64,000 nucleotides of DNA from Pontibacter ramchanderi (GTDB lineage Bacteria > Bacteroidota > Bacteroidia > Cytophagales > Hymenobacteraceae): NCBI RefSeq assembly GCF_002846395.1, contig NZ_PJMU01000002.1, positions 310,001-374,000 of the forward strand. Reading direction: 5' to 3'. The notes below the pieces were generated by a model. That model saw only the letters and a program-made list of their open reading frames with translations. It did no database searches and was not told the origin of the DNA. Below, one piece after another: positions 1 to 64,000 of this stretch; the first letter of the stretch is position 1; the number at the start of each line of letters is the position of its first letter. A program made the translations under genes and the position numbers.

Positions 1-486
1 AGACTGGCAGCAGCTCTCTGGGACAGCGAGAGTAATTTCGAAGTCCTTCGTTTCAACCGCAGCACCGGTGAGGTGTCAGATCCGGTCTTGCTGAAGGGCT
101 ATGAAGAGGCTTATGGTGTGTGCTTTTCGCCGGATGGCACTAAGCTGTATGGCACCGCAAACGGCAAAGGAGGCGGTAAAGCACAGATCATTCAGTTCGA
201 CCTGCAGGCCGGCGACGAAGCGGCTATCGCTAAATCAGCGGTGGTAGTGGGCATGTCTGGCAGCCCGCGCATCGGGGCGATTCAACTCGGCCCGAATGGC
301 AAAATGTATGTGGCCCGCCAGGATAACATTCATTTGGGCGTGATCAACAACCCGAATGCCTTGGGCAAGGAAAGTGGCTATGTGGATACGGGCTTTCACC
401 TGGGTGGCCGCAAAAGCGACCTGGGCCTGCCAAACTTCCCGCAAGGTATACAGTCGGGTGCGGGCAGGTCTGCCAATGTAAGATAA
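1..486 (+). CDS. C-terminal part of a beta-propeller surface/secreted protein (5' end outside window)
   Basis: The frame is open from the first base, so the gene starts upstream of the window. The 161 visible residues carry propeller-blade motifs: YGVCFSPDGTKLY, then IGAIQLGPNGKMYVAR, then LGLPNFPQ. These resemble the WD40-like propellers of Bacteroidota proteins that usually continue into PKD and type IX secretion C-terminal domains (family knowledge). Here the protein ends about 12 residues after LPNFPQ, with no visible PKD or sorting domain, so it may be a short or truncated member. Function unknown, probably extracellular or periplasmic binding. A GTG at 73 is in frame but lies inside the conserved region and is unlikely to be the start. 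Confidence 0.75.
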   Translation, partial: RLAAALWDSESNFEVLRFNRSTGEVSDPVLLKGYEEAYGVCFSPDGTKLYGTANGKGGGKAQIIQFDLQAGDEAAIAKSAVVVGMSGSPRIGAIQLGPNGKMYVARQDNIHLGVINNPNALGKESGYVDTGFHLGGRKSDLGLPNFPQGIQSGAGRSANVR

Positions 487-507
487 GGTATAGAATTAAG
501 ATGTGAG

Positions 508-536
508 AGCCGGGCATTAGTGTCCGGCTTTTTTGT
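508..536 (+). terminator. Rho-independent terminator
   Basis: The stem AGCCGG (508-513) pairs with CCGGCT (524-529) and is followed by a T run. It closes the propeller gene transcript. Confidence 0.8.
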
Positions 537-572
537 TTCGGGTAAATAGCTGGCTCGGTAACGCATTAATTC

Positions 573-580
573 TAAATTTG
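573..580 (+). promoter_or_regulatory. -7 box of the meaB promoter
   Basis: TAAATTTG matches the Bacteroidota -7 consensus TAnnTTTG. It lies 36 bases upstream of the TTG start of meaB and supports that start. No clean -33 TTG is visible. Confidence 0.5.
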
Positions 581-616
581 TAAGGCAAATAATGTTATAC
601 CTAACGCTATACCGCC

Positions 617-1597
617 TTGGCAAAACGTTTCAGTGCTGATAAGTATGTAGAGGGCATTCTGGCAGGCGACCGTGTCATGCTGAGCCGTGCCATTACGCTG
701 GTGGAAAGCCGCCTGGCCTCTGACCTGGAACTGGCACAGGACGTCATCAACCAGGTGCTGCCACATGCTGGCAAATCGGTGCGGATAGGTATAACAGGGG
801 TGCCCGGTGTGGGCAAAAGCACATTTATCGAAGCCTTCGGCAACTACCTGATACAGGCGCAGGGCAAAAAGCTGGCCGTGCTGGCCATCGACCCCACTTC
901 ACAACGTACTGGAGGCAGCATACTCGGCGACAAAACGCGCATGGAGTCACTTTCTGTCAACCCACAGGCTTTTATTCGCCCCTCTCCTGCTGGCAAGTCG
1001 CTGGGCGGTGTCACCCGCAGCACCCGCGAATCGATCATTCTCTGCGAAGCGGCCGGTTTTGACGCCATCATTGTGGAAACGGTCGGAGTGGGCCAGTCTG
1101 AGACAGCGGTACATGCCATGGTCGACTTTTTCCTGCTGCTGATGCTGGCGGGTGCCGGCGACGAACTGCAAGGCATCAAACGCGGCATCATGGAGATGGC
1201 CGACGCCATTGCCATTACCAAGGCCGATGGTGAGAATGCCATGAAAGCCAAAGCCGCCCGTGCCGAGTACCAGAATGCGCTGCACTTATACCCTGTAGCC
1301 GCCTCGGGCTGGCTCCCAAAAGTCTCCGTCTGCTCCGCCATGGAACAAACCGGCCTCAACACCATCTGGGAAACAATAGCAAACTACCTGGCACTGACAC
1401 AGCAAAATGGATTCTTTGAGAAAAAGCGCCACGACCAAAACCTGCAGTGGATGTACGAAGCCATACGCCAAGGGCTGGAAGACAATTTCTATGCGCATCA
1501 GCAGGTAAAGGAACAATTGGCAGGTATAGCTGAGCAGGTGAAAGCAGGCAGGAAGTCAGCTTTCGCGGCCGCCGCGGAGTTGTTGAAGCTCGTATAA
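617..1597 (+). CDS. meaB: Methylmalonyl-CoA mutase-associated GTPase MeaB (ArgK family)
   Basis: A G3E-family P-loop GTPase that in known systems guards and reloads the B12 cofactor of methylmalonyl-CoA mutase. The Walker A motif GVPGVGKST is at residues 61-69, followed by AIDPTSQRTGGSILGDKTRM and the ETVGVGQSE switch region. The length (326 aa) is usual for the family. The start is TTG: the one ATG nearby (592) is in another frame, and the N-terminus RFSADKYVEGILAGDR aligns with family starts. No mutase subunit is adjacent, so its partner must be encoded elsewhere. Cytoplasmic; probably monocistronic, with its own promoter and converging on folB. Confidence 0.93.
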   Translation: MAKRFSADKYVEGILAGDRVMLSRAITLVESRLASDLELAQDVINQVLPHAGKSVRIGITGVPGVGKSTFIEAFGNYLIQAQGKKLAVLAIDPTSQRTGGSILGDKTRMESLSVNPQAFIRPSPAGKSLGGVTRSTRESIILCEAAGFDAIIVETVGVGQSETAVHAMVDFFLLLMLAGAGDELQGIKRGIMEMADAIAITKADGENAMKAKAARAEYQNALHLYPVAASGWLPKVSVCSAMEQTGLNTIWETIANYLALTQQNGFFEKKRHDQNLQWMYEAIRQGLEDNFYAHQQVKEQLAGIAEQVKAGRKSAFAAAAELLKLV

Positions 1598-1628
1598 AAA
1601 AACAGCCGGCACATGGCTGCACCGGCTG
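1596..1628 (-). terminator. Terminator of the WD40-divIVA-folB operon
   Basis: CAGCCGG (1603-1609) pairs with CCGGCTG (1622-1628). Read on the minus strand the hairpin is followed by a run of T (1596-1602), so it ends the leftward operon. It also lies at the meaB stop. Confidence 0.75.
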
Positions 1629-1649
1629 CTCTTCAATCAATAAGTAAAC

Positions 1650-2006
1650 TTATCGGGCCTCTGCTAACGTCACTTTGGCCCACTTGCAGATCCCACCCAG
1701 CGGAGGGTTGAACTTATACACATTTATTTTAACGGACTGCACAAACGGAAAGCGGTCATAAATCCGGTCGATGATACGGTGGCCCAGGTGCTCCAGCAGA
1801 CGGGCGGGGACTTTCATCTCTTCCAGCGCCAGCGCATAAAGCACTTCGTAGTTTACGGTTTCATCCAGGTCGTCGCTTTCGGCGGCACGTCGCAGGTCGG
1901 TTTCGATGAACAGGTCGATGCCGTACTTGTTGCCGATTTTCTGTTCCTCATCATAAAACCCATGGAAGGCGAAGAACTCCATGCCCTCCAGTGCAATCTG
2001 TCCCAT
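1650..2006 (-). CDS. folB: Dihydroneopterin aldolase
   Basis: Splits dihydroneopterin into 6-hydroxymethyl-dihydropterin and glycolaldehyde in folate synthesis. At 118 aa it has family length. Family features include MEFFAFHGFYDEEQKIGNKY at the start, TVNYEVLYALALEEMK in the middle and LLEHLGHRIIDRI, with the usual E-x-L-A/G-H region. Last gene of a leftward operon, 10 bases after the divIVA stop; the terminator at 1596-1628 follows it. The other pterin genes of the window (PTPS-like and folE) lie about 18 kb away. Confidence 0.92.
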   Translation of the reverse strand: MGQIALEGMEFFAFHGFYDEEQKIGNKYGIDLFIETDLRRAAESDDLDETVNYEVLYALALEEMKVPARLLEHLGHRIIDRIYDRFPFVQSVKINVYKFNPPLGGICKWAKVTLAEAR

Positions 2007-2016
2007 CTGTTTCGAA

Positions 2017-2994
2017 CTAGCCTATCTCGTCGAAGAAAGAACCGGCAGGCTTCTGCTGGCGCTGCGCCCAGTCAGCCAGGCTGTTGCGCGAAGGCTCTGT
2101 CATCGGGGGCTGAATCTCTGGCTGATCCGGCTTTACAGGCTGAATTTCAGGTACCGGCTGCTCAATTTCAGGTGCAGGTATAGTACCCGGGTAATCTGGC
2201 TTTGGCTGCTCTATTTCCGGCGACGGCACATTTGGCACAGGCGTTACCGGGTTTGGAATTTCCGGATGGGGCTGCGTTACGTCCGGGGCCGGATCGCCAA
2301 GCGGCTCGTAGCCATTGCTGGCCATAACAGGTATAGCAGCTGCAGCAGTGGCCGTGGCCTCTGGCAGTTGTATTGTTCGGTTTGTTGTCGTTTCCATATC
2401 TTTCATGTTACGCAGCAGCTCGGGCTGTTCTACCCGAAGTTCGGCCGCTCTTGAAAGAATACTGGCAGTACTGGTTTTAGGTTTTGACTTTGTCTTTTCA
2501 GCTTTTTCCAGCGCCTCGTTGGCCAGGTTGCGCAAGTCGCGCACCATGCTCTCCAAGTACGACTCCATGCGCTGGTAGTCCTGCTCCAGCGCCTTCACCT
2601 CCTGCTGCATCTCGCTCACCATGCGCTCGGCCTGCTTTTGGCTGTCTTCGAGCACCATACGAGCTTGGTTGCGGGCCGTGCTCAACAACTGGTCGGCCTG
2701 CAGCTGCGCCTCACGTATCTTCAGCTCCGACGACTTGTTGGCCTGCTCCAGAATAGAGTTACCTGTGTCCTCGGCTGTTTTCAGCGTTTTGTACAATGAA
2801 GTTTCCACCTCTCGAAGCTTCTGCGTCTCGCGATGAGCTGCTTCCAGCTTGTTGCGCAGGTCTTTGTTCTCATCGAGCAGCTTTTCCCACTGCTGCGACA
2901 AAGTCAGCAAAAAAGCATTTACCTCGTCCTTGTCAAGCCCTCTGAATGCTTTCTCAAATGTTTTTTGTCTGATTTCTAAGGGTGTAATCTTCAT
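2017..2994 (-). CDS. DivIVA-domain coiled-coil protein
   Basis: The N-terminus MKITPLEIRQKTFEKAFRGLDKDEVNAFL is a DivIVA domain of the type that binds curved membrane in known members. It is followed by a long coiled coil (about residues 30-170), then a proline/glutamate/glutamine-rich low-complexity tail with PEIQ/PEIE/PDQ repeats. In the family it marks poles or division sites; here this is inferred. The ATG at 2994 is chosen because the domain begins there; an in-frame ATG 15 codons earlier (3039) lies inside the upstream WD40 gene. Only 4 bases separate it from the WD40 stop, so the two are translationally linked. Confidence 0.85.
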   Translation of the reverse strand: MKITPLEIRQKTFEKAFRGLDKDEVNAFLLTLSQQWEKLLDENKDLRNKLEAAHRETQKLREVETSLYKTLKTAEDTGNSILEQANKSSELKIREAQLQADQLLSTARNQARMVLEDSQKQAERMVSEMQQEVKALEQDYQRMESYLESMVRDLRNLANEALEKAEKTKSKPKTSTASILSRAAELRVEQPELLRNMKDMETTTNRTIQLPEATATAAAAIPVMASNGYEPLGDPAPDVTQPHPEIPNPVTPVPNVPSPEIEQPKPDYPGTIPAPEIEQPVPEIQPVKPDQPEIQPPMTEPSRNSLADWAQRQQKPAGSFFDEIG

Positions 2995-2998
2995 AAGC

Positions 2999-3922
2999 TT
3001 AGCTGAAATTAATATCCCACACCGAAATGGTGCGGTCATCGCTACACGAAACTAACTGATTCTGATGAGCCGACCAAAATAATTTATTGACGGAAGTACC
3101 ATGGCTCGCATTTCGGACTTTATCAATAACCTTGAGCAACTTAAAGGTATGGGCGTCCCACACTTTTATGGACTTATCCATGCTGCAGGTGGCGAAATAG
3201 CGCCCTTCGGGGCTGAAAGTGATGTGGTTGACGGTATACATATGTGCGATCACATAGCCGCGCTCCTTGTATTTTTCCTGTACTTGCCATACCCGCAGGT
3301 GGGCGTCGCGGCCGGCGGTGAGCAACTGCGTGCCATCTGGTGAGTAAACGACCGTGAACACAGAGTTGGTATGTGCGGGCAGCTCATGCTTCAGTTCCAG
3401 GGTGCTGGCATCGAATATGCGCACCAGGTTGTCGCTATACCCGGCGGCCAGCTCGTTGGTGGTCGTGTTGTAGGCCAGGCAGCGCACGCTCTGGTCCGAT
3501 TTGCGCACCATACTATGCAGTTCAAAGTCCTCCGCCCCGATTACGGCTATGCCGCCATTGCCCAGCGCCACGTATACCTGTGCTGTTTCCGGCACGTAGG
3601 CAATGTCGAAGATGGGAACCTTGGGCAGCGCCACTGATTTATGAATGGCTTTGCTTTTCAGGTCGATCACCTGCAGGCCCTCCAGGTTCTGCCCGATCAG
3701 GAGTAGGTTGCGCTCCGGTATAAAGCGCAGTGCGTATACAGAGGTAGTGACTTTGGCCACCAGTTCACCGTTTTCAGGATGATGCAGGTCCCAGGCGGCC
3801 ACCATACCGTCGCTTCCCGCCGAATAAATGGTGGCAGGGTTAGCACCGCCCTCCAGGGTATACACACAATCGCGGTGGCCTGTCAGGGTCGCGACTTTCT
3901 GCACTTGAATCTTGCTAGCCAT
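2999..3922 (-). CDS. WD40-repeat beta-propeller protein
   Basis: A 307-aa protein made almost wholly of WD40 blades: repeated GH/DH...WD units such as LTGHRDCVYTL...VAAWDL, LPAHTNSVFTVVYSPDGTQLLTAGRDAHLRVW, and FSPEGRYFATCSMDKSIKVWD. About seven blades give one propeller. No signal peptide, so cytoplasmic. Such propellers are interaction platforms; the partner is unknown. First gene of an operon with divIVA and folB, which hints at a role linked to the DivIVA protein (inference). Bacterial WD40 proteins of this single-propeller kind occur in Cytophagales. Confidence 0.88.
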   Translation of the reverse strand: MASKIQVQKVATLTGHRDCVYTLEGGANPATIYSAGSDGMVAAWDLHHPENGELVAKVTTSVYALRFIPERNLLLIGQNLEGLQVIDLKSKAIHKSVALPKVPIFDIAYVPETAQVYVALGNGGIAVIGAEDFELHSMVRKSDQSVRCLAYNTTTNELAAGYSDNLVRIFDASTLELKHELPAHTNSVFTVVYSPDGTQLLTAGRDAHLRVWQVQEKYKERGYVIAHMYTVNHITFSPEGRYFATCSMDKSIKVWDAHTFKLLKVIDKVRNASHGTSVNKLFWSAHQNQLVSCSDDRTISVWDINFS

Positions 3923-4007
3923 CTCTGCTTGGTCTGTTACGCTTGATTTTTGCTAAATTTACAACAATTGCGGCGAACCCTTTTGTAGCTGCCTAAAAAT
4001 TACCGCT

Positions 4008-4646
4008 ATGCCCCTGCTCCATACCCGCGAACTTGATGCCCATACCTTACTGGGTGTGTGGCTTCTTGATGAGGAACCGGCGGCGTTGCGTGCCTTGCTG
4101 CCGGCCCACCTTATACCTGACGAAAGCCTGCAACTCGCCCACCCCAGACGCCAGCGCGAATGGCTGGCCAGCCGCACCCTGACTTACCAATTGCTGCAAC
4201 ACTTTACCGACAAGCCTTTGCCCCTGTTGCGCGACCCGACAGGCAAACCCATGTTTGATGGGGCGCACTTCCAGCTTTCCATCACCCACTCCCCGCGCAT
4301 GGCTGCCGTTATCCTTTCCGAAAAATATGAGGTTGGCATAGATATTGAACTGGTAAGCGCGAAGGCGCTGCGGGTGGCCGACAAGTTTCTCACGGATCGG
4401 GAAAAAGTGTTTACCGCCGATGATGAACAGCAAACTTGTTTGTACTGGAGCGCCAAAGAAACTTTGTACAAGATGTACAGCCAAAAACGACTTATTTTTA
4501 AAGAAAATCTGTTGGTAGAGCCCCCTCAGGGTTCTGAAAACAACTTATTGCTGGGGCACGTTATTACCGATAATTTTTCTAAATTGTATCAGATCCATCA
4601 CGAAGTGCTTCACAACCACGTACTAACCTACAGTGTTGATCGTTGA
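4008..4646 (+). CDS. 4'-phosphopantetheinyl transferase (Sfp type)
   Basis: Transfers phosphopantetheine from CoA to carrier proteins. The two signature motifs are present: GIDIE at residues 110-114 (metal-binding Asp/Glu) and WSAKETLYK at 147-155. At 212 aa it matches the short Sfp-like class. The N-terminal half also carries the pantetheine-binding region with HPRRQREWLASR. Divergent from the WD40 operon; no carrier protein or synthase is nearby, so the target (fatty-acid ACP or a distant assembly line) cannot be told from context. Confidence 0.9.
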   Translation: MPLLHTRELDAHTLLGVWLLDEEPAALRALLPAHLIPDESLQLAHPRRQREWLASRTLTYQLLQHFTDKPLPLLRDPTGKPMFDGAHFQLSITHSPRMAAVILSEKYEVGIDIELVSAKALRVADKFLTDREKVFTADDEQQTCLYWSAKETLYKMYSQKRLIFKENLLVEPPQGSENNLLLGHVITDNFSKLYQIHHEVLHNHVLTYSVDR

Positions 4647-4676
4647 AACTACTTACACTCACCTAACCAAACAAAC

Positions 4677-5264
4677 ATGAAATATCTGGCTTCTTTTGTC
4701 GTCGCATTCCTGGTCACGGCCAGTGTATTTGCGCAGGGCAGCTACAAACTGGGCAGCAAAGTGGCTGACTTTTCGCTCAAAGACGGGCAGGGCAATGCCG
4801 TGTCGCTGAGCAATTTTGCCGACAGCAAAACCGTAGTGCTGGTGTTTACTGATAACAAATGCCCGTACGCCAAGCTTTACGAAAACCGCCTGGTTACCCT
4901 CTCGAGCACCTATGCGGCCCGGGGTGTGCAGTTCATTTTTATTAACCCGGGTGTTGGCGTAGGCGAAGGCAGCGACACCATGGAGGACCTGGCCAGCAAG
5001 AACTACAGCTTCCCTTATCTGGCAGACGAGGGGCAGCGCATCAGTCAGAAATTCGGTGCCACCAAAACGCCCGAAGTGTTTGTGCTCCATAACATGGGTG
5101 GCGAATTTGTGCTGAAGTATAAAGGTGCGATCGACGATAGTCCGCAGGTAGAGAGTGGCGTGCGTAACAATTACCTGAAAACCGTGATTGACGATGTGTT
5201 GGCGAACAAGAACATCAGTGCAGCCGACAAGCGTGCGACAGGTTGTATGATCAAGCGATACTAA
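4677..5264 (+). CDS. Exported thioredoxin-fold protein (AhpC/TSA-like)
   Basis: A 195-aa protein with a signal peptide (residues 1-19, cut after SVFA) and a redoxin fold: VADFSLKDGQGNAVSLSNF, then VVLVFTDNKCPYAKLYENRL, then TPEVFVLHNMGGEFV. The Cys of NKCPYAK sits where the peroxidatic/redox Cys lies in the fold, but there is no CxxC pair. A second Cys in RATGCMIKRY near the C-terminus is common in this Bacteroidota subgroup. Probably a periplasmic thiol reductase or peroxidase-like protein. 30 bases after the PPTase gene, so possibly co-transcribed. Confidence 0.8.
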   Translation: MKYLASFVVAFLVTASVFAQGSYKLGSKVADFSLKDGQGNAVSLSNFADSKTVVLVFTDNKCPYAKLYENRLVTLSSTYAARGVQFIFINPGVGVGEGSDTMEDLASKNYSFPYLADEGQRISQKFGATKTPEVFVLHNMGGEFVLKYKGAIDDSPQVESGVRNNYLKTVIDDVLANKNISAADKRATGCMIKRY

Positions 5265-5282
5265 CGCTATACCTATACCTGC

Positions 5283-5326
5283 AAAACGAAAAGACCGGTT
5301 CATCTGAGAGCCGGTCTTTTCGTTTT
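5283..5326. terminator. Bidirectional terminator
   Basis: A perfect 16-bp stem (5283-5298 with 5311-5326) has A and T runs on either side. It serves both convergent genes (4677-5264 and 5346-6194). Confidence 0.9.
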
Positions 5327-5345
5327 TATACCTGTTTTGTTGTGC

Positions 5346-6194
5346 TTATACTGCTGGGTCCTCGTCGGTGATTGCGGTCAGCAATTTCGTTACTTCAGTT
5401 GCCTTTTCCAGATCATTGGTCTTCTCAAACGAAAATGCCAGGTTACGCAAAGCCCGCTTTATGATCTCAATGTTAGAGCAGGGCTCGTAGAAAATATCCA
5501 CCGGGTTCAGATTAAGCTGCACGATGTAGTTGTCGATATCGGCCTTTGAGAGCATCAGGCCTTTGTTGTACACGTTGATGTAAAACTGCACCTCACCTAG
5601 TTTGTACGTCAGGATAAAGAGATTAGGCAGGTTCACGCCGTATACAGGCATACCCAAGCGCTGCGCAATGGTCATGTAGATCACACAAAGCGTGAGCGGG
5701 TTTCCGCGTCTCGTCTCCAGCGCCAGGTGCATCATGGAGTTCGACGGGGAATGGAAGTTCTTGGTGTTGGCCGAAAACTTCTTCTCCCTGAAAAGCGAGT
5801 TGTTCAACGACTTCACCTGGTCATAAGGGTGCATGTTCTCCTTCATGTTCGTCCAGGCGTCGAAGTAAAGCTGGTCCAGCGCTTTCGATAGCGTGGCCAG
5901 TTCCACGTCCGGGTACAGGTAAGTGTTCACAAGCCACATTCCTTCTACCAGGTCTTTCCCCCCTTGCTCCTTCCAGTTTTTGAGGCGCTTCAACAGTCCG
6001 TCAAACTGCAGGTTATGGATCAGGTCTTCTATGCGCTTCTGCAGGTCCGAGTTCAGGGTTTCCTCCCACTCTTCCTCCAGAAACGGAATAATGCTCTCCC
6101 CCAGCGATACAATCTTCTGCTCTACATGCGACGCGACCTCGTAATCTATATCATCCAACAGCGAGATCATCGCCTTAATCTCCTTCTTCGTCAA
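5346..6194 (-). CDS. SirB1/transglutaminase-like protein
   Basis: The central part has the SirB1 (Transglut_core2) signature: NSMMHLALETRRGNPLTLCVIYMTIAQRLGMPVYGVNLPNLFIL. The usual transglutaminase Cys is seen (LTLC), with the following His region replaced by NLPNLF. The N-terminal 60 residues look like a HEAT-type helical repeat (ISLLDDIDYEVASHVEQKI). Function poorly known. The start is TTG at 6194, which keeps the charged TKKEIKAM start seen in relatives; an ATG at 6170 with AAGGAG upstream is the alternative and would shorten it by 8 residues. Confidence 0.82.
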   Translation of the reverse strand: MTKKEIKAMISLLDDIDYEVASHVEQKIVSLGESIIPFLEEEWEETLNSDLQKRIEDLIHNLQFDGLLKRLKNWKEQGGKDLVEGMWLVNTYLYPDVELATLSKALDQLYFDAWTNMKENMHPYDQVKSLNNSLFREKKFSANTKNFHSPSNSMMHLALETRRGNPLTLCVIYMTIAQRLGMPVYGVNLPNLFILTYKLGEVQFYINVYNKGLMLSKADIDNYIVQLNLNPVDIFYEPCSNIEIIKRALRNLAFSFEKTNDLEKATEVTKLLTAITDEDPAV

Positions 6195-6243
6195 AGCTAT
6201 GCGTAATGGTTAATAAGTAATAGATATTCAATAGTGTACTCTA

Positions 6244-6277
6244 AATCCCAGCAATCAGATTCCTAATTGCTGGGATT
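6244..6277. terminator. Inverted repeat, probable terminator
   Basis: AATCCCAGCAAT (6244-6255) pairs with ATTGCTGGGATT (6266-6277). It follows the carboxylase gene in its direction of transcription, but the T run is poor. Confidence 0.55.
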
Positions 6278-6303
6278 CTTATGTAAATCTTGAAAAAGCG
6301 GGC

Positions 6304-7932
6304 TTAGGTTTGAATAACGCCTACATTATAAGGTTTCTCAATCGGGGCGTGGTTGGCTGCCTCAATCCCCATCGAGATCACTTTGCGGGTCTCCAGCGGG
6401 TCGATGATGCCATCTATCCACAGGCGGGCGGCGGCATAGTAAGGCGATAGCTCTTCGTTATACTTGGCCGTGATACGCTCGAGTAATTCCTTCTCTGCTT
6501 CTGGCGTAATTTCCTCTCCTTTTGCTTTCAGGGCTGATACCTGAATCTGCAGCAGCGTGTTGGCCGCCGCCGCGCCGCTCATAACGGCCAGTTGTGCCGT
6601 TGGCCAGGCGTAGATCAGGCGTGGGTCGTAGGCTTTGCCACACATGGCGTAGTTGCCGGCACCGTAGCTGTTACCAATGATTACAGTGATTTTCGGCACC
6701 ACAGAGTTCGCCATGGCGTTCACCATTTTGGCACCGTCCTTTATAATGCCACCGTGCTCGGCTTTGCTGCCCACCATAAAACCCGACACATCGTGCAGGA
6801 ACACGAGCGGAATTTTCTTCTGGTTGCAGTTCATGATAAAGCGTGCCGCCTTGTCAGCTGAGTCGGAGTAAATTACGCCGCCCATTTGCATTTCGCCCTT
6901 TTTGCTCTTCACGATCTTACGCTGGTTGGCCACTATACCTACTGCCCAGCCATCAATGCGGGCAAGGCCACAGATCAGCGACTGGCCGTAGAGGTCTTTG
7001 TAAGGCTCAAACTCCGAGTTATCCACCAGACGGCTGATGATGTCCATCATGTCGTAGGGCTTGGTGCGGTCGGCTGGGAGCATGCCGTAAATTTCTTTCT
7101 CGTCCAGTTTCGGGGCAAGGGGCTCCACACGGCTGAATCCAGCTTTCGGATTATCTCCCATTTTATCAAAGATGGTGCGGATATGGTCCAGTGCCTCTTT
7201 GTCGTCTTTGCACTTATAATCGGTTACGCCGGAAATCTCGCAGTGTGTGGAAGCGCCACCTAAAGTCTCGTTGTCAATGCTCTCGCCGATGGCCGACTTC
7301 ACCAGGTAAGAGCCACCCAAAAACACAGAGCCCGTCCCCTCCACAATCAAAGCCTCGTCGCTCATGATCGGGAGGTAAGCGCCGCCGGCCACGCAACTGC
7401 CCATGATGGCGGCAATCTGCACAATGCCCATCGAACTCATGACGGCATTGTTGCGGAACATGCGGCCAAAGTGCTCTTTGTCCGGGAAAATCTCGTCCTG
7501 CATTGGCAGAAACACGCCGGCGCTGTCTACCAGGTATACGATCGGGAGTTTGTTCTCAATAGAGATTTCCTGGGCGCGCAGGTTCTTTTTGGCTGTGATC
7601 GGGAACCAGGCACCGGCTTTTACGGTGGCATCATTCGCTACGACCACACACTGACGGCCTTTGATGTAGCCTATACCTGTCACCACGCCGCCGCTTGGGC
7701 AGCCGCCAACTTCCTGGTACATGCCTTCGCCGGCAAAGGCGCCTACTTCCAGAAACTCAGAGCCTTCGTCGAGCAGGTAGGCGATGCGCTCGCGGGCGGT
7801 CATCTTGCCTTTCTCGTGCTCTTTGGCGATGCGCTTTTCGCCGCCACCCAGGTGTACTTTCTTCAGTTTGCTTTTCAGCTGGAAACTCAGCTGTTTGAGA
7901 GAGTCTTCGTTCTTATTGAATTCGATATCCAT
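6304..7932 (-). CDS. Acyl-CoA carboxylase carboxyltransferase (beta) subunit
   Basis: A 542-aa member of the biotin-dependent carboxyltransferase family, closest in pattern to methylcrotonyl-CoA carboxylase beta: GGACIP-like GGAYLPIMSDEALIVEGTGSVFLGGSYLVKSAIGE, then ETLGGASTHCEISG. The C-terminal half has the second crotonase fold with VSGFMVGSKAEHGGIIKDGAKMVNA and GNSYGAGNYAMCGKAYDPRLIYAWP. It moves CO2 from carboxybiotin to an acyl-CoA; the exact substrate is not certain from sequence. No biotin carboxylase or carrier subunit is adjacent, so the alpha subunit must be elsewhere. Single gene with its own promoter and a possible hairpin behind it. Confidence 0.9.
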   Translation of the reverse strand: MDIEFNKNEDSLKQLSFQLKSKLKKVHLGGGEKRIAKEHEKGKMTARERIAYLLDEGSEFLEVGAFAGEGMYQEVGGCPSGGVVTGIGYIKGRQCVVVANDATVKAGAWFPITAKKNLRAQEISIENKLPIVYLVDSAGVFLPMQDEIFPDKEHFGRMFRNNAVMSSMGIVQIAAIMGSCVAGGAYLPIMSDEALIVEGTGSVFLGGSYLVKSAIGESIDNETLGGASTHCEISGVTDYKCKDDKEALDHIRTIFDKMGDNPKAGFSRVEPLAPKLDEKEIYGMLPADRTKPYDMMDIISRLVDNSEFEPYKDLYGQSLICGLARIDGWAVGIVANQRKIVKSKKGEMQMGGVIYSDSADKAARFIMNCNQKKIPLVFLHDVSGFMVGSKAEHGGIIKDGAKMVNAMANSVVPKITVIIGNSYGAGNYAMCGKAYDPRLIYAWPTAQLAVMSGAAAANTLLQIQVSALKAKGEEITPEAEKELLERITAKYNEELSPYYAAARLWIDGIIDPLETRKVISMGIEAANHAPIEKPYNVGVIQT

Positions 7933-7966
7933 GAAGGGGTTATTATAAATAAGGGGACTACTTACA

Positions 7967-7994
7967 ATGAAAAATCCGCTTTATGGGCGGATTT
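7967..7994 (-). terminator. Terminator of the amidase-MCE operon
   Basis: AAATCCGC (7972-7979) pairs with GCGGATTT (7987-7994). On the minus strand it is followed by TTTTT. It sits directly beside the promoter of the next leftward gene. Confidence 0.75.
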
Positions 7995-7996
7995 CA

Positions 7997-8004
7997 CAAA
8001 TATA
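7997..8004 (-). promoter_or_regulatory. -7 box upstream of the carboxylase gene
   Basis: TATATTTG on the minus strand matches TAnnTTTG and lies 65 bases before the carboxylase start. Transcription would begin inside the hairpin that ends the previous operon. Confidence 0.45.
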
Positions 8005-8022
8005 CAATTTTTATAAGATGCA

Positions 8023-9078
8023 CTATTGCCTTTTTGTGGTATCGGCAGGCACTACCTTAACAGAGTCGGGCGCCGGACGGCGAAACTCGTCCGGGTTTTC
8101 GTCCTGCAGTTCTTTCACCTCCTCCAGCGTAATCACGCGGCCTGTGGCATCTACCTTATACTTGTCTTTGCGACCGATAAGGGAGAACTGCACATAGCGC
8201 TTCGGATAGGCCTGTATATCGCGCAACAGCAGGTTGAGCGCCTCTGTAGACCGGTTCATGTTACGGTACAGTTCCTCGTCGTTCATGAGTTTGCCCAGCG
8301 AGCCCTGGTTGGAGTTAAGCTTGGAGATGGTGGTTTCCAGCTCGTTCACAGCCGAGTTGGCGTCCCGCACCAGTTTGTTGATCTCTACCTGCTTCAGCGT
8401 GTCCGTTATCTCGGCCATATTTAGTGTCAGGCGGTCGATGTTGCGCTGCGTCTGTCTTAGTGCAGCAGTAAGCTGACTGAGATTGCCCGTGATCTGGTTG
8501 ATGTTGCGCTGGTTTTCGCGCAGGATGGCGTTGACCATTTCGGTCGTTCTGTTTGAGTTGGCCAGAATCGACTGGATGTTGTCTTTCGCCTCACTGTCCA
8601 GGAGTCTGTTTACACGAGCCAGTGTGGTGTCCACTTTGTCGATAACGGGAACCGATTTGGAAGACAGCATGTCGCCAATACTGGTCTCCTTGAAAGCGAT
8701 GAGCTCTTCGCCGCCTTTGTACTGTTTTCTGCTGTTGTTAAGGTGCAACGTAATGGCCTTGCTGCCCAAGAGGTCGGAGTTGCCGAGGCTGGCGATGGTG
8801 GAGTCTCCTACCTGCAGGTCTTTCCGAACTTCAATGTCCACACGTACCATGTTGGCGCGGTCGGTGAGCAGTTCCATATCCTTCACGTGGCCTACCTGTA
8901 TGCCATTCAGAAATACAGGATTTGAAATAGTGAGGCCATCTACGCTGTCGTATACTACATAATAAGTGTTGGATTTGGAGAAGAGCGAGGACCCTTTCAG
9001 GAATTCATACCCGAAATACAATATCACAACTGCCGCTATACCTAGCAGGGCAACTTTAATTTCCTTTGATATTTTCAC
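8023..9078 (-). CDS. MCE (MlaD) family lipid-transport protein
   Basis: A single membrane anchor (about residues 9-28) is followed by an MCE domain (about 37-115) with YDSVDGLTISNPVFLNGIQVGHV, then a long helical/coiled-coil region (150-265) and a polar tail. Family members bind lipids and form the periplasmic part of ABC lipid transporters between inner and outer membranes. No permease or ATPase lies beside it, so the partner genes are elsewhere. GTG start, 22 bases after the stop of the amidase gene: a two-gene envelope operon. Confidence 0.9.
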   Translation of the reverse strand: MKISKEIKVALLGIAAVVILYFGYEFLKGSSLFSKSNTYYVVYDSVDGLTISNPVFLNGIQVGHVKDMELLTDRANMVRVDIEVRKDLQVGDSTIASLGNSDLLGSKAITLHLNNSRKQYKGGEELIAFKETSIGDMLSSKSVPVIDKVDTTLARVNRLLDSEAKDNIQSILANSNRTTEMVNAILRENQRNINQITGNLSQLTAALRQTQRNIDRLTLNMAEITDTLKQVEINKLVRDANSAVNELETTISKLNSNQGSLGKLMNDEELYRNMNRSTEALNLLLRDIQAYPKRYVQFSLIGRKDKYKVDATGRVITLEEVKELQDENPDEFRRPAPDSVKVVPADTTKRQ

Positions 9079-9100
9079 GTAGGTGAGTTTGCGTTTTGCT

Positions 9101-9883
9101 TTAGTTCATGGCTTCAAGCTCCTGCTTGTATTCCTTGAAGGCACGATATATACCTGATGCCATATACGTCTGGCCGGTTTTATCGTTAAGGAATTTTTCT
9201 TCAGCAGGATTGGTCAGGAAGCCAGCCTCAATCAGCACGCTCGGCATGTAAGATTTCCAGAGTACCAGGAAGCCCGCCTGCTTTACGCCGCGGCTGGTAC
9301 GGCCAACGCGGGTTTTAAACTCATTTTCTACTTTCTGGGCAAAACGCAGGCTATTGTCGATGTAGGCGCTCTGGTGCAGCGCAAACATAATGTGGCTCTG
9401 CGGGGAGTTCGGGTCGAAGCCACCGTATTTTTCCTTGTAGTCGTCTTCCTGTAAAATAACGGCGTTCTCGCGCTTGGCTACGGCCAGGTTGTTGTTGGAG
9501 GTATGGAGCCCCATGGTATAGGTTTCAGTGCCGTATGCGGCAGGGGGGCCTGAGTTGAGGTGAATGGAGATGAACAGGTCTGCATTGTTCTTGTTGGCTA
9601 TACCTGCGCGGTCTATCAGCTCCACAAACGTATCGTCTTTGCGGGTGTAAACAACTTTTACGTCGGGCACGTTCTTCTCAATTAACGCACCAACCTGCAG
9701 GGCCAGCTTCAGGGCCACATCAGCCTCATGCGAAACTTTGCCGTTACAGCCTATGTCTTTGCCGCCATGACCTGCATCGATTACTACCGTCCGGAGCTTG
9801 TACGCCTTGCGGTATTCGAGCTTGCTGGAAGATAGTAAAAGTAAACTTAGGGCCAGAATTGAAATAGTAACAATATTTCTCAC
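9101..9883 (-). CDS. N-acetylmuramoyl-L-alanine amidase (Amidase_3)
   Basis: A zinc amidase that cuts the bond between MurNAc and the peptide stem. Zinc ligands are His39 in DAGHGGKD, Glu53 in SHEAD and His108 in SIHLN; the catalytic Glu lies in VLIEAGFLTN near residue 218. An N-terminal hydrophobic segment (residues 5-19) is a signal peptide or anchor, so it acts in the periplasm. Insert GFDPNSPQSHIMFALHQSAY is typical of Bacteroidota members. GTG start. First gene of a pair with the MCE protein, divergent from the LptD-like gene. Confidence 0.93.
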   Translation of the reverse strand: MRNIVTISILALSLLLLSSSKLEYRKAYKLRTVVIDAGHGGKDIGCNGKVSHEADVALKLALQVGALIEKNVPDVKVVYTRKDDTFVELIDRAGIANKNNADLFISIHLNSGPPAAYGTETYTMGLHTSNNNLAVAKRENAVILQEDDYKEKYGGFDPNSPQSHIMFALHQSAYIDNSLRFAQKVENEFKTRVGRTSRGVKQAGFLVLWKSYMPSVLIEAGFLTNPAEEKFLNDKTGQTYMASGIYRAFKEYKQELEAMN

Positions 9884-9911
9884 AACGCTCGTTAGTTAAA
9901 AGCTAAAACAA

Positions 9912-9919
9912 TAACTTTG
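9912..9919 (+). promoter_or_regulatory. -7 box of the lptD-like gene
   Basis: TAACTTTG matches TAnnTTTG, 37 bases before the TTG start. A TTAG at 9892 is a weak candidate -33 element. Confidence 0.5.
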
Positions 9920-9956
9920 TACAAAATAAATAAAACTTTAGGGAAGTCTGAAGAAG

Positions 9957-12668
9957 TTGCGCTACATTTTGATTTTTTTGCTGCTGGTGCAGCTCGCCGT
10001 GCTTTCTGCCCAGCCTGTGCTGGGGCAACGGGTGCGCCGTCCTACCACCACTGCTACGCCAAAAGACACTGTCAACATCTCTCCGCCGCAGGATTCGCTC
10101 GTGACCACAGTACCCCAGGGCGACATCGAGACCACAATCAATTACTCTGCCAGAGATTCCATCTTGTTTGAGGTGGACCGCAAGGTCGTGCACCTCTATG
10201 GCGACGCCAAAATCGATTATGGCACCATGGAGCTTTCGGCAGCCTACATCGAAATCAACTACGACCTAAACACCCTAACCGCTACTACGCTTGCCGACTC
10301 AACCGGCAAAGAAACTGGTACTCCGGTGTTTAAGGACGGAGCAGAGAGCTACGCCGCCAAGCGCATTGCTTATAATTACAAAACCAAACGCGGCCGAATC
10401 TCTGAAGTAGTAACGCAACAAGGCGAAGGGTACATACATTCCGAGGTGGTGAAAAAAAATGAGCACAACGAGATTTTCGGCCTGCACAACAAATACACCA
10501 CCTGCAATCTCGAGCACCCGCACTTCTATATCAGCGCCGGGAAAATAAAGGCCATCCCGAACGATAAGATCATGTCGGGTCCCTTTAACCTGGTGATAGC
10601 CGACATACCTACGCCGCTCGGTTTCTTGTTTGGCCTCTTCCCCACCCCGAAAAACAAACGCTCGTCCGGTGTCATCATGCCGACCTTTGGCGAGTCGCGG
10701 GCACGTGGTTTTTACCTGAGCAACGGGGGCTACTACCTGGCCCTAAACGACTACATCGGCACCCGCATCACGGGCGACATTTACTCACTGGGTGGGTATA
10801 AAGTGACTGTTGACAACACCTACATCAAACGTTACTCCTACCGCGGCAACCTGAACATCAGCTACGATTACTTTAAAAACGATGAGGCAGATGTGGCCGA
10901 TCCGAACCGCTCTACCAACAGCCTGGCCGGTTTGCCGCCTAGTCAGCGCACCGCTTTTGTTACGTGGTCGCACAGTCCGGTGCAGAAACCTGGCCGTGGT
11001 CGCTTCACGGCCAATGTGCGCGCAGGTAGCAGCCAGCACAACCGCGTGAATTTTAACAGCCCGAATGCATACCTGGCCCCGACTTTCAACTCGACCATCA
11101 CCTACCAGAAGAACATACAGAACACGCCATTCAGCTATACAGCTACGCTAAGCCAAGGCCAGAACAACGGAGGCTTCGTGGGAGAGGGCGAGAACCGCAG
11201 GCCAGCTCCTACGCGCATGAATTTTACGCTGCCTGACCTTAACTTTGCGATGACGCAGACGAGTCTTTACGAGCTTTTCTCGAAGGACGTGCCGACTGGC
11301 AAGTGGTACGAGAACTTTACTTTCGGCTACAACGTGCGGCTCCGCAACGAGGTGTCGAACCAGGTGACGGCCCGCAGGCTAGGCAATATACCTGTGGTGA
11401 ACGGAACGGAAAGAGACACCACGTTTGCGCTTAACTTTGACAACCTCGACCGCCTTTGGCAAAACGGCCGCAAGAGCGCCGACCACAACTTTAATATCGG
11501 CCTGGGTAACTACAAGGTATTCCGCTTCTTCAACCTGACACCGACCGTGACCTACCGCGAATCATGGTTCGACAAAAAGCTAACCTATTCCTACGACGAG
11601 GAGCAGAGAGCTGTGCGCATCGACACGGCAGGCTTTGGCAGGGTATACGAATACGGCGCCGGAGCCTCCCTTAACACGACGGTGTACGGTACTGTGCAGT
11701 TTCCGAAAAGCAAGCGCGTGGAGGCCATCCGCCATACCATGATTCCAAGCATTAGCTATGGCTACCGTCCTAACTTCGGCGACGAAAACCGTTTCGGCTT
11801 TAGCCAGACCACGCAAGTTGCCATCGACACGCTCACGAACCAACCAATCTTCCAGACGCTGCCACGCTTTAACGGGAGCGTGCCTGGGGGAGGCTTGCAG
11901 AGCAGCCTGGGTATCCAGATCAATAACCGGGTAGAGATGAAGGTACGCTCGCGCAGCGATTCCACAGAAGCCAAATCGGAAAAGGTGAGCCTGATCGACA
12001 ACCTGAACATCGGTACTACCTACAACCTGGCTGCCGACTCGCTGCGACTTTCGCCCATCAATATCAGCATGAACACACGCCTGTTCAAGGTGTTTGATGT
12101 AAACTTCACCTCCACCCTCGACCCTTACCAGCTCAGTCCGGACGGCAACCGTCGTATTGACCGCTACATGCTGGAGTCGCCTGGCTTTAAGCTGGCCCGA
12201 CTAACCAATGCCAACCTGAGTGTGCGGGCGAACTTTAACCCAGAAGCGCGGTCTACTAACACACCACCGCCGACCAACCTGCCGGGTATGCTGAACCCGA
12301 ATGACCAGTTCCTGCCGGACTACGTGGACTTCAACATCCCCTGGACGCTCAACCTGGATTATACCATCTACTATACCGGCGGCACACAACAAAACGAGGG
12401 CACCATTACCCAGAACATCGGCATGCAGGGCACACTGAACCTAACCGAAAAGTGGAAGTTTGGCTACATGGCCGGGTATGACTTTACGAACAATAACATC
12501 TCCAACGCCAGCGTCGATATTTACCGCGACCTGCACTGCTGGGAGATGAGCATCGGCTGGCGGCCTTTCGGTCTGATGCGCGGCTATAACGTAACCATCA
12601 ACGCCCGTTCTGCCCTGCTACGCGACCTGCGCCTGACCAGAAACAGATCAGGTATGAACTTCAGATAA
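9957..12668 (+). CDS. LptD-like outer-membrane LPS assembly protein
   Basis: A 903-aa exported protein. Signal peptide about residues 1-22. An OstA-like N-terminal part (residues 65-190) carries the repeating DSILFEVDRKVVHLYGDAKIDYGTMEL and AAKRIAYNYKTKRGRI patterns; the large rest is an aromatic, alternating-strand barrel with GFLFGLFPTPKNKRSSGVIMPTFGESRARGFYLSNGGYY, the hallmark of the Bacteroidota LptD family. It should insert lipopolysaccharide in the outer leaflet. The start codon is TTG; there is no in-frame ATG before the signal peptide. Divergent from the amidase operon and ended by a hairpin at 12674. Confidence 0.87.
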   Translation: MRYILIFLLLVQLAVLSAQPVLGQRVRRPTTTATPKDTVNISPPQDSLVTTVPQGDIETTINYSARDSILFEVDRKVVHLYGDAKIDYGTMELSAAYIEINYDLNTLTATTLADSTGKETGTPVFKDGAESYAAKRIAYNYKTKRGRISEVVTQQGEGYIHSEVVKKNEHNEIFGLHNKYTTCNLEHPHFYISAGKIKAIPNDKIMSGPFNLVIADIPTPLGFLFGLFPTPKNKRSSGVIMPTFGESRARGFYLSNGGYYLALNDYIGTRITGDIYSLGGYKVTVDNTYIKRYSYRGNLNISYDYFKNDEADVADPNRSTNSLAGLPPSQRTAFVTWSHSPVQKPGRGRFTANVRAGSSQHNRVNFNSPNAYLAPTFNSTITYQKNIQNTPFSYTATLSQGQNNGGFVGEGENRRPAPTRMNFTLPDLNFAMTQTSLYELFSKDVPTGKWYENFTFGYNVRLRNEVSNQVTARRLGNIPVVNGTERDTTFALNFDNLDRLWQNGRKSADHNFNIGLGNYKVFRFFNLTPTVTYRESWFDKKLTYSYDEEQRAVRIDTAGFGRVYEYGAGASLNTTVYGTVQFPKSKRVEAIRHTMIPSISYGYRPNFGDENRFGFSQTTQVAIDTLTNQPIFQTLPRFNGSVPGGGLQSSLGIQINNRVEMKVRSRSDSTEAKSEKVSLIDNLNIGTTYNLAADSLRLSPINISMNTRLFKVFDVNFTSTLDPYQLSPDGNRRIDRYMLESPGFKLARLTNANLSVRANFNPEARSTNTPPPTNLPGMLNPNDQFLPDYVDFNIPWTLNLDYTIYYTGGTQQNEGTITQNIGMQGTLNLTEKWKFGYMAGYDFTNNNISNASVDIYRDLHCWEMSIGWRPFGLMRGYNVTINARSALLRDLRLTRNRSGMNFR

Positions 12669-12673
12669 CCCCG

Positions 12674-12712
12674 AACAGCCATACCTGAAAATTGGATGGC
12701 TGTTTATGTTTT
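12674..12712 (+). terminator. Terminator of the lptD-like gene
   Basis: AACAGCCAT (12674-12682) pairs with ATGGCTGTT (12696-12704), followed by a T-rich stretch. Confidence 0.7.
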
Positions 12713-12720
12713 GATTTTTA

Positions 12721-12728
12721 TAATTTTG
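12721..12728 (+). promoter_or_regulatory. -7 box of panB
   Basis: TAATTTTG lies 23 bases before the ATG at 12752. Its place inside the longer open frame argues that translation starts at 12752 and not at 12692. Confidence 0.5.
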
Positions 12729-12751
12729 AATCAAATCCAAACCTGCATCCT

Positions 12752-13570
12752 ATGTCTGTTCATAAAAGCGACGTAAAAAAAGTCACCACCCACCAGCTGC
12801 AGAATATGAAAGAGCGCGGCGAGAAGATCTCCATGCTCACGGCCTACGATTACTCGATGGCCACCATTCTGGACGCCGCCGGTGTGGACGTGCTGCTTGT
12901 CGGCGACTCTGCCTCTAACGTAATGGCTGGCCACGAAACAACACTACCCATCACGCTAGACCAGATGATCTACCATGCCTCTTCTGTGGTGCGTGGCGTA
13001 AACCGTGCTTTTGTGGTAGTCGATTTGCCGTTTGGCTCATACCAGGGCAATTCTTCGGAAGCGCTTCGCTCGACCATTCGCATCATGAAGGAATCGGGCG
13101 CGCACGGCATCAAGCTAGAAGGCGGTGCCGAGATAAAGGAATCGATTATCCGCATTCTGAGCGCCGGCGTACCGGTAATGGGTCACCTGGGCCTGACACC
13201 GCAGTCGATCTACAAGTTCGGTACCTATACCGTGCGCGCCAAAGAAGAGGCCGAGGCTCAGAAACTGATCGATGACGCTCTGCTGCTGCAGGAGCTGGGC
13301 TGCTTCTCGATCGTGCTGGAGAAGATCCCTTCGGAACTGGCCAAGCGCGTGGCCGAGAAGCTGGAAATTCCGATCATAGGTATAGGCGCAGGTCCGCATG
13401 TAGACGGGCAAGTGCTGGTAGTGCACGACATGCTGGGCATCAACAAAGAATTCAAACCCCGCTTTCTGCGTCGCTATGCCGATCTGCACACCATCATGAC
13501 CGATGCGGTGCAGAACTACGTGAAGGACGTAAAGAGCAAAGACTTCCCGAACGAGAAAGAAGCGTATTAA
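12752..13570 (+). CDS. panB: 3-methyl-2-oxobutanoate hydroxymethyltransferase
   Basis: First step of pantothenate synthesis: adds a hydroxymethyl group from methylene-THF to ketoisovalerate, giving ketopantoate. 272 aa, family length. Conserved stretches include [66 protein letters not shown] and [15 protein letters not shown]. The metal-binding Asp of VGDS and Glu of LEGG are visible. The start [10 protein letters not shown] is preferred over an upstream in-frame codon because a promoter box falls between them. A 16-bp stretch spanning its stop codon is duplicated directly downstream. Confidence 0.95.
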
Positions 13571-13730
13571 TTTTAGAGCGTATTAATTTTAGTTAAGAGT
13601 TATGAGTTTAAAGTTAAGCGTGAAAGGTATGCGCAGGTATAGCGAGCACCTTTAGGCTTGGCGCTTATTTCAACTGCAATGCTACCCACTTTTTGATTCT
13701 AGATTTTTAACTCTTAACTTTTAACTCTTA
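13561..13730. repeat. Tandem duplication and inverted-repeat module after panB
   Basis: AGCGTATTAATTTTAG occurs twice in tandem (13561-13576 and 13577-13592); the first copy includes the panB stop. A left arm of TTAAGAGTTA-type sequence (13592-13618) is matched by an inverted arm at 13707-13730. No gene lies between. The layout matches other intergenic modules of this window but with its own arm motif. Confidence 0.65.
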
Positions 13731-13736
13731 TCTACA

Positions 13737-14408
13737 TTGCTAGACGTTCTTTTTGAGGATAACCATGTGTTGGTGGTGAATAAGCCAGTCGGTTTGCTCG
13801 TGCACGGCGATGAAACCGGCGACGTGTGCCTGGCCGACCTGGCGAAGGCTTATATCAAAGAGAAGTATAACAAGCCTGGCAATGTGTACATTGGTGTGGT
13901 GCACCGCCTTGACCGACCTGTGAGCGGTGTGGTGCTGCTTGCCAAAACCTCCAAAGCCCTTACCCGGCTCAACGAATTGTTCCGCAGCAAAAAGACTGTG
14001 AAAACCTATTGGGCCGTGGTGCTCAACCGCCCGGCTATACCTGAGCAAACGCTGGTGCACTGGCTCATAAAGGACAGCAGTCGCAACGTGACAAAAGCCT
14101 ACGCCCGCGAAAACAAAAATGGCCTTCGCTCCGAACTAAGCTACCGCCTGATCGGGCAGCATGACAAGAACTACCTGCTGGAGGTAAACCCCGTTACTGG
14201 TCGTCCGCACCAGATTCGGGTGCAGCTGGCCTCCATGCACTGCCCCATTGCAGGCGACCTGAGGTATGGCGCCAGCCAGCCACTCCCGGACAAGAGCATC
14301 GCCCTGCACGCCCGCATGCTGCAATTCGAGCACCCAACGCTCAAAACCATGATTACCGTGACCGCTCCGCTGCCTTCCGCTCCTGTTTGGGCACCGTTTA
14401 AAAACTGA
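13737..14408 (+). CDS. RNA pseudouridine synthase, RluA family
   Basis: Converts uridine to pseudouridine in rRNA or tRNA. The catalytic motif HRLDRPVSG lies at residues 56-64, with Asp59 as nucleophile. Further family motifs are NKPVGLLVH, YWAVV, and EVNPVTGRPHQIRVQLA. At 223 aa it is the short form without an S4 domain. The start is TTG at 13737; MLDVLFEDNHVLVVNKP is a natural N-terminus for the family. The exact RNA target cannot be assigned. Confidence 0.9.
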   Translation: MLDVLFEDNHVLVVNKPVGLLVHGDETGDVCLADLAKAYIKEKYNKPGNVYIGVVHRLDRPVSGVVLLAKTSKALTRLNELFRSKKTVKTYWAVVLNRPAIPEQTLVHWLIKDSSRNVTKAYARENKNGLRSELSYRLIGQHDKNYLLEVNPVTGRPHQIRVQLASMHCPIAGDLRYGASQPLPDKSIALHARMLQFEHPTLKTMITVTAPLPSAPVWAPFKN

Positions 14409-14467
14409 TATTAGTCATCTTTCTGAACTTTTATACCTGAATTTATTCTTTCTATAAAATCAGATTG

Positions 14468-14475
14468 TAATTTTG
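14468..14475 (+). promoter_or_regulatory. -7 box upstream of the desaturase
   Basis: TAATTTTG matches TAnnTTTG, about 75 bases before the ATG. Confidence 0.4.
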
Positions 14476-14549
14476 CAGAAGGCAACGTGTCTGCCTAAAC
14501 CAAGCCTATACCTGAACAAGAATTTAAACACTTTACACACGACCCGTTA

Positions 14550-15320
14550 ATGGCCATACTTATTTTCTTCGTACTGCACTGGTACATTTCTTTGTTCGTG
14601 CAGACCTTTTTCCTGCACCGCTACGCAGCCCACAAGATGTTCACGATGAACCCATTCTGGGAGAAGGCGTTCTATCTGCTCACCTACATTGCGCAGGGCT
14701 CCTCGTTCCTGTCGCCACGTGCTTACGCTATTTTGCACCGCATGCACCACGCTTTCTCTGACACGGAGCGTGACCCGCACTCGCCGCATTACTCCAACAA
14801 TGCTTTTGCAATGATGTGGAAGACCAAGAACATTTACAACGACGTGCTGAACCACCGTGTGGAGCCGGAGCGCCGTTTTGATGGCGACTACCCTATGTGG
14901 CCGGCACTGGAGAAACTAGGTGACAGCTATTACTCACGTATTGGCTGGGGTGTGGCTTATGTATTGTTCTACATTGCTTTCGCCACACAGTGGTGGATGT
15001 TCCTGCTATTGCCGATTCACTTCCTGATGGGCCCTGTGCACGGTGCCATCGTAAACTGGAGCGGTCACAAGTACGGCTACCAGAACTTCGACAATAACGA
15101 CAAGTCGCGCAACTCGCTATTCTTCGACTTCCTGACAGGCGGTGAGCTGTTCCAGAACAACCACCACAAACTGCCTAACCGCGTGAACTTCGGCGTAAAG
15201 TGGTGGGAAGTAGACCCAACCTGGCCTGTCATCTGGACGCTGGACAAGCTGAGCATCATCAAGCTGAAACCAGTGAAAGTAAAAGCAGCCAGACCTCCAA
15301 GAGCAAAAGCCAACGCTTAA
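14550..15320 (+). CDS. Acyl-CoA/acyl-lipid desaturase
   Basis: A membrane di-iron fatty-acid desaturase. The three histidine boxes are HRYAAH (residues 23-28), HRMHHAFSD (63-71) and NNHHK (204-208), with further ligand-like His at NWSGHKYG (about 174). Hydrophobic segments lie at about 2-20, 38-55 and 135-165. It introduces a double bond into membrane acyl chains and adjusts fluidity. At 256 aa it is a compact form. The tail KPVKVKAARPPRAKANA is basic. Own promoter upstream and a strong terminator after it. Confidence 0.92.
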   Translation: MAILIFFVLHWYISLFVQTFFLHRYAAHKMFTMNPFWEKAFYLLTYIAQGSSFLSPRAYAILHRMHHAFSDTERDPHSPHYSNNAFAMMWKTKNIYNDVLNHRVEPERRFDGDYPMWPALEKLGDSYYSRIGWGVAYVLFYIAFATQWWMFLLLPIHFLMGPVHGAIVNWSGHKYGYQNFDNNDKSRNSLFFDFLTGGELFQNNHHKLPNRVNFGVKWWEVDPTWPVIWTLDKLSIIKLKPVKVKAARPPRAKANA

Positions 15321-15326
15321 CTATAC

Positions 15327-15357
15327 AAAAGCCCTCCCGCACTGGAGGGCTTTTTTT
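15327..15357 (+). terminator. Terminator of the desaturase gene
   Basis: GCCCTCC (15331-15337) pairs with GGAGGGC (15344-15350), followed by seven T. Confidence 0.88.
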
Positions 15358-15524
15358 GCGGCTGCAGGTGTAGCGGTACACAAGCTTATTTCAGGTTGCC
15401 CAAATTGCCAGCAAATGATAGGCAGGTATAGTCGCTGGTATAGCCTACACTCAAAGGAGCGTTGTCTGCTATGGCGCTAAGCATTATACCTGGTGGCACC
15501 TCACGAATCAATTCCCAAAATATC

Positions 15525-15556
15525 TTGCATTAATTGGCACAAAATCATTACCTTTG
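15525..15556 (+). promoter_or_regulatory. Promoter of the rpsP-rimM-trmD cluster
   Basis: TTG (15525-15527), 21 bases, then TACCTTTG (15549-15556): a good match to the Bacteroidota -33/-7 promoter. It gives a leader of about 45 bases before rpsP. Confidence 0.75.
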
Positions 15557-15609
15557 CGGTTCTAAAAACTGACGGACGGGTTCCGCCGACTTAACAATTT
15601 ATATAAAAA

Positions 15610-16155
15610 ATGGCTGTTAAAATCAGACTGGCCCGCAGAGGCCGCAAAAAAGCCGCTATCTACGATATCGTAGTAGCTGACGCTCGAGCACCACGTGATG
15701 GTAAATTTATCGAGAAACTGGGTACTTACAACCCAAACACAAACCCTGCTTCTATCGACTTCAGCGAGGAGAAGGCGTTCCAGTGGTTGATGAACGGTGC
15801 TCAGCCAACTGACACTGTAAAAGCAATGCTTTCTTACAGAGGTATTCTGTACAAGAAGCACCTGCAAATCGGTGTGGCAAAAGGCGCTATTTCTCAGGAA
15901 ACAGCTGACGCTCGCTTCGAAGAGTGGAAGAAAGAGAAAGAAGCCAAAATCGAAGGCAAGCGCTCTACATTGGGCTCTGAGAAAGAGGCTAAGCGTAAGG
16001 CTGCGTTCGAAGCTGAAACGAAAGTGAAAGAAGCTCGTGCAGAGGCGATCCGTCAGCGTGAGGCTGCTAAGCTTGCTGCTGATGCTCCTGCTGCTGAAAC
16101 AGAAGAGGCTCCTGAGGCAGCTGCCGAAGGCGAATCTACTGAAGAGCAAGCATAA
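15610..16155 (+). CDS. rpsP: 30S ribosomal protein S16 with C-terminal extension
   Basis: The N-terminal 80 residues ([42 protein letters not shown]...) are a standard S16, needed for 30S assembly. The chain then runs on to 181 aa with a charged, Ala/Glu/Lys-rich tail; such tails are usual in Bacteroidota S16 but absent from the about 82-aa enterobacterial protein. Codon use is biased as in highly expressed genes. First gene of the cluster S16-RimM-TrmD, with 12 bases to rimM. Confidence 0.96.
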
Positions 16156-16167
16156 ATTACAGTTGCC

Positions 16168-16731
16168 ATGAAGATTGATGACTGCTTTCTGTTAGGACAC
16201 ATCGTCAAAACCCATGGCATCAAGGGACAAGTAGTCGCGTTTTTCGACGTGGACTACCCCGAAGATTATGATGAATTGGAATCAGTCTTCCTGGAACAAC
16301 AGGGAAGACTGGTTCCTTTTTTTATTGAAGGCATGGAGCCGCAGGCCAAAGGCCGCTTCATCATCAAGTTCGAGGACATCAGCACCATCGAGCAGGCCGA
16401 GAAGCTGCGCAACACCAGCCTATACCTGCCGCTTGACGAGCTGCCTGAGCTGGAAGATGGCCAGTTTTACTTCCATGACGTAATTGGCTACCGTGTGGTC
16501 GACCAGAACCACGGCCCGCTGGGTACCGTGAAAGAGTTTTACGACATGCCGCAGCAACAGCTGATGGCCATGGACTACAACAACGAGGAGATGCTTATAC
16601 CTGTAATGGACGAAGTATTCCTGCGTGCCGACCACGAAACCAAAGAGCTGCACGTAAACCTGCCTGAGGGCCTGCTGGAGGTATACACCCAGCCTGGTTC
16701 CCCTGACGACGCCGACGACCGCGACGAGTAG
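16168..16731 (+). CDS. rimM: Ribosome maturation factor RimM
   Basis: Helps mature the 30S head and binds S19 in known species. N-terminal RimM domain [27 protein letters not shown], then a PRC-barrel part [39 protein letters not shown], ending with the conserved [30 protein letters not shown]. The last 13 residues are acidic. 187 aa. Lies between rpsP and trmD, the classic order. Confidence 0.95.
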
Positions 16732-16747
16732 CCCCAATCCCCTTATC

Positions 16748-17425
16748 ATGCGATTCGACATTATCAGTTGCCAGCCCGACCTGTTGGACAGTCCTTTTAG
16801 CCATTCCATCGTTAAAAGAGCCCAGCAAAAAGGTTTGGTGGATATCCACATACACGACCTGCGCAAATACGCCATCAACAAGCATGGCCAGATTGACGAC
16901 TACGCCTTTGGCGGCGGGGCAGGTATGGTGATGATGATTGAGCCCATCGATAAACTACTGACGGAGCTAAAAGCCGAGCGGGACTACGATGCCGTGATTT
17001 ACATGACGCCTGACGGACAAACGCTGAACCAGCAGGTGGTGAATCAGTTTTCGCTGATGCGCAACGTCATTATTCTGTGCGGGCATTACAAAGGCGTGGA
17101 CGAGCGTGTGCGGCAGCATTACGTGACCCACGAAATCAGCATCGGCGACTATGTGCTGTCGGGCGGTGAACTGGGAGCGGCTGTGCTGGCCGATGCCATT
17201 ATACGCATTATACCTGGGGTGCTCAACGACGAGTCCTCCGCCCTGACCGATTCGTTTCAGGACGGACTGCTGGCACCTCCCGTGTATACCCGACCTGCAG
17301 ATTACAAAGGCATGAAAGTGCCCGACATCCTGCTTTCGGGCGACAACCCCAAGATAGAGCAGTGGCGCTTTGAACAGGCCATTGAGCGGACGAAACAACG
17401 TCGGCCAGATCTGCTCGACGAGTAG
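16748..17425 (+). CDS. trmD: tRNA (guanine37-N1)-methyltransferase
   Basis: A SPOUT (trefoil-knot) enzyme methylating G37 of tRNAs with SAM. Motifs: [56 protein letters not shown], and the knot [28 protein letters not shown]. 225 aa, normal length. 16 bases after rimM. It encodes a motif octamer (ATTATACCTGG variant) in the knot region. Acts in the cytoplasm to prevent frameshifting. Confidence 0.96.
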
Positions 17426-17536
17426 TTTACAGGTATAGAAACGTGCTCAAAACCGCTGTTTTAGCTGGTTTAAGGTATAAGTTTCAAAAACCTACATTTT
17501 TTTTCTGCAAAAATTCTTAAGTAATAAATAATTACA

Positions 17537-17544
17537 TATCTTTG
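17537..17544 (+). promoter_or_regulatory. -7 box of rplS
   Basis: TATCTTTG, 44 bases before the rplS ATG, suggests that L19 has its own promoter in addition to read-through from trmD. No clear -33 TTG is seen. Confidence 0.5.
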
Positions 17545-17588
17545 CAGTCCGAATTTTGAAGAAGATATTTAGCTTTAACAACATAGCC

Positions 17589-17942
17589 ATGAGCGAATTA
17601 CTTAAATTTATCGAGCAGGAATCTACAGATAAGCGCGCCTCTTTCCCTTCTTTCCAGGCTGGCGATACGATCAACATCCACGTGAAAATCCGCGAGGGTA
17701 ACAAAGAGCGTATCCAGCAGTTTCAGGGCGTTGTAATCCAGCGTAAGAACGTAAACACAAACGGTGAGACATTCACTGTAAGAAAAGTGTCTAACCAGAT
17801 TGGTCTGGAGCGTATTTTCCCACTGCTTTCTCCATCTATCGAGAAAATCGAGCTTGTAAGAAAAGGCCGTGTTAGAAGAGCTAGACTATACTACTTGAGA
17901 GGCCTGCAGGGTAAAGCTGCTCGTATCAAGGAAAGAAGATAA
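17589..17942 (+). CDS. rplS: 50S ribosomal protein L19
   Basis: Located at the 30S-50S interface. 117 aa, family length: [53 protein letters not shown], then [58 protein letters not shown]. The ATG at 17589 is chosen over an upstream in-frame codon at 17556 because homologs start MSELLKF. Last gene of the cluster; strong terminator behind. Confidence 0.96.
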
Positions 17943-17981
17943 TTGAAGAACCTGTTTTCATAAGTTTTCCATAGTTTTAGT

Positions 17982-18018
17982 AAAAAGGAGCCGTTTCTCA
18001 GCAAACGGCTCCTTTTTT
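17982..18018 (+). terminator. Terminator of rplS
   Basis: A 15-bp stem (17982-17996 with 18003-18017) has a GGAGCCGTTT core and a run of T. Confidence 0.92.
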
Positions 18019-18065
18019 TATACCCGCTGCAAAGCCCAGGCTATACCTGCTTTGGCCAGGCTTGC

Positions 18066-18073
18066 TATATTTG
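18066..18073 (+). promoter_or_regulatory. -7 box upstream of the pyrophosphatase-like gene
   Basis: TATATTTG lies 30 bases before the ATG at 18103, and between that ATG and a possible earlier start at 18052, favouring 18103. Confidence 0.45.
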
Positions 18074-18102
18074 CAGCTATACCTGTCTGTATACCTTCAC
18101 TC

Positions 18103-18690
18103 ATGAAAACCTTACAACGCTATACCTTCCTGCTGCTGTCGCTGGCGCTGCTGGCCTCCTGCCAGACCGACTACGCCGCCCTGCCTACTTACAATGGCAA
18201 GAAACAGCTGCAGGCTGTGATCGAGGTTCCGGCCGGGAGCTCCACTAAGCTGCATTACAACCGCCAGACCAAGACCTTTGAGGCAGAGCAGCAAGCGGGC
18301 CAAGATCGCGTTATCCCTTTCCTGCCCTACCCTGCCAATTTTGGCTTTATACCTTCTACAGAAACCAACGCACAGAAGAAACCGCTTGAAGTGGTGGTGT
18401 TGGCCGGGAGTGTTGCCACAGGCACAGTAATGGAGGTGATTCCTGTAGGTGTGCTGCAACTGGAAACAGCCGGCGAACTTGACCACAAGATCGTGGCAGT
18501 ACCGGCCAGGCCAAGTGAGCGCCCTATCAATGCCTCGGACTACACCAGCCTTACAGCCGACTACCCTGCCGCCAAGGCCATTCTGCAGCAATGGTTCGTG
18601 CACCACAACCCAACCGCCAAAAGCAAGTTTGTAGGCTGGCGCAACGAGCAGTTCGCCGAGCAAGAAATACAGCGTTGGATGAAACTGTAA
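18103..18690 (+). CDS. Inorganic pyrophosphatase-family lipoprotein with degenerate active site
   Basis: N-terminal lipoprotein signal (MKTLQRYTFLLLSLALLASC, Cys20 the likely lipidated residue), then a soluble-PPase fold: QAVIEVPAGSSTKLHYN, FLPYPANFGFIPST, VVVLAGSVATGTVMEVIPVGVLQL, DHKIVAVP. By hand alignment with E. coli PPase, Glu20, Lys29, Asp102 and Lys104 have counterparts, but Asp65 and Asp67 are Gln/Lys, Asp70 is Glu, Asp97 is Thr and Tyr141-Lys142 are His-Asn. It probably binds metal poorly and may not hydrolyse pyrophosphate. Location in the periplasm or outer membrane is unusual for the fold. 195 aa. Confidence 0.8.
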   Translation: MKTLQRYTFLLLSLALLASCQTDYAALPTYNGKKQLQAVIEVPAGSSTKLHYNRQTKTFEAEQQAGQDRVIPFLPYPANFGFIPSTETNAQKKPLEVVVLAGSVATGTVMEVIPVGVLQLETAGELDHKIVAVPARPSERPINASDYTSLTADYPAAKAILQQWFVHHNPTAKSKFVGWRNEQFAEQEIQRWMKL

Positions 18691-18701
18691 GGTATAGAAA
18701 C

Positions 18702-18731
18702 AAAAAAGCCTCCTGATGTGGAGGCTTTTTT
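18702..18731. terminator. Bidirectional terminator
   Basis: AAAAAAGCCTCC (18702-18713) pairs with GGAGGCTTTTTT (18720-18731). Shared by the convergent genes at 18103-18690 and 18759-19463. Confidence 0.9.
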
Positions 18732-18758
18732 GTTTTACTCAGGTATAACGGCTATACC

Positions 18759-19463
18759 TTATTTGATATCGCGCAGCTTCGCTCTTACATCTTCTACAGC
18801 CTGTTCCATGGCCTGCACCTGCTGGCGGCTGGCCTCCTGTTGCTTGATGTTCAGCTCCACATTCTGCTCCAACTGCCGTAGCTCGTCGGCGTTGCGCACC
18901 AGTTCGGCCTCCAGCTCCTGTTTGCGCTTCTTGTTACGTTCTATGCTTAGCTGCAGGTCGTTTGCCTGCTTCACTACGCGGTCCTGCTCTTTTTTGGTGC
19001 TGCGCAGCACAGCCTCGGCTTCGTTTATCTGCAACAACACGTCTTCCTGGTACAGTTTTTTGCCGAAGCTCTCCATAAATTGCTCTGCAGCATCGTATAC
19101 CTCTGGCGTCGCGTTCTTATCAAGGTGGGCAGTGCCCATGTCGAGCGACCACCACACGTAGCTGCCCTTGGCATGCGTACCCACCGTGGAGATCACGCGC
19201 ATAGGTTGTTTACTGATGCTGATCAGCTTCGCCTCCTCTACCGTATAAACGCCTTTGGAGTGCTTCACCTTGCCCGCTTCCTGCGCCAGATGATCTTTCC
19301 AGACTTTCTCAACAAACTTGGGATCCAGTTGCACGCTCAACTGCTGGCCGCTGCGCTTGATGCCGTTCACTACCTGCTCGTTTTCCTCCACGCGCATCAC
19401 CTGCGCACTCGCCATACCTGATACCAGCAACATAGCCGCTACCAAAAAACCTTTTACTCGCAT
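18759..19463 (-). CDS. Exported coiled-coil protein of unknown function
   Basis: A 234-aa protein with a clear signal peptide (MRVKGFLVAAMLLVSGMASA). Residues 40-130 form a mixed region with EKVWKDHLAQEAGKVKHSKG and GSYVWWSLDMGTAHLD; residues 140-232 are a heptad-rich coiled coil (LLQINEAEAVLRSTKKEQDRVVKQANDL..). I do not recognise a named family. Probably periplasmic. Transcribed alone, divergent from the PTPS-folE pair. Confidence 0.8.
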   Translation of the reverse strand: MRVKGFLVAAMLLVSGMASAQVMRVEENEQVVNGIKRSGQQLSVQLDPKFVEKVWKDHLAQEAGKVKHSKGVYTVEEAKLISISKQPMRVISTVGTHAKGSYVWWSLDMGTAHLDKNATPEVYDAAEQFMESFGKKLYQEDVLLQINEAEAVLRSTKKEQDRVVKQANDLQLSIERNKKRKQELEAELVRNADELRQLEQNVELNIKQQEASRQQVQAMEQAVEDVRAKLRDIK

Positions 19464-19574
19464 ACTCTACTTAGAAATAATGATTAGACAGGAACAATCG
19501 TATACCTACGAAAATAGCTAATCTATAGCATATTTCAGATATAGGAAGCAGGATTAATTTAGCGGCTGTTCTGT

Positions 19575-19605
19575 TTGGGTTTGGGAACCGCGACGCTTAC
19601 CTTTG
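19575..19605 (+). promoter_or_regulatory. Promoter of the PTPS-like/folE operon
   Basis: TTG (19575-19577, within TTTGGG), 20 bases, then TACCTTTG (19598-19605). Leader about 75 bases. Confidence 0.7.
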
Positions 19606-19685
19606 TAGGTTTATGACCCGGGCAGCCTGAATAGGAATTTTTCACGTATGCGAACAATAACATAGGTTAGCCTGTTGGAACCGCA

Positions 19686-20093
19686 ATGAAAATAACGATC
19701 TGCAGAAAAGAGCATTTTAATGCCGCACACCGCCTGCATAACCCAGCCTGGAGCGACGAACAAAACGCGGAGGTTTTCGGGCTATGCAACAACCCTAATT
19801 TCCACGGGCATAACTACGAGCTCATTGTGAAGCTAACGGGCGCCGTGAACGAAGAAACAGGCTACGTGTACGACATGAAAAAACTGAGTACGCTGGTAAA
19901 GGAGGAGGTGATCGACCGGTTTGACCACAAAAACCTCAACCTCGACACAGAAGAGTTCAGGCAGCTGAACCCGACAGCCGAGCACATTGCCATGGTGATC
20001 TGGAACCGATTGCGGGAAAAAATAAGCCAGGAATACGAACTGGCGGTAACGCTTTATGAAACTGAACGAAACTTTGTTGAATATAATGGATAA
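19686..20093 (+). CDS. 6-pyruvoyl-tetrahydropterin synthase / QueD-like enzyme
   Basis: Acts on dihydroneopterin triphosphate, toward tetrahydropterin or, as QueD, 6-carboxy-tetrahydropterin for queuosine. Zinc ligands His15 (FNAAHRL), His40 and His42 (NFHGHNY) and the catalytic Cys34 (GLCNNPN) are all present, with DHKNLN further on. 135 aa. Overlaps the next gene, folE, by 8 bases (ATGGATAA), so the pair supplies GTP-derived pterin in sequence. Which product is made cannot be told from sequence alone. Confidence 0.92.
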   Translation: MKITICRKEHFNAAHRLHNPAWSDEQNAEVFGLCNNPNFHGHNYELIVKLTGAVNEETGYVYDMKKLSTLVKEEVIDRFDHKNLNLDTEEFRQLNPTAEHIAMVIWNRLREKISQEYELAVTLYETERNFVEYNG

Positions 20094-20751
20094 CCAGGAC
20101 CTGGGCCACGAAGCGGAAGAGATGGACGACCACATGATGAGCTCGCTGGAAACACCGTTGCGCCCCGACGCATTTGCCCTTTCTGACGCCGAGAAAATCG
20201 TGATCATCGAAAGGCACTTCCGCGAGATCATGCACACCATGGGCCTTGACCTGACAGATGACAGCCTGAAAGGAACGCCGCTGCGCGTGGCCAAAATGTA
20301 TGTGCAGGAGATTTTCAGCGGACTTCATCCTGAGAACAAGCCGGTTATCCGCCGCTTCGAGAACAAGTACAAGTATAATCAGATGCTGGTGGAGCGCGAC
20401 ATTACTGTGTACTCCTCCTGCGAGCATCACTTTGTGCCCATCATCGGCAAAGCCCATGTCGCTTACATGCCAAACGAGCACGTGATTGGCCTTTCCAAGC
20501 TGAACCGCATTGTGCAGTACTACGCCCGCCGTCCGCAGGTGCAGGAGCGCATGACCATGCAGATCGCCAACGAACTGAAGCAGGCGCTGCAGACCGAGAA
20601 TGTGGCCGTGCTGATAGAGGCTGACCACCTTTGTGTGATGAGCCGTGGCGTGAACGACGTGAGTAGCAGTACCATCACGGCGGAGTACTCCGGCCTGTTT
20701 GAGCAGGACCAGTACCGCAACGAGTTCCTGAGCCATATCCGCAAAAAATAA
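20086..20751 (+). CDS. folE: GTP cyclohydrolase I
   Basis: Turns GTP into dihydroneopterin triphosphate, first step of folate and pterin synthesis. Zinc-binding motifs SSCEHHFVPI and LCVMSRGV are intact; GLSKLNRIVQYYARRPQVQERMT is also typical. The N-terminal extension (MDNQDLGHEAEEMDDHMMSS) is acidic and variable. The ATG at 20086 overlaps the stop of the upstream gene; an earlier in-frame ATG at 20056 would give 10 more residues and a larger overlap. 221 aa. Confidence 0.95.
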   Translation: MDNQDLGHEAEEMDDHMMSSLETPLRPDAFALSDAEKIVIIERHFREIMHTMGLDLTDDSLKGTPLRVAKMYVQEIFSGLHPENKPVIRRFENKYKYNQMLVERDITVYSSCEHHFVPIIGKAHVAYMPNEHVIGLSKLNRIVQYYARRPQVQERMTMQIANELKQALQTENVAVLIEADHLCVMSRGVNDVSSSTITAEYSGLFEQDQYRNEFLSHIRKK

Positions 20752-20871
20752 GCGCCGGAGCCGCGCAAACCTTTGTGCTGCCAACCGGTTTTGATCGTTG
20801 AAAGCAACTTTCAGTTAGTCCTTACCCGTATAGAGATATTTCTATATAATTTATAATGACGATCATAACCA

Positions 20872-21789
20872 ATGGCAGGTAAAATACTCATCACAGGTGG
20901 TTCCGGGCTGATCGGGTCGCGTCTTTCCGAAATGCTCATCGATCAGGGTTATGAAGTAGCGCACCTGTCTAGGTCTCCGGACAAGTACTCGCATTACAAA
21001 ACGTTTCGATGGGATGTGCAGGCAGGGTCTTTGGACGAAAATGCCATCACTTATGCCGACTACATCATTCACCTGGCGGGTGCCGGGCTGGCTGACGAAA
21101 AGTGGACCAAGGAACGCAAGCGCGAGATCCTACGCAGCCGTGTTGACAGCTCGCAGCTGTTGTATAAGGGGCTTCAGCAACAGAAGCATCGTGTCAAAGC
21201 TTTTATCTCGGCATCTGCCATTGGTATTTACGGTGACTCAGGCGACCAACTGATGTCGGAGGAGAGCACTTATGGTGAGGATTTTATGGCGGAGGTTTGC
21301 AAAGCCTGGGAAGCGTCGGTGTGGCCTATTAAGGACCTGGGTATTCGCACTGTGATACTGCGCACCGGTATAGCCCTGAGCGAAAAAGGTGGCGCCCTTC
21401 CTCAGATGGCGCGCCCCGTGAAGCTGATGGCTGGCGCACCGTTCGGCAGCGGAAAACAGTACATGTCCTGGATCCACATGGATGACCTGTGCCGTCTTTA
21501 CATCCGAGCCATTGAAGACACGCAATTTGCCGGCGTATACAATGCCGTGGCGCCCCACCCTGTCACCAACCAGGAGTTTACCGAAGCATTGGCAGAAGTC
21601 ATGCACAAGCCATTGGTTTTACCCAAGGTACCTTCCTTTGCCCTGAACATGATGCTGGGTGAGATGAGCGCTGTAGTGCTATCAGGGCAGCGGGTGAGCG
21701 CCAATAAGGTGCTGCAGACTGGCTTTACCTTCGAGTACAATTACCTGGACGAAGCACTGGAGTCGTTTTACAAAAACCAGCAAAGCTAA
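20872..21789 (+). CDS. TIGR01777-family NAD(P)-dependent epimerase (YfcH-like)
   Basis: An atypical short-chain dehydrogenase. Rossmann motif GGSGLIGS at residues 9-16, then IIHLAGAGLADEKWTKERKREILRSRVDSS, which defines the subfamily, ASAIGIYGD with the catalytic-site Tyr, and C-terminal DUF1731 (LPKVPSFALNMMLGEMSAVVLSGQRVSANK). 305 aa, usual length. Substrate unknown. Cytoplasmic. Monocistronic with a very strong terminator shared with PBP1A. Confidence 0.92.
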   Translation: MAGKILITGGSGLIGSRLSEMLIDQGYEVAHLSRSPDKYSHYKTFRWDVQAGSLDENAITYADYIIHLAGAGLADEKWTKERKREILRSRVDSSQLLYKGLQQQKHRVKAFISASAIGIYGDSGDQLMSEESTYGEDFMAEVCKAWEASVWPIKDLGIRTVILRTGIALSEKGGALPQMARPVKLMAGAPFGSGKQYMSWIHMDDLCRLYIRAIEDTQFAGVYNAVAPHPVTNQEFTEALAEVMHKPLVLPKVPSFALNMMLGEMSAVVLSGQRVSANKVLQTGFTFEYNYLDEALESFYKNQQS

Positions 21790-21806
21790 TGCTCCTAACT
21801 ACTCTT

Positions 21807-21850
21807 AAAGCAGAGGCGCCCGCTGATTGATCAGCGGGCGCCTCTGCTTT
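21807..21850. terminator. Bidirectional terminator, 20-bp perfect stem
   Basis: 21807-21826 pairs perfectly with 21831-21850 around a 4-base loop, with A/T runs at both ends. It separates the convergent epimerase and PBP1A genes. Confidence 0.93.
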
Positions 21851-21856
21851 TTAACA

Positions 21857-24199
21857 TTACTGAAGGAATTCTGACAGGTCCAGTATCTCCAGGTTCAGGT
21901 CGAGCTGAGTAGAGTCTGGCTCCGCTTTTGGCAGCACCGTAGTGCAGTTATACTTCTTGCTGATCTTAACGGTCGGACCAGGGAATCGGCCCATAGTATA
22001 GCCCAGGTCTTTGTCTTTGTAGAGGCGCTCCATGAAAAGGCCGTATACCGGCAGGGCTGTTTTGGAACCTTCACCCAGGTTAGAGGTACGGAAGTGAATG
22101 CTGCGGTCCTCGCCTCCTACCCACACGCCAGTCACCAGGTCTTTGGTCACGCCCATAAACCAGCCATCAGAATGGTTCGAGGTAGTTCCGGTCTTGCCAC
22201 CGATCTCGTTTCCTTTCCAGAGGTCATATTCCCACAGGGCCTGTGATGTACCGCCTGGCTCCTCTATACCTCCCTTGAGCATATGCATCATCAGGAAGGC
22301 CGTTTCTTCGCTCAATACCTTCTTTTGCTCCGGCACAAACTGCTCAATCACGTTGCCCTCACGGTCTTCGATGCGGGTGATAAAGCGAGGGGCGGTATAG
22401 AAACCATGGTTTGGGAAGGTACTGTAAGCACCCACCATTTCATAAACCGACACATCACTTGGGCCCAGTCCAATGGAAGGCACCTTGTCCAGCGGACTAC
22501 TGATGCCCAGTTTATGCGCGTAATCCACAACCGTTTCCCAGCCAATCAGCTCGGTCAGCTGCGCCGTCACAGAGTTCACCGATTTGCCCATGCCGCGGCG
22601 CAGCGTCATCGGGGCACCGGTATAAGTCCAGTCGGCATTGGTCGGCGACCAGCTTTTCTTCTGCCCTTTCTCCACATAATTGATGGTGATGCGCGTGTCC
22701 ACGATCTTGTCGCAGGGTGAGTAGCCGTTGTCGATAGCCGCCACATACACGAAAGGCTTAAAGGTAGAGCCCGGCTGGCGTCGCGCCTGCTTCACGTGGT
22801 CGAACTTGAAGTACTTATAATTGATACCGCCCACCCAGGCCTTTATCTCGCCGGAGAAGGGGTCCATGGTCATCATGCCGCCATGCAGGAAACGCTTGTA
22901 GTAGCGCAGCGAGTCGAGCGGCGACATGGTCATTTTCTTTTCGCGAGCGGGATTCTCCCAGGTAAAGACCATCATCTCGCGCGGCGTGTTCAGCTCTTTG
23001 TTGATGGCAGCGGTATTGTCGCCATGCTTTTTCTTCAGGCGCTTATAATAGTCTGTGCGTTTGATGGTTTCTTCGATGAAGTTCGGGATCTCGCGGTTCT
23101 TTTCGTCCACCCACGGGTTCTGGCCCTTCCAGTGGTTGTCAAAACGGCGCTGCAGGGTGCGCATCTGCTGGTCCATGGCAGCCTCAGCATGCGCCTGTAT
23201 GCGCGAGTCGATGGTGGTGTATACCTTCAGGCCGTCGCGGTACAGGTCGTAGCCATTCTGCTTGCACCATTCCTTCATAAAATCGGCCACAGCGCCCCGA
23301 AAATAAGTGGCTGGTCCGTCGTAGTGGTTCTCTACCTTATAGTCCAGCACCAGCGGCAACTGGCTCAGCGAGTCGGCCTGGGCAGAAGTCAGGTAGTTGT
23401 ACTTGGCCATTTGCGCCAACACGGTGTTGCGGCGGCGGGTGGCGTTCTCCGGGTTAAAACGCGGACTGTAAAACGTCGGGGCTTTCAGCAGACCCACCAG
23501 CACGGCGGCTTGTTCGGGCTTCAGGCTGTCGGGTGAGGTGTTGAAGAAGGTTTTGGAGGCCACCTGTATACCGAAGGAGTTACTGCCGAAGTCCACTGTG
23601 TTGAGGTACATGGCCAGGATTTCTTCTTTGGTATAGCGCTGCTCGAGTTTGATCGCAGTTAGCCACTCCTTTGTTTTGGAAATCACGATATTCAGGCCAG
23701 GGATGTGGCCGAGTACACCTTTGGAATCGTCGGTGCGGGTTTTGTAGAGGTTCTTGGCCAGCTGCTGCGTGATGGTACTACCGCCCCGGCTTTCGCCGCG
23801 CAGGTTATCGTACACGGCGCCGAAAATAGCGGTCGGGTCTATACCTGCGTGCTCATAAAAACGGATGTCTTCGGTGGCGATCAGGGCGTTGATGAGCGTC
23901 GGCGACATCTGCTTGTAGCTCACTGGGCTGCGGTTCTCGCGGAAGTACTTTCCGATCAGCTGTCCGTCGGCAGTATAGAGCTCGGAGGCCTGGTCGCTGC
24001 GCGGGTTTTCCAGCCTGTCCAGACTTGGGGAGGAGCCAAAGAGGTAGAAGATGTTATACTCCACACTCACCAGGTAGCCGACCACCACCATCAACCCCAG
24101 CAAAAAGAGTTTCCAGGTATAGCCGATTATACTGCCGTACACGGATCTTCTCTTCTTAACCGGTTGCTTTACTTGTTCTTTTTCTTGCTCTTGCAGCAT
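21857..24199 (-). CDS. Penicillin-binding protein 1A (bifunctional peptidoglycan synthase)
   Basis: A class A PBP that polymerises and cross-links glycan strands. Membrane anchor at residues 28-47; glycosyltransferase GT51 domain with catalytic Glu110 in ATEDIRFYEHAGID and GGSTITQQLAKNLY (139-152). Transpeptidase domain: SxxK in PGSTFKPF near residue 477, SVN in GKSVNSVTAQ, and KTGTTSN near 670. 780 aa. Ends with a short hydrophilic tail. Monocistronic. The GT-TP linker is rich in charged residues (KRTDYYKRLKKKHGDN). Confidence 0.95.
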   Translation of the reverse strand: MLQEQEKEQVKQPVKKRRSVYGSIIGYTWKLFLLGLMVVVGYLVSVEYNIFYLFGSSPSLDRLENPRSDQASELYTADGQLIGKYFRENRSPVSYKQMSPTLINALIATEDIRFYEHAGIDPTAIFGAVYDNLRGESRGGSTITQQLAKNLYKTRTDDSKGVLGHIPGLNIVISKTKEWLTAIKLEQRYTKEEILAMYLNTVDFGSNSFGIQVASKTFFNTSPDSLKPEQAAVLVGLLKAPTFYSPRFNPENATRRRNTVLAQMAKYNYLTSAQADSLSQLPLVLDYKVENHYDGPATYFRGAVADFMKEWCKQNGYDLYRDGLKVYTTIDSRIQAHAEAAMDQQMRTLQRRFDNHWKGQNPWVDEKNREIPNFIEETIKRTDYYKRLKKKHGDNTAAINKELNTPREMMVFTWENPAREKKMTMSPLDSLRYYKRFLHGGMMTMDPFSGEIKAWVGGINYKYFKFDHVKQARRQPGSTFKPFVYVAAIDNGYSPCDKIVDTRITINYVEKGQKKSWSPTNADWTYTGAPMTLRRGMGKSVNSVTAQLTELIGWETVVDYAHKLGISSPLDKVPSIGLGPSDVSVYEMVGAYSTFPNHGFYTAPRFITRIEDREGNVIEQFVPEQKKVLSEETAFLMMHMLKGGIEEPGGTSQALWEYDLWKGNEIGGKTGTTSNHSDGWFMGVTKDLVTGVWVGGEDRSIHFRTSNLGEGSKTALPVYGLFMERLYKDKDLGYTMGRFPGPTVKISKKYNCTTVLPKAEPDSTQLDLNLEILDLSEFLQ

Positions 24200-24331
24200 G
24201 TTATAGTATCAGGGCAAATAGCCTGTAATTTCCGGAACGCTTCTTTCTAATCTACTGCAAATATACCTTTTGTGTACAAATACTTTCTCAGAAACGCATA
24301 AAACTTAGTCAGCAATATACAGAAGCTGTTA

Positions 24332-24359
24332 TAACTTTGGCGGGCCCTGCCTATCTTTG
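24332..24359 (+). promoter_or_regulatory. Two -7-like boxes upstream of the 24382 gene
   Basis: TAACTTTG (24332-24339) and TATCTTTG (24352-24359) both fit TAnnTTTG. The second would leave only about 15 bases of leader. Confidence 0.4.
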
Positions 24360-24381
24360 CGCATAGCATTTCCCTTACCCT

Positions 24382-24885
24382 ATGCAAGAGCAATTACAGG
24401 CAGCTTTCGACAAGATCAAGGGCCTGCCGCTGACCAAAACCACCCGCACCGAGCTGGTGCAATACTTCCATTTCGGCAAAACCAGCTATACCACCCCACA
24501 GGGCCTCATCCTGGACGTCGGCCTTTATACGCTGGCCGTGAACTGTCCCTGGACCTTTGAGCTGGCTAAGGGCGAAACCATTAAGCACAGCGAGGTATTT
24601 ATGCGCAAGCGCGAGCCCGGTCTTCCCTCTCCCAAATTCGACTGGAAAGTGCCCGGCGCCAACCTCCGCGACCAGCGCCTGCAGGGCCTGGTGATCAGCA
24701 GCCAGGGATTGGCCATCGAGTCGAGCGAGATCAGAGATGCCTATGGTATAGCACTGACTTTCGTGAACGGCGACCGACTAATTTTAGCGCCTGACCTGGG
24801 TAAACCGCAGGAAGAATACTGGCAGCTGTTCAGCAATTCCGGCGACGGCTTCCGCATCGGAGCCGGTGCGACTGGAGTTCGCTAA
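24382..24885 (+). CDS. Conserved-looking protein of unknown function
   Basis: A soluble 167-aa protein with no signal peptide or membrane segment and no family I recognise. It starts with a helical part (MQEQLQAAFDKIKGLPLTK), then predicted beta strands: GLILDVGLYTLAVNCPWTFEL, LQGLVISSQGLAIESS, AYGIALTFVNGDRLILAPDL, and ends EEYWQLFSNSGDGFRIGAG. The pattern of a beta-rich domain with LxLxF-NGxxLxL suggests a small binding protein. Codon use matches its neighbours. Promoter boxes lie just upstream. Confidence 0.75.
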   Translation: MQEQLQAAFDKIKGLPLTKTTRTELVQYFHFGKTSYTTPQGLILDVGLYTLAVNCPWTFELAKGETIKHSEVFMRKREPGLPSPKFDWKVPGANLRDQRLQGLVISSQGLAIESSEIRDAYGIALTFVNGDRLILAPDLGKPQEEYWQLFSNSGDGFRIGAGATGVR

Positions 24886-24929
24886 GCGACAGTCACTATA
24901 ATCAGGATAATCACTTCACTTCCCGAACG

Positions 24930-25151
24930 ATGTACTTCTTTGAGTATATAGGTGCTTTTTTCTATTGGATTTTTCTTGCCTTACTGGATTGGATCAGAGG
25001 CAAGGAAATTTACTCCCTATCTGACATCGCTAAAGGGAGAGATCAATATGATCCGGGCGATCAGTTTAATTTTCAGTGCTACATGGTGAAGCTGAAAGTA
25101 ATAGGATTTGTGGCCCTGGGTGCTGTTTTATTACTTCTAAAAGAAATATAG
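24930..25151 (+). CDS. Small membrane protein
   Basis: 73 aa with two hydrophobic segments (residues 4-22 and 55-70) around a polar stretch GKEIYSLSDIAKGRDQYDPGDQF. Not recognised. 44 bases after the previous gene, so maybe co-transcribed. Support is limited to the plausible composition, ATG start and gene-free surroundings. Confidence 0.5.
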   Translation: MYFFEYIGAFFYWIFLALLDWIRGKEIYSLSDIAKGRDQYDPGDQFNFQCYMVKLKVIGFVALGAVLLLLKEI

Positions 25152-25238
25152 TCATTACCACCACTTTACAAACCTAGCTTTTTTGGTGTCCTGTAAAGGT
25201 GTACCTTGAGCGGACACCGTAACTAAATGCCGTTAAGT

Positions 25239-25700
25239 ATGAAAAAACTGCTTCAAACCACAGGTATAGCCCTGGCACTTGGCCTCTGCTGCACGCTGGG
25301 CGCACAAGCGCAATCCAAGTCGAAAGCAACAGCTAAAAAAGCGCCAGCCGCCACAACGCAGGAAGCTCCCAAAAAGTCGGGTGAGATGGACATGAGCCAG
25401 ATGAAGACCTATTACATGGCGCTGCTCAAAAAAGGTCCTTACCAACCCACCGACACGGCCGAGGTGAACAGCATCCAGCGCGGGCACATGGCGCACATCC
25501 GTAAGATGGCTGCTGATGGCAAACTGGTGATGGCTGGTCCGTTTCTGGACAATGGCGAGCTGCGCGGTATCTTCATTTTTGATGTGGCCTCTATGGAAGA
25601 AGCAAAAGCCCTGACCGAGGCAGACCCAGCTGTGAAAGCCGGCAAGCTGATCATGGAGTTGCACCCCTGGATGAGCCAGCGCGGCACCAGATTGCCTTAG
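25239..25700 (+). CDS. Exported YCII-related protein
   Basis: Signal peptide MKKLLQTTGIALALGLCCTLGAQAQ, a Lys/Ala-rich linker, then a YciI-type ferredoxin-like domain: MKTYYMALLKKGP, QRGHMAHIRKMAADGKLVMAGPFLDNGELRGIFIFDVASMEEAKALTEADPAVKAG. The His of GHMAHI and the Asp of EADP are the conserved pair of the family. Function unknown; the exported location is notable since YciI itself is cytosolic. ATG at 25239 is preferred for the signal peptide; one at 25227 would add four residues. Confidence 0.82.
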   Translation: MKKLLQTTGIALALGLCCTLGAQAQSKSKATAKKAPAATTQEAPKKSGEMDMSQMKTYYMALLKKGPYQPTDTAEVNSIQRGHMAHIRKMAADGKLVMAGPFLDNGELRGIFIFDVASMEEAKALTEADPAVKAGKLIMELHPWMSQRGTRLP

Positions 25701-25724
25701 CAACTTTTACAGGCGAAGGGCAGT

Positions 25725-26534
25725 ATGCGAACAAAACAACCGCTGCTGCCTTTGAACTTCCGCCTGCACCTTTTCGAGTTTGAAGACCAGCCCTGGTTTC
25801 CGCACATTTTCCGCCAAGGCATGCTCGACTTCCTCCGTTTCATGATCTCCAAGCTGGGTGCCTACGGCCCGGCTATACCTTTGCTGGAGGATCTGCTTCG
25901 TCGCAGCGGCCAACATCATTTCACAGACATTTGCTCCGGTGCCGGCGGCGGCATAGCAGGTATACGCGAAGCTTTAAGCAAGCGCATGGGCGAGCCGGTG
26001 CGCGTTACCTTGTCCGACCTATACCCTAACCTGGGCGCTTACGAGTTTTTGCAAGCCGAGTCCGGTGGCCTGATCGACTTTATCGCCTCTCCGGTTGATG
26101 CCACCAAAGTGCCGCCACAAATTCAGGGAGTCCGCACCATCTTTTCTTCTTTTCACCATTTCAAACCCGATCAGGCAGTGGCCATTCTGCAGAACGCGGC
26201 CGACCAGCGGGCGCCCATCGGCATTTTTGAAGGCAGCGGAAAGTCCTGGCTGGAGCTAATCATTTTCCTGTTCACCTTCCCGATCATCATCCTGGTCGTA
26301 ACGCCTTTCATTCGGCCATTTAAACTCAGTCGGCTGTTCTTCACATACCTCATACCGATTATTCCGTTGGGCATATTGTGGGATGGACTCGTATCGCTGT
26401 TCCGGATCTACAATCCCCGGATGCTGCACGAACTGGTTGCCCGAGTCGAAACACCGCCCGGCTATACCTGGCGCAGCGGCATTGTCGGTAACGGACCCGG
26501 CAAGCAGGTCATTTACCTGATGGGTTACCCGTAG
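25725..26534 (+). CDS. SAM-methyltransferase-like protein with a membrane hairpin
   Basis: 269 aa. Residues 66-160 look like a class I methyltransferase core: FTDICSGAGGGIAGI (glycine-rich SAM loop), VTLSDLYPNL (acidic residue after strand 2), and FSSFHHFKPDQAVAILQNA. After IGIFEG the chain has two hydrophobic segments (about 178-196 and 203-219) before a last strand region ending GKQVIYLMGYP. The membrane insert within the methyltransferase fold is uncommon and suggests a lipid or membrane-bound substrate (inference). Follows the YciI gene by 24 bases. Confidence 0.75.
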   Translation: MRTKQPLLPLNFRLHLFEFEDQPWFPHIFRQGMLDFLRFMISKLGAYGPAIPLLEDLLRRSGQHHFTDICSGAGGGIAGIREALSKRMGEPVRVTLSDLYPNLGAYEFLQAESGGLIDFIASPVDATKVPPQIQGVRTIFSSFHHFKPDQAVAILQNAADQRAPIGIFEGSGKSWLELIIFLFTFPIIILVVTPFIRPFKLSRLFFTYLIPIIPLGILWDGLVSLFRIYNPRMLHELVARVETPPGYTWRSGIVGNGPGKQVIYLMGYP

Positions 26535-26538
26535 AGGT

Positions 26539-26725
26539 GAATTGTTGGTTGTTGATTGCTGATTGTTAACAGTCGTTGGGAAAAATCAGCAGGAGAAAAA
26601 AACCTATGGTCAATTAGATCAAGTCGATTTGAGCTAAATTCTAAGACAGCCATTTAACAACCAACAATTAACAACCAACAATTAACAACCAACAATTAAC
26701 AACCAACAATTAACAACCAACAATT
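26539..26725. repeat. Intergenic inverted-repeat module with a 14-bp tandem array
   Basis: The left arm (26539-26569) is of the GAATTGTTGGTTGTTGATTG type and begins four bases after the methyltransferase stop. The right arm is five perfect copies of TTAACAACCAACAA (26654-26723) plus TTC; its reverse complement matches the left arm. The 84 bases between the arms hold no gene. The right arm ends just before the TTG start of the prenyltransferase gene. Confidence 0.85.
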
Positions 26726-26730
26726 CTAAC

Positions 26731-27636
26731 TTGAAACCAGTTGCTATACCTTGGATCGGAAAATACAGCAGTGCGCTGACGCTGATGCGGGTGCCGTTTT
26801 CGGTATACCTGATGCCGGTGTACTGGTTTGCGCTGAGCGTGGCCGGTGGCTATACCTGGTGGCGGGCGGTGGCTGTGTTCCTGATTCTGCACGTATTCGT
26901 ATACCCTGCCAGCAACGGTTACAACTCATACCACGACCGCGACGAGGGCAGTATCGGTGGGCTCCGGCAACCACCCAGGGTTACGCAGGAATTGTATCAT
27001 CTTGTGCTGCTCTTTGATGCGCTGGCTCTGCTTTTCAGCTTTTTCCTATCGCCAATTTTCGCACTGGCGGTCGCGCTATACCTGCTAGTGTCCAAAGCTT
27101 ACAGTCACCGGGGGGTTCGTCTTAAGAAGTATCCTGTCATCAGCACACTGGTGGTGACGGTCTTTCAGGGAGCCTTTACTTTTCTGATGGTGCAGGTAGG
27201 GGTTGATCTGGACATACAACAGATTCTTCAGCCAACTAATAGTTGGTTCGCTCTGGTAAGTACGCTCTTTCTGTGCGGTTCCTATCCGCTCACTCAAATT
27301 TACCAGCACCACGAAGATGCCGAACGCGGTGACAAGACACTGAGTTTACTGCTAGGTATACGGGGCACTTTTGTGTTTTCAGGTATAGCGCTTGGCTTGG
27401 GAGCAGCACTTCTGATCGGGCTATACCTGATGCTGGGGCAGATTTACAACGTATTGGTTTTTCTGCTCTGCACCGCGCCCATCACTTATTACTTTTTGAA
27501 CTGGGTACGGCGGTCGTGGCAAGATCCTGGGGAGGTGAACTTTGAAAACACGATGCGCATGAACAAGATCTCGTCGCTCTGCATCAGCCTGGCTTTCTTC
27601 CTGATACTTCTGCTGCGCTTCGTACGAATCAACTGA
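26731..27636 (+). CDS. UbiA-family prenyltransferase
   Basis: A polytopic membrane protein (about eight segments) of 301 aa. The first Asp-rich motif is NSYHDRDEG (residues 65-73), a variant of NDxxDxxxD; the second is YQHHEDAERGDKTL (about 190-203). These bind Mg-pyrophosphate of a prenyl donor. Substrate unknown: quinone, heme or lipid-type acceptors are all possible. TTG start. The gene holds five copies of the window's iterated octamer, read in all three frames (AIP, GYT, LYL, GIA). No pathway partner is adjacent. Confidence 0.85.
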   Translation: MKPVAIPWIGKYSSALTLMRVPFSVYLMPVYWFALSVAGGYTWWRAVAVFLILHVFVYPASNGYNSYHDRDEGSIGGLRQPPRVTQELYHLVLLFDALALLFSFFLSPIFALAVALYLLVSKAYSHRGVRLKKYPVISTLVVTVFQGAFTFLMVQVGVDLDIQQILQPTNSWFALVSTLFLCGSYPLTQIYQHHEDAERGDKTLSLLLGIRGTFVFSGIALGLGAALLIGLYLMLGQIYNVLVFLLCTAPITYYFLNWVRRSWQDPGEVNFENTMRMNKISSLCISLAFFLILLLRFVRIN

Positions 27637-27704
27637 TTACCAGCCCTATCGGCACGCTATAACTCCATACCCTGATTCCGTATAACAGCAAAAAGCGTTT
27701 CCTT

Positions 27705-28178
27705 ATGAAACTTCTCTACGCTGTAATAGGTGGGCTTGCCGCCACTGCCGCCATGACGGCTTTCCTATACCTGCTATCCTTTGCGACGCACCGTGTTATG
27801 AAAGTAATCCGGATACTGGGCACCATGCTCACCAACCGCACCCAACCCGACGGTTCGCTTTCACAGGCAACCAGCACTAAGGTGTACGGCACCGTAGCGC
27901 ATTACCTGGTCGGGATTATTTTTGCACTCTTCTACATCGCGCTTTGGCATTCCGGTGTCGGGCTCATCAATGCTTCCTGGGGTTTCCTGTTCGGCCTGGC
28001 GCATGGCCTGATCGCCATGTTCCTCTGGTACCTGTTTTTCCTGGTGCACCCAAGGCCACCCCTTATAGCACTCCGCACTTACCTCATCACACTCGTTTTT
28101 GCCCACATCGTTTACGGCCTGGTGCTCACTTATACTGTGTATCTCTTGGATAAGCCAGATTATCCTTTTTGGAGCTAA
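27705..28178 (+). CDS. Four-helix membrane protein of unknown function
   Basis: 157 aa with four predicted membrane segments (about 3-25, 64-85, 91-115 and 123-147). Starts MKLLYAVIGGLAATAAMTAFLYLL and has TKVYGTVAHYLVGIIFALFYIALW. No family recognised with confidence. 68 bases after the prenyltransferase gene. Its stop codon directly abuts the left inverted repeat of the four-helix-bundle cassette. Confidence 0.72.
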   Translation: MKLLYAVIGGLAATAAMTAFLYLLSFATHRVMKVIRILGTMLTNRTQPDGSLSQATSTKVYGTVAHYLVGIIFALFYIALWHSGVGLINASWGFLFGLAHGLIAMFLWYLFFLVHPRPPLIALRTYLITLVFAHIVYGLVLTYTVYLLDKPDYPFWS

Positions 28179-28766
28179 AGTTGAGTGAGTGATTGAGCGA
28201 ATGAGTGATTGAGTGATTTATGATTTTTAAATGAGTGATGGAGTGGGTGAGTGATTTTAATTAATTACTCATAGATTTTCGGGCTTTGGCCATGATGGAT
28301 AGCACTTCGTTAAACTCCTGCTTAAGGGCTTGAACAGATTCTGCTGATGTCGTACCGGATTCCTCCAGAAGTTCAAGCTAAAACAAGCTTTCGTCAGCTT
28401 CTTCTATCACGATGCTAAGCTTCGAATAAAATTCTGCAGATGATCTCGCTCTACACGCTGCTCTATAGGTAGCTGCAACTGAGGTAGCAGAACGAAGCAA
28501 TTGTCGCTTCATAATAGTAGCTTCCTCCGTTTTCGGTAGTAGTTTACTGAATTTGATCACATCTAAGGCAAGCCGCTTTGTGCGCTGCCTGAAAAGCTCA
28601 GCAAATTGCTCTTTTGGTAAACGTTCGTTACTCACAGTATTCTAAATTGATTACCTGTGAAAATCAAAAAATCACTCATCTAGTTCATTTCCAAATCAGA
28701 ATAATAATTCATTCAAAAAAATCAAAATCACTCACTCATTCATTCGCTAAATCACTCAATCAACTT
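28178..28766. repeat. Cassette bounded by long imperfect inverted repeats
   Basis: The left arm (28178-28260) consists of AGTGAGTGATTGAG-type sequence beginning AAGTTGA. The right side has an outer arm (28721-28766) whose reverse complement also begins AAGTTGA and shares most positions with the left arm, including GAGTGATT, AGCGAATGA and GATTTTT, and an inner arm (28661-28690) resembling 28230-28260. They enclose one gene, a four-helix-bundle pseudogene. The outer right end runs into the rho terminator palindrome. Length about 589 bp; structure resembles a small mobile element. Confidence 0.7.
28261..28635 (-). pseudogene. Four-helix-bundle protein (23S rRNA intervening-sequence type), interrupted by an amber codon
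   Basis: From a GTG start the frame encodes 85 residues (MSNERLPKEQFAEL..KRLALDVIKFSKLLPKTEEATIMKRQLLRSATSVAATYRAA..) typical of the four-helix-bundle family found in 23S rRNA insertions and next to diversity-generating elements. At 28378-28380 there is TAG; reading through, the same frame goes on for 38 good residues (LELLEESGTTSAESVQALKQ..) to TAA at 28261. Relatives usually have Trp at this place, so TGG to TAG is likely. It is either a recent pseudogene or depends on amber readthrough. It fills the inverted-repeat cassette exactly. Confidence 0.8.
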
Positions 28767-28827
28767 CGATATAAAAAAAGAGCCCTGTTGCTTTGAAGCA
28801 ACAGGGCTCTTTTTTTATATCGAAGTT
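28762..28827 (-). terminator. 32-bp perfect palindromic terminator of rho
   Basis: 28762-28793 is the exact reverse complement of 28796-28827. The core AAAAAAAGAGCCCTGTTGCTT hairpin with T runs is a strong bidirectional terminator, but the pairing goes 11 bases (AACTTCGATAT) beyond the A/T tracts. The rho stop codon follows at 28828, and the left end overlaps the end of the repeat cassette. Confidence 0.9.
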
Positions 28828-30642
28828 CTACCCGTTCATCGAGATCAGGAACTCTTCGTTGCTCTTGGTTCCCTGCATTCTGTCTTTCAGGAATTCCATG
28901 GCTTCCACGGAGTTCATATCGGACATAAACTTGCGCAGAATCCAAATGCGGTTGAGTTCGTCGCGGTCCATGAGCAGGTCTTCGCGGCGTGTACCGGAAG
29001 CAGGCACGTCGATAGCCGGGTAGATTCTGCGGTTGGCCAGTTTGCGGTCCAGCTGCAGTTCCATGTTACCGGTACCTTTAAATTCTTCGAAAATCACCTC
29101 GTCCATCTTAGAACCAGTGTCGATCAGGGCCGTGGCGATGATAGTAAGCGAGCCACCGTTTTCTACGTTACGGGCCGCACCGAAGAAGCGCTTCGGCTTG
29201 TGCAGCGCATTGGCATCCACACCACCCGACAAGATCTTGCCCGATGAAGGCACCACGGTGTTGTAGGCACGCGCCAGACGCGTAATAGAGTCGAGCAGAA
29301 TCACAACGTCGTGACCGCACTCTACCATACGCTTGGCTTTGTCCAACACAATGCTCGAAACCTTCACATGGCGCTCGGCTGTTTCGTCGAACGTGGAGGC
29401 GATCACCTCCGCTTTCACGCTACGGGCCATGTCAGTTACTTCTTCCGGACGCTCGTCAATGAGCAGGATCATCAGGTATACTTCCGGGTGGTTTTCAGAG
29501 ATGGCGTTGGCGATCTCTTTCAACAACACGGTTTTACCTGTTTTTGGCTGCGCCACGATCATACCACGCTGGCCTTTACCGATCGGGGCAAAGAGGTCCA
29601 AAATACGGGTTGAAAGCAGGTTTGGCTTGGTAGTCAGCTTGAGGCGCTCTTCCGGGAAAAGCGGCGTCAGGTGCTGGAAAGGGATACGGTCGCGGATTTC
29701 CTCTGTCGTACGTCCGTTCACAGAATCCACCTTCAGCAGGGCGAAGTACTTCTCCCCTTCTTTCGGCGGACGAATCTGCCCTTTTACCGTGTCACCTGTC
29801 TTCAGACCGAACAATTTGATCTGCGAAGGAGACACATAAATATCATCTGGCGAAGCCAGGTAGTTGTAGTGCGTCGAGCGTAGGAAGCCGTAGCCGTCCT
29901 GCATCAGTTCCAACACACCTTCGTTTAGGATTATTCCGTCAAACTCGCGGAAGTTATTACTACTTGCTGCTGCATTCTGCTGCCTACGCTGGAAGTTGTC
30001 GCCGCCACGGTTCTGGTCGTTGCGGTTACCTACCTCAGGGCGCTGCTCGCGTTGCTCAGCACGGTTTCCAACTTCAGCACGCTGCTCACGGTTATCCGGA
30101 CGATTGTCGTTGCGCTCGTTTCTTTCGCTGCGCTCAGGACGCTGTGAATCAGTTCTTTCAACGCGCTCTGTGCGCTGCTCAGTTCGCTCAGCACGCTCCG
30201 GGCGGGAATCTGTGCGCTCTACACGCTGCTCCCGCGGATTAGCTCCTTCATTGCGGTTTTCGCGACGGGCCGGCACGCGCTCGCGCTGCGGGCCATGGTC
30301 TTTTGCTGGTGCTGCCTGTGGTACTAAAGTTGGGTTGGGCTGCTCGCGGCGGGCTGCCTCTCGCACTGGTCTTGGCGCAGCTGAAGCTTCGGCTACAGGA
30401 GCCTCTTGCACTTCGTTTATAATAATTGTGTTTTCAGTAGCTTCGGTTTCGCTGGCGGCTGTGCTGGAAGAGGATTTTACTTTTTTGGGCAGTTTTTCGG
30501 GAGGGGTAATGGCTTGCTGGTCAAGGATTTTGTAGATCAAATCCTGTTTGCTAAGTTTTTTAAAATTCTTAACACCCAGGTCCTCTGCAATTTCCTTGAG
30601 TTCTGAAAGAAGCCTATCTTTCAATTCTTCAATTTTGTACAT
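28828..30642 (-). CDS. rho: Transcription termination factor Rho with a long disordered insert
   Basis: Hexameric RNA-dependent ATPase. Rho_N domain at residues 4-42 ([26 protein letters not shown]); a disordered segment at about 45-230 very rich in Arg, Glu, Asn and Gln ([17 protein letters not shown] repeats); cold-shock RNA-binding domain about 235-310 ([21 protein letters not shown]); Walker A AQPKTGKT at 364-371; [15 protein letters not shown] and [21 protein letters not shown] follow. 604 aa against about 420 in E. coli. Such an insert in Bacteroides Rho has been tied to condensate formation (literature knowledge). Monocistronic, leftward. Confidence 0.96.
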
Positions 30643-30893
30643 AAATGTGGTATGGTAGTTAAATTAACCTGCTTGGCACCCTTGGGCGAACGCAGCGAGA
30701 GCTTTACTTATAATTCGGAAAATGAATGAATGCGATAGAGTTTTGTGAGGCTCAGGAAAGGGCCTGCCATAAATTGCACTGCAATGTTATTGCAATGCTT
30801 ATTAATTAACAAATATTAGCGGGGAATTTGTCGAAAATGTTTCAGTATTTCTTTAAAAGATTTCGCAAATGCCGCTTACAACCTAAAAAAGTA

Positions 30894-30901
30894 TATTTTT
30901 G
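30894..30901 (+). promoter_or_regulatory. -7 box of serS
   Basis: TATTTTTG lies 23 bases before the serS ATG at 30924. It lies within an in-frame upstream extension, so it supports the later start. Confidence 0.5.
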
Positions 30902-30923
30902 CAGCTATACAAAGACCAAAACT

Positions 30924-32198
30924 ATGCTACAGCTAAACGTTTTAAGAGAGCAGACAGAGCTGGTGGTAGCTGGACTTACCAAAAAAAACTACAAAAACGC
31001 CGCCCAGGAGGTGGAAGCGATTGTAGTCTTGGACCAGCAGCGCCGACAGGTGCAGAGCCAGCACGACGAGCTGCAGGCCCGTGCCAATGCCATCTCAAAA
31101 GAGATCGGTATACTGATGAAAAGCGGGGACCGCGAGAAAGCCGAAGCTTACAAAGCAGAGACATCCGAACTGAAGCAGCAGACCAAGTCGCTGAGCGAAC
31201 AGCTGACTGCCATCGAAGAGCAAATACAGCAAGCACTATATAAGTTGCCAAACCTGCCACACGCCAGTGTTCCGGAAGGCAGATCGGCTGAAGACAATGA
31301 AGTGGTGCTGCAGCATGGCGAAATCCCGAAACTGCACGAAGGCGCCCTGCCGCACTGGGAGCTGATTCAGCAATACGACATCATCGATTTTGAGCTGGGC
31401 AATAAGATTTCGGGCGCCGGTTTCCCGGTATACAAGAAGCAGGGTGCCCGTCTGCAGCGCGCCCTCATCAACTTCTTCCTCGACGAGGCGATGAAAGCCG
31501 GCTACATGGAGGTGCAGCCACCTATTTTGGTGAACGAAGCCTCTGGCTACGGCACCGGCCAGCTGCCTGACAAGGACGGCCAGATGTACCATGCCACCGA
31601 AGACAACCTATACCTGATCCCGACGGCCGAGGTGCCGATCACGAACATCTACCGCGATGTGATTGTGCCGGCCGAGCAATTGCCGATCAAGAACGCGGGC
31701 CATACGCCGTGCTTCAGAAGAGAGGCCGGATCGTGGGGTGCCGATGTGCGCGGCCTGAACCGCCTGCACCAGTTCGACAAAGTGGAAATTGTCCAGATCA
31801 CGTTGCCAGAGAAGTCCTACGAAGCGCTGGAGGAAATGAGCAGCTACATCCAGGGCCTGCTGCAGAAACTGGAGCTACCCTACCGTGTGCTGCGTCTTTG
31901 TGGCGGCGACATGGGCTTCACCTCTGCTCTTACCTACGACATGGAGGTATACTCTACCGCCCAGAACCGCTGGCTGGAAGTGAGCTCGGCCTCTAACTTT
32001 GAGACCTACCAGTCTAACCGCCTGAAGCTGCGTTACAAAACCGAATCTGGCAAAACACAGCTGCTGCATACGCTCAACGGTAGCGCCCTCGCCCTACCGC
32101 GCATTGTAGCCGCCATCCTGGAAAACAACCAGACCCCAGACGGTATCAACATGCCAAAGGTGCTGCACCCATACCTGGGTTTTGAAAAAATCTCCTAG
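30924..32198 (+). CDS. serS: Seryl-tRNA synthetase
   Basis: Charges tRNA-Ser and tRNA-Sec type RNAs with serine. N-terminal coiled-coil tRNA-binding arm at about residues 25-105; class II catalytic core with motif 2 TPCFRREAGSWGADVRGLNRLHQFDKVEIVQI and motif 3 region NGSALALPRIVAAILENNQTPDGINMPKVLHPYLG. 424 aa, usual length. The start MLQLNVLREQTE is preferred over an upstream frame extension of 32 codons. Divergent from rho across a 281-base gap without other genes. Confidence 0.96.
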   Translation: MLQLNVLREQTELVVAGLTKKNYKNAAQEVEAIVVLDQQRRQVQSQHDELQARANAISKEIGILMKSGDREKAEAYKAETSELKQQTKSLSEQLTAIEEQIQQALYKLPNLPHASVPEGRSAEDNEVVLQHGEIPKLHEGALPHWELIQQYDIIDFELGNKISGAGFPVYKKQGARLQRALINFFLDEAMKAGYMEVQPPILVNEASGYGTGQLPDKDGQMYHATEDNLYLIPTAEVPITNIYRDVIVPAEQLPIKNAGHTPCFRREAGSWGADVRGLNRLHQFDKVEIVQITLPEKSYEALEEMSSYIQGLLQKLELPYRVLRLCGGDMGFTSALTYDMEVYSTAQNRWLEVSSASNFETYQSNRLKLRYKTESGKTQLLHTLNGSALALPRIVAAILENNQTPDGINMPKVLHPYLGFEKIS

Positions 32199-32207
32199 AT
32201 TTTTTCA

Positions 32208-32425
32208 GATTTGAGAATGGGGGATTTGGAGATGTGGAGATTTGAAAATCTGGAGATGATAAGAAGTCTGTAATTTGACACCCCAATTCACATTTCTGAA
32301 TCGTCATCAGGAATTGGCTCAGTAATTTATAATAAACAGAAGCGCCGCTGAGTAATTTCAGCGGCGCTTCTGTTTTCAGGTATGGAGACATCTTCACATC
32401 CCTCCATTTCCAAATCTTCAAATCT
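32208..32425. repeat. Intergenic inverted-repeat module after serS
   Basis: Left arm 32208-32258 is built from GGAGATTTG/GGAGATG units; right arm 32389-32425 is its imperfect reverse complement (CATCTTCACATC, CCAAATCTTCAAATCT). A terminator hairpin lies between them. No gene inside. Confidence 0.75.
32334..32375. terminator. Bidirectional terminator
   Basis: 18-bp perfect stem: 32334-32351 with 32358-32375, loop GTAATT, core AGCGCCGCTGA, flanked by A and T runs. It lies between convergent serS and the 32432 gene. Confidence 0.9.
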
Positions 32426-32431
32426 ATAAAA

Positions 32432-32845
32432 CTACCCAAACTGCTCCAGGTACTGCTGGTAATGGTTTTTAAGCTTATACTTCTTAAAGATACTGGTTCG
32501 CACCTGCTCTATTGCCTCAACCGTGATCTCTTTCTGGTGGAGTAGTTTTTCCAGAGGTCGGGCAGCCGGTTCTCCCACTCCTTCGTCTAGCGTTGCTTTT
32601 TCATACTCCTCCAGAAATTCAGGCGACAGGTATAGCTTGTTTTTCTGTATGGTAATACAACCCGTAGCTATCAGTTTCTCCAATCCTGCCGTTACTTCTT
32701 CAAGCGAATAAACAGTACCATCCACGGCGTCACCCATCAGCAAAACATCCTGCAGCGTAGCGCCACCCTCACCTCCGGTCGCCAGCAACAATGCATCAAG
32801 CAGTTGAGCATCCGATTCCTGCCATGTCAAATTGTATTTCGCCAT
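32432..32845 (-). CDS. Soluble protein of unknown function
   Basis: 137 aa. The sequence ESDAQLLDALLLATGGEGGATLQDVLLMGDAVDGTVYSLEEVTAGLEKLIATGCITIQKNKLYLSPEFLEEY looks like a winged-helix fold: helices followed by a wing (GCITIQKNKLYLS). The remaining third is helical and ends KYKLKNHYQQYLEQFG. It could be a regulator, but no clear DNA-contact motif is visible. Monocistronic and divergent from the 32960 gene. Confidence 0.72.
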   Translation of the reverse strand: MAKYNLTWQESDAQLLDALLLATGGEGGATLQDVLLMGDAVDGTVYSLEEVTAGLEKLIATGCITIQKNKLYLSPEFLEEYEKATLDEGVGEPAARPLEKLLHQKEITVEAIEQVRTSIFKKYKLKNHYQQYLEQFG

Positions 32846-32959
32846 CTCTTCAATTAGTCAATTGATTAGGCATTTCGCCCAAAAACTATATAATATTATA
32901 ACTATATTTGATCTCACAAATTTACCTCAAAATCACCTCGGTTTCCTACACCATACCTA

Positions 32960-34072
32960 ATGAACCGCAAAAATAGTTGTATCACTCTGCTTCTCTTTCT
33001 TTTGCTGCTTTCGGGATGGTCGTCTTCCTTGGCGCAGTCCAAAGGCTTCATTGTGCAAGGCGACACGGCTTATACAGACGGTTATATTCAGTTTGACCGG
33101 CGGAAGCCTTTTCAGATTGAGTTCCAGCAAGCCAAAAAGAGCCCTATTGTAACCTATGCTGCCCATGAGCTAACGGCATTTGGCTACATCGACAGCACCC
33201 GGTATACGGCACGCCAAGTTGAGTACTTTGGCGAAAAGCGCATGGTGTTCCTGAAACAACTTACCGCAGGTGAGCTGAACCTGTATGAGGTGCACGGCGA
33301 GGGAGGCAAACAGTTCTACCTCGACAAAGACAACCTCAGCCATCTCACAAAGGAGAATCTGCAAACAAGCCTGCAGCAATATGCCGCTTACTCATATTCC
33401 TGGCAAAGGCAGCTTCCGCGTGTCAGGTTATCTGAGCAGTCCCTGCTCTACTTTGCCCGTAATATTAACAAAGGTAAAAACCCCAGAATGTCTATGCTCA
33501 GTTTTGGTGCCCTTGCCAGTCTCAACCGCTCTACAATGCAGGTAAGATCCAATGCCTTCCCTAAGAATGAGTTTGGAGAGTACAGCATGACATCAGAAAA
33601 TACAGAGGCGGGGGTATTTGTAGAGGCGCCTGCCTGGCAAGTGAACAACCTGAGCATGATCAACCAACTGACTTATGGCAAAATGGCTTACACCACTACA
33701 CGCATCAGTTCTTCGTTGGATCAGCACATCCAACTGTCTCTCGATTTCCTGAAACTGTCGGTTATCCCGCGCTATTACCTCAATGCCCATAAAGCCTCCT
33801 TTTATGTAGAGGCTGGCCCAGAACTGTTTTATGTAGCAGAGCAGTCCAGCAACATGCTCGAGGCAAAGCACCACAACAACACCACTTCCATACACGAGCA
33901 TAACGATGTGTTCCAGTTGCAAAGAGCTAGTTTCGGCATGGCAGCTGGCGTGGGCTTGCAATATTTCTATTTACCGAGACACTACATCAATCTTGGTCTT
34001 GGCACCGGCCATGTAGTGGGCAAGGGCTACTCCATTAACAACCTTTCTACCTCTATTCGAATCAATCTATGA
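32960..34072 (+). CDS. Exported protein with predicted outer-membrane barrel
   Basis: 370 aa with signal peptide (MNRKNSCITLLLFLLLLSGWSSSLAQ). The N-terminal part has GFIVQGDTAYTDGYIQFDRRKPFQIEF and VEYFGEKRMVFLKQLTAGELNLYEVHGEGGKQFYLDKD, a pattern seen in Bacteroidota outer-membrane proteins. From about residue 180 there are alternating amphipathic strands, ending with aromatic/hydrophobic ..STSIRINL as barrel proteins do. Function unknown. Its stop overlaps the next start (ATGA), so the next lipoprotein is its likely partner. Confidence 0.8.
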   Translation: MNRKNSCITLLLFLLLLSGWSSSLAQSKGFIVQGDTAYTDGYIQFDRRKPFQIEFQQAKKSPIVTYAAHELTAFGYIDSTRYTARQVEYFGEKRMVFLKQLTAGELNLYEVHGEGGKQFYLDKDNLSHLTKENLQTSLQQYAAYSYSWQRQLPRVRLSEQSLLYFARNINKGKNPRMSMLSFGALASLNRSTMQVRSNAFPKNEFGEYSMTSENTEAGVFVEAPAWQVNNLSMINQLTYGKMAYTTTRISSSLDQHIQLSLDFLKLSVIPRYYLNAHKASFYVEAGPELFYVAEQSSNMLEAKHHNNTTSIHEHNDVFQLQRASFGMAAGVGLQYFYLPRHYINLGLGTGHVVGKGYSINNLSTSIRINL

Positions 34073-35778
34073 GGCTGCTGAGATTATTGCCGTTTGTATT
34101 TTTGTTGGTGTTACTTTATGGTTGTGCCGAGGAAAAGGATTTCCCTGAGGCACAAAGTTACCCTATCATCAGAACGCTGGAGGCTATACCTGACAGCATC
34201 GGAACAATAGTCAGGGGCCAAATTGTAAGACTTGGAAGAGAGCCGGTGACGGAATACGGGTTTGAGTACAGTGCTTTTGGGGATACCAAGAAGGTTACAA
34301 AGCAGGTAGTAGGCACTACTGCCAGCACCGGCGAGTACGAGGCTAAGTTAAACAATAATCTTGTTAAGGGCTATACCTATACCCTACGGGCCTATGCGAA
34401 GCACGGCCAAAACACCACCTACGGTACTTCCTTATCGTTTAAAAGCCAGAGCACTGCGATACCGGCCATCCATTCCTTCAGCCCAAAGGCAGCCGAAGAT
34501 AACAGAACTGTCACCATTTATGGGAAGAACTTTGGGGAAGAGAGCTACCTGGTTAAAGTGACCATTGGGGACGCAAAGGCAGATGTTATGTCGGTGCACC
34601 GCGACAGTGTCATAATCCGCACCCCGATTGTGCCTTACTCGGGAAGTTTCCCGCTTTCCATGACCGTGCGCGGTGAGCATGTCACAGCAAAAGAGCAGTT
34701 TGAGATCATCGGACCACACATTAGCCACCTCTCGGCAAGCAGTGGAAGGCCAGGAGATGAGCTGATCATCTATGGTAAAAACTTAAGCTACTCTGGTTTT
34801 GGTACCTATGTAACTATCGGAGGGCAAACAGCTAACATCCTTTCTCAGACAAATACTTCGATCAGGGTACGAGTGCCCATGGGCACCCCCAACACCTACG
34901 ATCGGGCACTGTCAGTATCTGTATACCGGAGCAGCAAGACAGCCGTTCTGCCTTACTCGTATACACTGCAATCTGGTTTTACGGCGGCTTCCAGTCTGCC
35001 CACCACTACAGGAGTTTCGTCAACCCGCTTACCCTCTTTTGTGGCCGAGGGCAAAGCCTTCTTTTTCTCCTTTGACCGGGTTATCAGCCATACCATTGCA
35101 TCCAGTCTATGGAAAAATGAAGGTATGTTTCCGGGCATTCACAAGTACAACAGTATCTTTGAACGGGTAGGAGACAAAGGCTATCTGATAGGCGGCAGAA
35201 ATGGCAACATGTTTTATGGCGATGTTTGGGAATATGACTACCGTCAGAACACCTGGACCAAGCTAAAAAGTCTTCCTTTCGCTGTACATAGTGCGACAAG
35301 CTTTGTGCTGAACGGTAAGATTCATTTCTTTGGCGGACAGAATAGCAGCAGCACCGTAAAGGTATGGCAGTATGACCCGGCCACGGAAACGGTTGTGGCG
35401 CTGAATAACTTCCCTGTCAGCACGTCGGGTGGGTACAGCTTTGAGAGCAACGGCACAGTGTATGTGATGCTGGGCATAGTACTGTGGGCCTACAATGCGC
35501 AACAAGACAGCTGGTCGCAGAAGGCCTCGCTGCCTGGCCTCAGCAGTTTTACCAACACACAGGCTTATACCTACCAGAACGAAGGCTATGCCATCGCGCT
35601 GAGGGATGAATACGCCCTCTACCGGTATGACGCCATCAAAAACGGATGGACGAAAGTAGCCTGGTATCCCGGATGCACCAGTACTGCCACTTTTTACGGC
35701 TTTGCTTCTGAAGACAGACTTTACATTGGCACAGTGGGCAGTTGCTCTTACACTTTATACTCTTATGAGGAGCCCTAA
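34069..35778 (+). CDS. Lipoprotein with IPT/TIG domains and Kelch-type propeller
   Basis: 569 aa. Lipobox LLYGC with Cys19. Then a fibronectin-like part (about 35-125, TYTLRAYAKHGQNTTYGTSLSF), two IPT/TIG domains (about 132-213, IHSFSPKAAEDNRTVTIYGKNFG; and 216-298, ISHLSASSGRPGDELIIYGKNLS), and a Kelch-like propeller (about 325-560) with DRVISHTIASSLW, GDVWEYDYRQNTWTKLKSLPF and KVWQYDPATETVVAL. The build suggests a surface-exposed adhesin or glycan-binding protein. Co-translated with the upstream barrel protein (4-base overlap). Confidence 0.85.
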   Translation: MRLLRLLPFVFLLVLLYGCAEEKDFPEAQSYPIIRTLEAIPDSIGTIVRGQIVRLGREPVTEYGFEYSAFGDTKKVTKQVVGTTASTGEYEAKLNNNLVKGYTYTLRAYAKHGQNTTYGTSLSFKSQSTAIPAIHSFSPKAAEDNRTVTIYGKNFGEESYLVKVTIGDAKADVMSVHRDSVIIRTPIVPYSGSFPLSMTVRGEHVTAKEQFEIIGPHISHLSASSGRPGDELIIYGKNLSYSGFGTYVTIGGQTANILSQTNTSIRVRVPMGTPNTYDRALSVSVYRSSKTAVLPYSYTLQSGFTAASSLPTTTGVSSTRLPSFVAEGKAFFFSFDRVISHTIASSLWKNEGMFPGIHKYNSIFERVGDKGYLIGGRNGNMFYGDVWEYDYRQNTWTKLKSLPFAVHSATSFVLNGKIHFFGGQNSSSTVKVWQYDPATETVVALNNFPVSTSGGYSFESNGTVYVMLGIVLWAYNAQQDSWSQKASLPGLSSFTNTQAYTYQNEGYAIALRDEYALYRYDAIKNGWTKVAWYPGCTSTATFYGFASEDRLYIGTVGSCSYTLYSYEEP

Positions 35779-35836
35779 GCCTTACTGCCTCAACTGACAA
35801 CTGACATTATTATTTATTTACAATTTACCAATCAGA

Positions 35837-36790
35837 ATGAACTACAAAAACAAAATTGCCAGCCTTTGCATCCTGCTGGTCGCTCTGCTTTTATCCCCTA
35901 CCCTGAGCCAGGCACAAAAAGTAAAATCCAAACCAGCCAAAGCGAAGACCACTGCCCAGGCGCCGTCTACGGCTACTACCAAATCTCTCCTCTGGGAAGT
36001 TAGCGGCAACGGCCTGAAGCAACCCTCATACCTGTACGGCACCTACCACCTGCTCAACGCCAGCTTCCTGAACACAGTGCCTGAAGTGATGGAGCGCTTT
36101 ATGGAAAGCCGCGGCCTGGTAGTGGAAACCGTGATCGACTCGGCTAAGATGATGCAGCTGGGTACTCTGATGGTGATGCCGAACAACAAGCTCTCGAACC
36201 TGCTGACCAAGGAGGACTATGCCCTGGTAAACCAGGAAGTGAAAGAGCAGTTTGGATTTGAGCTGAGCATGGCCGACCAGATGAAGCCAATGACGCTGCT
36301 GCTGATGCTGTCGCTGAAAGAATACCAGCGCGTGGAAGCACTTAAAAACTACACCGGCGAACCGATGGATGGCTACTTTGCCAACTACAACAAGAAGAGC
36401 CAAAAGAAAGTGAGCACGCTCGAGACTATGGAGCAGCAGTTCGGCTTCCTTTACAACCACCACCCGCTGGACAAGCAAGCGGAGCAACTCGTGGCTTACA
36501 TCAAAAATAAGGACGCTGCCATGCAACTATCGAACAAACTGGTGGAGCTGTATCTTCAGAAAGACCTGCCCGGAATATGGGCGCTGACGCAGGAATACAA
36601 CGAACTGACAGGCGGCGGTGACATGGCCTACATGACTGACGACCGTAACAAGGATTGGATGACAAAACTACCAGCCATCATGAAAGAGCAGTCTACTTTC
36701 ATTGCGGTTGGGGCAGCACACCTGCCGGGCGAGAACGGGTTACTGCAGTTGCTACAGCGAGCCGGCTATACCGTAAAACCCCTGCAGTAA
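35837..36790 (+). CDS. TraB/GumN family protein
   Basis: 317 aa with signal peptide (cut near LSQAQ) and a basic linker. Family motifs: YLYGTYHLL (GTxH), LVVETVIDS with the conserved Glu, DDRNKDWMTKLP, and VGAAHLPGENGLLQLLQRAGY at the end. Members are thought to be metal-dependent proteases (TIKI-like), from the conserved His and Glu; activity here is inferred. Periplasmic. 58 bases after the lipoprotein gene; a terminator follows. Confidence 0.9.
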   Translation: MNYKNKIASLCILLVALLLSPTLSQAQKVKSKPAKAKTTAQAPSTATTKSLLWEVSGNGLKQPSYLYGTYHLLNASFLNTVPEVMERFMESRGLVVETVIDSAKMMQLGTLMVMPNNKLSNLLTKEDYALVNQEVKEQFGFELSMADQMKPMTLLLMLSLKEYQRVEALKNYTGEPMDGYFANYNKKSQKKVSTLETMEQQFGFLYNHHPLDKQAEQLVAYIKNKDAAMQLSNKLVELYLQKDLPGIWALTQEYNELTGGGDMAYMTDDRNKDWMTKLPAIMKEQSTFIAVGAAHLPGENGLLQLLQRAGYTVKPLQ

Positions 36791-36801
36791 ACTTATTCTT
36801 T

Positions 36802-36817
36802 AGGTATAGCTATACCT
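36802..36817. repeat. Head-to-head pair of the iterated octamer
   Basis: AGGTATAGCTATACCT is a perfect 16-bp palindrome made of two abutting copies of the window's octamer, just after the TraB/GumN gene. A further copy lies in the loop of the terminator 50 bases on. Confidence 0.8.
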
Positions 36818-36842
36818 GAACCGAACGGCAGATATACCTGCT

Positions 36843-36894
36843 AAAAAGAGTATCGCCCGCACAAGTCTATACCTGCGCAGGCGATACTCTTTTT
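36843..36894. terminator. Bidirectional terminator with octamer in its loop
   Basis: 15-bp stem AAAAAGAGTATCGCC (36843-36857) with its complement (36880-36894). The 22-base loop contains CTATACCT. Lies between convergent genes. Confidence 0.88.
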
Positions 36895-36922
36895 ATACCT
36901 GATTTATTTATCCTTGGCTGCG

Positions 36923-37921
36923 CTATACCTTATAAGGCTGCTGCTCAATGGCACTGAAATCAATGTCGCGCATGCACTTAAAGTGGCCTTGAGGGCACTT
37001 GCTATACCCTATTTTGGAGCAGGGACGGCAAGGCAGCCCGTTTACTTCGAGCACCTTATACCTCGTCCGGAAAGGGTACATGCCGAACTCCGGTATGGTA
37101 TTGCCCCACACGCTGATGATGTCCTTTTGAAAAGCCGCTGCAATGTGCATCAGTCCTGTATCGTGACTGACCACCTGCTTCGCCTGCCGCACCAGCGAAG
37201 CCGAACCGGCCAGGCTATACCTGCCGCAGGCGTTCAGGATAATTGTTGATTGTTGATTGTTGATTGATGCTGGTTCGAAATGAGCGGCGATTTCCTCTCC
37301 TACAGCAGCGTCTTCCTTACCACCGAGCAGAATGATGGGTTGCTGCAACTGAGCGCACAGTTCAATGATGCGTTCTGTAGGCAAGCGCTTGGTATAATGC
37401 TGCGCTCCGATAGCAAAAGCAGTATATCTGTTCTGGAAACCAACTGGTAACGTATTGATGTCTACTTCGGCATCGGCAGGTATAAAGTAATCCAGCCCTT
37501 TACCGTCGTCCTGTATACCGAGTGGTGCGGCTGCGGCCAAGTAACGGTCTACGATGTGCATATCGGGCAGGCGGTTCACTTTCAGGTTCACCATCAGCCA
37601 CTTTTCGAAATTTAGCTTGTCGAAGCTTTTGGAGGACTTGCCCAAACGGGTTTTGATAATGCGGGTGCGTAGGTTGTTGTGCAGGTCTACCACAAAATCA
37701 AAGTTCTCGGCTTTGAGCTGTTGCACGAGTTCGCTCAGACTATCGCCCAGCGTATGCACCTTGTCGATGTAAGGGTTCGGCTCCAGTATACCTCTAAAAG
37801 CTTGCTTGGTGCAGTAATGTACCTCCGCATCCGGCACCTGCTGCTTAATGCAGCGCACCACCGGTGTTGTCAGCACAATATCGCCGATAGAGGAAAAACG
37901 GAGAATGAGTATTTTAGGCAT
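36923..37921 (-). CDS. Heptosyltransferase-like glycosyltransferase (GT9)
   Basis: A GT-B enzyme of the ADP-heptose:LPS family acting at the inner membrane in lipopolysaccharide core synthesis. N-terminus KILILRFSSIGDIVLTTPVVRCIK, then FDFVVDLHNNLRTRIIK, donor site ILLGGKEDAAVGEEI and SHDTGLMHIAAAFQKDIISVWGNTIPEFG. The C-terminal Cys cluster CRPCSKIGYSKCPQGHFKC is shared with the GT9 protein at 47854. A low-complexity insert SINNQQSTI (about 218-226) is encoded by repeat DNA. 332 aa. Three bases after polX. Confidence 0.9.
   Translation of the reverse strand: MPKILILRFSSIGDIVLTTPVVRCIKQQVPDAEVHYCTKQAFRGILEPNPYIDKVHTLGDSLSELVQQLKAENFDFVVDLHNNLRTRIIKTRLGKSSKSFDKLNFEKWLMVNLKVNRLPDMHIVDRYLAAAAPLGIQDDGKGLDYFIPADAEVDINTLPVGFQNRYTAFAIGAQHYTKRLPTERIIELCAQLQQPIILLGGKEDAAVGEEIAAHFEPASINNQQSTIILNACGRYSLAGSASLVRQAKQVVSHDTGLMHIAAAFQKDIISVWGNTIPEFGMYPFRTRYKVLEVNGLPCRPCSKIGYSKCPQGHFKCMRDIDFSAIEQQPYKV
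37241..37269. repeat. Intergenic-type repeat lying in frame inside the GT9 gene
   Basis: AATTGTTGATTGTTGATTG-type repeat, the same motif that forms the arms of the modules at 26539, 42336 and 51065, is here inside coding sequence and is read as SINNQQSTI without breaking the frame. Confidence 0.75.
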
Positions 37922-37924
37922 CCG

Positions 37925-39628
37925 CTACTTAATCTTCTCCTTCCGCGCCTTAAAATAAGCTTCCACTTCCTCCACCGACTTTGCATTGAAGGCCATTTCT
38001 TTGGTCAGTCCGCCCTTGCGGCCGACCAGTACGCCATAGCGCATATCGTCGTAGCCGCTGGTGTGGTGGGCATCCGGGTTTATGCTCAGCATCACGCCTT
38101 TCTCCAGCGCATAGTGCACCCAGCGCCAGTCCATGTCGAGGCGCCAGGGGTTAGAATTGATTTCGATGATGACGTTGTTGGCAGCACAGGCATCGATCAC
38201 CATTTTATGGTTGATCGGGTAACCTTCGCGGCGCAGCAGCAGTCGTCCGGTCGGGTGGCCCAGCATCGTTGTGTAAGGATTCTCGATGGCGGTGATCAGG
38301 CGGGCCGTGGCCTTCTGCTCGTCCATGTTGAGGTTGCTGTGGATGCTGGCCACAATGAAGTCAAACGACTTCAGGATATCCTCTTCGTAGTCCAAGGAGC
38401 CATCACCCAGAATATCGGACTCTATGCCTTTGAATATCTTGAACGGAGCCAGTTTTTTGTTCAGCTCGTCGATTTCTTTTTGCTGACGCAGCACATCGCC
38501 TTCGCGCAGACCACCGGCATAGGCTGCCGTTTTGCTGTGGTCGGAAATGCCGAGGTACTGGTAGCCCATGTCGCGGCAGTAAGTAGCCATCTGCTCCAGG
38601 GTAAGGGCGCCGTCAGAGTAGGTACTATGGTTATGCAGAATACCTTTCAGGTCGCCCAGTTCGAGCAGTTTCGGCAGCTTGTTCTCCATGGCCAGCTGCA
38701 GCTCATTAGTCCCTTCCCGCAGTTCGGGTGCAATATAGGCCATACCTGCCGAGGCGTAGATATCTTCTTCAGAACTATGACTGCTTTCGCGGGCCACGGT
38801 CAGCATGTTTTTGTTGGCAGCAAACACCTGGGACAAGTGCTCTGGCGAAGAAGAGCGTATGAAGCGTTCGTTCTGGAAATTGATCGGGCTGGCAAAGCGG
38901 ATCTCAGTGGCCAATCCGCTCACGCTGTGCTTGCCGCGCCATACCATCGGGCCGGAAATTAGCTCGTCCTGCTGCAATTCGTTCAGTCTGTTCAGGGCTG
39001 CTTCTGCTTCGGTTGGCTTATCTGTACCAATCACCAGCTCCAGCTTCTCCACGATCTCCAGGCATCGTCGCACATCACCGGCCAGGGCTACCTCGGCCCC
39101 CGGCAAGGCTTGCTGTACTTGTTCTTGCAAAGTCAAAGCAGCGGGTTCAGCCTCAGCAAAAAGCAATTTGCCGCGGTTCTGCTGCGTGAACAGCAGCGCC
39201 TGTTTAATATTCTCCTGGGTCTTGGCACCAAAACCTTTCAGCTTGCTCACTTTATCCTGCTCGCAGGCGTCCAGTAGTTCCTCTACCGTTTCAGCGCCCA
39301 GCTCTTTCCAGAGAGTACGCACCTTTTTCGGGCCGATGCCCTTGATGCGCAGCATCTCCACCACACCCGGTGGCGTTACCGAAAGTAGCTGGTCCAGCTC
39401 CGTAAAAGACCCCGTTTCATTGATCTCGATCACGCGGGCGGCGATGCTCTTGCCCACGCCGGTGATACCTTCCAGCTCGGCCTGGCTTTTGAATGCCAGC
39501 GGTTCTTCCACCAGTTCCAGTGCCGCGGCACCGTTCACGTATGAGCGTACCTTAAACGGATTCTCGTTGTGCAGCTCCATGAGCTCAGCGGCCAGCTTGA
39601 ACAGCTTTATGATTTTCTTATTTTCCAA
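37925..39628 (-). CDS. polX: DNA polymerase/3'-5' exonuclease PolX
   Basis: 567 aa. N-terminal polymerase-X-like part with helix-hairpin-helix DNA-binding segments (VGKSIAARVIEINETGS, IKGIGPKKVRTLWKELG), a degraded nucleotidyltransferase region, and a C-terminal PHP phosphoesterase: LHNHSTYSDGALTLEQMATYCRDMGYQYLGISDHSKTAAYAGG, ESDILGDGSLDYEED, IINS-like EINSNPWRLDMDW, and SINPDAHHTSGYDD. In known members PHP gives 3'-5' exonuclease and AP-site activity in repair. The TTG start at 39628 lies just downstream of a -7 box; the 14 codons upstream are thus not used. Confidence 0.88.
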   Translation of the reverse strand: MENKKIIKLFKLAAELMELHNENPFKVRSYVNGAAALELVEEPLAFKSQAELEGITGVGKSIAARVIEINETGSFTELDQLLSVTPPGVVEMLRIKGIGPKKVRTLWKELGAETVEELLDACEQDKVSKLKGFGAKTQENIKQALLFTQQNRGKLLFAEAEPAALTLQEQVQQALPGAEVALAGDVRRCLEIVEKLELVIGTDKPTEAEAALNRLNELQQDELISGPMVWRGKHSVSGLATEIRFASPINFQNERFIRSSSPEHLSQVFAANKNMLTVARESSHSSEEDIYASAGMAYIAPELREGTNELQLAMENKLPKLLELGDLKGILHNHSTYSDGALTLEQMATYCRDMGYQYLGISDHSKTAAYAGGLREGDVLRQQKEIDELNKKLAPFKIFKGIESDILGDGSLDYEEDILKSFDFIVASIHSNLNMDEQKATARLITAIENPYTTMLGHPTGRLLLRREGYPINHKMVIDACAANNVIIEINSNPWRLDMDWRWVHYALEKGVMLSINPDAHHTSGYDDMRYGVLVGRKGGLTKEMAFNAKSVEEVEAYFKARKEKIK

Positions 39629-39648
39629 GGCAATGTTGTGTATAAGTA

Positions 39649-39656
39649 CAAAGATA
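39649..39656 (-). promoter_or_regulatory. -7 box of the polX-GT9 operon
   Basis: TATCTTTG on the minus strand, 20 bases before the TTG start at 39628. Confidence 0.5.
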
Positions 39657-39788
39657 GAAAAAGCCGCCATACCTTTGCCATACCTGTTCGGAGGCCTTTT
39701 ATATTCCAGGGCTTCTATATAAATCAGGAAATACCTATCTTAGCTATCCATTTAGTGCTCTGAGTAAAGAGCCAACAAACTCAAAAAT

Positions 39789-40187
39789 ATGAAATACGCT
39801 TCGCTGTTATGCGTTTTGTGCCTCGTGCTGCTGGCCAACACCTGCCGCAAAAAGGCTGAGGCCGAACTCCTGGGCCAGACCTGGCTGCACTCATACGAAG
39901 AGGACCAGGACGACGTGCTCGTTTACCGCCCCAATACCTACGACTTTCCGCCCTCCAGAGGACGCACCGGCTTTACGCTGGAGCCGGAGGGTGTGGCCAA
40001 GCAGTACGCCATAGCTCCCGCCGACGGCCTGGAGGAGCACACTGGCATCTGGGAATACAAAGACAAGAACACGATTCTGGTTCACATCCAGGGAAACGGC
40101 CACCCGGAGCAACGCTATACCATGGAGGTGGTGTCGCTAAAAGACAGTGTGCTGAAAGTGAGAATAACGCCTGATGCGCAGGAGTAG
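39789..40187 (+). CDS. Small lipoprotein of unknown function
   Basis: 132 aa. N-terminal hydrophobic segment ending VLLANTC suggests lipidation at Cys19. The mature part has WLHSYEEDQDDVLVYRPNTYDFPPSRGRTGFTLEPEGVAKQYAIAPADGLEEHTGIWEYKDKNTILV, which reads like a lipocalin-type small beta domain (W..E....VYRP...F..SRG..GF.....G......) seen in many Bacteroidota lipoproteins. Function unknown. Confidence 0.75.
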   Translation: MKYASLLCVLCLVLLANTCRKKAEAELLGQTWLHSYEEDQDDVLVYRPNTYDFPPSRGRTGFTLEPEGVAKQYAIAPADGLEEHTGIWEYKDKNTILVHIQGNGHPEQRYTMEVVSLKDSVLKVRITPDAQE

Positions 40188-40300
40188 TAACTGACAAGTA
40201 CTTTAAAGGTAGCGCTTTTGCCAGCTTCACAGGTGGCTTTCTGATCGGTCTGCTCGTTGGCGAGCTGGGCATTTACCTGAGGCGCATCGGCCGGCTGTAG
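40175..40300 (+). pseudogene. Possible remnant of a small membrane protein
   Basis: An open stretch without a start codon, between an in-frame TGA (40172) and TAG (40298), encodes TDKYFKGSAFASFTGGFLIGLLVGELGIYL and a basic end RRIGRL. The glycine-spaced hydrophobic segment followed by arginines looks like a real membrane-protein C-terminus. It overlaps the end of the preceding lipoprotein gene in another frame. It may be a decayed gene or chance. Confidence 0.3.
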
Positions 40301-40350
40301 CCACAAGCCATTTAAATAGATCTTAAATTTCGATTACCTATACCTTACAC

Positions 40351-40755
40351 ATGCAATACTGGTTAGTAAAATCAGAACCGGAGGCCTATTCCTGGGCCAG
40401 ATTTGTAAAAGAAGGTCGTGTCTGCTGGGACGGCGTTCGCAATTACCAGGCCCGTAACAACCTGCAACTTATGCAACCTGGTAACCTGGTGCTGTTCTAC
40501 CACAGCGTGTCTGAGAAAGCCATCGTGGGCATCGCCAAAGTGGATAAAGCCGCTTACCCCGACCCCAGCGCCGACGACCCGAAGTGGATGGCCGTGGACC
40601 TGGTGCCTGAGCGTGCATTCAAGTCACCTGTAACACTGGACCAGATCAAAAAAGACCCACGCCTCGAGAACATTGCCCTGCTGCGCCAGTCGCGCCTGTC
40701 GGTGATGCCGCTCAAAGCCGAGGAGTTTGACGTGCTGCTCGCCCTGGGCAACTAA
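40351..40755 (+). CDS. EVE-domain protein
   Basis: 134 aa, a whole EVE (PUA-like) domain: MQYWLVKSEPEAYSWARFVKEGRVCWDGVRNYQARNNL, GNLVLFYHSVSEKAIVGIAKV, DPKWMAVDLVPERAF, and RQSRLSVMPLKAEEFDVLLALG. EVE domains bind modified bases in DNA or RNA. Stand-alone forms like this are common in bacteria, and their exact role is not settled. Own start, no operon partner visible. Confidence 0.92.
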   Translation: MQYWLVKSEPEAYSWARFVKEGRVCWDGVRNYQARNNLQLMQPGNLVLFYHSVSEKAIVGIAKVDKAAYPDPSADDPKWMAVDLVPERAFKSPVTLDQIKKDPRLENIALLRQSRLSVMPLKAEEFDVLLALGN

Positions 40756-40861
40756 TCCGGGGCGACACACTGCACGCGGGCACAACGTTACTTTACAAAA
40801 AAGAGTACAAAGCAATTGACTGCCTTATACCTACTGCCAGCCGGCAGTGCAAGATTGTAAC

Positions 40862-42337
40862 ATGCCATACCTGCGCCTTTTGCTGTTCTGCTTTGCGGTG
40901 CTGGCACCTGCCCTGCTTTGGGCACAGGAGCCCCGGCAACCTGTGCGCCTCGAGCTGCCTTACGATTACGAAACCAGCCATGTAGAGGTGATGGCCCTGC
41001 CCGACAGCAGCCTGCTGGTCTACAGCCGCAAGTCCGACACATGGGCCAAGAGCCCTGATTTTGTTCTCGAGAAGTACGACGCAAAACTGGAGCCGGTCTG
41101 GAAGAGCAAACTGGACCTGAAGTCTGAGTACGAGCTGGTACGCCACTACACGGAGGCTCCCTATACCTACCTCATCTTTCAGGCAGCAAAACCTACGCTC
41201 TATACCTTCGTGCGACTTCACATGGGCAACGGCAGCATCAGCCAAAGCGAGATTGAGCTCGATAAGGTGGAGTATATCTACGAGTTCAACGTGCTGCGTG
41301 GCAACCACTTCCTGATCACGGGCAACAGTTACGACACCAAGCCCAACCTGCTATACCTGAATCCTGCAAAGCCGCAGCCTACGATCCTGCCGGCCCTTTA
41401 TGGCGAGGAGTCCTCTTTTTCTGACCTGCATACCGACCACGTGCATGGGCGCGTCGATGTGGTGCTGGTCGAGACGAATCGTAGAATCTCCCGCCTGCAG
41501 GTGAAAAGCTTTGACCAGAATGGCCAGTTGCAGCACAACTACTTTATTCTGCAGCCACAGGCCCGCAGCCTGCTCAACGCCGAGATCACGCCCGGCGACA
41601 CGCTCTCCCGCATGCTCATCGGCACTTACGGCGCACGCGATCTGCGCTATGTACAGGGCTTTTTTACGTCGCCGGTGGCTTTTAAAATAGTGGAGGGTGA
41701 GTTCTACTCGCTGCTCGATTTGCAGAACTTCTTTAAATACATGAAGCCGCGTCGCGAAGAGCGCACACGCAAGCGGGAGCTTGCCCGCATTGCCGAAGGC
41801 CGAGAACCTTTGCAGCGCTACCGCATGCTCCTGCACGACCTCATCGAGACTCGCAACGGCTATGTGCTGGCAGCAGAGATATACTTCCCTCAGTACCGCG
41901 GCGGTGGCGCACTCGATAACCGCGTCCGAGGGCTGGACCGGGAGCCCCAGGCCTACAAACGTACACACGCAATCGCCCTGGGCTTCGATACCGATGGCGT
42001 ACTACTCTGGGACAATGCCTTCCCGCTGCCCGATGTGGTCACCTCCACCCTGGTGCATGCCGTGGAGGTCGCCGCCCTGCCAGACGGGCGTGTGGTGATG
42101 GCTTACCCCGACAGGGAAAAAATCTTCTACCGCCAAATGGTGCACAATCAGTTTAACGCGGAGGAAACCTCCATTGAGCTTCTGCCCTACGAAAAAGAAG
42201 AAAAGATTCTCAGCACAGAGTTACCCGGGTTGATCCGCTGGTACGGTGCCCACTTTGCCGCCTTCGGCTATCAACGCATACGGGTACCTCATGGTCCCAA
42301 CCGCACGGTGTTCTACATCAACAAGATTACTTTTTAA
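40862..42337 (+). CDS. Large exported protein of unknown function
   Basis: 491 aa from the ATG at 40862, which starts a signal peptide (MPYLRLLLFCFAVLAPALLWAQ); an in-frame ATG at 40847 is possible. The mature part is beta-rich, with repeating patterns such as LPDSSLLVYSRKSDTW, FVLEKYDAKLEPVWKSKLDL, RIFIL-like FNVLRGNHFLITGNSY and ALGFDTDGVLLWDNAFPLPD, reminiscent of a propeller. A highly basic stretch KPRREERTRKRELARIAEGRE lies in the middle. Probably periplasmic; function unknown. Confidence 0.78.
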   Translation: MPYLRLLLFCFAVLAPALLWAQEPRQPVRLELPYDYETSHVEVMALPDSSLLVYSRKSDTWAKSPDFVLEKYDAKLEPVWKSKLDLKSEYELVRHYTEAPYTYLIFQAAKPTLYTFVRLHMGNGSISQSEIELDKVEYIYEFNVLRGNHFLITGNSYDTKPNLLYLNPAKPQPTILPALYGEESSFSDLHTDHVHGRVDVVLVETNRRISRLQVKSFDQNGQLQHNYFILQPQARSLLNAEITPGDTLSRMLIGTYGARDLRYVQGFFTSPVAFKIVEGEFYSLLDLQNFFKYMKPRREERTRKRELARIAEGREPLQRYRMLLHDLIETRNGYVLAAEIYFPQYRGGGALDNRVRGLDREPQAYKRTHAIALGFDTDGVLLWDNAFPLPDVVTSTLVHAVEVAALPDGRVVMAYPDREKIFYRQMVHNQFNAEETSIELLPYEKEEKILSTELPGLIRWYGAHFAAFGYQRIRVPHGPNRTVFYINKITF

Positions 42338-42541
42338 TTGCTGATTGTTGATTGTTAGGGCTCACTAGCTGAGTTGCGGCAATACCTATTCTTCAGCGTT
42401 ATGCGTCCTTCGCTATACCTTCTTGAAGTTGTCTTCTATCTGCTTCAGAAAAATACATTCACCAATTCAACCATTTAGCTACTCAACAATAACAACCAAC
42501 AATTTAGCAATTCAACCACCCAACAATTTAACAATTCAACC
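42336..42541. repeat. Intergenic inverted-repeat module before pyrR
   Basis: The left arm AATTGCTGATTGTTGATTGTTAG (42336-42358 region) overlaps the stop codon of the previous gene. The right side (42463-42541) is a long run of CAATTCAACC/CAACAATTTA units, its imperfect reverse complement. About 100 bases between the arms hold no gene but include one octamer copy. Ends nine bases before the pyrR -7 box. Confidence 0.78.
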
Positions 42542-42549
42542 GAACATCC

Positions 42550-42557
42550 TATATTTG
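42550..42557 (+). promoter_or_regulatory. -7 box of pyrR-pyrB
   Basis: TATATTTG lies 19 bases before the pyrR ATG. The leader is too short for a classic PyrR attenuator ahead of pyrR. Confidence 0.5.
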
Positions 42558-42576
42558 CAACCAAGACCCCCAGGCC

Positions 42577-43125
42577 ATGCAGAAAAGACTCATCGTTAAC
42601 CACCAGTTGCTCGAGATCATGGTGATGCGCCTTTGCCACCAGCTCATCGAGAACCATGGCGACTTTTCTGATTCTGTCATCATTGGTTTGCAGCCCCGTG
42701 GCCGCCAGGTGGCACAGCGCATCCAAAGCACACTGAAAGCTATTTTGGGCACCACCGTTCCAACCGGCTACCTCGACACCACCTTCCACCGCGACGATTT
42801 CAGGAGAAGGGAAACGCCGCTGGCCGCCAACGCCACACACATCGATTTTTTGATCGAAGGCAAAAAAGTGATCTTAGCAGATGACGTGCTCTATACCGGT
42901 CGCTCGGTGAGGGCCGCCATGGATGCCATGATCTCTTTTGGGCGACCGGCTAATGTAGAACTGCTGGTGCTCATAGACCGCCTCTACAGCCGCCATCTGC
43001 CTATAGAGCCTACCTATGTGGGACGGCGTGTCAACTCGCTGCAATCGCAGCGCGTGCTGGTGGAGTGGCAAGGATCCGATACTCAAGAAGACAACATCTG
43101 GTTAGTGACCAAAATCGAAGAATAA
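42577..43125 (+). CDS. pyrR: Bifunctional pyrimidine regulator PyrR / uracil phosphoribosyltransferase
   Basis: 182 aa. The PRPP-binding motif VILADDVLYTGRSVRAAMDA is complete, preceded by GLQPRGRQVAQRIQ and GYLDTTFHRDDFRRRETP, all typical of PyrR. In Gram-positive bacteria it binds pyr mRNA and attenuates; whether it regulates here or acts mainly as an enzyme is unknown. It lies 7 bases before pyrB, so the pair forms an operon for pyrimidine synthesis. No attenuator hairpins are seen between the two. Confidence 0.93.
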   Translation: MQKRLIVNHQLLEIMVMRLCHQLIENHGDFSDSVIIGLQPRGRQVAQRIQSTLKAILGTTVPTGYLDTTFHRDDFRRRETPLAANATHIDFLIEGKKVILADDVLYTGRSVRAAMDAMISFGRPANVELLVLIDRLYSRHLPIEPTYVGRRVNSLQSQRVLVEWQGSDTQEDNIWLVTKIEE

Positions 43126-43132
43126 AGCACCC

Positions 43133-44056
43133 ATGCAAGAGCTCAGCGTCCGGCATCTACTCGGCATCAAAGACATTACAGCAGAAGACATTCAACTCAT
43201 TTTCGAGACCGCTGATAACTTTAAAGATGTTCTGAACCGGCCCATCAAGAAAGTGCCCTCGCTGCGTGACATCACCATTGCCAACGTTTTCTTCGAGAAT
43301 TCCACCCGTACCCGACTTTCCTTTGAACTGGCCGAGAAAAGGCTTTCTGCCGATGTGATCAATTTCTCTTCCAGCGGCAGCTCCGTGAAGAAAGGCGAAA
43401 CGCTGCTCGACACGGTGAACAACATCCTGGCCATGAAAGTGGACATGATCGTGATGCGCCACTCCAGCCCGGGAGCCCCCCACTTCCTGAGCCGTCACAT
43501 CGATGCCAACATCGTAAACGCCGGCGACGGTACGCACGAGCACCCTACCCAAGCCCTTCTAGATTCTTTTTCCATCCGCGAGAAACTTGGTGATGTAGCG
43601 GGCAAGAAAGTCGTGATCATTGGGGATATTCTGCACTCCCGTGTGGCGCTATCCAACATTTTCGCACTGCAAAAGCTCGGCGCTGAGGTCATGGTATGCG
43701 GCCCTGTTACGCTGCTGCCGAAGTACATCAAAGAGTTGGGTGTGAAAGTGGAGTTGGATGTGCGCAAAGCCCTGGAATGGTGCGATGTAGCCAACGTGCT
43801 GCGCATACAGCTCGAGCGCCAGCAAATGAAGTATTTCCCATCCCTTCGCGAGTATACCCTCTACTATGGCATCGACAAGAAGATGCTCGACAGCCTTGAC
43901 AAGCAGATCGTGCTCATGCACCCCGGCCCGATCAACCGTGGTGTGGAACTAAGCTCCGACGCCGCCGACTCCCATCACTCTATTATCCTCAATCAGGTAG
44001 AGAATGGTGTTGCGATTCGTATGGCGGTGCTATACCTGCTCGCTTCGAAGCAGTAA
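43133..44056 (+). CDS. pyrB: Aspartate carbamoyltransferase catalytic subunit
   Basis: Joins carbamoyl phosphate and aspartate in the first committed step of pyrimidine synthesis. Carbamoyl-phosphate motif STRTRLSFE at residues 57-65; HPTQALLDSFSIREKLGDVAGKKVVIIGDILHSRVALSN; HPGPINRGVELSSD. 307 aa. No regulatory subunit (pyrI) gene follows. Co-transcribed with pyrR. Confidence 0.95.
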   Translation: MQELSVRHLLGIKDITAEDIQLIFETADNFKDVLNRPIKKVPSLRDITIANVFFENSTRTRLSFELAEKRLSADVINFSSSGSSVKKGETLLDTVNNILAMKVDMIVMRHSSPGAPHFLSRHIDANIVNAGDGTHEHPTQALLDSFSIREKLGDVAGKKVVIIGDILHSRVALSNIFALQKLGAEVMVCGPVTLLPKYIKELGVKVELDVRKALEWCDVANVLRIQLERQQMKYFPSLREYTLYYGIDKKMLDSLDKQIVLMHPGPINRGVELSSDAADSHHSIILNQVENGVAIRMAVLYLLASKQ

Positions 44057-44471
44057 ATATTTATCGTTTTGGTAAAGGTTGCAGGTATAGCGGATACGCT
44101 AATGCATCGTCAGCTGCTTGCTTATGATAGTCTATGTCTATAGCGCGAGCGCGCGCTCGTGACTAGGTATAGACAAGCCTCTGGCCCGGGCATAGGTATA
44201 GATTTAGCGGGCTTTGTAGCAGCCTCTGATGCAGGTATAGCAACAATGCTGCTGCGTAGCTGGCTTTTTGCCCTGGCCGGGCGGGCCTTACTTTTTTACT
44301 TGATGAAAAGAAAGAGGGCCCATACCCCCGGGAGGTTAAGCTTATGCTACTCGCTACCAGAATCCTTACAGGATGACAAAAGAGATAGAGTGAATCAGCC
44401 TTGTATTTATGACAATCGTGTATGAAAATACTGTCAATATTTAGTTCTTGAAATCATGATTCCGACAAACA
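44057..44471. other. Gene-poor gap rich in the iterated octamer
   Basis: No convincing gene. It holds four copies of AGGTATAG within about 160 bases (near 44083, 44164, 44192 and 44233) and a perfect 14-base GC palindrome CGAGCGCGCGCTCG (44146-44159). A possible 88-codon frame (44159-44425) has GTG start and atypical composition and reads through three of the octamers; not accepted as a gene. Confidence 0.6.
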
Positions 44472-44505
44472 AAAAGGCCCCGCAGATTGCTCTGCGGGGC
44501 CTTTT
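44472..44505. terminator. Terminator of the ompA-like gene
   Basis: 15-bp perfect stem AAAAGGCCCCGCAGA (44472-44486) with its complement (44491-44505), loop TTGC, A run on the left giving a T run on the minus strand. Confidence 0.92.
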
Positions 44506-44533
44506 AGCATTTAACCTTATCGGTTAGGGAATG

Positions 44534-45988
44534 TTACTCCAGATTCAGTTGCATATCCGGCGTGTTCATCTCGAATCCGACACGTCGGTTCTGAGCACGG
44601 GCTGCAGCAGTTCTGGCTTTAGAAAGTCTTGTATTCACCTGTACAAGTGGCTGCGTCTCGCCGTAACCTCTTGTCACCAAACGGTCAGGGTTTTGAACAC
44701 CACGCTGGATCAGGTAATCCTTCACAGCTTGTGCTCTTTGCTCAGACAGTGCCTGGTTGTACTCTTCTGAACCAATGTGGTCAGCGTGACCTTTGATCAA
44801 CAGTACGTGGTCAGGGTATTTCTCAAGAGCTACCACGATGCTGTCAAGCAGCTGACGGTAACCGTCCTGTACGCGAGCCTGGTCAAACTCAAAGCGAACT
44901 TTCTCTTCGATCAGTTTCTTCGTACGGGCATCCAGCTCAGGGCAACCTTTTGTTTCGGCAGTACCAGCAGAGTTAGGGCAAAGGTCTTCGTTATCCGGAA
45001 CACCGTCGCCGTCAGAGTCAACTGGGCAACCATCGGCACCTACTTGTACACCGCGTGGTGTGTCAGGGCACTTGTCGTCTTTGTCAGCTACGCCGTCACC
45101 GTCGCTATCTGGGCAACCTTGAGTGGCAGCAGTACCTGGCTCGTCAGGGCACTGGTCGTCTTTGTCAGCTACACCATCACCGTCGCGGTCAGGGCAACCA
45201 CCCAGGTTCGCTACGCCAGCCTCAGTTGGGCACTCGTCCTGATAATCCGGAACGCCGTCACCGTCTGTGTCGATTGGGCAACCGTCTTTGTCAACCTGCA
45301 CGCCAGTTGGAGTGTCTGGGCACTTGTCTCTTCTATCCGGAACACCGTCAGCGTCAGTGTCTTTGCCTTTACCCAGGTTAAAGCCAAGGCCGATGTTGTG
45401 CTGCAGGAAGCGGTCGTTGATGTTCGACTCGATGTTGTCGTACTTGTCGTTGCTTGTGAAGTGAGCTCTAGACTCAATGAACAGGCTCACGTTGTCAGAG
45501 AATCTGAAACGGATACCGGCACCGCCAAACACAGCACCTGCCACAAAGTTTTCGTCATAAGCACCTGTTGGAGAAACACCCTCTGGTCTTACGAAGTGAG
45601 CACCGCCACCTACTGACAGGTATGGGCCGATAAAGGCATCCTCTTTCAAGATGTTGCCATACATTTTCAGTCTCAGTCCAACCAGGGCCATGCCGATTTT
45701 GGAATCCATAGAGGAACCAAATCTGCTGAACTCAGAGTTGCCGTAGCTCAGGTGCAGGCCAGCGTCGAAAGACGGGCTCAGGTATTGGTTCAGCGATACG
45801 CCGCCTCCCCAGCCCATTTTGTCTTTCCACCAGTTATTACCCAAATCACCTTTATATTGGAGCGCACTTCCATAGATCTGGAGGTTTGTCCGTTGGTCAG
45901 CGTTTTGCGCAAGCACAGCTGTGTTGGCAGACAGCAGGAATACAAGAGCAAAAGCAGTTGTAAATAATTTAGTCAGAGTTTTTCGCAT
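44534..45988 (-). CDS. OmpA-family outer-membrane protein with TSP type-3 repeats
   Basis: 484 aa from ATG at 45988. Signal peptide MRKTLTKLFTTAFALVFLLSANTAVLA; N-terminal eight-strand barrel (to about 200); calcium-binding thrombospondin type-3 repeats (about 205-350: DTDADGVPDRRDKCPDTPTG, DTDGDGVPDYQDECP, DRDGDGVADKDDQCP, and more); C-terminal OmpA peptidoglycan-binding domain with FEFDQARVQDGYRQLLD, IKGHADHIGSEEYNQALSEQRAQAVKDYL and ARAQNRRVGFE. It ties the outer membrane to the wall. Codon use and the AT-rich upstream region suggest high expression. Confidence 0.93.
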   Translation of the reverse strand: MRKTLTKLFTTAFALVFLLSANTAVLAQNADQRTNLQIYGSALQYKGDLGNNWWKDKMGWGGGVSLNQYLSPSFDAGLHLSYGNSEFSRFGSSMDSKIGMALVGLRLKMYGNILKEDAFIGPYLSVGGGAHFVRPEGVSPTGAYDENFVAGAVFGGAGIRFRFSDNVSLFIESRAHFTSNDKYDNIESNINDRFLQHNIGLGFNLGKGKDTDADGVPDRRDKCPDTPTGVQVDKDGCPIDTDGDGVPDYQDECPTEAGVANLGGCPDRDGDGVADKDDQCPDEPGTAATQGCPDSDGDGVADKDDKCPDTPRGVQVGADGCPVDSDGDGVPDNEDLCPNSAGTAETKGCPELDARTKKLIEEKVRFEFDQARVQDGYRQLLDSIVVALEKYPDHVLLIKGHADHIGSEEYNQALSEQRAQAVKDYLIQRGVQNPDRLVTRGYGETQPLVQVNTRLSKARTAAARAQNRRVGFEMNTPDMQLNLE

Positions 45989-46374
45989 AATTTTAAAAAG
46001 TATATTTTGATATGACAATACGTACATATTTTCACGTAAGTTTTTTTATATTTCTATAAAAAAACAGACAGAACGTATATTTCGATACGTTAGGCGGGTA
46101 GTCGTTGCATTGTTGTAGGTTTTATCCATAAGCAAAAGCATTTTGTTAATGTATAATAAAATGGCCTTGACAGCTTAAATCCTAAATCTACTCAGATGCG
46201 CCATTTGCACTGCTTTACCTGCTTCTCGCAAATTGGCATCACTATGGTTCAACCCGTTTTACGAATCGTGGGTTGTGTGCTCAACATTATTTAATGCAAA
46301 GCATCTGTTTTTTAACGTAAATACAATAAAAAAGGCTGCAAGTAGTTATATGTAAACCCTTGCTATGCACGCGC
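45989..46374. other. AT-rich intergenic region upstream of the ompA-like gene
   Basis: 386 bases with no gene seen. Near the OmpA start (46000-46070) it is very AT-rich, as for a strong promoter, but I find no exact TAnnTTTG. A short inverted repeat CAACCC...GGGTTG lies at 46250-46275. No octamer copies. Confidence 0.5.
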
Positions 46375-47667
46375 TTAGCGTTTTTGCATCAGCCTCTCAA
46401 TATCATCTGCCTCCAGCGGAATATTCTTCATCAGATCTATCGGTCCGCTGCGCGTCACCAGAATATCGTTCTCCAACCGCACGCCTATACCTTCTTCTCT
46501 TATATAGATACCCGGCTCGCAGGTAAACACCATTCCTTCCTCAAAAGAGCGGTATTTGCTGCCTACATCGTGCACATCGAGGCCCAAATGGTGCGAGGTG
46601 CCGTGCATAAAGTATTTCTTGTATAGCGGGTTGTCCGGGTCCTGGTTGCGTACATCACCTGCGTCGAGCAAGCCAAGTCCGATCAGTTCGTTCTCCATCA
46701 CGGTGCCCACAAACTTATGGTACTGGTCGAGTGAGTTCCCAGGCACCAGCATCTGCGTAGCGGCTTTCATCACGCGCAGCACCGCCTCGTATACCTCGCG
46801 CTGGCGCTTGGTAAACTTGCCATTCACGGGCACGGTGCGGGTCATGTCGGCAGCGTAGTTCGCGTATTCTGCCCCAACATCCAGCAGCAGCAGGTCGCCG
46901 TCCTTGCACTCGCGGCTATTGTCGGTGTAGTGCAGAATGCAGGCATTTGCTCCAGAGGCAATGATCGGGCTGTAGGCCGGTCCGCGCGAGCGGTTGCGTA
47001 TAAATTCGTGGCAAAGCTCCGCCTCCACTTCGTACTCCATCACGCCAGGCTGAATGAATTGCAACAGTCTGCGGAAACCCAACTCGGTGATATCGCACGC
47101 TCTGCGAAGAAGCTCTATTTCTTTTTCGGATTTGATGGCACGCAGGTGGTGCATGATGGGCGCACTGCGCTCGTAGCGGTGCAGCGGGTATACCTCCTGG
47201 CACCATTTAATGAAGCGGGCATCGCGGGTTTCTACCTCCACCACGGCGCGCAGGTGCTCGTTGGTGTTCAGGTATACGTGCTCGGCCTCAGCCATCAGGC
47301 TGTTGAAGACCTGCTTAAAATCTTTCAGCCACAGAACCGTGGCTATACCTGAGGTTTCGCGCGCCTGCTCTTTGGTAAGTTTATACCCTTCCCATACCAG
47401 AATATGCTCGTTCGACTCGCGCACAAACAGCACTTCCTTCATGCGCTCGTCGCGTGCGTCCGGGAAAAGCAATAGAATGCTTTCCTCCTGGTCTACTCCT
47501 GAAAGATAGAAGAGGTCGCTGTTTTGACGGAACGCCATGGTGCCATCCGCATTGGTTGGCATCACATCATTAGAATGAAAAACAGCAAGAGAACAAGGCT
47601 TGAGCTGCCGCACAAAATTGCGCCTGTTATGGCAGAACAGCTCCTTGTCGATGGGCTGGTATTTCAT
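46375..47667 (-). CDS. pepP: Xaa-Pro aminopeptidase (M24B)
   Basis: Removes an N-terminal residue preceding proline. N-terminal AMP_N domain (NRRNFVRQLKPCSLAVFHSNDVMPTNADGTMAFRQNSDLFYLSG), then a pita-bread metallopeptidase with the metal-binding region: LLLDVGAEYANYAADMTRTVPVNGKF, FMHGTSHHLGLDVHDVG, MVFTCEPGIYIREEGIGVRLENDILVT. All five ligands (Asp, Asp, His, Glu, Glu) appear present. 430 aa. Cytoplasmic. Own promoter at 47735-47763. Confidence 0.93.
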   Translation of the reverse strand: MKYQPIDKELFCHNRRNFVRQLKPCSLAVFHSNDVMPTNADGTMAFRQNSDLFYLSGVDQEESILLLFPDARDERMKEVLFVRESNEHILVWEGYKLTKEQARETSGIATVLWLKDFKQVFNSLMAEAEHVYLNTNEHLRAVVEVETRDARFIKWCQEVYPLHRYERSAPIMHHLRAIKSEKEIELLRRACDITELGFRRLLQFIQPGVMEYEVEAELCHEFIRNRSRGPAYSPIIASGANACILHYTDNSRECKDGDLLLLDVGAEYANYAADMTRTVPVNGKFTKRQREVYEAVLRVMKAATQMLVPGNSLDQYHKFVGTVMENELIGLGLLDAGDVRNQDPDNPLYKKYFMHGTSHHLGLDVHDVGSKYRSFEEGMVFTCEPGIYIREEGIGVRLENDILVTRSGPIDLMKNIPLEADDIERLMQKR

Positions 47668-47734
47668 AGTTTTGTAGGTATAGTAGCTAGGTGCAGCGGT
47701 CCATCCGATTTTTAGTCTGGCTGAACTTGCACCG

Positions 47735-47763
47735 CAAAGGTAGTACTTTTATCTTTAGTGCAA
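47735..47763 (-). promoter_or_regulatory. Promoter of pepP
   Basis: On the minus strand, TTG (47761-47763, within TTTG), 18 bases, then TACCTTTG (47735-47742). Leader about 60 bases. Confidence 0.65.
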
Positions 47764-47853
47764 ACACTTCTATAGAAAAAACCTAATATAACAGGCGCCC
47801 CAAACTTATCTTATTCCTTTCCTTACCGGCCCATAACCATCTCCTTAAACCAC

Positions 47854-48852
47854 TTATAATGTGCGGGTAGCGAGCACATCCAGCAGCTGTATCGTTTGTA
47901 TCTCTTTTGCACATTTAAAATGACCTTCCGGGCATGATTTATACCCGTGCAAGCCACAGGGGCGGCAGTAAAGTGGCTCTGTTCTTTCCACAACGGCAGC
48001 GAAGGCAGCCAGCGGTCCGAAGCCAAAACGCGGTACCGTGGAGCAGAAAATGGCGCAAGTGGGCGCGTCGAGCGCGGAGGCCAGGTGCATGGGCCCGGAA
48101 TCGTTCACGTAGTTTAGCACGGCATCGCGCATCAGGGCCGCCGACTGCAGCAGGTTCAGTTGCCCGCAAAGGTTTTCTACCTGCAGGTTTTTGGTTTTGC
48201 CAATGATTTCCTCGCAGTGGGCTTTATCGGCCGGCGCCCCAAGCAGGTATACGGTGTACCTGGCATCCAGCTGATCGAGCAGCTCCACCCATTGCTCTAA
48301 CGGGTACTGCTTGGTATACCACACCGAGGTAGGCGCCATGCAAATAAAAGGCTGCTGCTTCAGCGGCTGTACTTTGGCAAAATCCTCTGAAGATGGGTAT
48401 AGCCTGGGTTTGGCGGGCTGCGCATCGGTTAGGCTGGCGATAAGCAAATGGTTTCGCTCCACCTCATGGGTGCCGGAATTCACGTCGTGGGTATAGCGCC
48501 GGGTGAAGAAGCGGGAAAACGGGTTTTTGTCGAAGCCAACTGTCTCCCTGGCACCGGAGAGCGCAGTGAGTATACCGGTGCCGCCAAAGCGCTGCAGGTT
48601 CACGACCAGGTCGTAGCGCTCCTGCCGTATCTGACGGAGCAGTTGCATCAGACTTTTATACTTACCATCCTGCTTGTTCCAGATCAAAACCTGGCGCAGC
48701 AGCGGGTGCCCCTTCAGCAGCGATTCGTTGCCCTTGCGGAGCAAAAAGTCGAGCTGTGCCTCTGGGTAGTGCGCGTGCATTTTCTCCACCAGCCCCGTTG
48801 CCAGCACCACATCGCCCAGAAAGGCAGTCTGTATGATCAGGATCTTTTTCAT
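47854..48852 (-). CDS. Second heptosyltransferase-like glycosyltransferase (GT9)
   Basis: 332 aa. N-terminus KKILIIQTAFLGDVVLATGLVEKMHAHYPEAQLDFL, YDLVVNLQRFGGTGIL, VYLLGAPADKAHCEEII and NDSGPMHLASALDAPTCAIFCSTVPRFGFGP mark the GT9 fold. The C-terminal cluster CRPCGLHGYKSCPEGHFKC is nearly the same as in the GT9 protein at 36923, though the rest differs, so the two likely act at different steps of LPS core assembly. Follows no partner gene; a -7 box lies upstream. Confidence 0.9.
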   Translation of the reverse strand: MKKILIIQTAFLGDVVLATGLVEKMHAHYPEAQLDFLLRKGNESLLKGHPLLRQVLIWNKQDGKYKSLMQLLRQIRQERYDLVVNLQRFGGTGILTALSGARETVGFDKNPFSRFFTRRYTHDVNSGTHEVERNHLLIASLTDAQPAKPRLYPSSEDFAKVQPLKQQPFICMAPTSVWYTKQYPLEQWVELLDQLDARYTVYLLGAPADKAHCEEIIGKTKNLQVENLCGQLNLLQSAALMRDAVLNYVNDSGPMHLASALDAPTCAIFCSTVPRFGFGPLAAFAAVVERTEPLYCRPCGLHGYKSCPEGHFKCAKEIQTIQLLDVLATRTL

Positions 48853-48868
48853 CAGGTATAAGCTGCCG

Positions 48869-48876
48869 CAAAGCTA
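48869..48876 (-). promoter_or_regulatory. -7 box of the second GT9 gene
   Basis: TAGCTTTG on the minus strand, 17 bases before the ATG; no clear -33 element. Confidence 0.4.
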
Positions 48877-49014
48877 CGCCAATGCAGCAAGACTTGAAAG
48901 TAAACAAGGGGCAGGTATAGGCCGGCTCCCTCTTTCACGGAAAAGAACAAAAAAATTTTTCTTCTTAGCGGCAGGAGCGTTAGTTTAGCACTTCTTTTAG
49001 CCACGCATACCTGT

Positions 49015-49767
49015 ATGAAAGCACTATTACACTCTTCTAAAATCCTGACAGCTGCTCTCCTATTCCTTACTACAGGCTGCGTGTCTACTTACATGCCCAA
49101 CGTACCGAACGTGCCCATGTTCACCGAAAAAGGCGAACTGAGCGCAGGCGGGCATATCACGCCAAAAGGCAACATCACGTTTAACACCGCCTATGCCGTT
49201 ACCGACAAGATTGGGGTAATGCTGAACGGCTCCATGCTGAACCAGGAACGCAAGAAGCGCGACTTTCGCCATAATTTGATTGAAGCGGGCGCGGGCTATT
49301 TCACCACATTCGGCCCAAACCAGAACCGGATATTGGAGATCTATGGCGGCTTTGGGGGTGGCAGCAGTGACCGCACCGAGAAGGAGGAAAAAGAAGGCGT
49401 GATGACGTCTACCCGCCGTGAGGCCGGCTTTAGTAAATATTTTACGCAGGTTAACTTCAGCTCCAAAAAGAAGAAATCGCTGCGGCTGCTGGGCAACGAG
49501 TTTCCGCTCAATTACGGCACCGCCCTGCGCCTGAGCTACGTGAACATGAACAAGCACCTGCTGAATGGGGTGGAACAACCCAACGAAGACAACATCTTCC
49601 TGGAGCCGATCTTCTATACCCGCATGACGCTCAGCCCTTCGGTGCAGCTGCAGTACACCAGTGGCAGCAACTTTGGGCTTCGCAACCGCAAGGCCCTTAC
49701 AGCGGGCTATTCCGTTTTTTCGCTGGGCTTCGTCATCAATGTGGGCGGCCGCAACCTCGACCGCTAA
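49015..49767 (+). CDS. Outer-membrane lipoprotein of unknown function
   Basis: 250 aa. Lipobox FLTTGC with Cys22. After a Pro/Val-rich start (STYMPNVPNVPMFTEKGELSAGGHITPKGNITFNTAYAVTDKIGVML) it shows alternating strands typical of an eight-stranded barrel or beta-sandwich: YFTTFGPNQNRILEIYGGFGGG, YGTALRLSYVNMN, SLGFVINVGG. A lipidated barrel-like protein of this kind is frequent in Cytophagales. Function unknown. Confidence 0.8.
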   Translation: MKALLHSSKILTAALLFLTTGCVSTYMPNVPNVPMFTEKGELSAGGHITPKGNITFNTAYAVTDKIGVMLNGSMLNQERKKRDFRHNLIEAGAGYFTTFGPNQNRILEIYGGFGGGSSDRTEKEEKEGVMTSTRREAGFSKYFTQVNFSSKKKKSLRLLGNEFPLNYGTALRLSYVNMNKHLLNGVEQPNEDNIFLEPIFYTRMTLSPSVQLQYTSGSNFGLRNRKALTAGYSVFSLGFVINVGGRNLDR

Positions 49768-49806
49768 CATTCGGCAGGCAATCGGCCCATTCTGGCACTT
49801 TTTGCG

Positions 49807-49814
49807 TATCTTTG
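49807..49814 (+). promoter_or_regulatory. -7 box of the M16 peptidase gene
   Basis: TATCTTTG, 19 bases before the ATG at 49834. Confidence 0.5.
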
Positions 49815-49833
49815 CAGGCTAATTGCGAACTGA

Positions 49834-51066
49834 ATGCTTGATTATCATATTCATACATTGCCGAACGGTATTAGAATCGTTCACAAACAAGTACTACACA
49901 CCAAAATAGCGCACAGCGGCTTTATCCTGGACCTGGGCAGCCGCGATGAGCAGCCCGACCAACTGGGCCTGGCCCACTTCTGGGAGCACATGGCCTTTAA
50001 AGGCACTGCCAAGCGCAAGTCTTTCCATATCCTCAACCGGCTGGAGTCGGTGGGCGGCGAGCTCAACGCTTATACCACCAAAGAAAAGCTTTGCTTTTAC
50101 AGCTCCGTGCTCGACAAGCACTTTGAGAAATCCTTTGAGTTACTCACTGATATCACGTTCCATTCCATCTTTCCTGAAAGAGAAATCGAGAAAGAGCGCG
50201 GCGTGATACTCGAGGAGATGGCCATGTACCTGGATACACCAGAGGAGGCAATAGTGGATGAGTTTGACAACGTGGTATTCGACTCTCACCCGCTGGGCAA
50301 CAACATTCTGGGCACAAAGGAGAGCGTATCTGGTTTCAAAAAGGACGATTTTCAGCGTTTTATCAAAGACAACCTGAGTACCGAAGCTTTGGTTTTTTGC
50401 TCGGTGAGCAACCTGCCTTTTGAGAAAGTGCTGAAACTGGCTGAAAAGTACCTGGCTGACATCCCGACTATCAGCAAACCCCGTCAGCGTGTTGCCTTTG
50501 AGACCTACATCCCGAAAACGGTGACTTTTGAGAAGCCGATCTCACAGGCGCACTGCGTCATTGGCTGTCCGGCCTATGCCCTCAACGACGACCGTCGCAT
50601 TCCTTTCTTCATGCTAGTGAATTTGCTGGGTGGTCCGGGCATGAACTCGCGCCTGAACCTGGCCGTTCGCGAAAAGCACGGCCTGGTGTATACCATCGAC
50701 GCCAACTACGCCACCTACATCGACACGGGTTTGCTTTCCATTTATTTTGGCACAGAGAAGAAGCAACTAAAGCGCACTACTTCGCTGGTGCTGAAAGAGC
50801 TGAAGAAGCTGCGCGAAAAACAATTGGGCTCGTTGCAGTTGCATACCGCCAAGGAGCAGCTGATGGGTCAGCTGGCCATGGCCGAAGAAAGTAACATGGG
50901 CCTGATGATGATGATGGGTAAGAGTATCCTCGACCAGGGCCACATCGACACCCTGAACGAGATCTTTGACCAAATCAAAAACACAACTGCCCAGGACCTG
51001 ATCGATATTGCCAACGATGTGCTAGCCGAAGAAAAGCTAAGTTTTCTGAATTACGTACCTAATTAA
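49834..51066 (+). CDS. M16-family zinc peptidase
   Basis: 410 aa, a single-subunit pitrilysin-like protease. The inverted zinc motif HFWEH is at residues 48-52 (His48, Glu51, His52), followed by MAFKGT and the third-ligand region EREIEKERGVILEEMAMYLDTPEE. The C-terminal half has GGPGMNSRLNLAVREKHGLVYTIDANYATYIDTG, as in processing-peptidase relatives. No signal peptide, so probably cytoplasmic. The substrate is not known. Confidence 0.92.
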   Translation: MLDYHIHTLPNGIRIVHKQVLHTKIAHSGFILDLGSRDEQPDQLGLAHFWEHMAFKGTAKRKSFHILNRLESVGGELNAYTTKEKLCFYSSVLDKHFEKSFELLTDITFHSIFPEREIEKERGVILEEMAMYLDTPEEAIVDEFDNVVFDSHPLGNNILGTKESVSGFKKDDFQRFIKDNLSTEALVFCSVSNLPFEKVLKLAEKYLADIPTISKPRQRVAFETYIPKTVTFEKPISQAHCVIGCPAYALNDDRRIPFFMLVNLLGGPGMNSRLNLAVREKHGLVYTIDANYATYIDTGLLSIYFGTEKKQLKRTTSLVLKELKKLREKQLGSLQLHTAKEQLMGQLAMAEESNMGLMMMMGKSILDQGHIDTLNEIFDQIKNTTAQDLIDIANDVLAEEKLSFLNYVPN

Positions 51067-51167
51067 TTGCTGATTGTTTATCGTTGATTGTTTTGGGGTT
51101 CATCAAACAGTCAAACCGCAACATAAGTAGTCAATAATAAACAATTAATAATCATCAATTAACAATT
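51065..51167. repeat. Intergenic inverted-repeat module after the M16 gene
   Basis: The left arm AATTGCTGATTG... (51065-51096) starts at the stop codon. The right arm (51130-51167) contains CAATAATAAACAATTAATAA and CATCAATTAACAATT, its imperfect reverse complement. Only about 33 bases lie between the arms. The right arm stops seven bases before the next ATG. Confidence 0.72.
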
Positions 51168-51173
51168 CTTGAC

Positions 51174-51818
51174 ATGGAATTCCTGGACGAAGAACTACAG
51201 CAATACGCAGAGGACCATACCTCGCCGGAATCGGAGCTGCTGCATAAAGTAAACCGACAGACGCACCTGAACGTGATGAAGCCACGCATGCTGTCAGGTC
51301 ACCTGCAGGGCCGTCTGCTTTCCATGTTTTCGCACATGATCCGGCCGAAGCAGATTCTGGAAGTGGGCACCTATACCGGCTACTCGGCCCTTTGCCTGGC
51401 GGAGGGTCTGCAAGAGGACGGCACGCTGCACACCATCGACATCAACGAGGAACTCGAAGACACGGTGCGGGGCTATATAAAAGAGGCAGGTCTGAGCGAG
51501 AGCGTAAAATACTACATTGGCAATGCGCTGGAGATCATCCCTACCATCGACGCTACCTTTGATCTGGTGTTCATCGATGCCGACAAGTATAACTATGCTA
51601 CTTATTATGACATGGTGATTGACCGGGTGCGCTCGGGCGGCTATATTATTGCCGACAATGTGCTGTGGAGCGGCAAAGTGCTGGCCAAGTACCGCAAAAA
51701 ACTCGATGAAGACACGGCCGCACTACTGGATTTCAATAAAAAAGTACAGGACGACCCGAGGGTTGAGAACATCTTGCTGCCTGTAAGGGATGGGCTGATG
51801 GTTGCCCGAAAAAAATAA
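51174..51818 (+). CDS. O-methyltransferase (class I, CCoAOMT-like)
   Basis: 214 aa. SAM-binding motif QILEVGTYTGYSALCLAEGL, then TLHTIDINEELEDTVR, FDLVFIDADKYNYATYYDMVIDRVRSGGYIIADNVLWSGKVL. The Asp of FIDADK, and the Asp-Asn pair of ADNVLW, form the usual divalent-metal site. Substrate unknown; bacterial members methylate catechols and other hydroxylated compounds. Follows the M16 gene by 107 bases. Confidence 0.92.
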   Translation: MEFLDEELQQYAEDHTSPESELLHKVNRQTHLNVMKPRMLSGHLQGRLLSMFSHMIRPKQILEVGTYTGYSALCLAEGLQEDGTLHTIDINEELEDTVRGYIKEAGLSESVKYYIGNALEIIPTIDATFDLVFIDADKYNYATYYDMVIDRVRSGGYIIADNVLWSGKVLAKYRKKLDEDTAALLDFNKKVQDDPRVENILLPVRDGLMVARKK

Positions 51819-51821
51819 AAG

Positions 51822-51847
51822 AAAAGGTGGTAGCGATACCACCTTTT
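51822..51847 (+). terminator. Terminator of the O-methyltransferase gene
   Basis: AAAAGGTGGTA (51822-51832) pairs with TACCACCTTTT (51837-51847); loop GCGA; T run follows. Confidence 0.85.
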
Positions 51848-51963
51848 TTATTTACGCTCAGGTATAGCATCTTCATTCAGGTATAGCGCTACAGCCAAAA
51901 GCGCTTCTTATCTGACATTAAGGTAAAGTCAGCAATCATTCGCCGGATCCGCGGCGGGCTTAC

Positions 51964-52127
51964 TTATCCACAGTAAAAAATTTCTATAAAATAACTTCGT
52001 TCTAGGTTTTAGAATGCGGGGTAATTTGCGTTATTTTTGCAAGTGTATCCCTATATAGGGAACGTTCTATACCTGAATGAGTTATCCACAGCTGTTTCAA
52101 CATATACTGTAGCTCTTTTGTGGATAG
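51964..52127. other. Cluster of DnaA-box-like sites (candidate origin or DnaA-controlled region)
   Basis: In the 336-base gap between the O-methyltransferase and LysM genes, TTATCCACA occurs exactly at 51964-51972 and 52082-52090, and TGTGGATAG (one mismatch, other strand) at 52119-52127. Between them lie an AT-rich stretch (51973-52000), a perfect palindrome TCCCTATATAGGGA (52048-52061) and a -7-like box TATTTTTG (52032-52039). Two octamer copies lie before (about 51861, 51880) and one inside (about 52066). One chance TTATCCACA is expected per about 130 kb on both strands. Confidence 0.5.
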
Positions 52128-52154
52128 CTGCGCTTACTTTACCTGTTTACCTTT

Positions 52155-54710
52155 ATGAAGAAACCGTTACCATTCCTGCTGCTACTGCTTCTGCCACTGC
52201 TTGCTATGGCACAAACTGTCACTGTGCCCCACAACCTGTATTTCGGTGACATCCACCTGCGCATTTCGCCCAGAGCGCAGGAAGAGATCCAGAAAAAAGT
52301 GGATGCCCTGCACCGTAGCCCAAAGTATTTTCAGATGAAGGTAGAACTGGCTGATGCCTATTTCCCGCTGATTGAGCGTACGTTTCAGGAAGAAGGCGTG
52401 CCGGATGATTTCAAGTACCTGGCCCTGCAGGAAAGCGGCCTGCGTGGCGATGCCGTGTCTACCTCCAATGCGGTGGGCTACTGGCAATTCAAAAAGGAAG
52501 CGGCGCTGGACTTTAACCTGCGCATGGACAACATCGTAGACGAGCGCCGTCACATTGTGGAAGCAAGCCGTGGTGCTGCCCGTTATTTCAAGCGCAGCAA
52601 TAACTATTACAACAACTGGTTCAATGCGCTGCTATCGTATTACCATGGCTACTCCGGTGCCAAGGCCTATACCAAAGAATCCGACAAGGGCAGCAAGAAA
52701 ATGGACATCACCGAGAAGTCCGACCCTTACCTGCTGACGTTCCTGGCGCACAAAGTGGCCTACGACAACTTTATCGGAAAGAGCGCACCGCCTGCCGTAT
52801 CACTGCGTGAGTTGCGTGCCACACCAGGCCAAAGCCTGGCCGATATAGCCCTGGCTTACGAAACCGACCCTTCCGAACTCGAAAAATACAACAAGTGGCT
52901 GCTGGGCAGCACCATACCTGCCGATAAGGACTATTATGTAATGCTACCTGTTCGGCACAAAACTGAGCCAGGCGTTGTAGCATCGACAGAGCCGGTTCGC
53001 ACCACACCTGCCCGCCAAACAGCGGCTTTACCAGCGGCTGGCAGCATCATCAAGCGAAATAACCTGAACGCCATTGTAGCCGGCAAAGGCGACACCAAAG
53101 ATAAACTCGCCCTGAAGGCCGGCATTACCACGCGCAAACTCCTGCGCTTTAACGACATGCGCGACTTCGACAGGTTCGAGGAAGGCGAGGCCTATTACAT
53201 CGAGGCAAAACGCCTGAACGCTGACAAAGAATACCACGTGGTACAGCACGGCGAGACCATGCAGGAGATCGCACAGTTGTATGGCATCCGGCTGGACTAT
53301 CTCCAGTTTAAAAACCGCATGAAACGTGCTGAAGTACCAGTGCCGGGTCGTGTGCTCTGGCTGCAGAAGCGCCGCCCTGCCAAAGTTGCCATCGAGGTGC
53401 GCGAGTTGAAACCTGCGCCAGGTACCGAGAAGCCAGCTGCTACAGCGCAGAAAAAAGCTGCTGAAACCACCTCAATAGCAAAATCGACCACAACAGAGCC
53501 GACTGCCCAGCAAGACGATTTCCTCGCTCGCTTTAAAAAGAGCTGGAACAAAGTGAAAGGCCAGCCAGCAGAAACCGGGGAAAGAGAAACGAAAACGGTG
53601 GCTACAACAAGTCAGGAGGAAGAAACGGCCAGCGCTGCCATACCTGCCAAGGAAGCTGAACAAGGTATAGCCCTGGAAGAAGAGCCGATAAAGGTGGCTG
53701 CCACCCCGAAAACCGAGACGCCACCTGCCCCTGTTATGAAGCAGGCGGAGCAAGAGGTAAAAGTCAAAGAACAGAAAGCAGCAAAGCCAGTGGTTACTGA
53801 AAAGCAAAAAAGCACGGCTTTATACCCTGGCAAGCAAGTGCAGGATACCACGCAACAAAAAGCGATAGTTGAAGAGGCCGAGGTTGAAGCGACCGAAGAG
53901 GAAAATGCCGAATGGGCCGTAGGGCTGAGCGAAGACGTGTTTGTGGGCTTCTCTGGAGGCGAGGAGGAAGAAACAGCTGAGGTGTTTGAAGAGGCGAAAA
54001 CAGTGGAAACTGTTGCCACAGAGCGCGCTGTCATTAAACCTGCTGTCACTAAGACTGCACCTGCGAAAGCAGCACCTACTAAACCGGCAGCGGCTAAAAC
54101 ACCGCAGGCCAGTACAGTCGCTCAGGAAAACTCGGCTCCAACTGCCAAACCTGCGCGCCACATTGTGAAGCAGGGCGAGTCACTTTGGGGTATCTCCAGG
54201 CTGTATGCCGTAACCGTAAACGACATCACGACCTGGAACAACCTCGGGGATGCACCGATCAAGATTGGCCAGGAGCTCATTATTGCAGAGCCACAAACGC
54301 TGCCTTCGGAAGCCGACCGCACCTCCGAAACTGCAACACCTGCTTCAGCCGAAAAAACCGAAGTGCACACCGTAGCAGCCGGAGAGTCGCTATACCTACT
54401 GTCGCGCAAGTACAACGTGACAGTAAATGAGCTGAAAGCCTGGAATAACCTGCGCAGCACCGCTCTTTCCATTGGTCAGGAGCTGCGTGTAAGTGCGCCG
54501 GCCGGTCAGGAAGTGAACAACGAGGACCTGGAGGAAGCTCCTGCTGAAGATTTCAAAGGCACCAGCACCCAGCACACAGTGGTATCGGGTGAGAGTCTCT
54601 ATCAGATTTCCCGCAAGTATGGCGTTACCATCAAAGACATCATGGAGTGGAACAACAAATCGGACTTCAATGTGAAGCCTGGCGACAAGCTGATGATCCG
54701 GAAGAAGTAA
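52155..54710 (+). CDS. Lytic transglycosylase with multiple LysM domains (MltD-like)
   Basis: 851 aa. Signal peptide to about residue 19. SLT domain at about 75-205 with catalytic Glu in YLALQESGLRGDAVSTSNAVGYWQFKKEAA and NWFNALLSYYHGYSGA. Two divergent LysM-type segments follow (about 225-275 and 325-400), then a long Glu/Ala/Thr/Pro-rich linker (about 410-660), and three clear LysM domains at about 668-713, 738-782 and 806-851 (HTVVSGESLYQISRKYGVTIKDIMEWNN). It cuts glycan strands in the periplasm. The gene lies directly after the DnaA-box cluster. Confidence 0.92.
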   Translation: MKKPLPFLLLLLLPLLAMAQTVTVPHNLYFGDIHLRISPRAQEEIQKKVDALHRSPKYFQMKVELADAYFPLIERTFQEEGVPDDFKYLALQESGLRGDAVSTSNAVGYWQFKKEAALDFNLRMDNIVDERRHIVEASRGAARYFKRSNNYYNNWFNALLSYYHGYSGAKAYTKESDKGSKKMDITEKSDPYLLTFLAHKVAYDNFIGKSAPPAVSLRELRATPGQSLADIALAYETDPSELEKYNKWLLGSTIPADKDYYVMLPVRHKTEPGVVASTEPVRTTPARQTAALPAAGSIIKRNNLNAIVAGKGDTKDKLALKAGITTRKLLRFNDMRDFDRFEEGEAYYIEAKRLNADKEYHVVQHGETMQEIAQLYGIRLDYLQFKNRMKRAEVPVPGRVLWLQKRRPAKVAIEVRELKPAPGTEKPAATAQKKAAETTSIAKSTTTEPTAQQDDFLARFKKSWNKVKGQPAETGERETKTVATTSQEEETASAAIPAKEAEQGIALEEEPIKVAATPKTETPPAPVMKQAEQEVKVKEQKAAKPVVTEKQKSTALYPGKQVQDTTQQKAIVEEAEVEATEEENAEWAVGLSEDVFVGFSGGEEEETAEVFEEAKTVETVATERAVIKPAVTKTAPAKAAPTKPAAAKTPQASTVAQENSAPTAKPARHIVKQGESLWGISRLYAVTVNDITTWNNLGDAPIKIGQELIIAEPQTLPSEADRTSETATPASAEKTEVHTVAAGESLYLLSRKYNVTVNELKAWNNLRSTALSIGQELRVSAPAGQEVNNEDLEEAPAEDFKGTSTQHTVVSGESLYQISRKYGVTIKDIMEWNNKSDFNVKPGDKLMIRKK

Positions 54711-54728
54711 TATTTACAGGTATGCCCT

Positions 54729-54943
54729 GACAAAGGATTGTTTGACAAAAGACCATACCTACATTAATAAGAAGTGCCGGCAATTCAAGCCGGCGCTTCT
54801 TATTTTATAATATTACAGATTATTATCGCACCAAAACCAATGTTGACACAGAGCGGTTTCCCTACTCCCATCATTCCAGATTAACTCAAATGGCTCTTTA
54901 TAAAAAAATGACTTAAGAATCTTTTGTCAAACAGTCCTTTGTC
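54729..54943. repeat. Intergenic module bounded by 24-bp inverted repeats
   Basis: 54729-54752 (GACAAAGGATTGTTTGACAA.. type) is the reverse complement of 54920-54943 with one mismatch. The 215-bp module spans nearly the whole gap between the convergent LysM and MFS genes and contains the terminator at 54766-54804. Confidence 0.8.
54766..54804. terminator. Bidirectional terminator
   Basis: 16-bp stem (54766-54781 with 54789-54804) with one G-T pair, core GAAGTGCCGGC, A/T-rich ends. Shared by the LysM and MFS genes. Confidence 0.85.
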
Positions 54944-54958
54944 AAGCTGCTGTGCTAC

Positions 54959-56287
54959 TTACCTTTTCCCCGGAGGAGCAGTCAGTTTCGTGGCGGTGCG
55001 AAGCCCGGTGGCGATTTCGGGAAGAATACCCAGGCGCTCGTAGATGGGCTGCACCATCAGGCGAAGGCGCTTCAGGTTCCAGGCAAACGGAATGACGCTG
55101 ACGGCACAGAGGAATCCGCAACCCAGTAAGGTATAGGCTACCCCGATCTGCTCGGCCACTGAGCTTGCCAGAATGCTGCCCAGCGGGGCCATACCCATAA
55201 AGGCAGTCGCATACAAACTCATCACGCGCCCCCGCTTGTCATCGTCCACCAGCGTTTGCAGCAGCGTGTTGCACGATGCCATCGTCACGATCATGCCAAA
55301 GCCGGTGAACAGCATCAGCACCAGTGAGAGCCATAGAATCGTAGAGAAGGAGAAGGCAATCAGGGCCGTGCCAAACAGCGCCATCGTAAACACGATCACC
55401 TTGCCAAGACCGAGCACCGACTTTCGCTGGGCCAAAAACAGAGCACCCGACAAAGCCCCCAGTCCGGAGGCACCCATCAGGTAGCCGAGCGTGTTCGCAC
55501 CGCCATGCAGTATGTCGCGGGCAAACACCGGCAGCATCACGCTAAAGGGCATACCAAATAAGCTGATCAGGCCAACAATTAAAATAAGCGTACGGATGGG
55601 TGGAAAGCCGAAAGCATAGGTAAAACCCTGCCTGAGAGAGCTCCACATATTTTCCTGTCGTTTTTCCCGCACAAAGGGATTGAGCCGCAGCGTCAGGAGT
55701 GAGGCCAGCACTGCCAGGTAGCTCACCGCATTGATCAGGATGCAGACACCCTCCCCTACCCAGGCAATCAGCACACCCGCCACCGAAGGACCGACCAGAC
55801 GAGCCATGTTGAACATCGAGGAGTTGAGCGCAATGGCATTACTAACATCCTCACGCTTGTCTACCAATTGCACTACAAAGGCCTGTCGGGTAGCCACATC
55901 GAAGGCGTTGATGGTGCCGAGCACCACCATCAGCGTCATCACGTGCCATACCTGCACCGTGCCCGTTAGCACCAGCGTAGCCAGGGTACCTGCCTGCAGC
56001 ATCGACAGGAATTGTGTAACCAGGAGCACATGGTGGCGATTGAACTTATCGGCCAGCACGCCGGCAAAAGGGCCCAGCAAAAAGGAAGGAATCTGGTTGG
56101 CAAACGTAACGGCTCCCAACAGGAACACCGAATCCGTAAGGCGGTAGACCAGCCAGCTGATGGCGATCTGCTGCATCCAGGTACCGATCAGCGAAACACC
56201 CTGCCCCATGAAAAATATCCGGTAATTGCGCGAGCGCAACGCCCGGAACATTCCCCCTATCTTTCCTGAATCTTCTGTTTCTGCCAT
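54959..56287 (-). CDS. MFS transporter (EntS/MFS_3 type)
   Basis: 442 aa with about 12 membrane segments. MFS signature LADKFNRHHVLL between helices 2 and 3; opening pattern FRALRSRNYRIFFMGQGVSLIGTWMQQIAISWLVYRLTDS and FDVATRQAFVVQLV are typical of the enterobactin-exporter subgroup. Transports an unknown small molecule, probably outward. The C-terminus after the last helix is basic. Leftward single gene; no linked regulator or biosynthetic genes. Confidence 0.9.
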   Translation of the reverse strand: MAETEDSGKIGGMFRALRSRNYRIFFMGQGVSLIGTWMQQIAISWLVYRLTDSVFLLGAVTFANQIPSFLLGPFAGVLADKFNRHHVLLVTQFLSMLQAGTLATLVLTGTVQVWHVMTLMVVLGTINAFDVATRQAFVVQLVDKREDVSNAIALNSSMFNMARLVGPSVAGVLIAWVGEGVCILINAVSYLAVLASLLTLRLNPFVREKRQENMWSSLRQGFTYAFGFPPIRTLILIVGLISLFGMPFSVMLPVFARDILHGGANTLGYLMGASGLGALSGALFLAQRKSVLGLGKVIVFTMALFGTALIAFSFSTILWLSLVLMLFTGFGMIVTMASCNTLLQTLVDDDKRGRVMSLYATAFMGMAPLGSILASSVAEQIGVAYTLLGCGFLCAVSVIPFAWNLKRLRLMVQPIYERLGILPEIATGLRTATKLTAPPGKR

Positions 56288-56576
56288 GCTGTTCCTTCTT
56301 GCTATACCTGTCTGGGCACAGGCTTTATCTTACGGTGGGGCTTGCTTTTCAGGTTGTAATTATACGCTTTATTTAAGAACGGTCGCAATCAATTTACTGC
56401 TTACAAAAGGGATGAATACCTTCTGTTTTTTGTTTTAGCCCGGGGCGGTATTTCTTTTGGGCAGCCGCCCGATTTTCCGTAATTTTAACATCCCGAAAAT
56501 GCCGCCTGGTATAGGAGATAGCATACCTGCGTGTCATTATTAATTAATCATTCGTCATTACTAATTCAATATAGTT

Positions 56577-59500
56577 TTGCCAGTTTTCTCTCATTTACAC
56601 ACCCATACCCAGTACTCGCTGCTCGACGGTCAGGCCAGTATCAGTGCGCTCATGAAAAAGGCGCAGGCCGATGGCATGCCCGCCGTTGCCATGACCGACC
56701 ACGGCAACATGTTCGCCGCCTTCAACTTTGTGAACGAGGCAAACAAGTATAACGTGAAGCCGATCGTGGGCTGTGAGTTTTACCTGGTGGCCGACCGTCA
56801 TCAGAAAACCTTCAGCAAAGAGCAGAAAGACAACCGCTACCACCAGCTGCTGCTCGCCAAAGACCAGGAAGGCTACCAGAACCTGGCCAAGCTCTGCTCC
56901 ATGTCCTACATCGAGGGGATGTACAGCAAGTGGCCGCGCATCGACAAAGAGCTGCTGCTCCAGTATAGCAAAGGCCTGATCGCGACTAGCTGCTGCATTG
57001 GCGCAGAGGTACCGCAGGCGATCCTGTGGAAAAGCGAAGAAGAAGCCGAAGAGATATTCAAGTGGTGGCTCGATGTGTTCGGTGAAGACTACTACATCGA
57101 GATTCAGCGCCACGGCCTCATGAACATTGACGGCACCGGCAAAAGCCAGGAAGATATCAACCAGGTGCTGCTGAAGTGGGCGAAAAAGTATAATGTGAAG
57201 GTGATCTGCACCAACGACTCCCACTACGTGGACCAGGAAGACTGGAACGCGCACGACATCCTGCTGTGCGTGAACACCGGCGAAGACCAGAGTACCCCGG
57301 TGGGCGATTTTGCCACGAAGTACTACCGCTTCCTGAGCGATGACCAGAAGGTGATCTACGACACGGTGGAGAACGTGCGCAGCAAGTATAGCAACCACAT
57401 GAACGTGCGCCAGATGCTGCAGCGCATCGACGAAGCTGGTCCGAAGACACGTTTTGGTTTCCCAAACGACCAGTTCTACTTTAAGACGCAGGCCGAAATG
57501 AACGAACTGTTCAAGGACGTGCCGGAAGCCGTGGACAATACCAACGAGATTGTTGACAAGATCACGCCACCGAAGCTGAAGCGCGACATCCTGCTACCGA
57601 ACTTCCCTATACCTCCGGAACATGCCGATGCCGACGATTTACTGCGTCACCTGACCTACGAAGGTGCCAAAAAGCGCTACTCCGAAATTACACCGGAAGT
57701 GACTGAGCGCCTCGACTTTGAGCTGCACGTAATCAAGACCATGGGCTTTGCCGGTTACTTTTTGATCGTGCAGGACTTCATTAACCGTGGCCGTGACATG
57801 GGTGTGTTCGTGGGGCCGGGCCGTGGTTCAGCTGCCGGATCGGCGGTCGCTTACTGTATCGGTATCACCAATATCGACCCGATCAGGTATAACCTCCTAT
57901 TCGAACGATTCCTGAACCCGGAACGTGTATCGATGCCCGATATTGACATCGACTTTGATGACGTAAACCGCCAGCGCGTGATCGACTATGTGGTGGACAA
58001 GTATGGCAAAACGCAGGTAGCCCAGATTATTACCTTTGGTACCATGGCGGCCAAATCGTCCATCAAAGACGTGGCCCGCGCCACTTCGCTACCGCTTTCC
58101 GAAGCCAACGAACTGGCCAAGATGGTACCGGAAACACCAGGTACCACGCTGGCCAAGGCCTTTATGGAAAACCTGGAACTGGCCGCTATACGCGAAGGAG
58201 AGGACGCCCGTGCTGCAGTGCTCAAGCTGGCCGAAAAGCTGGAAGGCTCGGTGCGCAACACAGGTATACACGCTGCGGGCGTAATTATTGCTCCGGACGA
58301 CATCACGAACTACATCCCTGTTTCGACTTCGAAAGACGCGGACCTGCTTGTAACGCAGTTCGATGGCAAGGTGATCGAGAGTGCCGGTATGCTGAAGATG
58401 GACTTTCTGGGTCTGAAGACCCTGACCATCATCAAAGACGCGATGGAGCTTATCAAGAAAAACCATGGCGTAGAGATCGACATCGACAACATTCCGATAG
58501 ACGACGAGAAAACCTACGAACTCTACCAGCGCGGCGACACGATCGGCACGTTCCAGTTCGAGTCGGAAGGTATGCGCATGTACCTCAAGGACCTACAGCC
58601 GACCAACATCGAAGACCTGATCGCCATGAACGCCCTTTACCGTCCGGGCCCGATGCAGTTCATTCCGAACTTCATCAACCGCAAGCACGGCAAAGAGGAA
58701 GTAGAATACCCGCACGAGCTGCTGGAGCCGATCCTAAATTACTCGTACGGGATCATGGTATACCAGGAGCAGATCATGCAGACGGCCCAGATCCTGGCCG
58801 GTTACTCACTCGGTGGCGCCGACTTGCTGCGCCGCGCCATGGGTAAGAAGGACATGAAGAAGATGGCCGAGGAACGAGAGAAGTTCATTGCCGGCGCTGC
58901 AGAAATGCACAAGATCCCGGCTAAGAAAGCTTCGGAGGTGTTCGACGTGATGGAGAAGTTCGCCCAGTACGGCTTCAACCGCTCCCACTCCGCCGCTTAC
59001 TCCGTGGTAGCCTACCAGACTGGTTACCTCAAGGCCCACTACCCTGCCGAGTACATGGCGGCAGTGCTCACCAACAACATGAACGACATCAAAAAGGTGA
59101 CGTTCTTTATTGAAGAAGCCCGCAAACAAGGTGTGGCTGTGTTGGGTCCGGACGTGAACGAATCGTTGCTCAAGTTCAATGTGAACGAGCAAGGGCAGAT
59201 CCGTTTCGGTCTGGCCGCTATCAAAGGTACTGGTGAGGCTGCCGTAGACGCAATCATTTCGGAAAGAGAGAAGAACGGCCCTTACCAGGACATTTTCGAT
59301 TTCGCGAAGCGCATTAACCTGCGCGCCGTGAACAAGAAGACCTTCGAAAGCATGGCTTTGGCCGGAGCCTTCGACTCGTGGGGACTGTACCACCGCGCCC
59401 AGCTGATGGAAGTGCCGGAAGGCGAGAACATCAGTTTGCTGGAGAAGGCGGTTCGTTACGGTAACAACTACCAGGCCGAGCAACAGGCGGCACAACAGTC

Positions 59501-60200
59501 GCTGTTCGGGGGCAGTGCCGCAGTGGCCTCTCCGCTACCGAAGATACCCGAGGTACAGGTATGGACGCAGGCCGAAATGCTGCGCCGTGAGAAAGAAGTG
59601 GTAGGTTTCTACATCTCAGGCCACCCGCTCGACCAGTTCAAGATGGAGATCGACTCCTACTGTACCTCCGCCCTGGCCGATATTTCCAACCACAAGAACA
59701 AAGACATTAACGTGGCAGGTATGGTATCGGAAGTGGTGATTCGCACGGCCAAGAACGGTAACCCCTTTGCGCTGTTCTCGATCGAAGACTATGACACCAC
59801 CCTGCAAATGGCGCTGTTCGGGGAGGACTACATGAAGTTCCAGCCCTATCTGCGCCAAGGGCTATACCTGTTCATCCGGGGCAAGGTGCAGCTGCGCTAT
59901 AAAACCGAAGACCAGTGGGAGCTCAAGCCTACCAATATCCAGCTGCTCGGCGACGTGATGGACAAAATGGCGCAGGGTGTACAGCTGAACGTGAACTTAC
60001 AATTGCTTACCCCTAATGTAGCTGAAGCCCTGGAAGAGGCCATCATGACCAGCCCGGGCCAGAAGCGGCTGGAGATTACCCTGCATGTGCCAGACGAAAA
60101 GCTGGTGCTTCCGACTTACTCCCGCAAGTACCGTGTTGACCCGAAAGTGTTTTTAGGCCAGATCAAGGATTTGGGCTTGGGTGAGTGTAAGCTTCTTTGA
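56577..60200 (+). CDS. dnaE: DNA polymerase III alpha subunit
   Basis: 1207 aa, the replicative polymerase. N-terminal PHP domain (FSHLHTHTQYSLLDGQASISALMKKA, MTDHGNMFA, CTNDSHYV); C-family polymerase core with GPGRGSAAGSAVAYCIGITNIDP and the catalytic aspartates in MPDIDIDFDD (about residues 454-463); GIHAAGVII; then helix-hairpin-helix and OB-fold (INVAGMVSEVVIRTAKNGNPFALFSIED) regions. No intein. The start is TTG at 56577, at once followed by the conserved VFSHLHTHT, so no later start is possible. Monocistronic, with a hairpin at 60260. Confidence 0.96.
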   Translation: MPVFSHLHTHTQYSLLDGQASISALMKKAQADGMPAVAMTDHGNMFAAFNFVNEANKYNVKPIVGCEFYLVADRHQKTFSKEQKDNRYHQLLLAKDQEGYQNLAKLCSMSYIEGMYSKWPRIDKELLLQYSKGLIATSCCIGAEVPQAILWKSEEEAEEIFKWWLDVFGEDYYIEIQRHGLMNIDGTGKSQEDINQVLLKWAKKYNVKVICTNDSHYVDQEDWNAHDILLCVNTGEDQSTPVGDFATKYYRFLSDDQKVIYDTVENVRSKYSNHMNVRQMLQRIDEAGPKTRFGFPNDQFYFKTQAEMNELFKDVPEAVDNTNEIVDKITPPKLKRDILLPNFPIPPEHADADDLLRHLTYEGAKKRYSEITPEVTERLDFELHVIKTMGFAGYFLIVQDFINRGRDMGVFVGPGRGSAAGSAVAYCIGITNIDPIRYNLLFERFLNPERVSMPDIDIDFDDVNRQRVIDYVVDKYGKTQVAQIITFGTMAAKSSIKDVARATSLPLSEANELAKMVPETPGTTLAKAFMENLELAAIREGEDARAAVLKLAEKLEGSVRNTGIHAAGVIIAPDDITNYIPVSTSKDADLLVTQFDGKVIESAGMLKMDFLGLKTLTIIKDAMELIKKNHGVEIDIDNIPIDDEKTYELYQRGDTIGTFQFESEGMRMYLKDLQPTNIEDLIAMNALYRPGPMQFIPNFINRKHGKEEVEYPHELLEPILNYSYGIMVYQEQIMQTAQILAGYSLGGADLLRRAMGKKDMKKMAEEREKFIAGAAEMHKIPAKKASEVFDVMEKFAQYGFNRSHSAAYSVVAYQTGYLKAHYPAEYMAAVLTNNMNDIKKVTFFIEEARKQGVAVLGPDVNESLLKFNVNEQGQIRFGLAAIKGTGEAAVDAIISEREKNGPYQDIFDFAKRINLRAVNKKTFESMALAGAFDSWGLYHRAQLMEVPEGENISLLEKAVRYGNNYQAEQQAAQQSLFGGSAAVASPLPKIPEVQVWTQAEMLRREKEVVGFYISGHPLDQFKMEIDSYCTSALADISNHKNKDINVAGMVSEVVIRTAKNGNPFALFSIEDYDTTLQMALFGEDYMKFQPYLRQGLYLFIRGKVQLRYKTEDQWELKPTNIQLLGDVMDKMAQGVQLNVNLQLLTPNVAEALEEAIMTSPGQKRLEITLHVPDEKLVLPTYSRKYRVDPKVFLGQIKDLGLGECKLL

Positions 60201-60205
60201 TTAGC

Positions 60206-60236
60206 AAATGTGGAGATGGGGAGATTTGAAGATGTA
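60206..60236. repeat. Single repeat arm after dnaE
   Basis: AAATGTGGAGATGGGGAGAT-type sequence resembles the left arm of the module at 32208-32258 but has no obvious partner arm here. Confidence 0.55.
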
Positions 60237-60259
60237 TGTTTCTGTCTCTTCAGGTATAG

Positions 60260-60291
60260 AAAAGGTATACTGCGGAAGTAGTATACCTTTT
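60260..60291. terminator. Terminator whose stem contains the GGTATA core
   Basis: AAAAGGTATACT (60260-60271) pairs with AGTATACCTTTT (60280-60291). A full octamer (AGGTATAG) lies just before it at about 60252. Shared by dnaE and the 60297 gene. Confidence 0.85.
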
Positions 60292-60296
60292 TTGCT

Positions 60297-60911
60297 TTAA
60301 AAAGCGTAGCCGAGCGACATCCCTAGCCGAAGGTCATAGGGTGAGGGTTTGTGATACTCTATTTCTTCCTTCGTATAATTCGATTTACTGATCAGCCTCT
60401 GGTGAAAATGATAACCTATTCCCCAGAACAGATCAATAGTAAATCCTTTAGGCTTCATTTGCTGGTATCCCATTATTGCTCCAGCGCCATAGCCTGCCCA
60501 TTCCTCATATTCCCGATCGGGTTCGCTGAAAAGCCAGAAACCATTTCCACCTTCTCTTTCATTGTTTATGCGTAAGCGGTACTTCAGGTAGGGCCCTGCA
60601 TAAAATCCATTGAGAGATTTTCCCTTCGAATAGAATTTAAAATCGGATGTGAGCGCATACGTAGAAGAAAAATCATCTTTCATCAAAGTCAGTCGCCTCG
60701 GATAAGTGGTAGCTGTTAATGCCCCTGCAAAATGCGGGGTGATATGCCGCTCATAAGACACATTGAAAGACCCAATAAACAGAGGTATTATATTAAGCTT
60801 AAATGCATTGGCCCTTAGAAGTTTACTATCTTCTCCCCCGGTATCCTGAGCGCAGACTGCCGGTGTTATAAAAAAGATCAGAAACAGAGCTAAAGTGCAC
60901 CTAGTCTTCAT
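60297..60911 (-). CDS. DUF3575-like outer-membrane protein
   Basis: 204 aa with signal peptide (MKTRCTLALFLIFFITPAVCA). The motif LLRANAFKLNIIPLFIGSFNVSYERHITPHFAG is typical of DUF3575 barrel proteins; the rest shows alternating strands with YLKYRLRIN and TIDLFWGIGYHFH and ends GMSLGYAF. Role unknown. Single gene, AT-rich upstream region. Confidence 0.82.
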   Translation of the reverse strand: MKTRCTLALFLIFFITPAVCAQDTGGEDSKLLRANAFKLNIIPLFIGSFNVSYERHITPHFAGALTATTYPRRLTLMKDDFSSTYALTSDFKFYSKGKSLNGFYAGPYLKYRLRINNEREGGNGFWLFSEPDREYEEWAGYGAGAIMGYQQMKPKGFTIDLFWGIGYHFHQRLISKSNYTKEEIEYHKPSPYDLRLGMSLGYAF

Positions 60912-61256
60912 CGAATCTTCGGGTTGAAAGCTTTATAAAATCAAAATACCTATAATTCAATAATTGTCATTATAACCTATATTAACTAAAGATAATATAT
61001 GAAGTTGTTGCAAAGCCCCTTTTATGCTTGATTTTTCTCTCTTTCTTGCGTTTGCAACTTTTACCAGCAACATTTGTTTATACAAATAAATATACCATCG
61101 TCTTTCAAATCCGTATGTATAAGTTCTAAATTTGCAGCGGGTTTGCCCGGAGACAGGACAGCTTGTCAGACAAACCTAGTTTGGGCTTATATTTGACAAG
61201 CTAGTAAATGTTACTATATTTAAAACACAGAATTTAACCAACAAAACGTTAAAGTT
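60912..61256 (+). promoter_or_regulatory. trxA upstream region with two -7 boxes and an operator-like inverted repeat
   Basis: 345 bases without a gene. The first box TAAATTTG is at 61127-61134. The better promoter is TTG (61163-61165), 22 bases, TATATTTG (61188-61195). AGCTTGTCA (61160-61168) and TGACAAGCT (61194-61202) form a perfect 9-bp inverted repeat whose arms cover the -33 and the end of the -7 element, as a repressor or activator site would. Confidence 0.5.
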
Positions 61257-61583
61257 ATGGCTAACAAAGCATTAGAAATCACTGACGCTAATTTTGATGA
61301 GATCATCAATTCAGATAAACCTGTACTGGTAGACTTTTGGGCAGAGTGGTGCGGCCCTTGCCGCATGGTAGGCCCGATCGTGGAAGAGCTGGCTGGCGAG
61401 TACGAAGGCAAAGCCGTGATCGGCAAAGTTGACGTAGATGCCAACCCACAGACTTCTGCCAAGTTCGGTATCCGTAGCATCCCAACACTGCTGGTTTTCA
61501 AAAACGGACAAGTAGTAGATAAGCAGGTAGGCGCTGTGCCTAAAAACGTACTGGCTGGTAAGCTGGACGCGCAGATGGCCTAA
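61257..61583 (+). CDS. trxA: Thioredoxin
   Basis: 108 aa. Active site WCGPC at residues 31-35 within [66 protein letters not shown] with cis-Pro. Cytoplasmic general disulfide reductase. Codon use is biased toward frequent codons, as in abundant proteins. Regulated upstream region with a possible operator; strong terminator after it. Confidence 0.97.
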
Positions 61584-61600
61584 GCCCCTTTGTCAATTAT

Positions 61601-61642
61601 AAACGCAAAAGCCCCTCCTGTTCAGGAGGGGCTTTTGCGTTT
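61601..61642. terminator. Bidirectional terminator, 20-bp perfect stem
   Basis: 61601-61620 pairs perfectly with 61623-61642 (core AAAGCCCCTCCTG). It overlaps the stop codon of the DUF421 gene (61641-61643). Confidence 0.93.
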
Positions 61643-62138
61643 ATGCGTCTTTCTTCACGATGCTGATCTCCCCGCTCCGCTCCAGATAAGCTGCCTTCAC
61701 GTCTTTTACGGTGGTGACGCCGCCATTCCGCAGGGCTTCGTTCAGATCGTTCTCAGTTAGATTATGCTTCTTAAGTTCATCCTCCTGAAGTTTCCCGTCC
61801 CTGATCAAACAAACAGGGCTCCCCTTGATGAAAGGCCCTATAAAGCCCTCGGTATTATAAGCTAGAAAAGCCAGAAATCGGTGTAACAGCACCAAGACAA
61901 GAGCGGCGGCCAGCGTAGGCCAGAAAGGAGAGTTGCCGGTAATGGCACGGCTCAGGATAGAGCCATAGATAATTCCCAGCACGATATCAAAGGCAGTTTG
62001 CTTGCCAAAGATGCGTTTGTTCCCGATCCGCATGATAACCAGGGCGACAATGAACACCAGCACCGCCCGGATAGACATCTGCCACCACGTAAGCGAATCA
62101 GAATCTATCCCTAAGAGTGTATTCACAAAGTCAGCCAT
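61641..62138 (-). CDS. DUF421 (YetF-like) membrane protein
   Basis: 165 aa. Three membrane segments (about 22-40, 50-66 and 73-95) then a soluble DUF421 domain: FIKGSPVCLIRDGKLQEDELKKHNLTENDLNEALRNGGVTTVKDVKAAYLERSGEISIVKK. The motif GKLxxxxLxxxxLTxxDLxxALRxxG is the family hallmark. YetF relatives occur in many bacteria; roles in stress or spore membranes have been proposed for some. Stop codon lies in the trxA terminator. Confidence 0.9.
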   Translation of the reverse strand: MADFVNTLLGIDSDSLTWWQMSIRAVLVFIVALVIMRIGNKRIFGKQTAFDIVLGIIYGSILSRAITGNSPFWPTLAAALVLVLLHRFLAFLAYNTEGFIGPFIKGSPVCLIRDGKLQEDELKKHNLTENDLNEALRNGGVTTVKDVKAAYLERSGEISIVKKDA

Positions 62139-62179
62139 ACAGTCCCAACGGGGAAAATCGTGGGAATGTTATCGGCCTG

Positions 62180-64000
62180 TTACTGGCACTCGCAGAGCTT
62201 CTTGTCTAGTTCGCAAAGTATGGCATAGTGCTGTTCTACTTCCTTCATTAAGCCTGTCAGCTGCTTGTTATAAGCCTGCACCTGTTGCAGGCGCGGGTTC
62301 TCGGGTGCATTTTTAGCGAGCGTGTCCAGTTCTTTTATTGTAGCTGCAAACGCGCTGCTTCTCTCACCCAGCTTGGCGTAGTACTGGTCCATGCCATTGT
62401 CCGCACTAGCCACGGCAACGGCCTGCAGGTTGTTGTCGAAGCACAGCTGCCAGCGCAGGTGGCGCAGCACTTGCTGCTCGGCGGCGCTTTGCAGTTTGCC
62501 CATCTCCTTTGTCTCTTCTTTCAGCCTGGAGTTTTCAAGGCGCTTGTTATACTCGTTCACGGCATCCCGCACCTTGTCGCGGCAGCTCAGGCAGTTGCTT
62601 GCGTTGGCCTTGTCCTGCAGGGCATTTCGCATCGACAGGGTCTCATCAGAGGCTTGTGCATCAGTGAGTGTCTTTACTTCCTTCTCAAACACTTCGCGGT
62701 ACTGCAGGTCTTCCAATCGTTTGGTCAGGCGCACGATGGCCTCCCCTTCTACCGAAGCAGATAGGTAATCGGCACGGGGCAACTCTACCGACGACAGCTT
62801 GGCCAGGGCAGCTTCGCGCTTGGCAGGTGTGTCCCAGGCCTTTGGATTGTTCTCAAGTTCCTGCAGCGTGTTCACCAGCACCTTGGCGTTTTTCAGGTTA
62901 TGGTCGGCATCCAGGTATAGGTCGGCATTGGCCAGTATCGAGGTATACTCCGGGCGGAAGATGTTCTTATAGGTAGAGTTCTTGTCAAACTCCTTCTCCC
63001 GTGCCTCGAAGGCCGTTTTGAGTCGCTTGTACTCCTGCATGATGCCGAACAGATTCTTAGCGTTAACCTCCGGGGAATTGTTGCGGTAATTGAGTCGATA
63101 GGCGTTCAGGTTCTGCTTCATCTCGGCAAAGATGCGCAGAAACTCCACGTACAGCTTCTCCTGGCGGTAAGTCTCGTCGTTCATCAGCTTCGTGTCGTAG
63201 GCCGTCTGGATCTTCTGCTTGCGCTTCTCGATCAGGTCCATGGTCACTTCATCGCCGGTCAGCACATCCACTTTGTAGAGCGACTTGTAGTTGGCCACCA
63301 CAATGTAGGGGTACTCTTTATACCCAATGGCTTCTTCTATTTGTTTGCGGTCCAGCTTGTTCGAGTTCTTGCTCAGGTAGTCGGCTAGTTTGGCTGGCTT
63401 TAGCGTAACAGTTTTCACGCTGCCTGGCACAAACACGTATACCTTCACCGAGTGCAGACGCGTATCGAAATCCTGCCCCTCGTACAGGCGGATGGTCGAG
63501 CTGAACTTATACTCTTTCTTTTTGGCGCGTGAGTTCAGCAGATTACCAAACTCCCCCACCAGCGACATCACCGCTACCGACGGGTTCGTCAGGTTTGAAA
63601 GGCTCACCAACTGGCTGGCTACCAGGTTAAACACCTGATCACCGTCCTGATTCGTGACTGCCTTGGCATTAATAGACGCGTCGATGCTGTTCTGTGCAGA
63701 AGTCAGCGGCATTTTGTCGATGATGCGCACCACTTCCAGGTGGTCGCTTACCTGGGTATGGTACTCCTTTTTATCAGTGTTGATGTGGAAATTGAAGAGT
63801 GGGTAAACGATCTGGTCGTTACCGAAGAGCTTCAGGTTTTTGAGCTGTGCCGTGATGAACAGATACTCCAGTTCGTAGGCGTAATTCTTCTTGCTTTTCT
63901 TCTTCACCCCCGACTCCAGCTCGTTGAGCACACGGTTAAACTGGCCACCATTATAGAGGTAGATGTCGGTAGTGAGGTACTGCCACTCGTCCGAAAAATT
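62180..64000 (-). CDS. Large unknown protein, 5' end outside window
   Basis: At least 606 residues; the frame is open to the window edge (the GTG at 63931 is internal, since upstream codons read NFSDEWQYLTTDIYLYNGGQFNR). A beta-rich first part (QLKNLKLFGNDQIVYPLFNFHINTDKKEYH) is followed by a long, mostly helical, charged region with many Lys/Glu/Asn and short coiled coils. A Cys pair CLSC lies in ANASNCLSCRDKVRDAVNEYNKRL and Cys residues recur at the end (LCELDKKLCECQ). I recognise no family. Faces left; no partner seen in the window. Confidence 0.78.
   Translation of the reverse strand, partial: NFSDEWQYLTTDIYLYNGGQFNRVLNELESGVKKKSKKNYAYELEYLFITAQLKNLKLFGNDQIVYPLFNFHINTDKKEYHTQVSDHLEVVRIIDKMPLTSAQNSIDASINAKAVTNQDGDQVFNLVASQLVSLSNLTNPSVAVMSLVGEFGNLLNSRAKKKEYKFSSTIRLYEGQDFDTRLHSVKVYVFVPGSVKTVTLKPAKLADYLSKNSNKLDRKQIEEAIGYKEYPYIVVANYKSLYKVDVLTGDEVTMDLIEKRKQKIQTAYDTKLMNDETYRQEKLYVEFLRIFAEMKQNLNAYRLNYRNNSPEVNAKNLFGIMQEYKRLKTAFEAREKEFDKNSTYKNIFRPEYTSILANADLYLDADHNLKNAKVLVNTLQELENNPKAWDTPAKREAALAKLSSVELPRADYLSASVEGEAIVRLTKRLEDLQYREVFEKEVKTLTDAQASDETLSMRNALQDKANASNCLSCRDKVRDAVNEYNKRLENSRLKEETKEMGKLQSAAEQQVLRHLRWQLCFDNNLQAVAVASADNGMDQYYAKLGERSSAFAATIKELDTLAKNAPENPRLQQVQAYNKQLTGLMKEVEQHYAILCELDKKLCECQ

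Follow-up and report, generated by a model that had tools for sequence, protein, structure and literature searches.

The window, by which we mean the whole 64,000-nucleotide stretch analysed here, carries genes for a carboxyltransferase, MlaD, a transglycosylase/transpeptidase, a TIG/Kelch protein, a glycosyltransferase-9, an M24 peptidase, an SLT/LysM protein, an MFS protein and DNA pol III alpha among its ORFs, and one octamer, AGGTATAG/CTATACCT, recurs along it (Table 1). By z, no other 8-mer is as enriched: the window has 26 copies of AGGTATAG and 42 of CTATACCT, 68 in all, where a third-order Markov model predicts 5.3. The most enriched 10-mer is CAGGTATAGC (27 vs 0.78 expected). A preliminary description had claimed at least 65 copies, far above chance, on both strands and inside as well as between genes, all of which holds, and the effect is bigger than first stated. 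The genome-wide count, which it had called for, points the same way: the genome of 4,427,107 bases (4.43 Mb) contains 2198 + 2236 = 4434 copies, or 1.0/kb, whereas the reversed-letter control gives 47 + 45 = 92. Such over-representation is of the magnitude that marks DNA uptake sequences (DUS and USS), which number between one and a few copies/kb.

Information is limited to the octamer plus about 1-2 bases per side, giving here the 10-base core cAGGTATAGc. The USS of Pasteurellaceae likewise occur at about one copy/kb on both strands, but they have AT-rich flanking segments, and none were seen around the Pontibacter word. Whereas the DUS of Neisseriaceae often form terminator pairs, this genome has few head-to-head pairs: among 369 copies there were 7 convergent pairs spaced within 60 bases.

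Table 1. Positions, strand and context of the AGGTATAG copies in the 64-kb window
Position	Strand	Context
486..493	+	intergenic/ORF end
1522..1529	+	in ORF, sense
2176..2183	+	in ORF, antisense
2329..2336	+	in ORF, antisense
5267..5274	-	in ORF, sense
5273..5280	-	in ORF, sense; overlaps copy 5267..5274
6933..6940	-	in carboxyltransferase gene, sense
7671..7678	-	in carboxyltransferase gene, sense
9036..9043	-	in MlaD gene, sense
9598..9605	-	in ORF, sense
13378..13385	+	in ORF, sense
13635..13642	+	intergenic
14035..14042	-	in ORF, antisense
14506..14513	-	intergenic
15424..15431	+	intergenic
16420..16427	-	in ORF, antisense
17431..17438	+	intergenic
18041..18048	-	intergenic
18077..18084	-	in ORF, antisense
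18120..18127	-	in ORF, antisense
18690..18697	+	intergenic/ORF end
18752..18759	-	intergenic
22264..22271	-	in transglycosylase/transpeptidase gene, sense
23839..23846	-	in transglycosylase/transpeptidase gene, sense
24115..24122	+	in transglycosylase/transpeptidase gene, antisense
25262..25269	+	in ORF, sense
25873..25880	-	in ORF, antisense
26462..26469	-	in ORF, antisense
26744..26751	-	in ORF, antisense
26850..26857	-	in ORF, antisense
27076..27083	-	in ORF, antisense
27381..27388	+	in ORF, sense
27421..27428	-	in ORF, antisense
27765..27772	-	in ORF, antisense
31608..31615	-	in ORF, antisense
32628..32635	+	in ORF, antisense
34184..34191	-	in TIG/Kelch gene, antisense
34371..34378	-	in TIG/Kelch gene, antisense
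36802..36809	+	intergenic
36810..36817	-	intergenic; abuts 36802..36809 in inverted order
36867..36874	-	intergenic
36923..36930	-	in glycosyltransferase-9 gene, sense
37215..37222	-	in glycosyltransferase-9 gene, sense
40338..40345	-	intergenic
41161..41168	-	in ORF, antisense
41200..41207	-	in ORF, antisense
41351..41358	-	in ORF, antisense
42413..42420	-	intergenic
44030..44037	-	in ORF, antisense
44083..44090	+	intergenic
44165..44172	+	intergenic
44194..44201	+	intergenic
44233..44240	+	intergenic
46485..46492	-	in M24 peptidase gene, sense
47343..47350	-	in M24 peptidase gene, sense
47676..47683	+	intergenic
48913..48920	+	intergenic
51860..51867	+	intergenic
51879..51886	+	intergenic
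52067..52074	-	intergenic
53663..53670	+	in SLT/LysM gene, sense
54390..54397	-	in SLT/LysM gene, antisense
55129..55136	+	in MFS gene, antisense
56302..56309	-	intergenic
57607..57614	-	in DNA pol III alpha gene, antisense
59862..59869	-	in DNA pol III alpha gene, antisense
60252..60259	+	intergenic
62913..62920	+	in ORF, antisense

Coding context of the word

In the 298 ORFs of the window and 16 sampled stretches, coding copies numbered 267 (96 sense and 171 antisense), whereas shuffling synonymous codons within genes left a mean of 15.3 copies (sd 3.6, maximum 22 among 60 shuffles). Enrichment through codon or dipeptide use, which the preliminary description had named as the finding that could overturn it, therefore fails as an explanation. 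Its statement that the octamer is read in every frame is correct for five of the six frames (s0 14, s2 80, a0 56, a1 54, a2 61) but not for s1, which is nearly empty (2 copies) because it would read xAG GTA TAG, a stop. That the copies reflect chance, composition, codon use or a dispersed repeat family seems practically untenable, since nothing was found in its favour, the Markov and reversed-pattern controls and the synonymous shuffling contradict it, and the flanks are not conserved past about 2 bases, unlike those of a copied repeat.

In genome G000, the density is 2.2/kb between genes and 0.83/kb in coding DNA, and intergenic copies rank, by the orientation of the neighbouring genes, convergent > co-directional > divergent. 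Divergence is higher in the flanks of sites (0.243) than elsewhere in the genes (0.203; 95% interval for the difference, 0.011-0.069), and the word is conserved above its immediate surroundings in permissive regions, as a DUS would be. Similarly divergent surroundings, or permissive DNA, are reported for the DUS of Neisseria in the available part of PMC2397512.

Dialects, re-spelling and decay in Pontibacter

The genome belongs to Pontibacter, and the preliminary description was right to place it in Bacteroidota. Across Pontibacter the motif is A[A/G][G/C]TATA[A/G], and related species spell this one word differently: as AGGTATAG in the clade of this genome (AGG dialect), as AACTATAG in the AAC dialect and as AAGTATAA in the AAG dialect. 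Among 31 titled Pontibacter loci, the dominant octamer was AGGTATAG in 10, AACTATAG in 4, AAGTATAA or its shifted form AAAGTATA in 14, and AACTATAA together with AAGTATAA in one; the motif is absent from the remaining two and from 3 of 50 genomes. The AGG and AAC groups each form one clade, the mixed genome L012 is the sister of the AAC clade, and the dialects of the common core are clade-consistent, as those of DUS are. ARSTATAR reaches 3.65/kb in G030, and part of the AAC-dialect copies are palindromic (113 AACTATAGTT in 400 kb of G030). Five sister genera, sampled with 110 genomes, showed no clear excess of the motif.

Some sites have been re-spelled in place. In 56 aligned genes, AAG-dialect species carry AAGTATAA at 15 of 109 distinct AGGTATAG positions, where chance predicts 0.09 and permuted-word controls give 12/752 (Fisher p 6.5e-8), and AGGTATAG itself is unchanged at 6 of the 109. 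Comparison of copy conservation among relatives, also suggested at the outset, showed fewer losses of motif sites than of anagram controls in both the AGG clade (24/298 vs 21/82) and the AAG lineages (55/492 vs 32/74). In the AAG lineages gains were more frequent than in controls (28/940 vs 24/2604) and arose via eight different position-and-base changes. Two results count against a role in uptake, namely that gains in the AGG clade were not above controls (8/760 vs 12/1350), and that AAC positions coincide with 0 AGG positions and 1 AAG position.

Nearly all reconstructed sites were lost in two separate lineages. Of the ancestral sites reconstructed for the motif-less species, L021 has lost all 11 and L031 has lost 13 of 15, a loss about as fast as that of anagram controls there (4/5). 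Taken together, the synonymous shuffling, the gain and loss comparison and the in-place re-spelling support the earlier proposal that selection acts on the DNA and not the protein: some force recognises the DNA word as such and keeps this word, with its core of about 10 bases, at about 1 copy/kb.

Plasmids, strand polarity and candidate genes

The word is missing from most sampled plasmid DNA. The plasmid samples of P. kalidii (59 of 74 kb; 0.31/kb vs 1.55 on the chromosome) and P. akesuensis (60 of 116 kb; 0.23/kb vs 0.98) lie at background level, and an island-like chromosomal stretch has 1 AACTATAG in 20 kb; on these few samples, foreign DNA is depleted in the word, as for DUS. The P. actiniarum plasmid is mixed: a single 20 kb stretch contributes 27 of the 37 sites seen in 60 kb. 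This counts against uptake, as does one of three sampled stretches of the P. akesuensis chromosome, which has only 7 sites.

Low plasmid density would also be expected of sites for a protein of chromosome organisation, segregation or repair that changes specificity from clade to clade, because plasmids would not need such a protein. The copies are indeed chromosome-wide, on both strands and in intergenic excess, and near polX they lean to one strand (172 vs 51 in L001-L010; 317 vs 163 in AAG loci), a lean that is shared by descent and is not predicted by uptake. We nevertheless consider such a protein improbable: the spacing of copies is uneven (coefficient of variation 1.15), a protein of chromosome upkeep should not vanish in several species with near-total site decay, and 20 sampled stretches of G030, the genome where polarity is testable, showed none (344 leading vs 311 lagging, p 0.21; 231 vs 198 without palindromes, p 0.12). 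These counts speak against the replication-polarity motif considered in the preliminary description. They also make a Chi-like recombination hotspot of the RecBCD/AddAB type very unlikely, even if a non-palindromic octamer in many copies with a local strand lean resembles one, as Chi sites favour the leading strand and the leading-strand polarity of Chi or KOPS was not found in those stretches. To our knowledge, Chi neither changes dialect within one genus nor is lost in some species.

Among candidate machinery, ComEC and DprA have matches in 50 of 50 Pontibacter genomes, and an HHH-domain ORF of 304-346 aa, ComEA-like in G000, is present in 49 and fragmented in G021. Since the three motif-less genomes retain all three proteins, these do not explain motif loss. 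No full PilB/PilT/VirB11-type ATPase domain (PF00437) was found in the 50 genomes, where no match scores above 25.9 bits or spans more than 66 of the 370 positions and only three genomes, including G000, marginally exceed the 24.9-bit cut-off with short matches. The word is therefore not classed as a Neisseria/Pasteurella-type DUS, for which type IV pilus machinery is expected, and a ComP-type receptor is not expected. DUF5689, the family of a Riemerella surface protein, occurs in 22 of 50 genomes but not here, and its distribution does not follow the motif.

The word had also been proposed as a methyltransferase recognition site. Restriction-modification sites are avoided or neutral in a genome, whereas this word is in strong excess, and three methyltransferase families fail to track it: PF01555 (31/50 genomes) is missing from the motif-rich G030, G032, G060 and G066, PF07669 (47/50, including partial matches) is in all three motif-less genomes and missing from the motif-rich G021, and PF02086 (13/50) is not in G000. 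Presence or absence tracked the motif for none of the genes tested in the 50 genomes. The methylation ratchet that Elhai suggested for cyanobacterial HIP1, with a solitary methyltransferase marking the word and methyl-directed mismatch repair turning near-misses into it, would fit the near-misses of highest enrichment, which lie mostly at or near the octamer edges. HIP words also occur at about 1/kb and are accompanied by matching methyltransferases, and some genomes use alternate words instead or have almost none, according to the available text of PMC4390886. We still regard the ratchet as unlikely here. HIPs are palindromic, unlike AGGTATAG and AAGTATAA, and palindromes occur only among part of the AAC-dialect copies; no match to the word emerged among the three methyltransferase families, the density of ARSTATAR in G030 exceeds the saturation of about 1/kb in that model, and gains arise by many kinds of substitution.

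The word as a possible uptake tag

Judging from the pattern of the sequences, we lean towards reading the word as a self-tag resembling a DUS. This analogy, drawn in the preliminary description, remains the best fit with respect to density, both strands, permissive sites, scarcity in most of the plasmid DNA sampled and clade-wise dialects, while uptake itself is what we infer. The force would be uptake bias in natural transformation, in which a reader at the cell surface or in the periplasm would favour fragments with the word. Recombination of relatives' fragments into the chromosome would bring the word along and repair damaged copies (molecular drive), and the genome would therefore become a self-label. 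Drift in the specificity of the reader would re-spell sites, partly in place, and produce dialects, and loss of the reader would lead to decay of sites. Other chromosome-wide readers would equally give re-spelling, decay and plasmid depletion.

As with the uptake tags of other bacteria, the word is re-spelled between lineages, partly at identical places. In the available portions of PMC3630211 and PMC2397512, the DUS of Neisseriaceae likewise have thousands of copies of a non-palindromic word of 10-12 bases, clade-consistent dialects, two dialects in one species (Simonsiella muelleri there, L012 here), genomes of the wider family without the word and stringent conservation in permissive core DNA. 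The Pontibacter case differs in its word and its phylum, and in that no full type IV pilus ATPase domain was found. Given this result, a reader would fit a pilus-independent route of the Riemerella type and not the ComP/type IV pilin route. Transformation in Riemerella needs ComEC, DprA and a predicted periplasmic HHH protein, all of which have counterparts here, and R. columbina favours its own DNA, as described in PMC8459023 and PMC7965970; the former also proposes new machinery for DNA passage across the outer membrane in Bacteroidota without pili. Unlike in Pontibacter, the k-mer table for Riemerella and F. johnsoniae gives A-rich or A/T-rich words only.

Among the matches listed from the open-licence PMC literature (titles and abstract beginnings), no earlier report of the word was found, in agreement with the initial remark that no described element with this sequence was known in Bacteroidota. 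That literature yielded no proof of transformability for any Pontibacter, which counts against uptake; the one paper combining the two subjects deals, by its title, with something else. Quite possibly, although we stop short of calling it probable, Pontibacter has a pilus-independent, sequence-specific uptake system, the first known to us in Bacteroidota, with a new type of reader, at least three dialects and repeated loss. If the word does not serve uptake, a new chromosome-wide DNA reader is still to be found.

The dialects offer a handle on the reader. In one clade it has to bind AGGTATAG, in another AAGTATAA, and neither P. ummariensis nor P. silvestris should have an intact one; comparative genomics and one pull-down could therefore name it. 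With three dialects, a mixed genome and losses, Pontibacter provides a dense natural series for how a genome-wide word gets re-spelled, and perhaps a practical rule for designing DNA that Pontibacter accepts.

Enrichment and placement of the octamer

A non-palindromic octamer had been described in the preliminary description as highly iterated on both strands of the window, and counting confirmed this. The word AGGTATAG and its reverse complement CTATACCT occur 68 times there (26 + 42), whereas a third-order Markov model predicts 5.3, which makes the pair the most enriched octamer in the window, with CAGGTATAGC as the top decamer. The 4.43 Mb genome of P. ramchanderi (G000) holds 2198 + 2236 copies compared with 47 + 45 of the reversed word (the same letters backwards), so a genome-wide count near background can be dismissed. 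In 376 kb of this genome (the window and 16 sampled stretches), 369 copies were counted against 30.8 expected. Since the Markov expectations include the motif's own fragments, they are conservative. The 267 coding copies exceed the mean of 15.3 (sd 3.6, maximum 22) across 60 within-gene synonymous-codon shuffles, and therefore codon and dipeptide use, the other cause to be considered, do not explain the excess.

Outside the octamer, information is clear at one or two bases only, with C at −1 in 53-60% and at +1 in 52-55% of the copies in G000. Density is higher in intergenic DNA (2.2/kb) than in coding DNA (0.83/kb), a split that is approximate because genes were called by script as the longest non-overlapping ORFs; among intergenic regions, those flanked by convergent genes have the most copies (3.46/kb) and those flanked by divergent genes the fewest (1.11/kb). 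Within genes, antisense copies outnumber sense copies (171 and 96), and the one of three sense frames that generates a TAG stop holds 2. The copies are not evenly spaced, and head-to-head pairs are few, with 7 convergent pairs among the 369 copies.

Coordinates of individual features
Feature	Location	Coordinates	Remark
ACAACCAACAAT, inverted copy	window	26541	
ACAACCAACAAT, five copies	window	26657-26724	14-base spacing
ACAACCAACAAT, further copy	window	42492	
L192, motif-rich stretch	P. actiniarum plasmid	20001-40000	27 of the 37 sampled sites
L110, motif-poor stretch	genome G030, contig 1	700-720 kb	1 AACTATAG in 20 kb; 16 ARSTATAR against 11 reversed

Dialects of the word and their strand distribution

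The words follow the pattern A[A/G][G/C]TATA[A/G] (ARSTATAR) and come in three dialects, denoted as AGG (AGGTATAG), AAG (AAGTATAA) and AAC (AACTATAG). A DNA polymerase X (polX) search assigned the window to Pontibacter and yielded 31 loci titled as Pontibacter, each 19-22 kb long. The AGG dialect includes motif-rich P. lucknowensis and the AAG dialect motif-rich P. mucosus. The most enriched octamer is AGGTATAG in 10 loci, AAGTATAA or a one-base-shifted form in 14 and AACTATAG in four (L013, L014, L018 and L019); L012 is mixed, with AACTATAA on top and AAGTATAA a close second, and none of these words leads in the remaining two, P. ummariensis (L021) and P. silvestris (L031). In a midpoint-rooted tree of 14 genes, the AGG group, to which the window belongs, forms one clade and the AAC group another, and L012 is the sister of the AAC clade.

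Across 50 Pontibacter genomes (G-numbers), the ARSTATAR pattern reaches at least 3.5 times its reversed control in 40, 1.4-2.9 times in seven and at most 1.25 times in three (G025, G027 and G069), all of these ratios being calculated by hand. Sampling of 110 genomes from five further genera of the same family gave 0.4-1.4 times the control. In ten genomes where the motif is weak or missing, sampled over 20-60 kb, the word family lies outside the five most enriched octamers except in G002, where CAACTATA ranks first (8 against 1.0); in another 40 kb of G002, it is not among the top three. Additional words were also observed. On the P. akesuensis chromosome (L197-L199), AAGTATGG (22 against 2.5) almost matches AAGTATAA (27 against 3.4) and is perhaps a further dialect. 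ACCGCGACGA and ACGGTTGCCC are repeated in AAG-dialect loci, as are TCGAAATGACAA and GACAGGTCGCGA in stretches of G030. Among the nine of 49 non-Pontibacter loci examined (L032-L040), a Microscillaceae MAG (L036) has GATAATCA and GATTATCA about tenfold enriched in 15 kb, which may be a different iterated word or a repeat local to this stretch. No paper combining at least two of five dialect words with Pontibacter was found. Judged by title, the matches listed for CTATACCT concern unrelated subjects, none of the top matches listed on Bacteroidetes or Bacteroidota uptake sequences is relevant, and those for Pontibacter with natural transformation or with methylome concern other subjects.

The idea of a replication-polarity motif was not upheld in the single-contig genome G030, where AACTATAG shows no strand preference. 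In 20 stretches, with GC-skew sign used to place the switch points, 344 copies are on the leading and 311 on the lagging strand (p 0.21); once palindromes are removed, the counts are 231 and 198 (p 0.12). These stretches also hold 113 copies of the palindrome AACTATAGTT, that is, two AAC-dialect words overlapping head to head. In G000, 135 copies share the orientation of most genes in their stretch and 166 have the opposite one (p 0.08). Around polX, each of the ten AGG loci has more words on the polX strand (172 against 51, summed), and so do the AAG loci taken together (317 against 163), a lean that is not seen across G030. The leaning sites are largely common by descent, and the lean counts against a fully strandless picture.

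Gain, loss and re-spelling of sites

Within the AGG clade, the word is kept at its aligned place in 722 of 997 comparisons, which are not independent, against 178 of 761 for anagrams. When ancestral states were reconstructed on the tree with a one-rate model, site losses were 24/298 in the AGG clade (anagrams 21/82), 55/492 in AAG lineages (32/74) and 10/65 in the AAC clade (3/6). Gains were 28/940 in AAG lineages (anagrams 24/2604) and 6/125 in the AAC clade (4/418), and were without excess in the AGG clade (8/760 against 12/1350). The two motif-less species have lost 11 of 11 and 13 of 15 of their reconstructed sites; considering that anagram controls there are lost at a similar rate (4/5), the sites decay like unprotected DNA.

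The strongest evolutionary result is re-spelling in place. A first count of 300 in 1481 comparisons repeated the same positions across related species, and 6 of 24 distinct positions in its region were re-spelled, so the test was extended to more loci. Of 109 distinct coding AGGTATAG positions of AGG species, 15 are AAGTATAA in AAG species, against a random expectation of 0.09 and 12/752 for permuted word pairs (Fisher p 6.5e-8); at six, AGGTATAG is unchanged in some AAG species. AAC positions coincide with AGG positions in no case and with AAG positions in one, and therefore most of the AAC change happened at other positions, or its age has erased the signal. Genes vary more within 60 bases of a site (0.243) than elsewhere (0.203), and the words' own variability (0.199) is below that of the flanks and about equal to that of the rest.

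Second contigs of G020, G001 and G019 were assigned to plasmids of P. kalidii, P. akesuensis and P. actiniarum, respectively, by a 100% match of one sampled stretch per contig. The plasmid samples hold 18 sites in 59 kb (P. kalidii), 14 in 60 kb (P. akesuensis) and 37 in 60 kb (P. actiniarum), against 124 in 80 kb, 59 in 60 kb and 62 in 60 kb of the respective chromosomes, with reversed controls at 0.12-0.28/kb. The word-specific force is weak on most sampled plasmid DNA. Most P. actiniarum plasmid sites fall in a single 20 kb stretch (L192), which is perhaps chromosomal DNA, and the rest of the sample is motif-poor; L192 carries adjoining methylase and ResIII genes that probably form a type III R-M pair. 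Among the three stretches sampled from the P. akesuensis chromosome, one holds just 7 sites. Between normal stretches of G030, the motif-poor L110 encodes SusD-like, ABC transporter, M16 peptidase, GmrSD (restriction-type) and PLD genes, and we infer that it is an island-like recent arrival.

Competence genes, candidate readers and maintenance of the word

ComEC and DprA were matched in all 50 genomes. Stops interrupt both frames in G009 and G021, and the helix-hairpin-helix (HHH) gene is in pieces in G021; sequencing error or a recent loss could account for these breaks. An ORF with HHH repeats (304-346 aa) is found in 49 genomes and is ComEA-like in G000 (318 aa). Pilus ATPases were rejected because no full domain of PF00437, which includes the ATPases of type IV pili and type II secretion as well as VirB11, was found in the 50 genomes: the best matches cover at most 66 of 370 positions with at most 25.9 bits, three genomes being barely above the cut-off. 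Riemerella, in which pilus homologs were not found, needs ComEC, DprA and an HHH protein among other genes (PMC8459023), and all three have Pontibacter matches. R. columbina favours its own DNA, but its k-mer table lists only words rich in A or in A/T (PMC7965970).

As a reader, that is, a protein recognising the word, we considered DUF5689 (PF18942), a putative Riemerella surface DNA binder, which is present in 22 of 50 genomes, absent from G000 and does not track the motif. The six DUF5689 neighbourhoods examined each contain a long ORF near by, about 1080 aa in length, which is a putative SusC-type protein judging by its size and position. In the comEC, dprA and ComEA-like neighbourhoods of some genomes, no gene divides motif-rich from motif-poor, one α/β-hydrolase apart. 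This gene adjoins the ComEA-like gene in motif-rich G000, G003, G014, G020, G022 and G030 and in weak G064, and is absent from the stretches of G069, G025, G027, G068, G023, G024, G036 and also motif-rich G031; it is implausible as the reader. Three methyltransferase families were likewise rejected as the matching enzyme, their presence not tracking the motif. Altogether, motif-rich and motif-poor genomes are not separated by ComEC, DprA, HHH, DUF5689, these methyltransferases or the comEC and HHH neighbours.

The strongest rival to uptake is a HIP-type methylation ratchet (PMC4390886); it is weakened by the anatomy and strand data, the evolution of sites and the methyltransferase survey, and seems improbable. 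A chromosome-binding protein that reads the word is hard to exclude, but it fits the losses of the word poorly and is unlikely. Density, dialects, permissive-core placement and scarcity in gained and lost regions are known from the Neisseria DUS (PMC3630211, PMC2397512). Taken together, a word-specific force, seen in one genus, acts on the DNA, changes its specificity and has been lost in separate lineages. The favoured reading, somewhat more likely than not, is that uptake bias with recombination maintains the word, and loss of the reader would be expected to lead to decay of its sites.
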